Origin: an uncultured Prevotellaceae bacterium
GTDB taxonomy: Bacteria; Bacteroidota; Bacteroidia; Bacteroidales; Muribaculaceae
Assembly (NCBI GenBank): GCA_900320245.1
Contig: ONRP01000021.1
Location: forward strand, 1-41,000
Direction of reading: 5' to 3'
Length of the DNA stretch: 41,000 nt
Shown here: one piece after another, positions 1 to 41,000 of the stretch
Layout: every line of letters begins with the position of its first letter
How positions within the stretch are numbered: the stretch's first letter is position 1
The notes under the pieces: model-generated
Seen by the model: only the letters and a program-made list of their open reading frames with translations
The model's database searches: none
Told to the model about the DNA's origin: nothing
Position numbers and translations under genes: made by a program

Positions 1-1188
1 TTTCTTGGCAATCTTGGCGGGGATGGCATCCTTGTGAACGAGGATGTTCAACGTCTTGGCGCGGAAGAAGGCCTCACTGCAGTAGAAGTAGCCCTCATAC
101 AACTGGTTGGTGTCCCAACTGTTCTGCACCTTGAAGTACTTGTTGCCTTCCTGGTCAACGGCCTTGCCCATGATTACCATGCCGTGGTCGTCGGTGGTCT
201 CCTTGTTGTCAAACATCTCCTGACGCTCCTCAGGGGTTACCCACTGCTCCTTAACCGGGCCCTTGATGTCCCACAGTTCGGCCTCGCGGTCACGGTCGCT
301 GAGTTGTGCCCAACGTGCCATATCGGTGCCTTCAGCATCGGGAACTTCCTTCTTGACGGGCAGGATAGCATAGCCGTTGCGCCACTTGAATCCCTTCTCG
401 CTGACGTCTGAACCCCAAGCGATGCTGTAGCCGTTGTCGATGGCATAGTTGGCAATCTCCAGCAGTTCATCGATGGGTACGTTCTGATAAGTGGACCACA
501 ACCAGTTGTCGGCTACCTCAAGGACGAAGGGCTGATAGTAGGGGTGGTGGGTGAACGATGCGATGGGCACGTAGTCGTCCATATTCAGGCCCAGGCTGGC
601 TGCCCAAGTCTGCGGGGTGTAGGTCTTGCCCTCATAGACGAAGGTCTCGGGCATCTTACCCATATAACTGTCGAGGATAGCCTGCAGGCCGTCTTTCCAC
701 GCGGGAGTGAGTTTGCCGCGGCTGTTCTTGTTGATCGTGCCGACATAGCCACTCAGCAGGGTGGTCAATTCGTGGGTGTCAAACTTCTTGTCACCGTAGG
801 TCATACCGGTATACACCTCGTTGGGCACCATACCGTATTTGCGCCATACATAGGGCACATCCTCAGCAGCGCCACCCTCGGCGAAGTTGATTGTACCATC
901 CATGCGGATGTACTTGATGGCCTTGTCATAGTAGCAGTGGTTAACCACGAAGCCTTCGCTCAGGTGAACCGTCTTGCCGGTGAGGCGCAGGATCTCGTTC
1001 TCGAAGAAGGAGTTGGTGGAGTAGCACCAGCACGTTCCGGACTTGTTCTGGTCCTTGACGTCGGTGTGAGGAATCACCTTGGTGTCAGTGAACTTGAAAC
1101 CGGTGCTGTCGGGGACAACAACCTTGTCATCGGCCATGACGTTGAGGGCAACAACCGATGCGAGCAATGCAAAGAATAATTTCTTCAT
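1..1188 (-). CDS. Aminopeptidase C / bleomycin hydrolase-like C1 cysteine peptidase (3' end off window)
   Basis: Papain-fold (C1B) peptidase that would trim N-terminal residues from peptides. The gene reads from ATG at 1188 down to base 1 in an open frame of 396 codons; its stop lies just outside, and the length is close to the family norm, so very little is missing. An N-terminal hydrophobic stretch (MKKLFFALLASVVALNVMA) looks like a signal peptide, implying periplasmic export, unlike the cytosolic PepC of Firmicutes. The catalytic set is visible: Gln47 and Cys53 in DQNKSGTCWCYS, His335 in DDHGMVIMG and Asn356 in VQNSW. It diverges from mutS2 across a 226-bp gap holding its own promoter. The family call is firm; substrate is unknown. 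Confidence 0.9.
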   Translation of the reverse strand, partial: MKKLFFALLASVVALNVMADDKVVVPDSTGFKFTDTKVIPHTDVKDQNKSGTCWCYSTNSFFENEILRLTGKTVHLSEGFVVNHCYYDKAIKYIRMDGTINFAEGGAAEDVPYVWRKYGMVPNEVYTGMTYGDKKFDTHELTTLLSGYVGTINKNSRGKLTPAWKDGLQAILDSYMGKMPETFVYEGKTYTPQTWAASLGLNMDDYVPIASFTHHPYYQPFVLEVADNWLWSTYQNVPIDELLEIANYAIDNGYSIAWGSDVSEKGFKWRNGYAILPVKKEVPDAEGTDMARWAQLSDRDREAELWDIKGPVKEQWVTPEERQEMFDNKETTDDHGMVIMGKAVDQEGNKYFKVQNSWDTNQLYEGYFYCSEAFFRAKTLNILVHKDAIPAKIAKK

Positions 1189-1246
1189 AAAAAATTTTTA
1201 GTTAGTTATTAATGTAGGTTAATAGTATTTCTTTGGTTATAACTCA

Positions 1247-1254
1247 CAAAAGTA
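1247..1254 (-). promoter_or_regulatory. -7 element for the aminopeptidase C gene
   Basis: On the minus strand TACTTTTG matches the Bacteroidota -7 consensus TAnnTTTG and sits 58 bp before the ATG at 1188. No convincing -33 TTTG is visible. The rest of the 1189-1414 gap is AT-rich with no gene. Confidence 0.5.
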
Positions 1255-1402
1255 GAAAATATTTTTGAATTATGAGGTTTTTCGGGGAATAAAATGAAAA
1301 AAGTGTCTTGATTGAAGCCTGGAAATGCTGCTTTTACCTCGTGAATCAGGAATGGCGGGCTGCGCTTGTCGGCAATTATTTCGTAATCCGACGAAAAATG
1401 AT

Positions 1403-1410
1403 TACTTTTG
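1403..1410 (+). promoter_or_regulatory. -7 element immediately before mutS2
   Basis: TACTTTTG fits TAnnTTTG and ends only 4 bp before the ATG at 1415. Transcription would start at or beside the start codon, giving a leaderless or nearly leaderless mRNA. This argues against the longer in-frame start at 1325, which would lie upstream of the promoter. Confidence 0.5.
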
Positions 1411-1414
1411 CACT

Positions 1415-3868
1415 ATGATTTATCCCTCATCGTTTGAGACCAAGATAGGCTTTGATGCCGTGAGGCGCGAAGTGGAGCGCCATTGTGTGAGCGCGTTGGG
1501 TGCCGCCAACGTGCCCCGGCTGCGTTTCTCGACACGCCGCGACGAGGTAATCCGTTGGCTCGAAGAGACCAACGAGTTCCTATCGATTCTTGAGACGGGC
1601 AAGGAGTTCCCGCTGAGTTACTACTTCGACCTGCGCGTGGTGCTCAAGGAAGTATCGACACCGGGCACGTTCTTGTCGGCCGAGCGCCTGTTTGACCTGC
1701 AGCGCCTGCTGTCGACGGTGACTCAGGTGGTGCGCTTCTTTGCCGTCGAGGGCGGCGAGAGCACGCCTTATCCTAGCCTGCGCGAACTGACAAGCGGCAT
1801 GCAGTCCTTCCCGGAACTGAGCGCCGCAATCGGCCATGTGCTCGACAAGGCCGGCAACATCAAGGACACGGCATCGCCCCGACTGCAGGAACTGCGCACG
1901 GCCATTGCCCGCGTCACCAGCAGCATCAACGGCACCCTGCGACGCATCATCGCTCAGGGCAAGCAGGACGGCATCCTCGACAACGACGTGCAACCCTCGT
2001 TGCGCGATGGTCGCCTGGTGCTGCCTGTGAGTGCGATGAACAAGCGCAAACTGCATGGCATCGTCCATGACGAGAGCGCCACGGGAAAGACCGTGTTCAT
2101 CGAGCCTGACGCCATCGTCGAGGCCAATAACCGTATCCGCGAGACCGAGGCCGAAATCGCCCGCGAAATCATCCGCATCCTCACCGAGGTGACCGACCTG
2201 ATACGTCCCCATCTCGGGGAACTGGCCGGCGTGCTTGACACTTTGGGCCAACTGGATTTCATCAGGGCTAAGGCCTTGTTTGCCAAGGATGTGGGTGCCC
2301 AGATGTGTCATATCGACCGAAAACCCGTCGTGGAGTGGTACACTGCCATCCACCCGGCGCTGATGCTCTCGCTGCGCAGCCAGGGCAAGGAGGTCGTGCC
2401 GTTGAACATCGCTCTGAACAAGCAGAACCGCATCCTGGTCATCTCCGGCCCTAATGCCGGCGGCAAATCGGTGTGCCTCAAGACCGTGGGCGTGGTGCAA
2501 TACATGATGCAATGTGGCCTGTTGCCCACCTTGCGCGACAATTCCCACATGGGGCTGTTCAATGACATCTTTATCGACATCGGTGACCAGCAGAGCATCG
2601 AGAACGACTTGAGTACCTACAGCAGCCACCTGCAGAACATGAAACTTTTCCTCTCGCGTGGCGGCAAGCAGTCGCTCATCCTCATCGACGAGATGGGCAG
2701 CGGCACCGAACCGCAGATTGGCGGGGCCATCGCCCAATCCATCCTCGAGCAATTGAATGAGCATCAGGTGATGGGCGTGGTGACGACCCACTACCAGAAC
2801 CTGAAACATTTTGCCGACGAGACCGATGGCGTGGTCAACGGAGCGATGCTCTATGACCGCCAGCACATGCAGCCGCTGTTCCAGTTGTCAATGGGCTATC
2901 CCGGCAGTTCGTTCGCCATCGAGATTGCCCGTAAGACGGGCCTGCCGCAGCAGGTCATCGACAAGGCTGCCGAGATCGTGGGCAGCGACTACATCAATAT
3001 GGACAAATACCTGCTCGATATCGTGCGCGACCGCCGCTATTGGGAAAACAAGCGACAGGACGTGCGCGCCAAGGAGAGGCGGCTCGATCAGATGATTGCT
3101 GACTACGACGAACGCCTGGACAATATCCGGGCCGAGCATCGGCAGATCATCCATGAGGCGCGCGCCGAGGCACAGGAGATTCTGCAAGGCAGCAATGCCC
3201 AGATTGAACGTACCATCAAGGCCATTCGAGACGAGCAGGCCGAGAAAGAGCGCACCAAGGAATTGCGCCGCCAACTCGACGAATTCAAGGCGCGCCTCAA
3301 TGCCGAGGAGCCAGAGGCTCCGTCAAGGTTAAAGGAACTGACGCCCAAGACCACACCCCGCCGCAAACAGCCCAAGAAGTCCGCCCCCAAGGCTATGGCC
3401 AAGGACCGCCCCTTGCAGGCCGGCGATAACGTGGTACTCAAGGGAACGACGACAGTGGGAACACTCATCAGCATCGACGAGAAATACGCCCTGGTGGCTT
3501 TCGGTAACATCAAGACGCGCATCGAGGTCGACCAAGTGGAACGCACCATGCGCAAGGAGAAAGCACCCAAGGCCGAATCCCTGGGACGCAGTACTACCGA
3601 CGAAATACGTGCGCGGCAACTGAATTTCAAACCCGACATCGACGTGAGGGGAATGCGGGCCGACGAGGCTTTGCAGGCCATTACCTACTTTATCGACGAT
3701 GCCATCCAGTTCAGTGCACAACGGGTGCGCATCCTGCACGGTACCGGCACTGGAGCGCTCAAGGTGGCTATCCGTGAATACCTGCATACCGTCAGCGGTG
3801 TCAAGTCCTACCGCGACGAGCATGTGCAATTTGGTGGGGCCGGTATCACGGTCGTTGATTTGGAGTAG
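1415..3868 (+). CDS. mutS2: MutS2-family endonuclease / recombination or ribosome-collision factor
   Basis: MutS2 proteins are dimeric ATPases with a C-terminal Smr nuclease domain. In different bacteria they suppress recombination or split collided ribosomes. This 817-residue protein has the full layout: an N-terminal MutS-like core, Walker A GPNAGGKS at residues 345-352, Walker B LILIDEMGSGTE, a long charged coiled coil after the ATPase, a Lys/Pro-rich linker, and a C-terminal Smr domain with DVRGMRADEA and the LHGTGTGAL loop. I chose ATG 1415 because residue 1 then begins the family's usual N-terminus and the promoter lies just upstream. AGATATC/AGATAAG heptamer repeats begin at its stop codon. 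Which role it plays here cannot be read from sequence. Confidence 0.95.
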   Translation: MIYPSSFETKIGFDAVRREVERHCVSALGAANVPRLRFSTRRDEVIRWLEETNEFLSILETGKEFPLSYYFDLRVVLKEVSTPGTFLSAERLFDLQRLLSTVTQVVRFFAVEGGESTPYPSLRELTSGMQSFPELSAAIGHVLDKAGNIKDTASPRLQELRTAIARVTSSINGTLRRIIAQGKQDGILDNDVQPSLRDGRLVLPVSAMNKRKLHGIVHDESATGKTVFIEPDAIVEANNRIRETEAEIAREIIRILTEVTDLIRPHLGELAGVLDTLGQLDFIRAKALFAKDVGAQMCHIDRKPVVEWYTAIHPALMLSLRSQGKEVVPLNIALNKQNRILVISGPNAGGKSVCLKTVGVVQYMMQCGLLPTLRDNSHMGLFNDIFIDIGDQQSIENDLSTYSSHLQNMKLFLSRGGKQSLILIDEMGSGTEPQIGGAIAQSILEQLNEHQVMGVVTTHYQNLKHFADETDGVVNGAMLYDRQHMQPLFQLSMGYPGSSFAIEIARKTGLPQQVIDKAAEIVGSDYINMDKYLLDIVRDRRYWENKRQDVRAKERRLDQMIADYDERLDNIRAEHRQIIHEARAEAQEILQGSNAQIERTIKAIRDEQAEKERTKELRRQLDEFKARLNAEEPEAPSRLKELTPKTTPRRKQPKKSAPKAMAKDRPLQAGDNVVLKGTTTVGTLISIDEKYALVAFGNIKTRIEVDQVERTMRKEKAPKAESLGRSTTDEIRARQLNFKPDIDVRGMRADEALQAITYFIDDAIQFSAQRVRILHGTGTGALKVAIREYLHTVSGVKSYRDEHVQFGGAGITVVDLE

Positions 3869-3914
3869 ATATCAGATAAGAGATAAAAGATATCAGATAA
3901 GAGATAAGAGATAA
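3867..3914 (+). repeat. AGATATC/AGATAAG heptamer array after mutS2
   Basis: Seven consecutive 7-nt units (AGATATC, AGATAAG, AGATAAA, AGATATC, AGATAAG, AGATAAG, AGATAAT). The first begins with the AG of the mutS2 TAG stop codon. It is the smallest example of the heptamer arrays that recur through the window. Confidence 0.85.
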
Positions 3915-3976
3915 TTGGGGACCTATAGTGACTATTTAGGCCATGGTGTCTAATGATTTGATATTTAGAATAAAAG

Positions 3977-6025
3977 ATGATTGAGAATAATGTTTTTCTG
4001 AGTCCGTTCAAGACCTCGGGCGGTGCAATACCATTTGACCGCATCACCAACGCTGACTATGAGCCAGCCATCCGTCAAGGCATCAGTGACCATGAGGCTG
4101 AGATAATGGCGATTGTCGACAATCCTGACGAAGCGACATTCGAGAACACGATTGTCGCCCTCGACCGCTCCGGTGCTACGTTGAACCGTGTGCTCGGTGT
4201 GTTCTATCCCATGCTCTCGTGCAATGCCGATGATGAATTGCTGGACCTGAGCAAGCGCATGGCACCGCTGCTGAGCAACCATTTCAACGGCGTCACTCTC
4301 AACGAGCGTCTGTGGGAGCGTGTAAAGTATGCCCACGACCACTTCGACGAGAGCAGCCATGACGTTGAGGACTGCACGCTCATGCGCGAGACCTACAACG
4401 GGTTTTTGCGCAGTGGCGCCAACCTGCAGGGCGATGACCGCGAACGCTATCGTCAACTCAGCAGGCGCCTGACCGAATTGACGCTAAAGTTTGACCAGAA
4501 TGCCCTCAAAGAGACGCCCCGCTACGAACTGTGGCTCACCGAGGACGACCTCGCCGGCCTGCCTGAAAGCGCGCTCGAGGCAGCCAAAAAGGCAGCCAGT
4601 GACAAGGGCCGCGATGATGCCTGGCTGGTCACCCTCGATGCTCCCAGTTACACTCCGTTCATGAAGTACAGTGAACGTCGCGACTTGCGCGAAAAACTGT
4701 ACAAGATGTATAACCGCCAGTGCACCAGCGGCGAATATTGCAACCTGGAAGTGTTGCGCGACATTGCCAATACGCGTTTGGAATTTGCACGCCTGATGGG
4801 CCGTGAATGTTTTGCCCAGTACAAACTCGAGCACACCATGGCTCAGACCCCGGCCAATGTCTATCAAATGCTCAACCGCTTGAGAGACGCTTATCTGCCG
4901 GTGGAGCGCAGCGAAATGGAACGGCTTGCAAGGTTTGCCAGTGAACTGGAGGGCCATCCCGTGGAAATCATGCCGTGGGACTTCAGTTACTACAGCAACA
5001 AGGAGAAGGACTCGATGTTTGATATCAACGACGAACTGCTGCGACCCTACTTTGAACTGGGACAGGTGACCAAGGGCGTCTTCGGGTTCGCCACGCGGAT
5101 GTACGGCCTGCGTTTCGTGCCCAACCACGATGCCCAGGTTTTCCATCCCGAAGTCCAGGTCTATGATGTCACCGACGAGAACGGTTGTGCCGTGGGCATG
5201 CTCTACCTCGATTTCTTCCCGCGTACCACCAAGCAGAGCGGTGCCTGGATGACAAGTTTCCGCGATCAGTATATCGACGACGATGGCAATGATGTGCGCC
5301 CTCTGGTGACGTTGACGATGAATTTCACCCGTCCCACCGACGACAAGCCGTCGCTGCTCACCGTGCGCGAAGTCGAGACCTTCATGCACGAGTTCGGACA
5401 CGCCCTGCACCAATTGCTGTCGCGCTGCAAGTATCAGTCGCTCTCGGGAACCAGCGTTTATCGCGACTTTGTCGAGGTGCCTTCGCAATTCAACGAGAAC
5501 TACGTCTATGAGCGGGAGTTCCTCGACAGTTTCGCACGGCATTACCAGACGGGTGAGCCGGTTCCCCAGGAACTGGTTGACCGCTTGCTGGCCTCGTCTC
5601 AGTATGGTGCCGCCTATGCCTGTGTTCGTCAGTTGGGCTTCGGGTTTATCGATATGGCATGGCACATGATTACCGAGCCCTATGAGGGCGACGATTTTGA
5701 GTTTGAATACAATGCCGTCAAGGACGTCCAGGCATTCGATCCAGTCGAGGGCTGTATCATGTCATCGCATTTCACCCACATCTTCTCGGGCGGGTATGCA
5801 GCCGGCTACTACGGCTACAAGTGGGCCGAAATGATTGAGTGTGACGCTTTCTCGCGCTTTCAGGAGGAGGGCATCTTCGACCGCGATGCTGCCCGCTCAT
5901 GGGTCGAGAACGTGCTCTCGCGCGGCGGCACTGAGCATCCGATGACGCTCTACAAGCGCTTCAGGGGCCGTGAGCCGCGCATCGAGGCGATGATGCGCCG
6001 CGACGGTATTGCACCCGCCAAATGA
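3977..6025 (+). CDS. M3 family zinc oligopeptidase (oligopeptidase A / peptidyl-dipeptidase Dcp type)
   Basis: Thimet-oligopeptidase-family enzyme that cleaves short peptides, probably in the cytoplasm since no signal peptide is seen. The 682-residue length matches Dcp/PrlC. The zinc site is HEFGH at 471-475 within FMHEFGHALHQLL, with the third ligand expected in the following helix. The C-terminal segment contains FSGGYAAGYYGYKWAEM, the substrate-binding loop typical of the family. The ATG at 3977 follows a 60-bp AT-rich gap after the heptamer array. It is followed after 40 bp by a lipoprotein gene on the same strand. Dcp and OpdA cannot be separated on this evidence, so no symbol is given. 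Confidence 0.92.
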   Translation: MIENNVFLSPFKTSGGAIPFDRITNADYEPAIRQGISDHEAEIMAIVDNPDEATFENTIVALDRSGATLNRVLGVFYPMLSCNADDELLDLSKRMAPLLSNHFNGVTLNERLWERVKYAHDHFDESSHDVEDCTLMRETYNGFLRSGANLQGDDRERYRQLSRRLTELTLKFDQNALKETPRYELWLTEDDLAGLPESALEAAKKAASDKGRDDAWLVTLDAPSYTPFMKYSERRDLREKLYKMYNRQCTSGEYCNLEVLRDIANTRLEFARLMGRECFAQYKLEHTMAQTPANVYQMLNRLRDAYLPVERSEMERLARFASELEGHPVEIMPWDFSYYSNKEKDSMFDINDELLRPYFELGQVTKGVFGFATRMYGLRFVPNHDAQVFHPEVQVYDVTDENGCAVGMLYLDFFPRTTKQSGAWMTSFRDQYIDDDGNDVRPLVTLTMNFTRPTDDKPSLLTVREVETFMHEFGHALHQLLSRCKYQSLSGTSVYRDFVEVPSQFNENYVYEREFLDSFARHYQTGEPVPQELVDRLLASSQYGAAYACVRQLGFGFIDMAWHMITEPYEGDDFEFEYNAVKDVQAFDPVEGCIMSSHFTHIFSGGYAAGYYGYKWAEMIECDAFSRFQEEGIFDRDAARSWVENVLSRGGTEHPMTLYKRFRGREPRIEAMMRRDGIAPAK

Positions 6026-6065
6026 CACGTATCCGACAGTTATTAATCCTAAAGATTTTGGAAAG

Positions 6066-6854
6066 ATGAAAAAGTATATAGTTCTGATTGCCGTGTTGCC
6101 CCTGCTGGCCATCCTGATGTCTTGCAATGAAGGCGGCGCCAAGGCCGACCTGCGCAAGATGGTCGATAACATCAATCGGGAGTGCCCCATCCATTATGAC
6201 TACATCACTTGCCAGGGCGCAGCGATACAAGGAGAAGAAGTGGTGATGAACTACATCGTCGACGAGAGTATGCTGAGCCTGCAACTGATGAAGGAAAAGC
6301 CCGACCAGGCCAAGAAATATGGCGGTTCATCGCTGTTCAACGTGTATGACGAGTTGGGAAGCCTGTTGATGGAGTCAGGTTATGGTTTTACCGCCAACTA
6401 CCAGGGCTCGCTCTCGGGCGATGTTGTGACGTTGAGATTCACCAACGACGAGATCAAGGAAATCAAGGCTCATCCCATTTCAAACGAAGAGTTGCTGGAT
6501 TGGGAGATTCAGGCAAGCAATTCGACACTGCCCAGAAAACTGGATGCCGTGACAACGCTGTTGTCGATGTCCCGTGACGGGAATGTGGTCTCCTATAACT
6601 ATGAGATTGATGAGAGCCAACTTGATATGTCTGTCTTGATTAACGGCCAAGAACAACTCAAGCAGACGCTGGCCGAGCAGGTGGCTACGCTGAACTCCAA
6701 TACGTCGTCGGCCCAGGCCTTTATGAGGCTGTTGCGCCGGGGCAATATGGAGTTGCACTATGTCTACAAGGGTAATTCGTCGGGTAAGACGGCAAGAATT
6801 CAGTTCACCAACGCCGAGTTGCGTGACATGGCCAACGACTATGCCGAGGAATAA
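6066..6854 (+). CDS. Hypothetical lipoprotein with an internal duplication
   Basis: Unrecognised 262-residue protein. The N-terminus MKKYIVLIAVLPLLAILMSC is a lipoprotein signal with the acylated Cys at residue 20, so it should be membrane anchored. The mature part looks like two copies of one domain of roughly 105 residues: VVMNYIVDES...VVTLRFTNDEIKEI (about 28-135) and VVSYNYEIDES...ARIQFTNAELRDM (about 147-256). The ATG at 6066 is preferred because an upstream in-frame start would bury the signal peptide. It lies between the M3 peptidase and a GNAT gene with short spacings, consistent with cotranscription. No function can be assigned. Confidence 0.8.
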   Translation: MKKYIVLIAVLPLLAILMSCNEGGAKADLRKMVDNINRECPIHYDYITCQGAAIQGEEVVMNYIVDESMLSLQLMKEKPDQAKKYGGSSLFNVYDELGSLLMESGYGFTANYQGSLSGDVVTLRFTNDEIKEIKAHPISNEELLDWEIQASNSTLPRKLDAVTTLLSMSRDGNVVSYNYEIDESQLDMSVLINGQEQLKQTLAEQVATLNSNTSSAQAFMRLLRRGNMELHYVYKGNSSGKTARIQFTNAELRDMANDYAEE

Positions 6855-6891
6855 CCCGCTGTTTTTGCCTTGTAATGAAATCTGAGTAAGG

Positions 6892-7383
6892 ATGAGGACA
6901 ATCAGAAAAGCCACAATGCAGGATGTGCCGAGAATCATGGTCTTGATTGAAGAGGCCCGCGGCATCATGCGCTCCTGCGGCAACATGAACCAGTGGATAG
7001 GTGGCTATCCCAGCCAGGAAACCATCGAGAACGACATCAGCAACGGCCATTGCTACGTGTGTGCCGAGCAGGGTGGGGAAGTGATAGCCTCGTTTGCCTT
7101 CATTCCGGGACCGGAACCCACCTATAAGGAAATCTACGAGGGACAATGGCTCGACGACAAGCCCTATTATGTGGTGCATCGCCTGGCCAGCACGGCCTCG
7201 AGCCATGGCGTCTTCAATGACGTGATGGACTACTGCTTGGACGTGGCGGGCACTTTGCGCATCGACACCCATCGCGACAATGTCATTATGCGTCACGTCA
7301 TCGACCGCTACGGCTTCACCTACTGCGGCATCATCTACCTCGCTAATGGCGATGAGCGCCTGGCCTACCAGTTGGGGCGCTAA
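6892..7383 (+). CDS. GNAT family N-acetyltransferase
   Basis: 163-residue acetyl-CoA-dependent acyltransferase of the GNAT fold. It opens with the family's usual IRKATMQDVPRIM strand-helix. The central VVHRLASTASSHGVFNDVMDYC region corresponds to the acetyl-CoA binding strand and helix, followed by LRIDTHRDNVIMRHVIDRYGFTYCGIIY, the typical C-terminal strand pattern. The substrate is unknown. The ATG at 6892 lies 37 bp after the lipoprotein, and a strong hairpin terminator follows its stop. Confidence 0.85.
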   Translation: MRTIRKATMQDVPRIMVLIEEARGIMRSCGNMNQWIGGYPSQETIENDISNGHCYVCAEQGGEVIASFAFIPGPEPTYKEIYEGQWLDDKPYYVVHRLASTASSHGVFNDVMDYCLDVAGTLRIDTHRDNVIMRHVIDRYGFTYCGIIYLANGDERLAYQLGR

Positions 7384-7403
7384 ACCCGTAGGTATGAAAA
7401 AAC

Positions 7404-7441
7404 AATCAGGGCTGGTCCATTGCGGGCCAGCCCTGATTTTA
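7404..7441. terminator. Bidirectional rho-independent terminator
   Basis: An 11-12 bp stem AATCAGGGCTGG / CCAGCCCTGATT encloses an 11-nt loop and is followed by TTTTATT on the plus strand. An A-rich run precedes it, so the minus strand also reads out into Ts. It can serve both the GNAT operon and the convergent lipoprotein gene. Confidence 0.85.
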
Positions 7442-7464
7442 TTAGGATTATTGAATAATCTAGA

Positions 7465-8013
7465 TTACTTTACAGTCTCCTTGGCAGCATCGGCAGCGTT
7501 GTTAACGGCGTCCTTAGCAGCGTCCTTAACGTCTTCCTTTACCTCGTTGGCCTTGTCGGCAACAGCGTCGGTAGCACCTTCAACCTTCTCGGCAACGTTC
7601 TTAGCAGCGTCGGCAACGAAAGCATCAAAAGCCTCCTTCAACTCAGGCTTCGGGGTGATGTAGGCTTCCATCTTGTCCTTCAGAGCGGGGAGGGCAGCCA
7701 AGATCTTGTCCTTGTTGGTCTCCCAAACGGTCTTGATGATGTTGATGATGTTGAAGTACTTGTTGTTGTCACCAGCGGTCAGGAAGTCCTCGGCGGTCTT
7801 CTTCAGGCCATCCAGGAAGTTAACGGTACCAGCCTCGTCCTTGGCCTCAACCAACTTCATCAGGTCAGCGGTTACGGTCTCAACGGTGGGCTCTGCAGGA
7901 GTTACCTGCTCCTCAGCGGGAGCCTGCTCGTCAGCGGGCTGAGCGGTCTCGGTTTTGCAACCAACAAATGCGATAGCTGCAACGGCAGCAAACATCAATA
8001 AAAACTTCTTCAT
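7465..8013 (-). CDS. Small lipoprotein with Ala/Lys-rich amphipathic C-terminus
   Basis: 182-residue lipoprotein of unknown function. The signal MKKFLLMFAAVAAIAFVGC places the acylated Cys at 19. It is followed by a Pro/Glu-rich linker, a helical middle (about residues 45-120), and a C-terminal tail of roughly 50 residues rich in A, K, D, E, V and N (for example VADKANEVKEDVKDAAKDA). The tail has near-11-residue periodicity like LEA or apolipoprotein helices, which suggests an amphipathic surface-binding helix; this is inference. It stands alone, with a strong promoter upstream and a shared terminator downstream. Confidence 0.85.
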   Translation of the reverse strand: MKKFLLMFAAVAAIAFVGCKTETAQPADEQAPAEEQVTPAEPTVETVTADLMKLVEAKDEAGTVNFLDGLKKTAEDFLTAGDNNKYFNIINIIKTVWETNKDKILAALPALKDKMEAYITPKPELKEAFDAFVADAAKNVAEKVEGATDAVADKANEVKEDVKDAAKDAVNNAADAAKETVK

Positions 8014-8069
8014 AATAAAACAACTTTTAAATTTAAAAAATTAATAATAAAACGATAAATTCAACGCCG

Positions 8070-8100
8070 CAAATGTAGCGGCTATTTTTGAATTAGCAAA
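8070..8100 (-). promoter_or_regulatory. Bacteroidota promoter for the small lipoprotein
   Basis: On the minus strand TTTG (8100-8097), a 19-bp spacer and TACATTTG (8077-8070) match the phylum's -33/-7 consensus closely. The 5' leader to ATG 8013 would be about 50 nt. Confidence 0.75.
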
Positions 8101-8172
8101 TATTTTTCGGCCATTTTTTCATTTTTTAGCACTTTTATTGGCCTAAAGGCCAGTTTTGCGGACAAAAAACTT

Positions 8173-8180
8173 TAACTTTG
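8173..8180 (+). promoter_or_regulatory. -7 element for the zinc metallopeptidase operon
   Basis: TAACTTTG matches TAnnTTTG. The nearest TTTG (8155-8158) is only 14 bp away, so the -33 box is weak. It would leave a leader of about 80 nt before ATG 8268 and is the likely start of the long plus-strand gene run. Confidence 0.5.
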
Positions 8181-8267
8181 CGGTCAAGATTGGTGTCCGG
8201 CTTGTCTTTATACAAATTCCGTGCCAAACTCTAAATAATTGACGATAAACGACAAAAAAATAAGATT

Positions 8268-8942
8268 ATGTGGATTTACATTCTTATGGGAGGCATCTTC
8301 ATCCTGAGCATGGTGGTTCAGAACTCCCTCAAATCAAAATTCGACAAGTATAGTAAAGTGCCCCTCGGCGTGGCCATGACCGGTCGTGATGTTGCTGCCA
8401 CGATGCTGCAGCAGAACGGTTGCGGCGACGTGCAGGTGACCAGTGTGAAAGGTCAGTTGACCGACCACTTCAACCCCGCTAACAGAACGGTAAACCTGAG
8501 TGACCCAGTCTATGGCACCAACAGCATTGCTGCTGCGGCAGTGGCTGCCCACGAGTGCGGCCATGCCATCCAGCACAAGGTGGGCTACAGCATGCTGCAA
8601 CTGCGCACCAAGATGGTTCCCATCGTCCAGTTCGCTTCCAACACGGTGCAGTGGCTCCTGCTCGCAGGTATCTTGATCGTTCAGGTAACGCCCATACCGC
8701 TGTATGTCGCCTTGGCCATGTTTGCCGTGACGGTGCTCTTCAGTTTTGTAACATTGCCTGTTGAGGTCGATGCCAGCCGCCGTGCCATCAAGTGGCTCGA
8801 AGGCTCGGGAATCGCCAGTGGTGAACAGTTGACCCAAGCCAAGGACGCCCTCCGTGCAGCAGCCTATACTTATGTAGTGGCAGCGGTGGGCTCCCTCGCT
8901 ACATTATTGTATTATGCTGCCGTATTCCTCAGGCGTCGATAA
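8268..8942 (+). CDS. Membrane neutral zinc metallopeptidase (YugP-like)
   Basis: 224-residue membrane protein of the neutral zinc metallopeptidase family (Zn_peptidase_2, YugP-like). It has an N-terminal TM helix (MWIYILMGGIFILSMVV). The zinc motif HECGH lies in AAAVAAHECGHAIQHKVGYS, followed by two or three hydrophobic segments (WLLLAGILIVQV, YVALAMFAVTVLFSFVTLPVEVDASRRA) and a C-terminal one. The VDASRRAIKWL segment after the membrane stretch is characteristic of the family. Substrates are unknown. It lies 56 bp before hisS, probably in one transcript. Confidence 0.88.
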   Translation: MWIYILMGGIFILSMVVQNSLKSKFDKYSKVPLGVAMTGRDVAATMLQQNGCGDVQVTSVKGQLTDHFNPANRTVNLSDPVYGTNSIAAAAVAAHECGHAIQHKVGYSMLQLRTKMVPIVQFASNTVQWLLLAGILIVQVTPIPLYVALAMFAVTVLFSFVTLPVEVDASRRAIKWLEGSGIASGEQLTQAKDALRAAAYTYVVAAVGSLATLLYYAAVFLRRR

Positions 8943-8998
8943 AGAAACGAATTAGTAATATTGTAATACCAGATACTTTTTAAGAGAAACAGATAATA

Positions 8999-10363
8999 AT
9001 GGCACAAAAACCATCTATCCCCAAGGGGACTCGCGACTTCTCGCCCATCGAGATGGCGCGTCGCAACTACATATTCAATACCATCAAAGAGGTGTTTCAA
9101 CTCTACGGTTTCCAGCAGATTGAGACTCCTGCTGTAGAGAACCTGTCTACACTGATGGGCAAGTATGGTGAGGAAGGCGACAAACTGTTGTTCAAAATCC
9201 TGAACAGCGGCGACTACCTCAAGGATGCCCCCGACGACTTGCTGGCGGCACATGACTCACTGCACTTGACCACAAAAATCAGCGAGAAAGGCCTGCGCTA
9301 TGACCTGACGGTGCCCTTCGCCCGTTTTGTGGTACAGCACCGCAACGACCTGCAGATGCCCTTCAAGCGCTATCAGGTGCAGCCCGTGTGGCGCGCCGAC
9401 CGTCCGCAGAAGGGGCGTTACCGTGAGTTCTATCAGTGCGATGCCGACATCGTGGGCAGCGACTCGCTGTGGAACGAGGTGGAACTGGTGACGATGATTG
9501 ATGAGGTCTTCAACCGCTTCAACATCAATGTCGCCATCAAATTGAACAACCGTAAGATCCTGAGCGGTATTGCCGAGATTATCGGTGCTGCCGACAAGAT
9601 TGTGGACATCACCGTAGCCATCGACAAACTCGACAAGATAGGCATCGACAATGTCAATGTTGAGTTGAGGGAGAAGGGCTTGAGCGACGAGGCTATTGCC
9701 ACGCTGCAGCCGTTGCTGGCACTTGACGGCTCCAACGAGGAGCGCTTGACGGCCTTGGCCGGCATGCTCGGTGGCAGCGAAATCGGCATGAAGGGCATCG
9801 ACGAGATGCGCTATGTGCTGGAACATGTGGCCGCTTTGGGTACGCGCGCCCAGGTCGAACTCGACGTGTCGTTGGCCCGCGGATTGAATTACTATACGGG
9901 CACTATCCTCGAGGTGAAAGCCTTAGATGTGGCCATCGGCAGTATCACGGGTGGCGGACGATATGATAACCTGACCGGCGTGTTCGGTATGCCCGGACTG
10001 TCGGGCGTGGGTATCAGTTTCGGCGCCGACCGCATCTACGACGTGCTGAATGCCCTTGACCTCTATCCTGCTGACACGATGGCAACCGCCAAGGTTATGT
10101 TTGTCAACTTCGGTGAGCAGGAGGCTGCCGCTTCGCTGAAGCACATCATGGCACTGCGACGTGCCGGCATCAGTGCCGAACTGTACCCCGACAGCGCCAA
10201 GATGAAGAAGCAGATGAATTATGCCAACGATAGGCAGATCCCCTTTGTCGCCATCGTTGGTGCCGATGAGGTGAACAACGGCACTATCGCACTGAAGAAC
10301 ATGTCTACGGGCGAGCAGCAGACGCTGACCGTCGACCAGGTGATAGAACTGTTGCACAAGTAA
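8999..10363 (+). CDS. hisS: Histidyl-tRNA synthetase
   Basis: Class II synthetase that charges tRNA-His with histidine in the cytoplasm. At 454 residues it has the expected catalytic core and anticodon-binding domain. Visible signatures are [11 protein letters not shown] near the start, motif 2 in [27 protein letters not shown] split as [13 protein letters not shown], the HisA-box [20 protein letters not shown], and motif 3 [15 protein letters not shown]. The C-terminal domain carries [17 protein letters not shown]. The start is the ATG at 8999 beginning [13 protein letters not shown], as in relatives. A Crp-type regulator follows after 16 bp. Confidence 0.97.
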
Positions 10364-10379
10364 ATTAGCCGAGCGTATC

Positions 10380-11054
10380 ATGAACAGCATGTATCAACAG
10401 ATGATGCAGTTGCCGCTCTTCCAGGGCGTGAGCACCGAAAAAATCACGGCGCTGGTCGAGAAACTGCCGTTTCACTTCCTCAAGTTCCGCAACGGAGAAC
10501 AGATCTTTGCTGTGGGTGACCCGTGCACCCACATCAAGTTCATCGTGTCGGGGCAGGTAAGGCTTGAGATGCCTTGCAATGAATTGAGGGTGTCGCTGTT
10601 GCAGACGCTGTCCACGCCCCACGTCTTGGCAGCCGAGTATCTCTTTGGGCGCGAAACGGCCTATCCTTACACAGCCATCGCCCAGGGGGGCTGTGGCATC
10701 CTTCAGTTGCGCAAGAGCGACTACATCAAGATGGTGGGCAGTGACAAGGTTTTCCTGTTCAACATCCTGAACTATTTGTCATCGGGCAGCCAGCACAGCA
10801 TCTCGGCATCCCTGTCCATACGCGACGGCTCAGTGGCCGAGCGCCTTGCCATGTTTGTCGATTCGCTCGTGGTCAATGGCGCTACCGACGTGATGCTGAA
10901 ATTTAAGCAGAAGGACCTGTGCACGTTGTTGGGGACCCAACGCACGACGCTGGTGGCAACGCTCGACAAACTGGCTGAACAGGAGATCATCGAGTATGAC
11001 AGCAACGTGTTGCGTGTCCTCGATTACTATCAGTTGATAGACCTTTTAAAATAA
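10380..11054 (+). CDS. Crp/Fnr-family transcriptional regulator
   Basis: 224-residue regulator with an N-terminal cyclic-nucleotide-binding-type beta barrel (about residues 10-125) and a C-terminal winged helix of the Crp type (KFKQKDLCTLLGTQRTTLVATLDKL, then a basic-poor wing). It lacks the N-terminal Cys cluster of iron-sulfur FNR, so direct oxygen sensing by a 4Fe-4S cluster is unlikely. The ligand and targets are unknown. The 16-bp gap from hisS and 12-bp gap to the TSCPD gene indicate cotranscription. Confidence 0.88.
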   Translation: MNSMYQQMMQLPLFQGVSTEKITALVEKLPFHFLKFRNGEQIFAVGDPCTHIKFIVSGQVRLEMPCNELRVSLLQTLSTPHVLAAEYLFGRETAYPYTAIAQGGCGILQLRKSDYIKMVGSDKVFLFNILNYLSSGSQHSISASLSIRDGSVAERLAMFVDSLVVNGATDVMLKFKQKDLCTLLGTQRTTLVATLDKLAEQEIIEYDSNVLRVLDYYQLIDLLK

Positions 11055-11066
11055 AGATTTAGAAAG

Positions 11067-11321
11067 ATGAGATTTACACATGAGAATCAAGGCACATGCT
11101 CGACACATGTCGATTTTGAAATCGATGACGAGGGCATCATCCGCGACGTGCAGTTCTACGGCGGTTGCCACGGCAACCTGCAGGGCATCGCGACACTGGT
11201 GCGCGGCATGAAGGCCAGCGAGGTGGCCGACAAGTTGCAGAACATCCGTTGCGGCTACAAGAACACTTCTTGCCCTGACCAACTGGCACGTGCGTTGCGC
11301 GAGGCGTTGGCTGCCATGTGA
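11067..11321 (+). CDS. TSCPD domain protein
   Basis: 84-residue small protein of the stand-alone TSCPD family. The name-giving motif is present as NTSCPDQLARAL, preceded by GGCHGNLQGIATLVRGM. Conserved Cys at the CSTHVDFE, GGCHGN, IRCGYK and TSCPD positions suggest metal or thiol chemistry. The domain also occurs at the C-terminus of some ribonucleotide reductases, but the function of the short form is not established. It sits 12 bp behind the Crp-type gene. Confidence 0.85.
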   Translation: MRFTHENQGTCSTHVDFEIDDEGIIRDVQFYGGCHGNLQGIATLVRGMKASEVADKLQNIRCGYKNTSCPDQLARALREALAAM

Positions 11322-11362
11322 GCAGGTGTTACTGCTATTGACAAGAAATACAAACAAATGAT

Positions 11363-11797
11363 ATGACAACAATGATGAAGAACTATTTTTTCATTTTAGT
11401 AATGGCTTTGGCGTTTGCCTTGACAGGCTGCCAGGAGCAGAAGGTGGATTACAAAGCCCAGGGCGAACAGTATGCCAAGCGCCTGGACGAATTGTTCCAG
11501 AAGAATGATACCGCGGCGGTGATTGCCCTCATGGACAGCATCCGTGTCGTTGAGGATGAGATTATCGCAAAGGCCGATAGCAAAGCCATCAATGAATTCC
11601 GTTCGGCACTGACCGAGGTGCGTGAGCGTTGCACCCCCATGACTACCGTGGGACAGATGAACAAGGGCGTTGAGAAGGAACAGGCTGTCCAGGAGGTTAT
11701 TGACGATGCCCTGAATGGCGCTGTCGATATCAACACGGTGACCAAAACCATCGAAGAGGCCAATAAAGCCAAAAAGCAAAAAGAGGCGTCCAAGTGA
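11363..11797 (+). CDS. Hypothetical lipoprotein
   Basis: 144-residue protein of unknown function with a lipoprotein signal (MKNYFFILVMALAFALTGC) and a mostly helical, charged mature part ending in a Lys/Glu-rich tail (EEANKAKKQKEASK). Three in-frame ATGs, at 11363, 11372 and 11375, could start it; all keep the signal peptide. Its TGA stop overlaps a possible GTG start of the next lipoprotein gene, so the two are probably translated together. Confidence 0.75.
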   Translation: MTTMMKNYFFILVMALAFALTGCQEQKVDYKAQGEQYAKRLDELFQKNDTAAVIALMDSIRVVEDEIIAKADSKAINEFRSALTEVRERCTPMTTVGQMNKGVEKEQAVQEVIDDALNGAVDINTVTKTIEEANKAKKQKEASK

Positions 11798-11805
11798 CAC
11801 CAGCC

Positions 11806-12777
11806 ATGTCGCGTCGGGTTGATTGGGTCAGTAACTGTTGCCGTCACGTCGTGGCGGCTGCTGGTTTGTGCCTGTTGCTGATGGCCTGCGGCACGGGCAT
11901 CGAGGTCACCGAGCGTGTCACCGACAAGGATGTGCGCCGTGTGATAGAGCAGGTCGACAGCCGGCAGACTACGGTAACGCTCGACCCTTATGTTGACTCC
12001 TTGTATGCCTGGAATCCAGGCAAGCGGTTCTGGGTCGCCGATGACCAGATTAATAAGATGCTGAACGTCAGTTCCGCCTATGACAAGGATACATTGCACC
12101 TCGCGGGCCATATTCTCTTGTACAGTTCCTGTGGGGCCGATGGCATACTCATCGGAGATTATAATAATCGATGGTTGAGTCTCTATTTTGAAGATAGCGA
12201 GACGGGTGCACGTTATAGTTATCGCGCTGGAAAGGAAGTGGAGGCCCGTCGTCCGGGTTTCACCTTCCCGATGCTCATCGACATGGATATGGTCGAGCAC
12301 TATGCGCGGCAGATTGTCGATAAGGATTTCTATATCAAGACCCCCATCTGGTATGACCGCCAGAGCGAGCAGATGCATGACGGGCGCCGTTATATCAAGG
12401 TGCACATCGACAGTGTGTTGCCTGGCAATGCCGTGCTGCCGTTGCGCGTGTTGTTCACCACGGGCGACACTGGGGAAAAGGCGATGGTGTGGATGAGCGA
12501 CAACTCCTCGACGATGCACGGGCGCGACTTTGACGCGATGTTCGTTGCCAGCGACCCGCATCTGGCTTATCCGACGGTGACCGACGCCAACTGGGAACGC
12601 ATCACGTGCGGACAGGTGGCCGTGGGAATGACCAAGCAGGAGTGCCAGTTGGCGTTAGGGGCTCCCAAGCACATCAGCCAGAATCCCGACCAGGGCGGCA
12701 TGCGTGAGTACTGGTATTACGACGGAGGGTCCTATCTGTATTTTGTGGATGGACTGCTCAGCCAATTCCGTAGATAA
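11806..12777 (+). CDS. Lipoprotein with a C-terminal BamE/SmpA-like domain
   Basis: 323-residue predicted lipoprotein; LCLLLMAC puts the acylated Cys at 28. The last 65 residues (NWERITCGQVAVGMTKQECQ, then LALGAPKHISQ and EYWYYDGGSYLYFVDGLL) resemble the BamE/SmpA/OmlA fold, in which G-M-(T/S)-x(2)-(E/Q) precedes an LG-x-P turn and an aromatic strand. The long N-terminal part is unrecognised. An in-frame GTG at 11794, overlapping the preceding stop, is an alternative start. A role in outer-membrane protein handling is only an inference from the fold. The next gene begins 2 bp after its stop. Confidence 0.75.
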   Translation: MSRRVDWVSNCCRHVVAAAGLCLLLMACGTGIEVTERVTDKDVRRVIEQVDSRQTTVTLDPYVDSLYAWNPGKRFWVADDQINKMLNVSSAYDKDTLHLAGHILLYSSCGADGILIGDYNNRWLSLYFEDSETGARYSYRAGKEVEARRPGFTFPMLIDMDMVEHYARQIVDKDFYIKTPIWYDRQSEQMHDGRRYIKVHIDSVLPGNAVLPLRVLFTTGDTGEKAMVWMSDNSSTMHGRDFDAMFVASDPHLAYPTVTDANWERITCGQVAVGMTKQECQLALGAPKHISQNPDQGGMREYWYYDGGSYLYFVDGLLSQFRR

Positions 12778-12779
12778 TC

Positions 12780-13550
12780 ATGGAACCGACAACACTTGAA
12801 ATAGAGTTTTTGGGAACGGGCACCTCGACTGGTGTGCCCATGCTGCGTTGCCATTGTCCCGTGTGCATGAGTGCCGACCCGCGTGACAAGCGGTTGCGCA
12901 CCTCGGCCATCGTGCGGTATCAGGGCGCAAGGATTCTGATTGACTGCGGTCCCGATTTCCGCACGCAGATGCTGCGCGCCAGCGACGACAACATCGACGC
13001 GGTGCTGCTGACCCACATCCACTTCGACCACGTGGCGGGGCTTGACGACCTGCGTGCCTATTGCTTTGAGAAGCCGATGCCGCTCTATGCCCGTGCCGAT
13101 GTGTTGCGGGACCTGCATCAGCGCATCCCTTATTGTTTTGCCGAGAACCCTTATCCCGGCGTCCCCCAATTTGAGGAACACGTCATCGACGACAAGCCGT
13201 TTCTTGTCGAGGGCGTTCATGTCGAGCCCCTGCCGGTGATGCACTACCGCTTGCCAATCTACGGCTTCAGAATCGGTCCCTTGGCCTACATCACCGATGC
13301 CAAGACCATCGACGATGCTGTCATTGAGCGCCTCAAAGGGGTGCCTCTGCTGGTCATCAACTCGTTGCGGCACGGCCAACACATCTCACATATGTGCCTG
13401 GAGGAGACCCTGGCTGTGATCAACCGCATTCGTCCCGGGCGGGCCTATCTCGTACACATGAGCGACCGCATGGGCCTGCATGCCGACTCGCCCAAGTTCT
13501 TGCCCGATGGCGTGAAACTGGCCTATGACGGCCTGATACTAAAAGTTTGA
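12780..13550 (+). CDS. PhnP-like metallo-beta-lactamase-fold phosphodiesterase
   Basis: 256-residue MBL-fold hydrolase. It shows the metal site THIHFDH with His79, His81, Asp83 and His84, and the PhnP-type structural zinc motif C24-x-C26-x2-C29 (LRCHCPVCMSADP). Later ligands fall in VMHYRLPIYGFRIG, AYITDAK and LVHMSDRMG. PhnP itself opens cyclic phosphates in phosphonate breakdown; no other phn gene is near, so this copy may act on other cyclic phosphodiesters. It lies 2 bp after the BamE-like gene and 7 bp before the UmuD-like gene. Confidence 0.87.
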   Translation: MEPTTLEIEFLGTGTSTGVPMLRCHCPVCMSADPRDKRLRTSAIVRYQGARILIDCGPDFRTQMLRASDDNIDAVLLTHIHFDHVAGLDDLRAYCFEKPMPLYARADVLRDLHQRIPYCFAENPYPGVPQFEEHVIDDKPFLVEGVHVEPLPVMHYRLPIYGFRIGPLAYITDAKTIDDAVIERLKGVPLLVINSLRHGQHISHMCLEETLAVINRIRPGRAYLVHMSDRMGLHADSPKFLPDGVKLAYDGLILKV

Positions 13551-13557
13551 ATCCAAG

Positions 13558-13986
13558 ATGGACGAAGTGAAGATATCTGAAGTGAGGCCCGATGAGCAGA
13601 CGTCTGGTCTGCAGTTCTTTGAGGGACGCGTTCAGGCGGGCTTTCCCAGCCCGGCCCAGGGCGAATATGCCGACAGCATTGACCTGAACCGTGCCCTGAT
13701 CACCAATCCTGCCGCCACGTTCTGTGCGCGTGTCATCGGCAATTCGATGGTCGATGCCGGCATCAACGAGGGCGACCTGCTGATTATTGACCGTTCGCTC
13801 ACGCCCCACGAGGGCAGCATCGCCGTCTGCTTTGTCGATGGCGATTTCACCGTGAAGCGCCTGAGCGTGCGTGACGACGGCATTTATCTCACGCCGGCCA
13901 ATGCCGATTTTCCCGAGATGAAGGTGAGCGAAGATGCCAATTTCCAAGTGTGGGGCGTGGTCTCGCACATCATCAAGAAGGTTTAG
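13558..13986 (+). CDS. umuD: UmuD-like S24 peptidase, no UmuC beside it
   Basis: 142-residue self-cleaving S24 protein. UmuD is processed in the SOS response and then works with UmuC as DNA polymerase V. The Ser/Lys dyad is visible as Ser63 (IGNSMVDAGI) and Lys100 (DFTVKRL), each three residues beyond the E. coli positions. The likely cleavage site is Ala27-Gly28 in GRVQAGFPSP. There is no DNA-binding domain, which excludes a LexA repressor. The gene sits inside a housekeeping run, 7 bp after the PhnP-like gene. The next gene is a sulfatase, not umuC. Confidence 0.88.
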   Translation: MDEVKISEVRPDEQTSGLQFFEGRVQAGFPSPAQGEYADSIDLNRALITNPAATFCARVIGNSMVDAGINEGDLLIIDRSLTPHEGSIAVCFVDGDFTVKRLSVRDDGIYLTPANADFPEMKVSEDANFQVWGVVSHIIKKV

Positions 13987-14025
13987 TTTTTTCTGGGTCG
14001 TTAGTCACAGACTGTCGGCCCCAAG

Positions 14026-15789
14026 GTGTTTAGAACAACAGTGGAGAGGTTATCTGTACATACCGAGCGATACGGCACCTGGTTTTTTGTGTTCTGTGTG
14101 GCAGTGGTTGCATGGCAGTGCTTCGTCGTTGCTCTTGACACCCATTTGGGAGGGGTAGGGCAGATGTTTCACCAGTGGCATGTCCTGGCCGTTGCGCTGG
14201 CCAACGCGCTGCTGCTGTTGTCGCCCTATTGGCTGCTGCCGCGCCGCCTGAGGTGGCTGGTATGGATTCCGCTGGCCTTGTTGACGGTGTGGTGCCTGGT
14301 GCAGATGTGTTATTGCCGTGCCTACGACGACCTGATGCCGTGGCAGAGCCTGACACTCACCGAGAATGTCAACCGCACGCTGATGGGCAGTACCGTCGCC
14401 CTGCTGCGATGGCAGGACCTGCTGATTGTCGTGCCGCCCTTGCTGCTTGTGGCCATCCACATATTGGGTCGGCAGAGCCGTGACGGCAGCCGTCGCAAGC
14501 CGTTCTTGATAACGTTGGCTGCCGCCGCAGTGTTTGCCGTGGCAGGTTATGTCGTTCCTGGCCAGAATTATGAGAAACGCTTCCTGTACAACTTCAGCAA
14601 CCGCGAGTATTTTGCCCAGAACGGATTTTTGCCCTATACCGCATTTTCCCTCCATGAGGCCGTTTTCAACAGCCATGAGGTGACTGATGAGGAACGTGCC
14701 GAGGTCAAGCGTTTCCTTGATGAGGAGTGCCCGCAATACACGGACAACCGCTTCTCTGACGGGAGTCGTCCCAATCTGGTATTGTTTATCGTGGAGTCGT
14801 TGCACACCTGGCCCATCGGCATGGAGGTGGACGGGCGTGAGGTGACCCCAGTGCTGAACCGCCTGGTGGCCGGCGACAGTGTCATCTATGTTCCCCATGT
14901 CCTGTTCCAGACGAGCCACGGCCACTCCAGCGATGCCCACTTCATCTACAACACCGGCTTGCTGCCCTTGCGTGACGGGGTGGTGGCTGTGAACCATGGC
15001 GATGGCCCTTATCCGTCTCTGGCCGAGGCGCTTGCCGGCTATGACTGCCGCGAAATCATCTGTACGCCCGGTGTGAACTGGAACCAGAATGTTACCGCCC
15101 ACACCTACGGCTTTGACACGCTCTATACCCGCGACGACATGGCCGATGCGCTTAGCCGTCATAACAACATCGATGATGCGGCACTCACCGACTTTGCCGC
15201 TGGGTTGCTGCCTCGCCTGCGTCAGCCGTTTTTCCTTGAGATGGTGACCATGACGATGCACACCCCCTATGACAACGACAAGGGGCGTCCCTCATGGATA
15301 TTGCGCAGCGACACCCTGAATGCCGAAGCCCGCGGCTACCTGAACAGTGTCAACGTGACTGACAGTTGCCTGGGCGCTTTTATCCAGGACCTTCACCGCC
15401 AGGGGTTGTCGGGTAATACCATCGTGGCCATTGTCAGTGACCACACGCAGATCTATTATAACCGCATCGTCGGGCGTTCAGACTATGAATTCGTTCCCGA
15501 TGACTGGGGCATACCCCTGATTGTGCTGGGTTGTGACACCACGTTGCGCAACGATGCAGTGATCGGGCAGATTGACGTCTACCCAACGCTGCTCGACGTG
15601 ATGGGGGCCAATGCCTATGCGTGGAAAGGTTTGGGCTACAGTATCTTGCGTTATCCTGTGCAAAGCGCCATCCAGCCCCGCAACATGACCGTGATTGGTG
15701 ACAGTACCGACCTCACGTCCCACCAGCGCAAGGCCTGGGACATCAGCCGGTTGCTCATCTTCGACAGGACTTCTCGATTCAGCCCTTAA
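14026..15789 (+). CDS. Membrane sulfatase of the LTA-synthase-like family
   Basis: 587-residue alkaline-phosphatase-superfamily enzyme. The N-terminal 180 residues hold about five TM helices, followed by a linker and a periplasmic sulfatase domain starting at NLVLFIVESLHTWPIG. The likely catalytic residue is Thr296 in FQTSHGHSSDAHFIYNTGL; later metal motifs are METVTMTMHTPY-like (EMVTMTMHTPYDNDK) and IVSDHTQIY. Relatives transfer or remove phosphoglycerol-type groups, so a role in envelope or glycan modification is plausible. The start is a GTG at 14026; a second GTG at 14041 is possible, while the first ATG (14164) would delete a TM helix. It closes the plus-strand run. Confidence 0.85.
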   Translation: MFRTTVERLSVHTERYGTWFFVFCVAVVAWQCFVVALDTHLGGVGQMFHQWHVLAVALANALLLLSPYWLLPRRLRWLVWIPLALLTVWCLVQMCYCRAYDDLMPWQSLTLTENVNRTLMGSTVALLRWQDLLIVVPPLLLVAIHILGRQSRDGSRRKPFLITLAAAAVFAVAGYVVPGQNYEKRFLYNFSNREYFAQNGFLPYTAFSLHEAVFNSHEVTDEERAEVKRFLDEECPQYTDNRFSDGSRPNLVLFIVESLHTWPIGMEVDGREVTPVLNRLVAGDSVIYVPHVLFQTSHGHSSDAHFIYNTGLLPLRDGVVAVNHGDGPYPSLAEALAGYDCREIICTPGVNWNQNVTAHTYGFDTLYTRDDMADALSRHNNIDDAALTDFAAGLLPRLRQPFFLEMVTMTMHTPYDNDKGRPSWILRSDTLNAEARGYLNSVNVTDSCLGAFIQDLHRQGLSGNTIVAIVSDHTQIYYNRIVGRSDYEFVPDDWGIPLIVLGCDTTLRNDAVIGQIDVYPTLLDVMGANAYAWKGLGYSILRYPVQSAIQPRNMTVIGDSTDLTSHQRKAWDISRLLIFDRTSRFSP

Positions 15790-15799
15790 AACGTCGGGA

Positions 15800-15831
15800 T
15801 TTGCGCCTTAGCGGGAAAATTGCTAAATTTG
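15800..15831 (+). promoter_or_regulatory. Promoter of the hemerythrin-LuxR pair
   Basis: TTTG (15800-15803), a 20-bp spacer and TAAATTTG (15824-15831) fit the Bacteroidota consensus well. The leader to ATG 15865 is about 28 nt. Confidence 0.75.
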
Positions 15832-15864
15832 CAGTCTTAAAAACCAAACAGAAGAATTCAAGAT

Positions 15865-16563
15865 ATGATGAAATCACGATTATTCTCGAGTGATGCCCGC
15901 TTGAGCGACCTGATTACCGCTCACCCCTCGCTGTTGTCACTGCTGACCCGCCTGGGCATATCGCTCGGATTCGGCGACCGCTCGATAGCCGACGTGTGCG
16001 AGAGCAGTGGTGTGGACACCGGTTTCTTCCTGCTCATCTGCAACGTCTATACCTTCAACAATCACGTCCCGTCGACGGCCGATATCCTGGGCACCGACAT
16101 GAAGGGCCTGGTGCCTTATCTGGAGAAATCCCACCGCTACTATGTGGACAAGCGCTTACCCCACATCGAGCGCCACCTGGACGCCATAGCACGGGAGTTG
16201 GACGGACGCATCGGGCAGGCCTTCATCAGTTTCTTCCAGGACTACAAGCAGGAGGTGGTGGCCCATTTTGCCCATGAGGAGCAGGAGGTCTTCCCCCATA
16301 TCGGCGCGCTGATGGCCGGCGAACGTGACACGACCTACAGCATCGGCGAGTTCCTGCGTACCCACAGCGATATCGAGGGCAAACTCGATGACCTGCTGAA
16401 CATCGTCTTCAAGTACCTGCCGCCGCAGGTCGATGACGACAATGTGCTCGATGTGGTCTATGACATCCTGCGGTTGAGCGAGGACCTCAAGAAGCACACT
16501 TTCATCGAGGAGAAAATCATGGTGCCGTTGGTAAAACATCTTGAAAACGCCGTCCGCAAATGA
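15865..16563 (+). CDS. Hemerythrin-domain protein (RIC/YtfE-like)
   Basis: 232-residue protein with a four-helix hemerythrin-type diiron domain. Candidate ligands are His90 (KSHRYYVDKRLPH), His134/His137 and Glu138/Glu141 (AHFAHEEQEVFPH), His167 (THSDIEGKLD) and the C-terminal KKHTFIEEKIM. The N-terminal 75 residues (LITAHPSLLSLLTRLGI...) resemble the ScdA/YtfE N-terminal domain. YtfE/RIC proteins deal with nitrosative damage to iron centres; a sensory role in nitric oxide or oxygen detection is the alternative. Its end overlaps the start of a LuxR-type gene by 4 bp, which ties the two functionally. Confidence 0.85.
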   Translation: MMKSRLFSSDARLSDLITAHPSLLSLLTRLGISLGFGDRSIADVCESSGVDTGFFLLICNVYTFNNHVPSTADILGTDMKGLVPYLEKSHRYYVDKRLPHIERHLDAIARELDGRIGQAFISFFQDYKQEVVAHFAHEEQEVFPHIGALMAGERDTTYSIGEFLRTHSDIEGKLDDLLNIVFKYLPPQVDDDNVLDVVYDILRLSEDLKKHTFIEEKIMVPLVKHLENAVRK

Positions 16564-17132
16564 AACAGCGTCTATTGATCGTGGAACCCTCGGAGGTGAT
16601 TGCCGAGGGACTGAAGGCCATCTTGGAAGGGCAAATCCGTTTCAAGGTGCTCGAACCAGAGCGTAGTGCCGACCGGCTCGAGGAGCGTCTGCTGGCATTA
16701 CGCCCTGACGTGTTGCTGATTAACCCCACACTGATTGACAATACCGCCCCCTTGCGTACCGAGGGGCCGATGGCACTGGTGGCGCTGGTTTACCAGTATG
16801 TGGAGCGTGAGCAACTCAAGGCCTACGATGCCGTGGTCGACATCCGCGACAGCCGGGCGACAATCATCGAGACGTTGGCCCAGGCATCTCCCAGCGAAGG
16901 CAAGGCCGATGACAACAACTACGAACTCACCAAACGCGAGACCGCCGTCCTGATTGAACTGGCACAGGGCAAAACCAACAAGGAGATTGCCGATGCCCTC
17001 AGCGTGAGCGTACACACCGTCATCAGCCACCGCAAGAACATTACCCACAAGACGGGCATCAAGAGCGTCGCGGGCCTCACCGTCTATGCTATGCTCAACA
17101 ACCTGATCGACGAGTCCTCGGCTGTTAAATAG
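16560..17132 (+). CDS. LuxR/NarL-type regulator with degenerate receiver domain
   Basis: 190-residue protein. The C-terminal third (YELTKRETAVLIELAQGKTN, then KEIADALSVSVHTVISHRKN and ITHKTGIKS) is a clear LuxR helix-turn-helix. The N-terminal 110 residues have the response-regulator pattern but lack its chemistry. The acidic pair is replaced by Glu-Pro (VEP, residues 8-10), and the phospho-accepting Asp is Asn55 in RPDVLLINP. It is therefore unlikely to be controlled by classic phosphorelay. The ATGA overlap with the hemerythrin gene suggests translational coupling and joint function. Confidence 0.87.
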   Translation: MKQRLLIVEPSEVIAEGLKAILEGQIRFKVLEPERSADRLEERLLALRPDVLLINPTLIDNTAPLRTEGPMALVALVYQYVEREQLKAYDAVVDIRDSRATIIETLAQASPSEGKADDNNYELTKRETAVLIELAQGKTNKEIADALSVSVHTVISHRKNITHKTGIKSVAGLTVYAMLNNLIDESSAVK

Positions 17133-17160
17133 GGCCGTTCCCCCACTTGATGTAACCATT

Positions 17161-17263
17161 TTGTGCACAAGCCCTCGCGTGACCGTGCCCGTGGGCTCAT
17201 GAGTGCAATGCCTAAAAAACTGAGGCCTCAGGACCGAGAGGTGAAAAGTTTTTATTAACTTTG
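17161..17263 (+). promoter_or_regulatory. mlaE upstream region: two palindromes and a -7 element
   Basis: TTGTGCACAA (17161-17170) and CTGAGGCCTCAG (17220-17231) are perfect palindromes. TAACTTTG (17256-17263) is a good -7 element with no clear -33 TTTG. The second palindrome lies where the -33 region would be and could be an operator; that is inference. The leader to ATG 17296 is about 30 nt. Confidence 0.45.
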
Positions 17264-17295
17264 CAGGTTGAAACTACAAGAAATGTTATTCGATT

Positions 17296-18042
17296 ATGCT
17301 GATAACTAAAATGCTCGATAAGTTTGGAGACTACTGCATGTTCATGTGGCGGGTGACAGCCGTGCCCGACAAGTGGAAGGTGTTCTTCAAACGCTATACC
17401 GACGAAATCGGCAAGTTGGGCATCGACTCGATACCGCTGATTATCATCGTGTCGCTGTTCATCGGTTCGTTGTGTACCATCTTGATTAAACTGAACATCT
17501 CCAACCCGTTGCTGCCGCGTTACACGGTGGGACTGACCACGCGCGAGATTATTCTGCTGGAGTTCTCCTCGACCATTCTGTGCCTGATTCTGTCGGGCAA
17601 AATCGGGTCGAACATCGCCAGCGAAATCGGCACGATGCGTGCCACTGAGCAGATCGACGCGCTCGATATCATGGGCATCAACAGTGCCAACTTCCTGGCC
17701 ATGCCCAAGATTCTTGCCTTGATCACCATCCTGCCGTTCCTGGTCGTCATCTGTATGGCAACCAGCCTGTTTGGCGGCTGGCTCATCTGCATCGTCACGG
17801 GCATCGTGGAGCCCGATACCTACCTGTTCGGTATCCAGTCATTGTTTATCGAGTGGTATGTGTGGTTTGCCCTGATCAAGTCGCTGGTGTTCGCTTTCCT
17901 GATGTCGACCATCGCCTGCTACTATGGCTACACCGTGCAGGGCGGTTCGGTCGAGGTGGGCAAGGCCAGTACCGACACCGTTGTCGTGAGCAACATCATG
18001 ATTCTGGTGGCCGACGTTATCCTGACCCTCTTGTTGCTATAA
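17296..18042 (+). CDS. mlaE: MlaE-type ABC transporter permease
   Basis: 248-residue integral membrane subunit of an Mla-type phospholipid transporter, which moves lipids between the inner and outer membranes. It has about five TM helices. The signature region LSGKIGSNIASEIGTMRATE, followed by QIDALDIMGINSANFLAMPK, is diagnostic of MlaE. The start could be ATG 17296 or ATG 17311. The ATPase gene follows on the same strand, but 206 bp of heptamer repeat separates them. The substrate-binding MCE protein (MlaD) is not in this stretch. Confidence 0.93.
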   Translation: MLITKMLDKFGDYCMFMWRVTAVPDKWKVFFKRYTDEIGKLGIDSIPLIIIVSLFIGSLCTILIKLNISNPLLPRYTVGLTTREIILLEFSSTILCLILSGKIGSNIASEIGTMRATEQIDALDIMGINSANFLAMPKILALITILPFLVVICMATSLFGGWLICIVTGIVEPDTYLFGIQSLFIEWYVWFALIKSLVFAFLMSTIACYYGYTVQGGSVEVGKASTDTVVVSNIMILVADVILTLLLL

Positions 18043-18049
18043 CCCGAAA

Positions 18050-18245
18050 CCAAGGACTAAGGACTAGAAACTATTTTACTTTCAGTCCCTAGTCCCTAGT
18101 CCACAGTTTCTAGTTGGCATCCGCCAACCAAGGACCAAGGACTAGAAACCAAGGACCAAAAACTAGGGACTAGAGACTAAAAACTAGAAACTAAAACTAG
18201 GGACTAGGGACTAAAAACTAGGGACTAAAAACTAAAAACTAAACA
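18050..18245 (+). repeat. GGACTAG/AAACTAG heptamer array between mlaE and mlaF
   Basis: The gap between two operon genes is almost entirely GGACTAG, GGACTAA, AAACTAG and AAACTAA units. A central block at about 18083-18115 is inverted (AGTCCCTAGTCCCTAG) and can pair with the units on either side. A small GTTGGC-ATCC-GCCAAC hairpin (18113-18128) follows. The array ends 7 bp before the mlaF ATG. Confidence 0.85.
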
Positions 18246-18248
18246 GAA

Positions 18249-19046
18249 ATGATTGAAGTCAAGCACATATCCAAGTCATTTAAGGAAGAGGGCGGCACGC
18301 GCCAGGTGTTGTTCGACGTGAGTTGCAAACTCTATGACGGCAAGACCAACCTGGTCATCGGCCAGTCGGGTTCGGGTAAGACGGTGTTGATCAAGAACAT
18401 CGTAGGTCTGTTTGACCCCGACGAGGGCGAAATCCTGTACGACGGCCGCGACATCACCAAGATGGACCGCAAGCAGCGTAAGGCGTTGCGCAAGGAGATC
18501 GGTATGCTGTTCCAGGGGTCGGCGCTGTTCGACAGCGAGACCGTGATGGGCAACGTCATCTTCCCGCTGGTGATGTTCAGCAGCATGAGTGGTAGCGAGA
18601 TGCGCGACCGTGCCCAGTTCTGCATCGACCGCGTGAACCTTACCGGCAGCGAGAACAAGTATCCCAGTGAACTGTCGGGCGGTATGCAGAAACGCTGCGC
18701 CATCGCCCGCGCCATCGCCCTGAATCCCAAGTACCTGTTCTGTGATGAGCCCAACTCGGGCCTTGACCCCAAGACGTCGATTGTCATCGACGAGTTGCTG
18801 AGCGACATCACCCACGAGTTCGGCATCACCACCATTATCAACACCCACGACATGAACTCGGTGATGGGCATCGGCGAGAACATCGTGTTCATCAACAAGG
18901 GCCATGTGGGGTGGATAGGCACCAAGGACGAGATCTATGATGTGGACAACGAGGACCTGAATAACTTCGTCTATGCCACCGACCTGTTCCGCGACGTGCG
19001 CAAGTACCGCCGCGAACATGGCTACAAACCGACGAAGAGTAGATAA
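18249..19046 (+). CDS. mlaF: MlaF-type ABC transporter ATP-binding protein
   Basis: 265-residue ATPase partner of MlaE. It has Walker A GQSGSGKT (residues 38-45), signature LSGGMQKR, Walker B YLFCDEP with the catalytic Glu, SGLDPKTS and the switch His in IINTHDM. Length and motifs match MlaF/Ttg2A. The gene order E-F is standard for the transporter. Its last codons and stop (AGT AGA TAA) form part of an AGATAAG repeat unit, so the array that follows begins inside the gene's end. Confidence 0.93.
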   Translation: MIEVKHISKSFKEEGGTRQVLFDVSCKLYDGKTNLVIGQSGSGKTVLIKNIVGLFDPDEGEILYDGRDITKMDRKQRKALRKEIGMLFQGSALFDSETVMGNVIFPLVMFSSMSGSEMRDRAQFCIDRVNLTGSENKYPSELSGGMQKRCAIARAIALNPKYLFCDEPNSGLDPKTSIVIDELLSDITHEFGITTIINTHDMNSVMGIGENIVFINKGHVGWIGTKDEIYDVDNEDLNNFVYATDLFRDVRKYRREHGYKPTKSR

Positions 19047-19215
19047 GAGATAACAGTTAATAGTTAAGAGATAACAGTTAATAGTTAAGAGATAAGAGAT
19101 ATTTTTGCTGGTGGTGGCGGCTGGTGGAGCGCGCATGCTTCTTTAACCTCTAACCTCTAACCTTTAACCTCTAACCTGCGAGCATCGCGAGCATTTCGTC
19201 CGCGTGAACACGGCT
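19040..19215 (+). repeat. Heptamer array plus composite GC-rich core after mlaF
   Basis: AGATAAG, AGATAAC, AGTTAAT and AGTTAAG units run from the mlaF stop to about 19100. A GC-rich segment rich in GCTGGTGG follows (19107-19131), then GCATGCTTCT, five TCTAACC/TTTAACC units, and a right module TGCGAGCATCGCGAGCAT, TTCGTCCGCGTG, ending near 19213. The same modules recur at 22640-22790 and, inverted, at 27048-27215. Confidence 0.85.
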
Positions 19216-19247
19216 AAGTAGTGAAAATAATCAATCAAGACCCGATA

Positions 19248-19880
19248 ATGAAAGCAACTGACAAGAACTGCAAAGAGGAAATCCTCGCCCTGCTGCGTTC
19301 CACCGAGCGTGAGGGCATCGAGGACATGATACAAGACCTGGAATCCTGGGGCTTTTTCACCGCCCCGGCATCGGCAGGACACCACCTCAACGTGGAGGGC
19401 GGCCTGGCACGCCACTCGCTCAACACCTGCCAGGCGGCACTTGCCGTTTGGGAAGCCATGAAGGCGCTGGAGCCCAGCCTCGAGCATGAGGTGAAGCGCG
19501 ACAGCATCATCATCGCCAGCCTGCTGCACGACGTGTGCAAGTGTGATATCTACAAGCGCTCCATCAAGAAGCGTAAAAATGCCCTGGGCATATGGGAAGA
19601 CGCCGAGGGCTATAAGATTACCTACAAGAACTTCCCGATGGGACACGGCGAGAAATCGCTCACGCTGGTGCTGCTCGGCGGTCTGCCCCTCAGCGACGAT
19701 GAGATGCTCGCCATCCGTTGGCACATGGGTGCCTGGGGCGTAAACCAGAACAGTTATGAGGATATGCGCAACTATGATTCGGCGCGCAAACTCTATCCGC
19801 TGGTGACCATCATCCAGACCGCCGACGGCTTGGCTGCCAGCATCATGGAACGTTCGGGCGAGGAAATCGACGAGTTATGA
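19248..19880 (+). CDS. HD-domain phosphohydrolase-like protein
   Basis: 210-residue HD-superfamily protein. The metal motif is LLHDVCKCD (His94, Asp95), with an upstream His in GGLARHSLNTC and further acidic or His residues in RWHMGAW and IIQTADGLAAS. Relatives hydrolyse phosphates of nucleotides; the substrate here is unknown. A GTG at 19221 could add nine residues, but ATG 19248 gives the more usual N-terminus. The stop overlaps the next start (ATGA), so it is translationally coupled to a glutamine amidotransferase. Confidence 0.83.
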   Translation: MKATDKNCKEEILALLRSTEREGIEDMIQDLESWGFFTAPASAGHHLNVEGGLARHSLNTCQAALAVWEAMKALEPSLEHEVKRDSIIIASLLHDVCKCDIYKRSIKKRKNALGIWEDAEGYKITYKNFPMGHGEKSLTLVLLGGLPLSDDEMLAIRWHMGAWGVNQNSYEDMRNYDSARKLYPLVTIIQTADGLAASIMERSGEEIDEL

Positions 19881-20593
19881 CACGCCACATCAACATCCTG
19901 TTGTGTGACACCTTCCCGGGGCGTCTGCCGGCGTTTATTCCCAACTACGAGTCGTTGTTCATGGACCTGTTTGCCGAGGTCGGAGCCGAGGCTGACTATC
20001 GGATTTACCAGACCTGGCAGGGCGAACTGCCGACGGGTGTCAATACCGATGAACTCTATCTGATTCCCGGTAGTTTGGACTCGGCCTACGACGACAAGCC
20101 GTGGATACTGGCCCTGCTGCAATGGATTGAGAAGGCCTATGCCCGTGGTGCCCGGATGATGGGCGTGTGTTTCGGCCATCAGATGATTGCGCGGGCCCTG
20201 GGGGGCGAAGTCAAGGCCTATGAGGGCGGCTTCGGTGCCGGTGTGCGTGCGTCGCGGGTGCTCGATGAGGGCATGGCCCGATATTTCCCTGACGGGGAGA
20301 TGCGGCTGCTCTACAGCCACCATGACCAAGTGACGGTGTTGCCGCCCGATGCCGTGTTGTGTGCCACGAGTGACTTCTGCAAGAACGAATCCTTCAGGAT
20401 AGGCCGCCAAGTCATCACCTTCCAGGGCCATCCCGAGTTCACCGTGGCTTATAGCCGCCACCTGCTGACCAACTGCAGCGACGACCTGGACGAGGCCGTT
20501 AGACTAAATGCATTGCGCAGCCTCGACGAGATGGAGCCCATGGGGCCCGCCGCCGCCCGTTATGCCCTCAATCTGCTGAATAAAAATCGGTGA
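19877..20593 (+). CDS. Class I glutamine amidotransferase-like protein
   Basis: 238-residue GATase1 domain of the GMP-synthase-like type. The triad is complete: Cys98 in GVCFGHQM, His185 and Glu187 in FQGHPEF. It has no synthetase domain attached, so it either supplies ammonia to a partner or is a hydrolase of gamma-glutamyl compounds. It overlaps the HD gene by 4 bp, so both are in one operon. No terminator is visible after it. Confidence 0.87.
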   Translation: MTRHINILLCDTFPGRLPAFIPNYESLFMDLFAEVGAEADYRIYQTWQGELPTGVNTDELYLIPGSLDSAYDDKPWILALLQWIEKAYARGARMMGVCFGHQMIARALGGEVKAYEGGFGAGVRASRVLDEGMARYFPDGEMRLLYSHHDQVTVLPPDAVLCATSDFCKNESFRIGRQVITFQGHPEFTVAYSRHLLTNCSDDLDEAVRLNALRSLDEMEPMGPAAARYALNLLNKNR

Positions 20594-20615
20594 GTTGAGG
20601 ATAAATATCGAAAAA

Positions 20616-20647
20616 ATTGCTTTTTAATCATTTTTCTAATATCTTTG
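20616..20647 (+). promoter_or_regulatory. Promoter upstream of the decayed gene
   Basis: TTG (20617-20619), a 20-bp spacer and TATCTTTG (20640-20647) match the Bacteroidota consensus. It may still drive a transcript through the pseudogene that follows. Confidence 0.6.
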
Positions 20648-20754
20648 CGGTGTGGATTCATTTTCAGCAGCATGTTGTACACTTCTGCCTACCGCAATCC
20701 CCACGGATGAGTTTGGCTAAACAATTAGTATTATTAACTTTTATTTGCTCGAAT

Positions 20755-21248
20755 ATGAACAATTAATTACATCATCTGTTGACAGCACTCGCGGTGTGGA
20801 TAACGTGCGCACTGGCAGCAAGTGCCGCCGACACTTATGACTTCACTTACGCAGATTTGCAGTACGTCATCACCAGCAGTAACACGGCCAAGGTTGTCGG
20901 TCCCGAGGCGCCATCACCTGTCGGCTCTTATAATATCTACGGTACAGCGACGATGTGTCATGGAATGACAACAGTTCAGTTGATACCACCCAACCTGTGG
21001 GGCAAAAGGCGCCCAACGAGTTGGGCCTGTATGACATGAGTGGTAATGTTTGGGAATGGTGCTACGATTATTATGGTGCGTATAGCGCCGATGCCCAGAC
21101 CAACCCGACGGGTCCCGAATCAGGCGATAAACGAATCAACCGTGGTGGAGCATTCTTTAATACTGAAGTTGGCCATCGTGTTTGGTTCCGTAACCAGGGA
21201 TATGCTAACCAAACTGCCAGTGGCGTAGGCTTCCGCCTAGCCCTCTAA
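20755..21248 (+). pseudogene. Decayed chimera: exported N-terminus joined out of frame to an FGE/SUMF1 C-terminus
   Basis: The ATG at 20755 is followed by a TAA as codon 4. The same frame then stays open with a signal-peptide-like LTALAVWITCALAASAADTY and about 40 further residues. Near 20935-20945 the recognisable sequence switches frame to YSDDVSWNDNSS, NELGLYDMSGNVWEWCYDYY, RINRGGAFFN and a GVGFRLAL end. That is the C-terminal third of a formylglycine-generating-enzyme (SUMF1-like) domain. An in-frame stop at 20931 blocks reading from upstream. An early stop, an internal deletion and a frame change together indicate a dead gene. The C-terminal part has a GTG at 20955 and could be expressed, but lacks most of the domain. 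Confidence 0.75.
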
Positions 21249-21270
21249 ATTCTTTTCCCTGCAGGATCAT

Positions 21271-21333
21271 CGGTTCTCGGTGGTTTGGCACGAGCGAGGC
21301 GACAGCATGCCTCTGCCAAGCCACCGAAAACCG
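21271..21333 (+). other. Large imperfect hairpin
   Basis: A 20-bp outer arm (CGGTTCTCGGTGGTTTGGCA) pairs with TGCCAAGCCACCGAAAACCG, 18 of 20 bases complementary. Inside, GAGGC/GCCTC pairs around an 8-nt loop, with a 5-nt bulge (CGAGC). No T-tract follows. It could be a weak terminator, a structured RNA or a remnant of a mobile element. Confidence 0.6.
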
Positions 21334-21403
21334 TCTTACAGAAAATCCTAGCACAATAGCATTTGTAAATCAAGGAACTGAAATCTTTCTAAAAACTTTT
21401 TTG

Positions 21404-21411
21404 TACCTTTG
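21404..21411 (+). promoter_or_regulatory. -7 element for queF-queC
   Basis: TACCTTTG fits TAnnTTTG, 29 bp before ATG 21441. No clear -33 element. The leader is too short for a preQ1 riboswitch. Confidence 0.5.
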
Positions 21412-21440
21412 CAGTCCCGAACGCAAAATACATCTGTTTT

Positions 21441-21911
21441 ATGTCAAGAACCGATCAAGAATTGGAGGGCGTGACGCTGCTGGGCAACCAGGGCACGCAG
21501 TATGAGTTTGACTACCGCCCCGACGTGCTCGAGACCTTCGAGAACAAGCACCCCGAGAATGAGTATGTGGTGACGCTCGACTGCCCCGAGTTTACCTCGT
21601 TGTGCCCCAAGACCGGCCAACCCGACTTCGGCCACATCATTATCAACTACATCCCCCGTGTGCGCATGGTCGAGAGCAAGAGCCTCAAGTTGTATCTCTT
21701 CAGTTTCCGCAACCACGGCGACTTCCACGAGGACTGCGTGAACATCATCATGAAGGACCTGGTCAAGTTGATGGACCCCAAGTATCTCGAGGTCATCGGC
21801 CTGTTCAACCCCCGTGGCGGCATCAGCATCAAGCCCTTTGCCAACTATGGCGACAGCGACCACCAGGACATGGTGCGCTCCCGCCTCATCAGCAACTTCC
21901 ACAACGATTGA
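21441..21911 (+). CDS. queF: NADPH-dependent 7-cyano-7-deazaguanine (preQ0) reductase
   Basis: 156-residue T-fold enzyme that reduces the nitrile of preQ0 to preQ1, the step that commits it to queuosine. The nucleophile Cys55 and Asp62 are in [15 protein letters not shown]; the preQ0-binding [20 protein letters not shown] segment follows. The length fits the short, unimodular QueF type. The queC start lies 1 bp after the stop, so the two genes are coupled. Confidence 0.96.
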
Positions 21912-21912
21912 C

Positions 21913-22566
21913 ATGAAAGACGCGGTAATTATCACTTCGGGCGGCATGGACTCGACAACCATGCTCTATGAGTACAAGGACGAGATTGCCATGGCCATCA
22001 CCTTTGACTACGGCAGCACCCAGAACGGCCGTGAGCGCCGCTGTGCCATCATGCACTGCCAGCGCTTGGGCATCAAGCATCTGATCATCCCCTTGGACTT
22101 CATGCACAAGTACTTCAAAAGCGCCCTGCTCGAGAGCGCCGATGCCATCCCCGACGGCAACTACGACGACGAGAACATGAAATCCACGGTGGTGCCTTTC
22201 CGCAACGGCATCATGCTCGCCATCGCCTGCGGCATCGCCGAGAGCAACGGCCTCAAGCGCGTGATGATAGCCAACCATGCCGGCGACCACAGCATCTACC
22301 CCGACTGCCGTTCCCCCTTTATCGAAGCCATGAGCACGGCAATGATGACCGGCACCTACGAGGGTGTCAAGGTCTATGCCCCCTATACCGACTTGAGCAA
22401 GACTGAGATTGCCCGCCATGGAGCAGCGCTGGGCCTCGACTACAGTGAGACCTACTCGTGCTATAAGGGCGGAGAGAAGCACTGCGGCACCTGTGGCACC
22501 TGCACCGAGCGCCGCCAGGCCCTGCGCGATGCAGGCATCGACGACCCCACCGAGTACTTGGTTTAG
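21913..22566 (+). CDS. queC: 7-cyano-7-deazaguanine synthase
   Basis: 217-residue ATP-dependent enzyme turning 7-carboxy-7-deazaguanine into preQ0. The PP-loop SGGMDSTTM is at residues 9-17, and the zinc site Cys-x7-Cys-x2-Cys-x2-Cys is in CYKGGEKHCGTCGTCTERR. ATG 21913 is chosen because the PP-loop then starts at the usual position; a longer frame upstream overlaps queF and is not conserved-looking. The TAG stop shares its AG with the first AGTTAAC unit of the following repeat. Confidence 0.96.
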   Translation: MKDAVIITSGGMDSTTMLYEYKDEIAMAITFDYGSTQNGRERRCAIMHCQRLGIKHLIIPLDFMHKYFKSALLESADAIPDGNYDDENMKSTVVPFRNGIMLAIACGIAESNGLKRVMIANHAGDHSIYPDCRSPFIEAMSTAMMTGTYEGVKVYAPYTDLSKTEIARHGAALGLDYSETYSCYKGGEKHCGTCGTCTERRQALRDAGIDDPTEYLV

Positions 22567-22860
22567 TTAACAGTTAAGAGTTAACAGATAAGAGTTAAGA
22601 GTTAAGAGTTAAGAGATAAGAGATAAGAGATAAGAGTTATAAGGCATCTTTGCTGGCGGTGACGGCTGGCGGAAGGCGGATGCTTCTTTAACCTTTAACC
22701 TTTAACCTCTAACCTTTAACCTTTAACCTTTAACCTGCGAGCATCGCGAGCATTTCGTTCATTTCGTCCGCGTGTGCACGCTCGCCCCATCTCTTTTATC
22801 TCTTATCTCTTATCTTTTATCTTTATCTCTCTTCTCTCTCATCTTTTCTCTTTTGTTTTT
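22565..22860 (+). repeat. Heptamer arms flanking a composite GC-rich core, between queC and fabD
   Basis: The left arm (22565-22636) is AGTTAAC/AGTTAAG/AGATAAG units. The core has GCATCTTTGCTGGCGG, GGATGCTTCT, seven TTTAACC/TCTAACC units, TGCGAGCATCGCGAGCAT, TTCGTTCATTTCGTCCGCG and TGTGCACGC. The right arm (about 22790-22850) is inverted (TCTTATC, TCTTTTA units), so the element has heptamer inverted repeats of roughly 60 bp at both ends. No gene is present. Confidence 0.85.
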
Positions 22861-22883
22861 CTCACTTATCTAAAAAATATTCG

Positions 22884-22891
22884 TACCTTTG
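22884..22891 (+). promoter_or_regulatory. -7 element for fabD
   Basis: TACCTTTG fits TAnnTTTG, 51 bp before ATG 22943. The nearest TTTG is too far away for a standard -33 box. Confidence 0.45.
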
Positions 22892-22942
22892 CAGCCGTTT
22901 TGAGATTTAGAAACATCATTAACTACTAATAAGTATCTAGAA

Positions 22943-23821
22943 ATGAAAGCATTCGTATTCCCCGGTCAGGGTGCACAGTTTGTCGGTATGGGCAAGGACC
23001 TGTATGACAACAATGCCCAGGCCAAAGAATTGTTTGAGAAAGCCAACGAGGTGCTGGGCTTCCGCATCACCGACCTCATGTTTGAAGGCACCGAGGACGA
23101 CCTGAAGCAGACCAAGGTCACCCAGCCCGCCGTATTCCTGCACTCTGTAATCCTCGCGCTCACTATGGGCGACGAGTTCAAACCCGATATGGTTGCTGGT
23201 CACTCGCTGGGCGAGTTCTCGGCTCTCGTTGCCGCTGGCGCGCTGCCTTTTGAGCAGGGTCTGAAACTGGTCGAGGCACGTGCCCTGGCCATGCAGAAGG
23301 CTTGTGAGGCCGCTCCCTCGACGATGGCTGCCATCATCGGCCTGCCCGACGAGAAGGTGGAGGAAATCTGCGCCACCATCGACGGCATCTGTGTTCCCGC
23401 CAACTACAACTGCCCCGGTCAGGTGGTCATCTCGGGTGAGATTGCCGCCATCGAGGCCGCCTGCGAGAAATTCAAGGAGGCCGGCGCACGCCGTGCTTTG
23501 CCCCTCAAGGTGGGTGGTGCTTTCCACTCGCCCCTGATGGAGCCCGCCCGTGCCGAACTGGCCGAGGCTATCGAGGCTGCCGACTTCTCGGCCCCCGTTT
23601 GCCCCATCTACCAGGACGTGGACGCCAAGCCCCACACCGATCCCGCCGAAATCAAGGCCAACCTGCTGCAGCAGTTGACCGCTCCCGTGCGTTGGAGCCA
23701 CATCGTTGCCAACATGGTTGCCGACGGCATGACCGAGGCCGAGGAACTCGGCCCGGGCAAGGTGCTCCAGGGCCTCATCGGCAAGACCAGCCGCGACGTC
23801 GTCCTCACCGGCCGCCAGTAA
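22943..23821 (+). CDS. fabD: Malonyl-CoA:ACP transacylase
   Basis: 292-residue enzyme that loads malonyl groups onto acyl carrier protein for fatty-acid synthesis. The N-terminal FPGQGAQFVGMG and catalytic GHSLGE with Ser88 are present, as are the QPA motif (VTQPAVFLHS) and His195 in GGAFHSPLM. Length and motifs match FabD. It stands alone between the two halves of the queuosine gene set, with repeats upstream and a hairpin downstream. Confidence 0.96.
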   Translation: MKAFVFPGQGAQFVGMGKDLYDNNAQAKELFEKANEVLGFRITDLMFEGTEDDLKQTKVTQPAVFLHSVILALTMGDEFKPDMVAGHSLGEFSALVAAGALPFEQGLKLVEARALAMQKACEAAPSTMAAIIGLPDEKVEEICATIDGICVPANYNCPGQVVISGEIAAIEAACEKFKEAGARRALPLKVGGAFHSPLMEPARAELAEAIEAADFSAPVCPIYQDVDAKPHTDPAEIKANLLQQLTAPVRWSHIVANMVADGMTEAEELGPGKVLQGLIGKTSRDVVLTGRQ

Positions 23822-23850
23822 TCAGGCAAGCAGGTAAGCGTTAGTAACAG

Positions 23851-23886
23851 AAGCGTCCGCATTCCGGCCATTGGAGTGCGGGCGCT
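23851..23886 (+). terminator. Hairpin terminator after fabD
   Basis: AAGCGTCCGCATTCC pairs with GGAGTGCGGGCGCTT (15-bp stem, two G-T pairs) around a 6-nt loop. The following TTGTCGTTATGTT is only moderately T-rich. Confidence 0.6.
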
Positions 23887-23917
23887 TGTCGTTATGTTGA
23901 CGTGAAGGTGTCCTGGA

Positions 23918-23958
23918 TTCACGTGCACACGTGGACGAAATGAACGAAATGAACGAAA
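23918..23958 (-). repeat. Solo copy of the composite right module
   Basis: On the minus strand this reads TTCGTTCATTTCGTTCATTT, CGTCCACGTGTGCACGTG, matching the right-hand module at 22755-22785. No heptamers flank it. It sits between the fabD hairpin and the 3' end of queE. Confidence 0.65.
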
Positions 23959-24013
23959 AAAAGTGGTCGCCCGAATTAGGTTGACCACATTTGTATTCTC
24001 GTGATAGTGTGTG

Positions 24014-24607
24014 TTATCTGATGCCCAGGATGCGGTGGGTCTGCAGCGACAGCCGCCACTGGGGGTTGTCGAGCACTGCCTGGGCTGTGTCATACATGTT
24101 GCTGAGGCGTTGCTCGGGGTCGGCGACCCAGCAGGGCTGCAGGTAGCGGTGTGTGGCTGTGATGCCATCGTATTGGGCCAGGTCTTGACCGAGATACACC
24201 ACCTTCAACTCGTCACAACGGGTGAGCACCACGGGCAGGTCGCCGCTGTTGCCAAGGCCCGTCTTGGGCGACAGGGTCACCCAGTCGATGCCGTGGGGCA
24301 GGGGACGGGTGCCGTTGGTCTCGATGGCGATGCGCTTGCCGGTCATCTGCTTGAGCCCTCTCACGAAATCCTCGTCGATCCACAGCGACGGCTCGCCGCC
24401 CGTGAGCACGATGAGCGGTGCCTTGGGGAAGCGCATGACCTGCTCGACGATTTCGGGTAGCGACATCATCGTGCCCTCCTCGTGCCGCGTGTCACAGAAG
24501 GCACAATGCAGGTTGCAGCCGCTCAGCCTGATGAACACGCTGGCGGTACCCGTGTTGAAGCCCTCGCCCTGCAGCGAACAGAAGATTTCGTTAACTTTCC
24601 ACATCAC
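24014..24607 (-). CDS. queE: 7-carboxy-7-deazaguanine synthase (radical SAM)
   Basis: 197-residue radical-SAM enzyme converting 6-carboxytetrahydropterin to 7-carboxy-7-deazaguanine. The cluster motif is CNLHCAFCDT with Cys31, Cys35 and Cys38 (C-x3-C-x2-C). The N-terminal EIFCSLQGEGFNTG and LTGGEPSL glycine-rich motif are typical. ATG 24607 or the adjacent one at 24604 starts it. It lies downstream of queD on the same strand, separated by 237 bp of heptamer repeats. Confidence 0.95.
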   Translation of the reverse strand: MMWKVNEIFCSLQGEGFNTGTASVFIRLSGCNLHCAFCDTRHEEGTMMSLPEIVEQVMRFPKAPLIVLTGGEPSLWIDEDFVRGLKQMTGKRIAIETNGTRPLPHGIDWVTLSPKTGLGNSGDLPVVLTRCDELKVVYLGQDLAQYDGITATHRYLQPCWVADPEQRLSNMYDTAQAVLDNPQWRLSLQTHRILGIR

Positions 24608-24611
24608 GGTT

Positions 24612-24842
24612 TTGAGTTTCTAGTTTCTAGTCCCTAGTCCCTAGTCCCTAGTCCCTAGTCCCTAGTCCCTAGTCCCTAGTCCCTAGTCCTTAGTCCCTAG
24701 TTTCTAGTCCCTAGTTTCTAGTCCCTAGTTTCTAGTCCCTAGTTTCTAGTCCCTAGTTTCTAGTCCCTAGTTTCTAGTCCCTAGTCCCTAGTTTTTAGTT
24801 TCTATCTCTTATCTCTTATCTGTTAACTGTTAACTGTTAACT
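24612..24842 (-). repeat. Heptamer spacer between queD and queE
   Basis: Read on the minus strand, the sense of both genes, AGTTAAC and AGATAAG units follow the queD stop. About 200 bp of AAACTAG/GGACTAG units then run up to the queE start, partly as a strict 14-nt alternation. It is the longest GGACTAG-class array in the window. Confidence 0.9.
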
Positions 24843-24844
24843 CC

Positions 24845-25186
24845 TCACTCCTCCTCGTCCTTGATGTAGATGGCCAGGTTGTTGGCGCTCTCACGCACGT
24901 CGGCGCGGTAGCAGTTGGGGACGGTCTTGACAATCCAGTGGGCGATGTTCTCGGCGGTGGGGTTGAAGTCCAGCACCTCGTTCAGGTTCTTGTGGTCCAG
25001 TTTGCCGTGCACCATTTCCTTGATGAGGGTGAAGTCGGTGACCATGCCGTTGTCGTCCAGTTCCTTTGCCTTGCAATACACGTTCACGATCCAGTTGTGG
25101 CCGTGCAGGTTCTCGCACTTGCTGTTGTGGTCGAGCATGAGCATGTGGGCCGATGAAATTTCCAGTGTCTTTTGTACGTAATACAT
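24845..25186 (-). CDS. queD: 6-carboxy-5,6,7,8-tetrahydropterin synthase
   Basis: 113-residue PTPS-fold enzyme making 6-carboxytetrahydropterin from dihydroneopterin triphosphate. The zinc ligands are His14 (SSAHML), His28 and His30 (NLHGHNW), and the catalytic Cys24 lies in SKCENLHGH, as expected of QueD rather than eukaryotic PTPS. The acidic C-terminus ends just before AGTTAAC repeats. With queE, queC and queF in the window the route from dihydroneopterin triphosphate to preQ1 is complete; folE is not seen. Confidence 0.94.
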   Translation of the reverse strand: MYYVQKTLEISSAHMLMLDHNSKCENLHGHNWIVNVYCKAKELDDNGMVTDFTLIKEMVHGKLDHKNLNEVLDFNPTAENIAHWIVKTVPNCYRADVRESANNLAIYIKDEEE

Positions 25187-25187
25187 T

Positions 25188-25330
25188 TCTAGTTTTTAGT
25201 TTTTAGTTTCTAGTTTCTAGTCCCTAGTCCCTAGTTTCTAGTCCTTAGTTTTAAGTTTTAAGTTTTTAGTCCCTAGTCCTTATCTCTTAACTCTTAACTA
25301 TTAACTGTTAACTCTTAACTCTCAACTCCT
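25188..25330 (-). repeat. Heptamer spacer between the WG-repeat gene and queD
   Basis: In gene sense, AGTTGAG/AGTTAAG/AGTTAAC/AGTTAAT units overlap the stop of the WG-repeat gene. GGACTAG and AAACTTA/AAACTAA/AAACTAG units then continue to within a few bases of the queD ATG (AAACTAGAAATG). Confidence 0.9.
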
Positions 25331-26839
25331 CTTATTCCTTGGCTGGGGCACCGACTCGTTGAAGTGCATGTAGTAGATCAGGCTCATGATGCCCTGGTCG
25401 TAGCCCATGGTCAGTGCCGAGAGGTAATCGCTGCAGAAGATGCCGTCGCGGGCCAGCACAAATCCCTTGGTGCCCAGGCGGCTCTCAATCTTCTTGGTGA
25501 TGGCCTCCTCGGTAGTGGCGGGGCAGTGGTTCAGGTTCATCGAGATGATGACGCGGTTCACCTTTGCGTCATAGTTGAAACTGGCGGCAGTGCTGTCGGC
25601 GTTGGCGGTAGCCACATCGCGGTCGAACACGTACTGGATGATGTAGGGTCCCTGCGGTATGATGAGCGTGTTGCTGCCAGCGTACATACGGGCATCGGTG
25701 CTGACCATGCTGTTCATGTCCATCAGCGTGGTGTGTGCAGTCGCTCCGCAAGCGCCATCCTCCTCAAACATCATCATCAATGCGGCGGCGGCCAGGTCGG
25801 TGTCGATATATCCGCGGGCGGCGAAGGGGTTGTCCTCGCTCACATGGGCGTTCTCAAACTTGACATTGCCCACGGGTTGTCCCGTGCGGTCTACAATCTG
25901 ATAGGTGTCGCCATCGACGGCAATCAGGCGTTCACCGTTGATGTCAAGCAGGTTGTCGTGCTTGATGGGAATCAGGGTCTTGTTGTCCTTGTCTACCAGG
26001 CCTGTCTTCTTGTCCTTGACGACGATGTAGTCGCCGCTCGGCGTACGTGAGAAGTCGTTATAGCCGCCCTTTTGCACCTTCTCCTGGTCGTCGATGGGAT
26101 TGGCGACCTCCTTGCCCTCCGGGCTCAGGCACACCAGGCTGTCACCCTTGACGGCGGGCAGCACACCGTTGATGTAGTAAGGCTGCAGGGGCTGGTAGGT
26201 GGCCGTGCTGGCGTTGTACATCACCTTGCCGCTCTTGTCGATGACGGTAAAGGTGAGGGCGCTGTCGCTGGGTTGGCTCGTGCTGATGACCACTGCATAG
26301 TCGTTATAGAGGAACAGGTTGGCGCTGCTGTAGGTGGCAGGGACGATGGTGTCACCGCTGGTGTTGATATATCCCCACTCGCCGTGGTCGTTCTGGATGG
26401 CAGCCATGCCACGAGAGAACATCGAGCACTGCGACACCTCCTTGGGCAGTTCCTTCACGACCTGTCCCTTGCGGTCGATGACGCACAACTGTCCGCCCAC
26501 GCGGCTGCACACTGCCACACCGTCGTCGCTGAACGATGTCACGCTGCCGAAATGGCCTGCCACGGGTGTCGTCGGGGCGCTCACGTCATAGTAGTCGTAA
26601 CTGCCGTCGTCGTTCATCACATAGAACATACCGTCCACGATGGGCGACGGGGCGTTGGTGAAGGCGTCCTTGGCAACCACCTCGCCGCTGTTCACGTCGA
26701 GGATGCTCCACTTCTCGCTGCCCACGAGTTGTACGGGCAGATATTGGGTCTTGTACTGGTAGGTTGACTCGTTGCCGCCACAGGCGGTCAGCAGTAGTGC
26801 CGCTATAGCGGCCAGCGCTATTCTGGATAGAATCTTCAT
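25322..26839 (-). CDS. WG-repeat lipoprotein
   Basis: 505-residue predicted lipoprotein (MKILSRIALAAIAALLLTAC, Cys20). The mature part contains beta-propeller-like WG repeats: GEWGYINTSGDTIVP is the clearest, with weaker copies such as EKWSILDVNSGEVV, GQLCVIDRKGQVVKEL and KTGLVDKDNKTLIP. The C-terminal 180 residues have no recognised domain. WG repeats are usually surface ligand-binding or structural modules; the ligand is unknown. ATG 26839 gives the signal peptide; the open frame extends further upstream through AT-rich promoter DNA and is not used. It is cotranscribable with queD and queE, but a link to deazapurines is not apparent. Confidence 0.8.
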   Translation of the reverse strand: MKILSRIALAAIAALLLTACGGNESTYQYKTQYLPVQLVGSEKWSILDVNSGEVVAKDAFTNAPSPIVDGMFYVMNDDGSYDYYDVSAPTTPVAGHFGSVTSFSDDGVAVCSRVGGQLCVIDRKGQVVKELPKEVSQCSMFSRGMAAIQNDHGEWGYINTSGDTIVPATYSSANLFLYNDYAVVISTSQPSDSALTFTVIDKSGKVMYNASTATYQPLQPYYINGVLPAVKGDSLVCLSPEGKEVANPIDDQEKVQKGGYNDFSRTPSGDYIVVKDKKTGLVDKDNKTLIPIKHDNLLDINGERLIAVDGDTYQIVDRTGQPVGNVKFENAHVSEDNPFAARGYIDTDLAAAALMMMFEEDGACGATAHTTLMDMNSMVSTDARMYAGSNTLIIPQGPYIIQYVFDRDVATANADSTAASFNYDAKVNRVIISMNLNHCPATTEEAITKKIESRLGTKGFVLARDGIFCSDYLSALTMGYDQGIMSLIYYMHFNESVPQPRNKRS

Positions 26840-26871
26840 CTGTTTGTTTGTAATAATGTCGTTTGAAGTTG

Positions 26872-26903
26872 CGAAATTACTCAATTTTTCGTGTCTTGAA
26901 CAA
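26872..26903 (-). promoter_or_regulatory. Putative promoter of the WG-queD-queE run
   Basis: On the minus strand TTG (26903-26901), a 21-bp spacer and TAATTTCG (26879-26872), one base off TAnnTTTG. The same TAATTTCGCAA string occurs before the SpoIIE-type gene at 38251, which supports it being a real variant. Confidence 0.5.
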
Positions 26904-26956
26904 TAATATTGGATTGTGTAACATTTTTTGTGCTTTTTTGTCAAACGATGCAAGTT

Positions 26957-27315
26957 TTAAGAGATGAGAGATAAAAGATGAAAGATAATAGATAATAGAT
27001 AATAGATAATAGATAATAGATAATAGAGAAGAGATAAAAGATATAAGATGGGGTTAGCGTGCACACGCGAACGAAACGGACGAAATGCTCGCAGGTTACA
27101 GGTTAGAGGTTACAGGTTAAAGGTTAGAGAAGCATCCGCGCTCCACCAGCCGTCACACCAGCCATCCATCCACCAGTGTTCCGCCAGTCTTCACCACCAC
27201 CAAAAATACCTTATAACTGTTCACTGTTCACTGTTCACTGTTAACTCTTATCTCTTATCTCTTATCTTTTAACTCTTATCTTTTAACTCTTATCTCTTAA
27301 CTCTTAACTTCAACT
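26957..27315 (+). repeat. Inverted composite repeat with heptamer arms between the WG gene and groES
   Basis: The left arm (26957-27047) has AGATAAT repeated in tandem and AGATAAA units. The core is the reverse complement of the 22640-22790 core (GTGCACACG, GACGAAATGCTCGCAGG, AGGTTAC/AGGTTAG units, AGAAGCATCCGCGCTCCACC) with an extended GC-rich segment. The right arm (27216-27315) has CTTATCT, CTTAACT and GTTCACT units. The arms are mutually inverted. No gene is supported here. Confidence 0.85.
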
Positions 27316-27332
27316 CTCTCCTGTCAGTGTGG

Positions 27333-27385
27333 GTGACATTTTGTCGCATCGGTGGCGGTTTTTCGCCCTTGGCACACTCGTTGCA
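27333..27385 (+). promoter_or_regulatory. Sigma-54-type promoter and upstream dyad of groESL
   Basis: TTGGCAC-ACTCG-TTGCA (27369-27385) matches the RpoN consensus TGGCAC-N5-TTGC, with the GG and GC exactly 10 bases apart. Transcription would start near 27396, leaving about 50 nt before ATG 27446. A dyad GTGACA-TTT-TGTCGC (27333-27347) lies upstream and may bind an activator. No good TAnnTTTG element is seen here. Confidence 0.65.
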
Positions 27386-27445
27386 GTCTTGCAGAACGTG
27401 AAATTAATTTTAAAAACATAACAACATTAACAATTTTAAGAAATC

Positions 27446-27718
27446 ATGACTATTAAACCATTGAACGACCGCGTTCTCATCGAACCGGCCAAGGCAGAAG
27501 AAGTCGTCGGCGGTATCATCATCCCCGACAGCGCAAAGGAAAAACCTCTCAAGGGCATCGTGCGTGCAGCAGGTAACGGCACCAAGGACGAGGAAATGAT
27601 CGTCAAGCCCGGTGATACCGTGCTCTATGGCAAATATGCCGGTAACGAAATCGAAATCGACGGTGAGAAGTTGCTCATGATGCGCCAGAACGACATCCTG
27701 GCCATCGTCATGGACTAA
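27446..27718 (+). CDS. groES: Co-chaperonin GroES
   Basis: 90-residue lid of the GroEL chamber. The family start TIKPLNDRVLIEPAKAEE, the mobile loop (VVGGIIIPDSAKEKPLKG) and the closing QNDILAIVMD are all present. It is followed by groEL on the same strand, but with 128 bp of heptamer repeats between them instead of the usual short gap. Confidence 0.97.
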   Translation: MTIKPLNDRVLIEPAKAEEVVGGIIIPDSAKEKPLKGIVRAAGNGTKDEEMIVKPGDTVLYGKYAGNEIEIDGEKLLMMRQNDILAIVMD

Positions 27719-29487
<1,769 letters not shown>

Positions 29488-29518
29488 TCCCATCGGCTTT
29501 TTCATCATCAATAATAAG

Positions 29519-29557
29519 TATTCCCCGAGAGGAGCCTTTCCTCTTGGGGAATTTTTT
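29519..29557 (+). terminator. Rho-independent terminator after groEL
   Basis: Stem ATTCCCCGAGAGG / CCTCTTGGGGAAT with a 7-nt loop, followed by TTTTTTG. Confidence 0.88.
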
Positions 29558-29595
29558 GTTTGGGGCAACTCATCGGCAGATTTACCTTTTGGGCG

Positions 29596-29626
29596 TTGCA
29601 AGACTCGGTGATTATGTGTAATTTAG
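29596..29626 (+). promoter_or_regulatory. Putative promoter of the M1 aminopeptidase
   Basis: TTG (29596-29598), a 20-bp spacer and TAATTTAG (29619-29626), one mismatch to TAnnTTTG. It ends 4 bp before the ATG, as at mutS2, suggesting a near-leaderless mRNA. Confidence 0.45.
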
Positions 29627-29630
29627 CGGC

Positions 29631-32108
29631 ATGAAAAAATGGTTACAAATATCGACAATATTCTTGATGGTCATGTTTGCTCAAGTTGCAGAGGCGGCCC
29701 ATGTCGCTCCCGTCGAGAACGGCGTGTCCAGGGAGTTGGCCCAGTACCGTTCGGCCCACATCAGCGATGTGTGCTATAACCTCTCGTTCAAGGTGCCCTC
29801 CCAAAAGTCGGAGCCCGTCTATTTCGAGGAGACCCTGATGTTTGACTGGACGGGTGGGGAAGACCTGCAGATCGACTTCCAGGGCGATGCCAGCCAGTTG
29901 TCGCCGCAGGTTATTGTCAATGACACGAGGGTGAACACGGTTTTAATCAACGAGCATATCGTGATTCCGGCCCGATATCTTGTGCAGGTCGGCAATTCGG
30001 TCTCAATCAGCGGCTACAGCGGTGACAAGGCGTTGAACCGCAGCGACGACTACCTGTACACCCTGTTTGTGCCCGACCACGCCCGCAGTGTGTTCCCGTG
30101 CTTTGACCAACCCGACCTGAAGGCACGTTTCACACTCGACCTGACAGTCCCTGACGGGTGGGTGAGCATCAACAACGAGACCACAATGTCCATTCCCACC
30201 TACTTGTTCTCGTTCACCGCAGGCCGATTCCAGGTGAAGACGGCAATCCGTGACGGACGCCTGCTGACGGCCTTGTACCGTGAGACCGACCCTGACAAGG
30301 TGGCACAACTGCCCGTCGTGTTTGACCAGGTGGCGCTGTCGTTGCGGTGGATGGAGGAATACACGGGCATTCCGTACCCCTTCGAGCACTATGGCTTTGT
30401 CGTATTGCCGGGCTACCAGTTCGGCGGCATGGAGCATCCGGGCTGCATCCAGTTCAACGACCAGCGCATCTTCCTCGGTCCGGAGCCGACGCCCGACGAG
30501 GAGATGTCGAGGCTCAACCTCATCGCCCACGAGACGGCCCACATGTGGTTTGGCGACCTGGTGACCATGCGGTGGTTCGACGACGTGTGGACCAAGGAGG
30601 TCTATGCCAATTTCATGGCGGACAAAATCGCTAGGGAGAATTTCCCCGAAATCAACCACGACCTGGCCTTCGTCAAGTCCCACTATCCGCTGGCGATGAG
30701 CACCGACCGCACCCAGGGCACGCACCCCATCCAGCAGCCGCTGGACAACATGAACAAGGCGGGTCTGCTCTACGGCAACATCATCTACCACAAGGCCCCC
30801 ATCATGATGAGCAAACTAGAGAAAGAGAAGGGCGCCGACAACCTGCGGGACGGCTTGCGCTCCTACCTCAGCCGATATGCCTATGGTAACGCCAGTTGGG
30901 ATGACCTGATCGTCGAACTCGACCGTTTCAACCCCGAGCACAGCGCGCAATCTTTCAGCGACGTGTGGGTCAAGCAGAAGGGAATGCCGGTCATCTCCTC
31001 GGGCGTCCATATGCTCGACGCTGTCCGTGTGGTACAGTACGACCCCTACGGTCGTCATCTGGTGTGGAAACAGGGCTTTGACATCGGCTATCTTGATGAG
31101 AACGGCAGGTTTTGCCAGCATCCCATCTATATGAACGACTACGACTATTTGCTCGACTTGAGTTATGGCAAGGGCCTGTTTGTCAATAGCAACGCCGAGG
31201 GCTATGGCCAGTTTAAACTTGATCGTGAAGGCATCTCGAGAATGTCCGAAGCCTGGAAGACGATGGCCGATAATGACCTGACCCGCTATGCCGCCGTGCT
31301 CAACCTCTACGAGAACTTCCATCTGGGCAACATCACGGCAAAGGAACTGACAAAGGTCCTCATCGAGTTCCTCACCCATGAGAAAAACGAACTGATAGCC
31401 TCGACCACCTGTAGTTATATCAGCGACTTGTTGCCGAACCTTGATGACAAGGAGCGGGACGAAACGGAGCGCCGCCTGTCGGTTTTGATGGAGAATCACA
31501 GCCTGCAATCGGTGCGCCAGACCTTGCTGCGTCAACTTTCGCTCCATGCCGTGTCGCCCACAGTCGTGGACAAAATGGACGAAATCTGGAAAAAGCAAAG
31601 CGCCACGTTCCTTAATCACCGAGATTACATGCGCATGGCCTATCATCTGGCTATCATGCGCCCGCAGCAGTGGCAACAGATTCTTGACGTGCAACGCGGC
31701 CGCCTCAACAACGAGGATCAGCGGCGGGAGTTCGACTTCATCTCACGGGCCTGCAACCCCGACACACAGGTACAACAGCAACTGTTCAACGAACTGCTGC
31801 AGGCCGAGAACCGCCAGGTTGAGCCCTGGGCACGGGACATGCTGGCCCTGCTCAACGACCCCACACGGGAGCCGTTCAGCAACCGCTATATCACACCAGG
31901 CCTTGACGCCCTGCCCGAAATCCAGCAGACGGGCGATATCTTCTTCCCTGGTTATTGGCTAACGGGGCTGTTGTCAGGACACAAGAGTGATGAAGCGAAA
32001 GCCCTTGTGAGACAATGGATTGACACGCATGCCGACCTTGAGCCGGCACTGATGAATAAACTTAAGGAAAATGCTTACTGGCTGCTCCGTAGTGAGAAGA
32101 TGCCATAG
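29631..32108 (+). CDS. Secreted M1 family zinc aminopeptidase
   Basis: 825-residue exported peptidase with a signal peptide (LQISTIFLMVMFAQVAEA). The N-terminal beta domain shows YTLFVPDHARSVFPCFDQPD. The catalytic domain has the exopeptidase motif as GGMEHPG, where most M1 enzymes have GxMEN. The zinc motif is HETAHMWFGDLVT (His300-His304), and Glu323 falls in WTKEVYANF, giving HEXXH-x18-E. The C-terminal half is a helical domain. It should remove N-terminal residues from peptides in the periplasm. Convergent with nhaC across a repeat region. Confidence 0.92.
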   Translation: MKKWLQISTIFLMVMFAQVAEAAHVAPVENGVSRELAQYRSAHISDVCYNLSFKVPSQKSEPVYFEETLMFDWTGGEDLQIDFQGDASQLSPQVIVNDTRVNTVLINEHIVIPARYLVQVGNSVSISGYSGDKALNRSDDYLYTLFVPDHARSVFPCFDQPDLKARFTLDLTVPDGWVSINNETTMSIPTYLFSFTAGRFQVKTAIRDGRLLTALYRETDPDKVAQLPVVFDQVALSLRWMEEYTGIPYPFEHYGFVVLPGYQFGGMEHPGCIQFNDQRIFLGPEPTPDEEMSRLNLIAHETAHMWFGDLVTMRWFDDVWTKEVYANFMADKIARENFPEINHDLAFVKSHYPLAMSTDRTQGTHPIQQPLDNMNKAGLLYGNIIYHKAPIMMSKLEKEKGADNLRDGLRSYLSRYAYGNASWDDLIVELDRFNPEHSAQSFSDVWVKQKGMPVISSGVHMLDAVRVVQYDPYGRHLVWKQGFDIGYLDENGRFCQHPIYMNDYDYLLDLSYGKGLFVNSNAEGYGQFKLDREGISRMSEAWKTMADNDLTRYAAVLNLYENFHLGNITAKELTKVLIEFLTHEKNELIASTTCSYISDLLPNLDDKERDETERRLSVLMENHSLQSVRQTLLRQLSLHAVSPTVVDKMDEIWKKQSATFLNHRDYMRMAYHLAIMRPQQWQQILDVQRGRLNNEDQRREFDFISRACNPDTQVQQQLFNELLQAENRQVEPWARDMLALLNDPTREPFSNRYITPGLDALPEIQQTGDIFFPGYWLTGLLSGHKSDEAKALVRQWIDTHADLEPALMNKLKENAYWLLRSEKMP

Positions 32109-32111
32109 CAT

Positions 32112-32306
32112 TTGCAGTTTTCTACGTGGAAACGCGCCCACTGTCCTCCACCAACACGAGCAAAGATACCTGATCTGTTAACTGTTAACTCTTAACTCTT
32201 ATCTGTTAACTCTTATCTGTTAACTGTTAACTGTTAACTCTTAACTCTTATCTGTTAACTCTTATCTGTTAACTGTTAACTCTTAACTGTTAACTGTTAA
32301 CTCTTC
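32112..32306 (-). repeat. Composite remnant and heptamer array overlapping the 3' end of nhaC
   Basis: 32112-32172 keeps a degraded left edge of the composite core (minus strand GGTATCTTTGCTCG, then TTGGTGGAGG). From 32174 to 32303 there are only AGTTAAC, AGTTAAG and AGATAAG units in nhaC sense, arranged in a higher-order pattern of six or seven heptamers. The array extends into the nhaC reading frame. Confidence 0.85.
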
Positions 32307-33752
32307 CTCTGCTGGCTTGCGGCGTGGAATCTTCCATCCCAGTGCGGCAACGAGGATGGTCATCAGCGGGCTGATGATGTTAAAGAAACAGTAGGGCAGG
32401 TAGGTGAGCGTGGGAACCCCCAGCACGGTGGCTTGGGTCATGCCGCAGGTGTTCCACGGCACGAGCACCGATGTCACCGTGGCGGCGTCTTCGGTAGTAC
32501 GGCTCAGCAATCGCCCTTCATACCCCTCTTTGTCATACACGTTGCGGAACATATCGGCAGTCAAGACGATGCTGATGAACTGGTCGCCAGTCGTCAGGTT
32601 CAGGAAAAGGCCGGTACCGACGGTCGACGATACCAGAGCCACACGGGTGCGCACCCACCGAACGATGACGCCCGTGATACTCTCAATCATGCCGCTTGCC
32701 ACCATAGCCGAGCCGTAACACATGGCACAGAGAATCAGCCAGATTGTATTGAGCATACCCGCCATACCGCCCGTCGAAACCAGGTCGTTGAGTGCGTCGT
32801 AGCCGGTCTGTACCGCAGTCGAGCCAAAGAAGGTGATGGCCAGTCCCTTGACTATGGCTGCCACATTGCCCAATGAAGCGTCATCGGCTATCTGGCTCAG
32901 GATGTGGGGCTGAAAAATCACTGCGGTCACGCCCGCAAGGATGGACGAAATGAACAAAACCATCAGCGACGGCACCCTGCGGGCAATGAGGATGCCCGTG
33001 ACCAGCGGAACAAGCAGGGTCCACAGCGAGATGTTGTAGGTCCCAGCCAGCCCGTCGGTATATTGTTCGATGTGCAATGCCCCCTCGCTGTTCATCACCA
33101 GCCCCGTGACCAGGAAGATGACCAGCGTGATCAGTATCGAGGGCGCGGTGGTCAGTACCATGTAGCGGATGTGGTCAAAGATGTCGACCCGCACCGACGA
33201 TGAGGCCAGGATAGTGGTGTCGCTCAATGGGGACATCTTGTCGCCGAAATAGGCGCCCGAGATGATGGCACCTGCGGTCCACGCCTCGCTAACACCCAGG
33301 GCTTGCCCGATGCCCAACAAAGCCACGCCGATGGTGGCGATAGTGGTCCAGGAACTGCCCGACAGCAGCGAGACCAGCGAACAGATGATGCAAGCGCTGA
33401 CCAGGAATAACTTGGGGGAAAGAATCTGAACACCATAGTAGATAAGCGTGGGCACCACACCGCTCACCATCCACGACCCGGAGAGCATGCCCACAGTCAG
33501 CAGGATGAGCAGCGTGACGGACACGTCGCCCAGCGTTTTGGTCATCTGGCGCTCAAATGCCTTCCAGGGTGTGTGGTAGCAAGTCATGGAAATCAGCACA
33601 CACACCGCAAGACCGAAAAGCAGAGCAATCTGGCTGCCGCCGCTCAACGCATCGCTGCCGAACAGGGCAATCACAACGGCCAGCAACCCGATAAGGATGA
33701 CTACCGGGATGAGGGAAACGAGAGGATGTGGTAGTTTGCGGTCTTCAGTCAT
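32283..33752 (-). CDS. nhaC: NhaC-type Na+/H+ antiporter
   Basis: 489-residue membrane protein with about 12 TM helices; NhaC-family carriers exchange sodium for protons in the inner membrane. Family-like segments include SGSSWTTIATIGVALLGIG, AIISGAYFGDKMSPLSDTT and VLVPWNTCGMTQATVLGVP. ATG 33752 is chosen; the open frame runs further upstream into the preceding gene without family resemblance. The last residues LTVNS and the TAA stop are encoded by AGTTAAC-type repeat units. It starts 1 bp after the stop of the phosphopantetheinyl transferase gene. Confidence 0.92.
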   Translation of the reverse strand: MTEDRKLPHPLVSLIPVVILIGLLAVVIALFGSDALSGGSQIALLFGLAVCVLISMTCYHTPWKAFERQMTKTLGDVSVTLLILLTVGMLSGSWMVSGVVPTLIYYGVQILSPKLFLVSACIICSLVSLLSGSSWTTIATIGVALLGIGQALGVSEAWTAGAIISGAYFGDKMSPLSDTTILASSSVRVDIFDHIRYMVLTTAPSILITLVIFLVTGLVMNSEGALHIEQYTDGLAGTYNISLWTLLVPLVTGILIARRVPSLMVLFISSILAGVTAVIFQPHILSQIADDASLGNVAAIVKGLAITFFGSTAVQTGYDALNDLVSTGGMAGMLNTIWLILCAMCYGSAMVASGMIESITGVIVRWVRTRVALVSSTVGTGLFLNLTTGDQFISIVLTADMFRNVYDKEGYEGRLLSRTTEDAATVTSVLVPWNTCGMTQATVLGVPTLTYLPYCFFNIISPLMTILVAALGWKIPRRKPAEEELTVNS

Positions 33753-33753
33753 G

Positions 33754-34332
33754 TTAATCGGGGTTGTGGAGATTTTTTCGCTGGCACACCGTGCACACAC
33801 AATGGGGCAGCAAAATGGTATCGAAGTCGTATTGTTCACTCTTGGCCAGCAACTGGGGGATGTCCGCTCCAGGGTCGCCGCCAGTGAGTTTGTAGAGGCT
33901 CTCCTTCATCGTCCACAGGCGTGTGAACGCCATCTGGGGCGATGGCGAGGCATGGATTTTGCGCAGTTCGGCACTACTCATCACCTGTGCCGCCACCGCT
34001 TCGTCATAATGGTCGATTGACTCGATGTCGATGCCCACGGGCTTGTCGCTTACCACACAGGCTGCCGCTTCACGGCAATGGCTCAGGCTGAAGTGGATGT
34101 AAGGCCACTCGGCAAGCATGGGCTTGCCGTTGGTGCCATAAGCCAGGACGGGCGGCTGCTGGATGCCGTATTCTGTCTGCAGGGCGTGCTGCAGCAGGCG
34201 ATAGGCAGCCACACTCAGCCGCTGGTCACGCTCGTGGCGGTAACGCAGGGCCTGTTCCCGCCGCTGGGCACTCACCTCGGTCAAGGACTGCCGCAGGTCA
34301 TAGTCCATGATATGGTCATCGATGTAGATCAC
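33754..34332 (-). CDS. 4'-phosphopantetheinyl transferase (Sfp type)
   Basis: 192-residue enzyme that transfers phosphopantetheine from CoA to carrier proteins. It shows FSLSHCREAAACVVSDKPVG, then GIDIE with the magnesium-binding Asp and Glu, and the WTMKESLYKLTG motif with the second Glu and the Lys. The probable start is a GTG at 34332; an ATG at 34308 is possible. No carrier protein or synthase gene is adjacent, so the target may be the fatty-acid ACP or a polyketide-type carrier elsewhere. Confidence 0.88.
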   Translation of the reverse strand: MIYIDDHIMDYDLRQSLTEVSAQRREQALRYRHERDQRLSVAAYRLLQHALQTEYGIQQPPVLAYGTNGKPMLAEWPYIHFSLSHCREAAACVVSDKPVGIDIESIDHYDEAVAAQVMSSAELRKIHASPSPQMAFTRLWTMKESLYKLTGGDPGADIPQLLAKSEQYDFDTILLPHCVCTVCQRKNLHNPD

Positions 34333-34349
34333 TTCTGTTATGGTTCAAA

Positions 34350-35699
34350 CTACCATTTGGTGGAAAAGATGCGTGGCGTGACAACGAGTGAAATCCAGCC
34401 CCATCGCAATTTGTTGTTGGCGCTGGTTCGCTTCAGCCGCTCCATGGTCTCACTGCCTGACATGAACGAGGCGCCGACCGCTAATTTCACATCGCGCGAA
34501 ATGGCATAACTGGCCTGTAACTCAAATTGGTGCCCCAGGGTTCTCTCCATGTCGACAAGTTCGGTCGCTGTCGCGAAATAATGGTAACTGGCATCAAGCC
34601 TGAGGCCGGTGAGAGGACAGTAGAAGCCTCCGAAATAGGCGTTCTGCAAGCCTGGAGTAAAACCATTCAGGTAGGTGCTCACATAGAAGAAATCCATGGC
34701 ACCGTAGAACTGGTGGTGAGAACCATAAACAGTGCTGAAACCTTTGATGACTTTATGCTGAACCACACCAATATTGCCGTTGGCAGGCACTGCAAACAGT
34801 TTATCTCCGCTCAGGTAGTCATAGCCTGCAACAATGCCGAAATTGTCTCGGGGGGTGAAAGAGGCTTTGACACTGGCCATCCAGGCATCAATCTTCATGT
34901 CGAACTCGTTATGGCCAAACTGGTAATAGAAGGATGCTTCGGCTTTCCAGCGCTTGGGAGTGAATGACGCATAACCGCCCACAAGTTGCTGATAAATGGT
35001 TTTCTTGGTCGTCAATTCTTCGGCACTTTGCATGCCGATGTTCATGAAAAGCAACGATGCACCCAAGTTCAGCCGGGTCATGTCATAGTGGTACCACATG
35101 TCTTGCATCGTTTTGTAGGGCTGGGCACCGTTGACATAATAGGTGTCGCCGTTGCCCATGACCTGGGCGTTCTGGTTATAGGCGAGTATCACGTGTGCCT
35201 TGTGGCCGTGTCCCTCATAGCCCATACGCAAGACGTCGTGCGAGGACGAGGCCATCGCCCAGTCATCAGAGCCGATGATACGCTCATCGTCATAGTCGAG
35301 TGCCACGCGTCCCACTTGGGCGAACAAGCCGCTGTGGGTGCTCATCTTGACCCACGACTCATACAGGTTGAAGGAACCTTTCCCTTCTTGTCCCCACACC
35401 CCTGAATGTTGTGGCGTTACACACGCTTCCAGCCAGTCACGTTTGAAAGTGATGGGCAGGCGCGTGCGGCTCAGCAGAAAACTGTTTCTGGGGTTGGTGA
35501 CGGGTTCTTCTCCTGGCACCACATCACGCTGGAAACCGCCGTATCGCATCTCGCCGCGCCCCAGGAACTGGATGTCTACATTCAGTTGGTTCTCTTTGGT
35601 AGCGGTGCTGTCGGGGACTGTTTGACCCGATGCGATGAATGCTGTCAGGGCAAGCGCCGCCAGCAGCCATCGCCTGATGCCGAAATGACAGGAATTCAT
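34350..35699 (-). CDS. Outer-membrane beta-barrel protein, porin-like
   Basis: 449-residue exported protein with a signal peptide (RRWLLAALALTAFIASGQ). The rest alternates short aromatic-bounded strands (for example FGIVAGYDYLSGDK, YFGGFYCPLTGLRLDASYHY, FELQASYAISRDVKLAVGAS) and ends in a terminal Trp, as outer-membrane barrels often do. It resembles the alginate-export-type barrels annotated in Bacteroidales, but the substrate is unknown. ATG 35699 lies 7 bp after the STAS gene and gives a clean signal peptide. Confidence 0.78.
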   Translation of the reverse strand: MNSCHFGIRRWLLAALALTAFIASGQTVPDSTATKENQLNVDIQFLGRGEMRYGGFQRDVVPGEEPVTNPRNSFLLSRTRLPITFKRDWLEACVTPQHSGVWGQEGKGSFNLYESWVKMSTHSGLFAQVGRVALDYDDERIIGSDDWAMASSSHDVLRMGYEGHGHKAHVILAYNQNAQVMGNGDTYYVNGAQPYKTMQDMWYHYDMTRLNLGASLLFMNIGMQSAEELTTKKTIYQQLVGGYASFTPKRWKAEASFYYQFGHNEFDMKIDAWMASVKASFTPRDNFGIVAGYDYLSGDKLFAVPANGNIGVVQHKVIKGFSTVYGSHHQFYGAMDFFYVSTYLNGFTPGLQNAYFGGFYCPLTGLRLDASYHYFATATELVDMERTLGHQFELQASYAISRDVKLAVGASFMSGSETMERLKRTSANNKLRWGWISLVVTPRIFSTKW

Positions 35700-35706
35700 A
35701 GCCGGG

Positions 35707-36009
35707 TCATTCAAACTCAAACAGGTTGATGAACCCCGTGATGTTGAACACGTTCTTGATGTCGCTGTTCACGTTGCGCAGGACGACTTTATGACCTTTG
35801 GCCTTTGTCTTCTTGAGCACGTCGAGCAGGATGCGCAGTCCGCTTGATGCGATATACTCCAGTTCTTGGCATTCAAACACGATATCTTTTCCGTCTCCCT
35901 CGGTGATGGGTTTGAGCGTCTCCTCGGCGTCGATGGCTGCTGCTGTGTCGAGCGAACCTACCATGGTGACGATGATTTTCTCGTCAAATTCTTGAATTGT
36001 CGTTTTCAT
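35707..36009 (-). CDS. STAS-domain anti-sigma factor antagonist-like protein
   Basis: 100-residue STAS protein of the SpoIIAA/RsbV type. The switch serine is Ser56 in EYIASSGLRILLDVLKKTK, followed by the usual helix. In such systems a kinase phosphorylates this serine and a PP2C phosphatase removes the phosphate, controlling a binding partner. Both activities are encoded by the gene 9 bp upstream. No sigma factor is present, so the partner could instead be an enzyme or regulator elsewhere. Confidence 0.9.
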   Translation of the reverse strand: MKTTIQEFDEKIIVTMVGSLDTAAAIDAEETLKPITEGDGKDIVFECQELEYIASSGLRILLDVLKKTKAKGHKVVLRNVNSDIKNVFNITGFINLFEFE

Positions 36010-36018
36010 TGCTTCTAT

Positions 36019-38229
36019 TTATTTATCTGGTTTATTGATTTCCTTTTTCAAGGTGAGATAATTCTTACCGTTTATCCGCTCATAGTTGATGGAATCCATC
36101 AGTTTCTGAACCAGGTGGATGCCTAAGCCGCCGATGGGGCGGTCCTCGGCACTCAACATTGTGTCGACCTTGCTGTTGCTGGTCGGATCAAAAGCCTTGC
36201 CCTCGTCGATGATGATGAGTTTCAGGCTCTGATCAGTTGCCTGGGCTTCAATGGTGATGTCGCCCTGGACGCCGATGGGGTAGCCATAATTCATGACGTT
36301 GACCACCATCTCCTCGACAGCAAGCATCAGTTGAGACGAGAGTGACGGCTCAAGGTTTAACCTCCTGGCCACCGATTTGACAAATTCATTGAGTTCAGGG
36401 ACCCGATGGATGTCGTTGGTCAGATTGAGGCTTTCGTCAAGCACGATGTTCTCGGCCGGCTGATGGTAATGAATGGCAAGCATCGTCAAGTCATCGCTCT
36501 GCTTGGCATCGCCGGCAAACTGCGTAGCGCTGTCCAACATAGTGTCCATTAACATGGCTGGCTCGGTCTTGCCCTGCTCCAAACAGATCTTGGCAGTGTC
36601 GATGATGCGCTGCAATCCGAACAGATGGCGTTCGTTGTCGTTCGTCTCGGTAAGGCCGTCGGTATAGAGTAGCAGGGTGCAGTTGGGGGGGAGCAGTTCC
36701 TCTTGGACGGCATACCTGACATCATCAAACACGCCTATAGGAAGATTGGCATCAACCGCCAGCATTTTTACATCCTGTGAGATGACCAGTGGAGCATCGT
36801 GACCCGCATTGCAGTATCGCAGTCGTCCTGTGGGCAAATCCAGCACTCCGATGAACAAGGTCACAAACATATTGGACTTATTGCCTTCTACGGCTATCTC
36901 GTTGATGGTCTGCATGATCCTGGCGGGATTGCTCTCGTGTAACGCCAGGTTGCGGAAATAGGAATGTACGGCTGCCATCACCAGCGACGACGGCACGCCC
37001 TTGCCACTCACATCACCGATGCAGAAGTAGAGTTTCTCGTTGCGAACAAGGTAACCATACAGGTCGCCGCCCACTTCAAGGGCCGTGACCTGTTTGCCGC
37101 AGACGTCAACTTCAGGACGGTGAATCTCTTGGCTGGGCAGCATCTCGGACTGGATGTTCTGGGCTATGCGCAACTCGCTCTCGGTGCGCTCTCTTCTCAA
37201 TTTGGATTCGTGCAGGCGAAGCACGTTGCGGAAGAAGCGGTACAGGATGTATGCCAATGCAACAAGACCGGCCAGAATCATCATCATGAATCTGGACCTA
37301 ATCTGATACAACTTGCCGTAGACTTCCTTGTCATAGCACACCATGACCACCTGCCAGTGAGGTTTGCCCTGCATGGGGGCATAGTAGGCATATCCCTTAC
37401 CGTTCTCCTTGTCGTGGAATGTGATGATTTTGCTTGAGCCTGTGCTGCTGCTTTTGCGGTCATAGGTACTGTCATTGATCATTTCCACAATCTTCATCAC
37501 GTCATCTTTTTGAGTGTGGCTGTAGTCGGGTCGGGAAATGAGTTTGCCTTCATTGGTAAGCAACAAGAAAAATGTGGAGGGATTGGTGTGTTTGGTATTC
37601 AGGGTGTCGATGATGCCTTGAGTCGACAGGTCGATACCAAATACCCCCACCGTTCGCCCGGAATCATCGGTGACAGGAAGGGCATAGGTGGTAACCACCT
37701 TGCCGCTGGCAGTTGAGTCAAGATAGGGGTCGGTCCAGTTCGAACGGTTGTCCTCGATTACTTTATGATAGTATTCGCGTGATGTATAGTCATGGTCAAT
37801 ACCGGAAAGTTGTTTTGTTATGATGCTGTCATCCACCCTGTAGGCTCCTGGCTCAAAAAGCCGCCCCCGGTCCGGGTAATAGTCAGGGGAGAAAGCCACA
37901 AAAGCGCTCATCACATCCTTGTTGGAGGCAACGATGCGACGAGTAACACGGTAGATGTTATCTGTGTTTTGGAGTTGCTGCTGGATGGACCACTGGTAGT
38001 TCTGGATAATCTTCTCATGGGTCTTGAGAATGCCTTTCACACGCATAGACTTCTGCATCATTTCACTCTCGACCAACTGGTCAAGTTCCTCCTGCAGAAC
38101 CTTGTGGGCATAGTGGTATTGCAAAAACGACAGGCCCTCAATCACCGCTCCGGCAAGCAAGATTACAGCCAGTGCGGAGATTAATCCGCGCAGACGACCT
38201 GACTTTAGTCTTTGGAGAAACTTAGACAT
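36019..38229 (-). CDS. Membrane sensor SpoIIE-type phosphatase fused to RsbW-like kinase domain
   Basis: 736-residue three-part signalling protein. A TM helix near residues 14-36 and another near 310-330 bracket a periplasmic double-Cache-like sensor (DHDYTSREYYHKVIE, PYLDSTASGKVVTTYALPV, GVFGIDLST). The cytoplasmic PP2C/SpoIIE domain has EVGGDLYG (Asp389), IGDVSGKG (Asp406), YTDGLTE and KQSDDLTM (Asp579/Asp580). The C-terminal GHKL ATPase has EEMVVNVMNYG, IIDEGKAFDP and GGLGIHLV. Phosphatase and kinase for one STAS protein would thus lie in one chain. ATG 38229 is chosen because the promoter excludes an earlier start. Confidence 0.92.
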   Translation of the reverse strand: MSKFLQRLKSGRLRGLISALAVILLAGAVIEGLSFLQYHYAHKVLQEELDQLVESEMMQKSMRVKGILKTHEKIIQNYQWSIQQQLQNTDNIYRVTRRIVASNKDVMSAFVAFSPDYYPDRGRLFEPGAYRVDDSIITKQLSGIDHDYTSREYYHKVIEDNRSNWTDPYLDSTASGKVVTTYALPVTDDSGRTVGVFGIDLSTQGIIDTLNTKHTNPSTFFLLLTNEGKLISRPDYSHTQKDDVMKIVEMINDSTYDRKSSSTGSSKIITFHDKENGKGYAYYAPMQGKPHWQVVMVCYDKEVYGKLYQIRSRFMMMILAGLVALAYILYRFFRNVLRLHESKLRRERTESELRIAQNIQSEMLPSQEIHRPEVDVCGKQVTALEVGGDLYGYLVRNEKLYFCIGDVSGKGVPSSLVMAAVHSYFRNLALHESNPARIMQTINEIAVEGNKSNMFVTLFIGVLDLPTGRLRYCNAGHDAPLVISQDVKMLAVDANLPIGVFDDVRYAVQEELLPPNCTLLLYTDGLTETNDNERHLFGLQRIIDTAKICLEQGKTEPAMLMDTMLDSATQFAGDAKQSDDLTMLAIHYHQPAENIVLDESLNLTNDIHRVPELNEFVKSVARRLNLEPSLSSQLMLAVEEMVVNVMNYGYPIGVQGDITIEAQATDQSLKLIIIDEGKAFDPTSNSKVDTMLSAEDRPIGGLGIHLVQKLMDSINYERINGKNYLTLKKEINKPDK

Positions 38230-38250
38230 ATTCTGGCTGTTTTTAACTTG

Positions 38251-38281
38251 CGAAATTACTCTTTTCTTACTTAAATGCAAA
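38251..38281 (-). promoter_or_regulatory. Promoter of the five-gene phosphatase operon
   Basis: On the minus strand TTTG (38281-38278), a 19-bp spacer and TAATTTCG (38258-38251). It lies 22 bp before ATG 38229. Confidence 0.65.
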
Positions 38282-38378
38282 GTAATTGTTCATTATTTTT
38301 AAGAGGGTTGCATCAGGGAAGTATGCATTGACGGCTTTTGGTAGAGAAAACCTTTGATGTTTTAAAAAAACGGTTTGC

Positions 38379-38412
38379 TTTGGTCGGGGTTGTTTGAAAA
38401 ATGTTACTTTTG
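38379..38412 (+). promoter_or_regulatory. Promoter of the GH3 glycosidase gene
   Basis: TTTG (38379-38382), a 22-bp spacer and TACTTTTG (38405-38412), a perfect -7 match. The leader to ATG 38532 is about 115 nt. The 38282-38531 gap holds these divergent promoters and no convincing gene. Confidence 0.6.
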
Positions 38413-38531
38413 CGTCTTGGATGGCCAATTCCAGCATAATGACGCTATGCATTGCGGGTTTCATCTACATGAGCCGTTCATTGATTGCCCATCAAAACAG
38501 AAACCAAGAACTAATAACATATTCATAAAAA

Positions 38532-40832
38532 ATGAAAGTAACCGGAAGAAATTTGGCTATGTCCGTTGTGATGAGCCTGCTTGTTGCAATGGGTGCTTTA
38601 GCCCAGAACACGTTGACTTATGTCCCCGATGCCGCGATCGAAAAGCGCGTGGAGCAGACGCTCAGCCGCATGACGCTGGAAGAAAAAGTGGGGCAGATGA
38701 CCGAACTGGCCATCGATGTGTTGGGCCATAGGGAAGGCGAACGCTTCGTGCTCGACCAGGACAAGATGGAACTCGTTTTCAATAAGTATAAGGTCGGCTC
38801 GATTCTGAACACCCCGAATGCCGTCTCACAGACGCCCGAGTGGTGGCAACAGACCATCCGCACCATTAATGAGTATTCGCTCAAGGCATGCGGTATCCCG
38901 TGTGTTTACGGCCTGGACCAGAACCACGGTGCCACCTACACGCTGCGTGGTACCATGTTCCCGCAGAACACCAATCTGGGTGCATCGTTCGACGTGGACC
39001 TGGCCCGACAGGCGGCGTCCATCACGGCCTATGAGACCAGAGCCGCCAACTGCCCCTGGACTTATTCGCCTACGGTCGACCTGTCGCGCGACGCCCGCTG
39101 GCCGCGCGTGTGGGAGAACTTCGGTGAGGACTGTCTGGTCAATGCCATGATCGGACGGGCTATGGTCGAGGGCTTCCAGGGCCCGGACCCCAACCACATC
39201 GACAAATACCACATCGGCACATCGGTCAAGCATTTCATGGCCTATGGTGCCGCTCGTACCGGCAAGGACCGCACCCCGACCTATGTGCCGGAATGGGAAC
39301 TGCGAGAGAAGCATTTCGCCCCCTTCAAGGCATGTGTCGAGGCTGGCGCGACGTCGGTGATGGTCAACTCGGGCTCGGTCAACGGTGTGCCGATGCATGT
39401 CAATGCTAAGTACCTGACCCGGTGGCTGAAGGAGGAAACTGGCTGGGACGGCATGATCGTGACCGACTGGGCCGACATCGACAACTTGTGGAGGCGCGAG
39501 ATGGTGGCTGCTAACAGAAAAGAGGCCATCATCATGGCTGTCAATGCCGGTATCGACATGACGATGGACCCATATAACCCCGATTTCTGTGACCTGCTCA
39601 TCGAGGCTGTGAATGAGGGTAGGGTACCCATGTCGCGTATCGATGACGCTGTGCGCCGCGTGCTGCGCATGAAGTATCGTTTGGGCCTTTTTGACATGCC
39701 CAACACCAACATCAAGGACTATCCTAAATATGGCTCGACTGAGCATTTCAAGGCCGCACAGGATGCCGCTGTACAGACCATGGTGCTGCTCAAGAACAAC
39801 GGAATCCTGCCCTTGGCCCAGGGCAAGAAGATCCTGGTGACTGGACCCAATGCCAACTCGATGCGATGCCTGAATGGTGGCTGGAGTTATACTTGGCAGG
39901 GTAAGGATGCCGACAAGTATGCCTCTCAGCACAACACCATCCTCGAGGCAATGCAGCAACGTTTCGGTAGTGGCAACATTATCTATGAGCCTGGTGTCAC
40001 CTATAACAACGATGGTCAGTATTGGGAGGAGAATGAGCCTCAAATCGAGCAAGCCGTCAAGGCTGCCGCCCAGGCCGACGTGATTCTGGCATGTGTGGGT
40101 GAAAACTCCTATGCCGAGACCCCGGGTAACCTCAACGACTTGGCACTGTCGGCCAACCAGCGCGACCTTGTGAAGGCACTCGCTGCAACAGGCAAGCCCA
40201 TTGTGCTGATTCTCAACGAGGGACGTCCTCGCCTGGTCAGCGACATCGAACCGCTGGCCACCGCTGTGGTCGACATTCTGTTGCCCGGCAACGAGGGCGG
40301 TAATGCCTTGGCCCGCCTGCTGGCTGGTGATGACAACTTCTCGGCCAGGATGCCGTTCACCTATCCGCGTCACTCGGCATCGCTCACTACCTATGACTAC
40401 CGCGTGAGCGAGGAAACGGGCACCATGGAGGGTGTGTATGACTACAATGCGCAGGTCGATGTGCAGTGGCCCTTCGGCTTCGGTATGAGTTACACTACCT
40501 ATGAATATAGCAACATGCGTGTCGACAAGACCGATTTCACAGCCGGCGACCTGCTCACCGTCAGCATCGACGTGAAGAATACAGGAAGCATGGCAGGCAA
40601 GGAGAGTGTCCTGCTCTTCTCCCGTGACATGGTGGCAAGCATCGTCCCCGAGAGCCGCCGCCTGAGGGCGTTCACCAAGATTGAACTCCAGCCGGGCGAA
40701 ATGCGTACTGTCACCTTCAGCCTCCCCGCCAACGACCTGGCGTTTGTAGGCAATGACGACCAGCGCCATCTCGAGCCCGGAGAATTCCTCCTCCAGATTG
40801 CCAACCAGTCATTGCGCATCAACTGCAGGTGA
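38532..40832 (+). CDS. Secreted glycoside hydrolase family 3 (beta-glucosidase-like)
   Basis: 766-residue exported GH3 enzyme with a signal peptide (SVVMSLLVAMGALAQ). The (beta/alpha)8 domain has MTLEEKVGQM, GLDQNHGATY, the KHF motif in SVKHFMAYGAARTGKD and the nucleophile Asp312 in MIVTDWADIDN. A second sandwich domain (LKNNGILPLAQGKKILVTGP onward) and a C-terminal fibronectin-III-like domain (LLTVSIDVKNTGSMAGKE) follow. It should cleave terminal beta-linked sugars; exact linkage and sugar cannot be told. No SusC/SusD pair is near, so it is not in an obvious polysaccharide utilization locus. Confidence 0.93.
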   Translation: MKVTGRNLAMSVVMSLLVAMGALAQNTLTYVPDAAIEKRVEQTLSRMTLEEKVGQMTELAIDVLGHREGERFVLDQDKMELVFNKYKVGSILNTPNAVSQTPEWWQQTIRTINEYSLKACGIPCVYGLDQNHGATYTLRGTMFPQNTNLGASFDVDLARQAASITAYETRAANCPWTYSPTVDLSRDARWPRVWENFGEDCLVNAMIGRAMVEGFQGPDPNHIDKYHIGTSVKHFMAYGAARTGKDRTPTYVPEWELREKHFAPFKACVEAGATSVMVNSGSVNGVPMHVNAKYLTRWLKEETGWDGMIVTDWADIDNLWRREMVAANRKEAIIMAVNAGIDMTMDPYNPDFCDLLIEAVNEGRVPMSRIDDAVRRVLRMKYRLGLFDMPNTNIKDYPKYGSTEHFKAAQDAAVQTMVLLKNNGILPLAQGKKILVTGPNANSMRCLNGGWSYTWQGKDADKYASQHNTILEAMQQRFGSGNIIYEPGVTYNNDGQYWEENEPQIEQAVKAAAQADVILACVGENSYAETPGNLNDLALSANQRDLVKALAATGKPIVLILNEGRPRLVSDIEPLATAVVDILLPGNEGGNALARLLAGDDNFSARMPFTYPRHSASLTTYDYRVSEETGTMEGVYDYNAQVDVQWPFGFGMSYTTYEYSNMRVDKTDFTAGDLLTVSIDVKNTGSMAGKESVLLFSRDMVASIVPESRRLRAFTKIELQPGEMRTVTFSLPANDLAFVGNDDQRHLEPGEFLLQIANQSLRINCR

Positions 40833-40868
40833 CCAAAATCCCCTTAAGTCCCATCCAATCCCAAGACA

Positions 40869-40904
40869 AACGGCTCGACCCAACACGGGGTCGAGCCGTT
40901 CCTT
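40869..40904 (+). terminator. Hairpin terminator after the GH3 gene
   Basis: AACGGCTCGACCC pairs perfectly with GGGTCGAGCCGTT around a 6-nt loop, followed by CCTT. The T-tract is interrupted by the element that begins at 40905. Confidence 0.75.
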
Positions 40905-41000
40905 GTACGACGGGCATGTCATACATCTGTGGTGAAAGTCCACACGGGGCGTAGTCACCGACGAACCTTAAAGCGACTTGCAAGCTTCAATCGGCGACGA
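40905..41000 (+). mobile_element. Probable 5' end of a group II intron (class C type), cut by window end
   Basis: GTACGACGGGCATGTC at the start resembles a group II intron 5' end (usual GUGYG, here GUACG). It is followed by a small hairpin TGTGG-TGAAAGT-CCACA (40928-40944), then CGGGGCGTAGTCACCGACGA and GCGACTTGCAAGC. The GGTGAAAGTCC-type hairpin and the following purine-rich junction are common in domain I of bacterial group II introns. Class C introns insert just behind terminator hairpins, which is exactly this position. The reverse transcriptase would lie beyond the window. Assigned from memory of intron sequences, so moderately sure. Confidence 0.55.

Follow-up and report, generated by a model that had tools for sequence, protein, structure and literature searches.

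Oriented intergenic heptamers are already known in bacteria, and the two-sided AGT/ACT form described here is a new variation on them. The closest precedent is TAACTGA, found as intergenic direct repeats of defined orientation in the Beggiatoaceae, in cyanobacteria and in five Bacteroidetes (MacGregor 2015, PMC4679880). As that account gives it, 147 of 170 TAACTGA sets point at a start codon and 12 of 170 toward a stop, the unit stands in 2-6 copies in the Beggiatoa genome, and the presence of stops in all three frames was remarked upon (PMC4679880). For Flexibacter litoralis the same account has 12 of 14 sets forward before a start and one reversed (as AGTTATC) directly after a stop, and the orientation in a Microcystis sample is given as mixed (PMC4679880). 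An earlier survey, as cited in the same source, reported that heptanucleotides outnumbered the other classes in most genomes rich in repeats (via PMC4679880).

The stretch analysed here, hereafter the window, comprises 41,000 nucleotides of contig ONRP01000021.1 from an uncultured Prevotellaceae bacterium. A lag-7 scan identifies 16 period-7 arrays within it, 1,240 bp in total (Table 1), compared to a mean of 0.015 and a maximum of 1 over 200 Markov-1 resamplings. The heptamer-filled gaps listed in the initial annotation, at least eight, were all recovered by TRF and the lag-7 scan. The divergent WG/groES gap, missing from that list, bears arrays as well, and its outer arms are both ACT-type when each is read in the direction of the gene that it precedes. 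Across 1,067,254 bp of the genome, two sets yield 65 and 42 period-7 arrays; periods 5, 6, 8, 10, 11 and 13 yield 0-2 each in either set, and periods 9, 12 and 15 yield 13, 8 and 5 in the first. With head-to-tail units far above chance, an intergenic position and lengths that vary among relatives (143 orthologous gaps), the arrays belong with the bacterial heptanucleotide tandem repeats, or long SSRs. An assembly artefact was rejected, as many separate assemblies carry them. Genes were called with in-house dicodon or longest-ORF scripts rather than a published caller, and profile-based naming covered the products listed next. MutS2, QueC, QueD, FabD, MlaE, GroES (Cpn10), the WG repeat and the Na+/H+ antiporter passed curated cut-offs, MlaF (ABC ATPase) and QueE (radical SAM) matched only below NCBIfam cut-offs, and the "HD" protein gave a MobH match below cut-off and no match to Pfam.

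Table 1. Heptamer arrays and array-bearing regions, in window coordinates
Feature	Position	Strand	Remark
AGT-type array (AGATAAG/AGATAAA/AGATATC) 3' of mutS2	3867..3917	+	TAG stop of mutS2 overlaps first unit
mlaE-mlaF gap, array-bearing region	18052-18243	+	
Weaker stretches after mlaE	18052..18119	+	ACT-type 18052-18075, AGT-type 18084-18119
ACT-type array (AGGGACT/AAAAACT/AGAAACT)	18126..18243	+	Ends just 5' of mlaF start
AGT-type array	19041..19103	+	mlaF stop inside
TTTAACC/TCTAACC array, third class without AGT/ACT anchor	19139..19179	+	Followed by GCGAGCATCGCGAGC core
AGT-type array	22564..22644	+	Begins within queC TAG stop
TTTAACC-class array	22681..22742	+	queC-fabD gap
ACT-type (TTATCTC) array	22788..22871	+	5' of fabD promoter-like region
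ACT-type array (AGGGACT/AGAAACT)	24609..24804	-	5' of queE start
AGT-type array	24801..24854	-	queD TGA stop inside
ACT-type array	25184..25281	-	5' of queD start
AGT-type array	25279..25330	-	WG-repeat gene stop inside
AGATAAT, GGTTAGA/GGTTACA and TTAACTC arrays	26958..27317	.	Divergent WG/groES gap
AGT-type array	27718..27776	+	Immediately 3' of groES stop
ACT-type array	27774..27847	+	Ends 5' of groEL start
AGT-type array	32170..32307	-	Supplies nhaC stop codon

The arrays follow an orientation rule: read in gene sense, the units 3' of a stop codon are AGTNNNN (AGTTAAC, AGATAAG, AGTTAGG and others), and those 5' of a start codon are NNNNACT (AGGGACT, AAAAACT, GTTAACT and others). The window was initially described as having AGTTAAC/AGATAAG-type units after stops and GGACTAG/AAACTAA-type units before starts, which is confirmed in seven and four gaps respectively, and the complete order, then written stop-B-A-start, is present at groES-groEL (+), WG-queD (-) and queD-queE (-). 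This order falls under a broader rule, in which 152 of 179 runs agree with their nearest gene boundary (Fisher p<0.02 within each of five sets). The order stop-AGT-ACT-start occurs in 26/26 co-directional gaps containing both types, in 33/33 under looser detection, and in 14/14 two-type gaps of the replication sets (p = 1.2e-4); as the rule was first spotted in 41 loci of this genome, only the other sets serve as replications. The genome-wide check of orientation and order that the initial annotation proposed, here run over 35% of the genome plus congeners, returned a strong bias. Under the loosest detection settings, the order in the mlaE-mlaF gap becomes R-L-R (ACT-AGT-ACT), owing to its weaker stretches. 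Both gene strands obey the rule (++ 73/79, -- 49/63 runs), as do both arms of one gap, which rules out an explanation by replication strand. In 76 of 86 gaps, the AGT run begins no more than 12 nt from the stop, which it overlaps or abuts in 47. On the other side, at most 15 nt separate the end of the final ACT-type run from the start in 33 of 53 gaps; in ACT-only gaps, only 14 of 27 have the ACT runs closer to the start. Most array-bearing co-directional gaps (87/113) have one arm type only. These counts are of anchored arrays, with 34 lacking an AGT/ACT anchor set aside beforehand (6+9+6+10+3, three of them in the window).

When examining which gaps carry arrays, per-gap rates were taken solely from the unbiased stretches of this genome, because other stretches had been picked around known matches (the window, L009-L011, L240-L243, about half of G032 and G024, those of G016/G023/G020, and every cyanobacterial, Acidobacteriota and Clostridia stretch). 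In the unbiased set, 38 of 489 gaps between co-directional genes have an array, as do 8 of 87 between convergent and 0 of 83 between divergent ones, and none of 63 arrays falls within a called CDS. When the co-directional gaps are limited to those of 60-300 nt, only 1 of the 90 that contain the promoter-like motif TAnnTTTG has an array, versus 29 of the 129 that lack it (p = 1.2e-6). Promoter-bearing gaps and divergent gaps seldom carry arrays. The earlier suggestion of a spacer between coupled genes is partly borne out: promoterless co-directional gaps far exceed promoter-bearing ones, but their rate (35/238) is not significantly above that of convergent gaps (8/87, p = 0.27). AGT runs are found in convergent gaps too, and of the 29 runs in +- gaps 25 conform to the rule.

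For each protein, orthologous gaps were read in the loci of its 30 best matches (52, 56 and 61 of 61 genomes matched), and within these loci 80 of 143 gaps are array-free, the remainder using several different units. At the same gap, arrays appear and vanish between species and are made of different heptamers, again among the best 30 matches per protein. The presence of an array is not conserved, so the array at any given gap is dispensable. The same best-30 loci contradict the proposal of a tuned distance, the mlaE-mlaF gap spanning 2 to 206 nt. The two-type orthologous gaps of congeners keep the order stop-AGT-ACT-start in 16/16 cases (best 30 matches per protein; chains of at least three anchors without an identity filter), a count that overlaps slightly with the congener sets because G024, G016 and other sampled congeners recur among the orthologous loci.

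The same heptamer also occurs in other phyla. A class-wide search found a 4-unit pattern in 7 of 295 genomes, our own included, and the unit is thus rare in the class. With this heptamer, 64 of 73 cases obey the rule in this genus and 32 of 35 in other Bacteroidota (among the matches listed, 80 of 115 stretches; phylum labels assigned by us from record titles, and 20 arrays at contig or locus edges excluded). Two cyanobacteria give 6/29 when AGWTAAN units alone are counted, a significant bias against the rule (p = 0.002), and 17/41 for all anchored unit types (25 and 33 arrays without an anchor excluded), so the cyanobacterial result depends on how units are counted. This genus (64/73) and the cyanobacteria (at 6/29) differ with p = 1.6e-10, edge or CDS cases being excluded (own 2, Clostridia 4, G379 1). 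As the same heptamer obeys in Bacteroidota and not in two cyanobacteria, the rule is not intrinsic to the repeat. Acidobacteriota (7/10) and Clostridia (10/14) lean the same way on few cases, so a limit to Bacteroidota is not clean.

It was initially proposed that the arrays insulate translation by placing stops in all three frames. Stops do exceed base shuffles (579 versus a mean of 418 in AGT runs, 280 versus 146 in ACT runs), but the number of stop-bearing unit types does not exceed that of anchor-fixed shuffles (AGT 35/42, mean 33.6, maximum 39; ACT 21/37, mean 17.3, maximum 24), and before starts it is the antisense strand of the ACT runs that is stop-richer. Three-frame stop selection is accordingly not established as the cause of the rule. 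Nor does every unit contain TAA or TAG, as had been stated: TGA variants exist, AGATATC has no stop at all, and 541 of 579 AGT-type unit copies include one. Start codons are depleted relative to base shuffles in both classes (90 versus 272 in AGT runs, 5 versus 43 in ACT runs). Flipping runs in place would lower stops in AGT runs from 579 to 390 and raise start codons in ACT runs from 5 to 67; however, AGT runs after stops would have 1 potential start codon if flipped instead of 90, which is the wrong direction for avoidance of false starts. Moreover, in runs dominated by AGTTAAN the commonest units give equal stops and no starts on either strand, yet 25 of 26 obey the rule, so codon content alone cannot be its cause.

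Based upon these features, slippage probably supplies the arrays and selection by the host at the mRNA level probably orients them. The fuller proposal, that arrays so born and oriented act as cistron separators, is put forward tentatively, at a little short of an even chance, and such a function is suggested by sequence patterns. Under it, the arrays would be heptanucleotide tandems in most likely untranslated mRNA, namely co-directional spacers and 3' ends, transcription across the gaps being assumed. Replication slippage or recombination would make, lengthen and lose units, and therefore arrays would come and go between species. The arrays do settle almost only in co-directional gaps that lack a promoter-like motif or behind the final stop of a convergent pair, where they mostly start in or beside the stop codon and commonly run up close to the following start. 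Their orientation tracks the gene boundary in this genus and other Bacteroidota, which it does not do in two cyanobacteria that share the heptamer. The AGT strand, stop-rich and C-poor, may be favoured where ribosomes leave, and the ACT strand, nearly free of ATG/GTG/TTG, just ahead of a start in bacteria that initiate without depending on Shine-Dalgarno pairing. Presumably, the outcome would be a separator-like action that any one gap can do without. With the host rather than the unit deciding whether the rule applies, we infer that it is best read as mRNA selection.

The same observations can be set against rival readings. If the arrays were neutral slippage repeats that inherit their orientation from seeding at a stop or start, with only breakage of genes and promoters selected against, then the high turnover at orthologous gaps and the avoidance of CDS and promoters would be expected, as would an abundance of heptanucleotides like that of the earlier survey (PMC4679880). 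TAG stops are also enriched beside AGT runs (27/76 versus 186/1419 called genes), as if the stop were part of the first unit, and in array-free gaps ACT and ACTA rise mildly before starts (16.9 versus 12.3 and 7.0 versus 2.9 per kb mid-gap). We nonetheless consider this unlikely, though worth taking seriously, since array-free gaps have no AGT seed bias after stops (12.0 versus 12.6 per kb mid-gap), one and the same unit turns up in different gaps and follows the rule wherever it does so while cyanobacteria with the same unit do not, and no RL order appears among the 26 two-type gaps. The initial annotation's variant, selfish repeats tolerated only between genes, likewise accounts for supply and turnover but not for the orientation rule. 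A filter against Rho-dependent polarity would concern one side of the rule: untranslated RNA after a stop would have to be C-poor in operons of Rho-using hosts, so only the G-containing, C-poor strand would be tolerated. AGT runs are indeed 5% C and 24% G in sense, and the bias is missing or opposite in cyanobacteria, which are not known to possess Rho. This leaves the ACT runs before starts (22% C, 11% G) unexplained, as well as the AGT runs of convergent gaps, where termination is wanted, and we regard it as very improbable.

Other readings give the two arms a structural or binding role. By definition, an AGT arm and an ACT arm stand in inverted orientation, and they could form a hairpin in RNA or DNA that terminates, stabilises or processes mRNA, or be the ends of a MITE/REP-like mobile palindrome. 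Some gaps pair strongly, at about -22 to -32 kcal/mol (L019, L020, L048, L059, L064, L071 and window 22567), and shared cores such as GTTGGCATCCGC and AGGCGAT lie between the arms in several species. However, over 26 gaps the arms pair no better with their own partners than when swapped within the genome (mean -17.8, with all cross pairs averaging -16.3; permutation p = 0.26), which leaves a general arm-arm hairpin unsupported and attenuation hairpins not general. The arms of a palindrome candidate differ in unit and length, the preponderance of single-arm gaps is contrary to a paired structure, and Rfam models at gathering score gave 0 matches in 141,000 bases from 6 sources; hairpin and mobile palindrome together appear rather improbable. 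A mobile core element appears doubtful for one core, GCGAGCATCGCGAGCATTTCGT, which has two exact and two three-mismatch places in the genome. The arrays could alternatively be binding sites for an RNA-binding protein of the S1, cold-shock or Csr type, as was proposed for TAACTGA (PMC4679880), with motifs repeated at fixed positions relative to genes. Units vary by species and gap with little in common beyond AGT or ACT, and this appears the most doubtful reading of all.

A bolder form of the cistron-separator proposal, which we offer as a long shot, is that period-7 AGU and ACU punctuate the polycistronic mRNA of Bacteroidota, marking respectively the 3' side of one cistron and the 5' side of the next. 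Such marks might be read by the ribosome or by an RNA-binding factor in bacteria without Shine-Dalgarno pairing, and the letters between them could drift freely and be swapped from species to species. Repeats of this kind are easily dismissed as slippage noise. Since they are oriented by gene boundaries in one species after another, and otherwise in cyanobacteria that carry the same unit, they constitute a natural experiment on the form that intercistronic RNA has to take without Shine-Dalgarno initiation.

Among known systems, the GGGAATC and GGGGA(C/T)T repeats of Xanthomonas and Nostoc are likewise intergenic heptamers variable among close relatives, but their unit is G-rich and quadruplex-forming, and their account, in the portions bearing on gene position, gives no AGT/ACT boundary rule (PMC4692102). 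A 2007 survey of long SSRs similarly favoured period seven and proposed slippage, without an orientation rule at gene boundaries as it is cited (via PMC4679880, PMC4692102). TAACTGA is the nearest relative, sharing intergenic arrays and, as ACTGATA, being of ACT type when forward before a start (PMC4679880); the orientation of ACT units toward a close downstream start is found here as well, in the 33 of 53 gaps given above. It is, however, a single unit, whereas the present arrays use many, mainly AGATAAG, AGTTAAC, AGTTAAG, AGGGACT and AAAAACT. TAACTGA is not dominant among them, its reverse complement AGTTATC appearing about once in one count and four times among AGT-type units in another. 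The initial annotation knew of no description of the pattern, which is too strong given that oriented intergenic heptamers were on record (PMC4679880), but the two-sided order stop-AGT-ACT-start is absent from the TAACTGA account in the parts that treat orientation, as are the replacement of unit families at one gap and a test of promoter avoidance (PMC4679880). The orientations described there for Flexibacter litoralis, forward before starts and reversed after a stop, are those that the present AGT/ACT rule predicts (PMC4679880).

The intergenic heptamer arrays described in the initial annotation are borne out: scanning the window at lag 7 and with Tandem Repeats Finder yielded 16 period-7 arrays (1,240 bp) against a Markov-1 resampling mean of 0.015. 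The containing assembly comprises 3.02 Mb in 73 contigs, and a lag-7-type scan of 1,067,254 bp of this source genome, in two sets, found 65 + 42 period-7 arrays, with periods 5, 6, 8, 10, 11 and 13 giving 0–2 arrays each in either set. Within the first set, periods 9, 12 and 15 gave 13, 8 and 5 arrays and period 14 gave 53, because 14 is a multiple of 7. Exact three-unit AGWTAAV occupies 141 overlapping places in the source genome and its reversed control 0; the former is present at least once in 15 of 36 other congeners searched (maximum 43). Of the gene names flanking these gaps, MutS2, QueC, QueD, FabD, MlaE, GroES, the WG repeat and the Na+/H+ antiporter are supported at curated cut-offs, MlaF and QueE match only below NCBIfam cut-offs, and "HD" has no Pfam match. 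Among 80 named loci compared, those of the Bacteroidales MAGs RUG12225 and RUG12169 share 77–86% nucleotide identity with source-genome stretches, and a third locus 74%. RUG names denote rumen genomes, and the source is therefore probably an uncultured rumen-type Bacteroidales.

The order proposed earlier, with AGTTAAC/AGATAAG-type units after the stop and GGACTAG/AAACTAA-type units before the next start, is real and wider than reported. Upon reading 45 array-bearing gaps, these classes look like members of two orientation types, an after-stop AGTNNNN type (AGTTAAC, AGATAAG, AGTTAGG, AGTTTAG, AGTTTTA, AGTCCCT) and a before-start NNNNACT type (AGGGACT, AAAAACT, TAAAACT, CCTAACT, GTTAACT, CTTATCT). 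Orientation was scored by the nearest gene end, using code fixed after the discovery set (54/62 runs obeying) and then applied to other source-genome stretches (30/33; Fisher p=2.8e-5) and to the congeners G032 (29/38; p=0.006), G024 (19/22; p=0.002) and G016/G023/G020 (20/24; p=0.018). All 26 co-directional gaps with both types, 14 of them from replication sets, read stop-AGT-ACT-start, as do 33/33 under looser detection; the exception is the mlaE-mlaF gap of the window, which is ACT-AGT-ACT at the loosest detection. The rule holds on either strand (++ gaps 73/79, -- gaps 49/63). In single-type gaps, AGT runs lie closer to the stop in 57/60 and ACT runs closer to the start in only 14/27.

Per-gap rates were taken from 886,671 bp of source-genome stretches not picked for arrays, where 38/489 co-directional, 8/87 convergent and 0/83 divergent gaps bear arrays and 0/63 arrays lie inside called genes. 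The sole divergent gap with an array is WG/groES of the window (1/102 over all source-genome stretches). When co-directional gaps of 60–300 nt are split by the Bacteroidota promoter-like motif TAnnTTTG, an array occurs in 1/90 with the motif versus 29/129 without it (p=1.2e-6), and the rates of promoterless co-directional (35/238) and convergent (8/87) gaps are not significantly different (p=0.27). In 76/86 gaps the AGT run begins no more than 12 nt from the stop, overlapping or abutting it in 47, and the distance from the end of the ACT run to the start is at most 15 nt in 33/53. TAG stops are enriched beside AGT runs (27/76 versus 186/1419 called genes in five sets; p=1.4e-6).

Five orthologous gaps (groES-groEL, both queD sides and both mlaF sides) were compared in 27–29 congeners each, excluding the source genome, with arrays taken as chains of at least three anchors without an identity filter, so that a few may be chance. 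Among these 143 gaps, 80 have no array, 37 ACT only, 10 AGT only and 16 both, with AGT preceding ACT in 16/16. The groES-groEL spacer spans 15–150 nt in congeners and 128 nt in the source genome, where it is filled by AGTTAAC and AGGGACT; other species carry AGTTTAG plus AAAAACT units, ACTTACA units, ACTGACA units, or none. Thus, no single gap requires an array, but an identical layout is built anew with other letters.

Several further elements accompany the arrays. One composite block of the window consists, in order, of an AGATAAG/AGTTAAG array, a core, an array of the TTTAACC class, a GCGAGCATCGCGAGCATTTCGTCCGCGTG-like core and finally a TTATCTC array; its core has 2 exact places in the genome. 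A GTTGGCATCCGCC-like core, possibly a hairpin, links AGT to ACT arms in several species and gaps, including congener queD and mlaF gaps; AGTTGGC belongs to the AGT-type units. Another shared core, in which GGCGAT or GACGAT is followed ~7–12 nt later by ACTTAAAACT, ACTAAAAACT or similar, lies upstream of the ACT arms of several genes, in more than one species. Arrays of AGTTTAG or GGTTAGA are flanked on one side by GCTCGC...GCTCGC, and the opposite flank is often a stretch of GCATCCGCG or GCATTCGCC. An AGT/ACT anchor is also lacking in short TCCGTTTCG/TCCGTTTTG-like arrays, which occupy comparable gaps, and in TTTAGGC/TTTAGGT heptamers, the latter excluded from orientation counts.

Locations of arrays and associated elements (L, loci analysed)
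Feature	Location	Remark
mlaE-mlaF array	window 18052-18243	
queC-fabD array	window 22564-22871	
groES-groEL array	window 27718-27847	
Composite block, GCGAGCATCGCGAGCATTTCGTCCGCGTG-like core	window 22565-22871; 26958-27317 (WG/groES)	mutually opposite orientation
Composite block	window 19041-19200	truncated
GTTGGCATCCGCC-like core	window 18113-18127; L275, L279, L282, L288, L289, others	
GGCGAT/GACGAT core	L018:7622; L020:16259; L048:6416; L240:5144; L103; L316; L317	
GCTCGC-bounded arrays	L019:18886-18988; L021:4843-4892; L042:4277-4373; L087; L095	L042 arrangement tandemly repeated as a whole
TCCGTTTCG/TCCGTTTTG-like arrays	L299, L303, L313	congener mlaF gaps
TTTAGGC/TTTAGGT family	L066, L068, L071; L267-L269	G032; queD gaps

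A survey for five-unit AGWTAAV arrays (one genome per species, at least 80 loci, 20 edge cases dropped) indicates how far the rule extends. Among the matches listed, 32/35 arrays in Bacteroidota obey (Chryseobacterium, Prevotella, Muribaculaceae, Cytophagaceae and others), as do 15/29 outside this phylum. AGWTAAV reaches ~100 or more overlapping matches per genome in two cyanobacteria, one Acidobacteriota, one Clostridia and one Ignavibacteriae (G379, G383, G392, G395, G398), and the heptamer has therefore expanded in unrelated phyla. The cyanobacteria Oscillatoriales USR001 and Kamptonema (117 and 248 four-unit overlapping matches) obey in 17/41 runs of all anchored unit types; for AGWTAAN units only, an identical script gave 6/29 versus 64/73 in the present genus (p=1.6e-10). 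The Acidobacteriota (7/10) and Clostridia (10/14) genomes have too few such runs to place. Since the rule holds in Bacteroidota and is absent in the two cyanobacteria with the AGWTAAV heptamer, it is inherent neither to the heptamer nor to slippage.

The proposed stops in all three frames are present in 83/87 AGT runs and 39/55 ACT runs. Stops exceed those of base-shuffled copies (579 versus 418 in AGT runs, 280 versus 146 in ACT runs), with no excess for the unit types over shuffles keeping the AGT or ACT anchor. Flipping AGT runs in place changes stops from 579 to 390 and starts from 90 to 1, and flipping ACT runs changes starts from 5 to 67 and stops from 280 to 340; orientation therefore suits translation, with stops on the stop side and few false starts on the start side, although one term per pair is opposite. 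The orientation pattern is in keeping with hosts whose ribosomes do without Shine-Dalgarno pairing (PMC9976891). Codons are not the whole cause, since runs of mostly AGTTAAN, neutral for stops and starts, obey in 25/26. A Rho filter could account for the AGT runs (5% C, 24% G in sense) but not for the ACT runs (22% C, 11% G). The two arms of a gap pair no more strongly than arms exchanged between gaps (p=0.26). The interpretation first offered is partly supported. Our best reading, a tentative one, is that slippage would supply the arrays and some form of host selection at the mRNA level would act upon them.

The boundary rule is replicated across sets and host-dependent, and is new for a known kind of repeat. 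Among the open-access papers searched, we found no account of it for Bacteroidales. G-rich heptamers are described from Xanthomonas and Nostoc in Rehm 2015 (PMC4692102). The nearest published case is the TAACTGA repeats of Beggiatoaceae, for which MacGregor 2015 (PMC4679880) counts, among 170 sets, 132 + 15 pointing to a start codon and 12 to a stop, as well as one reversed Flexibacter set directly after a stop. Read in phase, TAACTGA is ACTGATA, and these sets are therefore ACT-type before starts. The mixed Microcystis sample of that study agrees with our cyanobacterial result, and the Beggiatoaceae set, from a gammaproteobacterium, agrees with the present rule.
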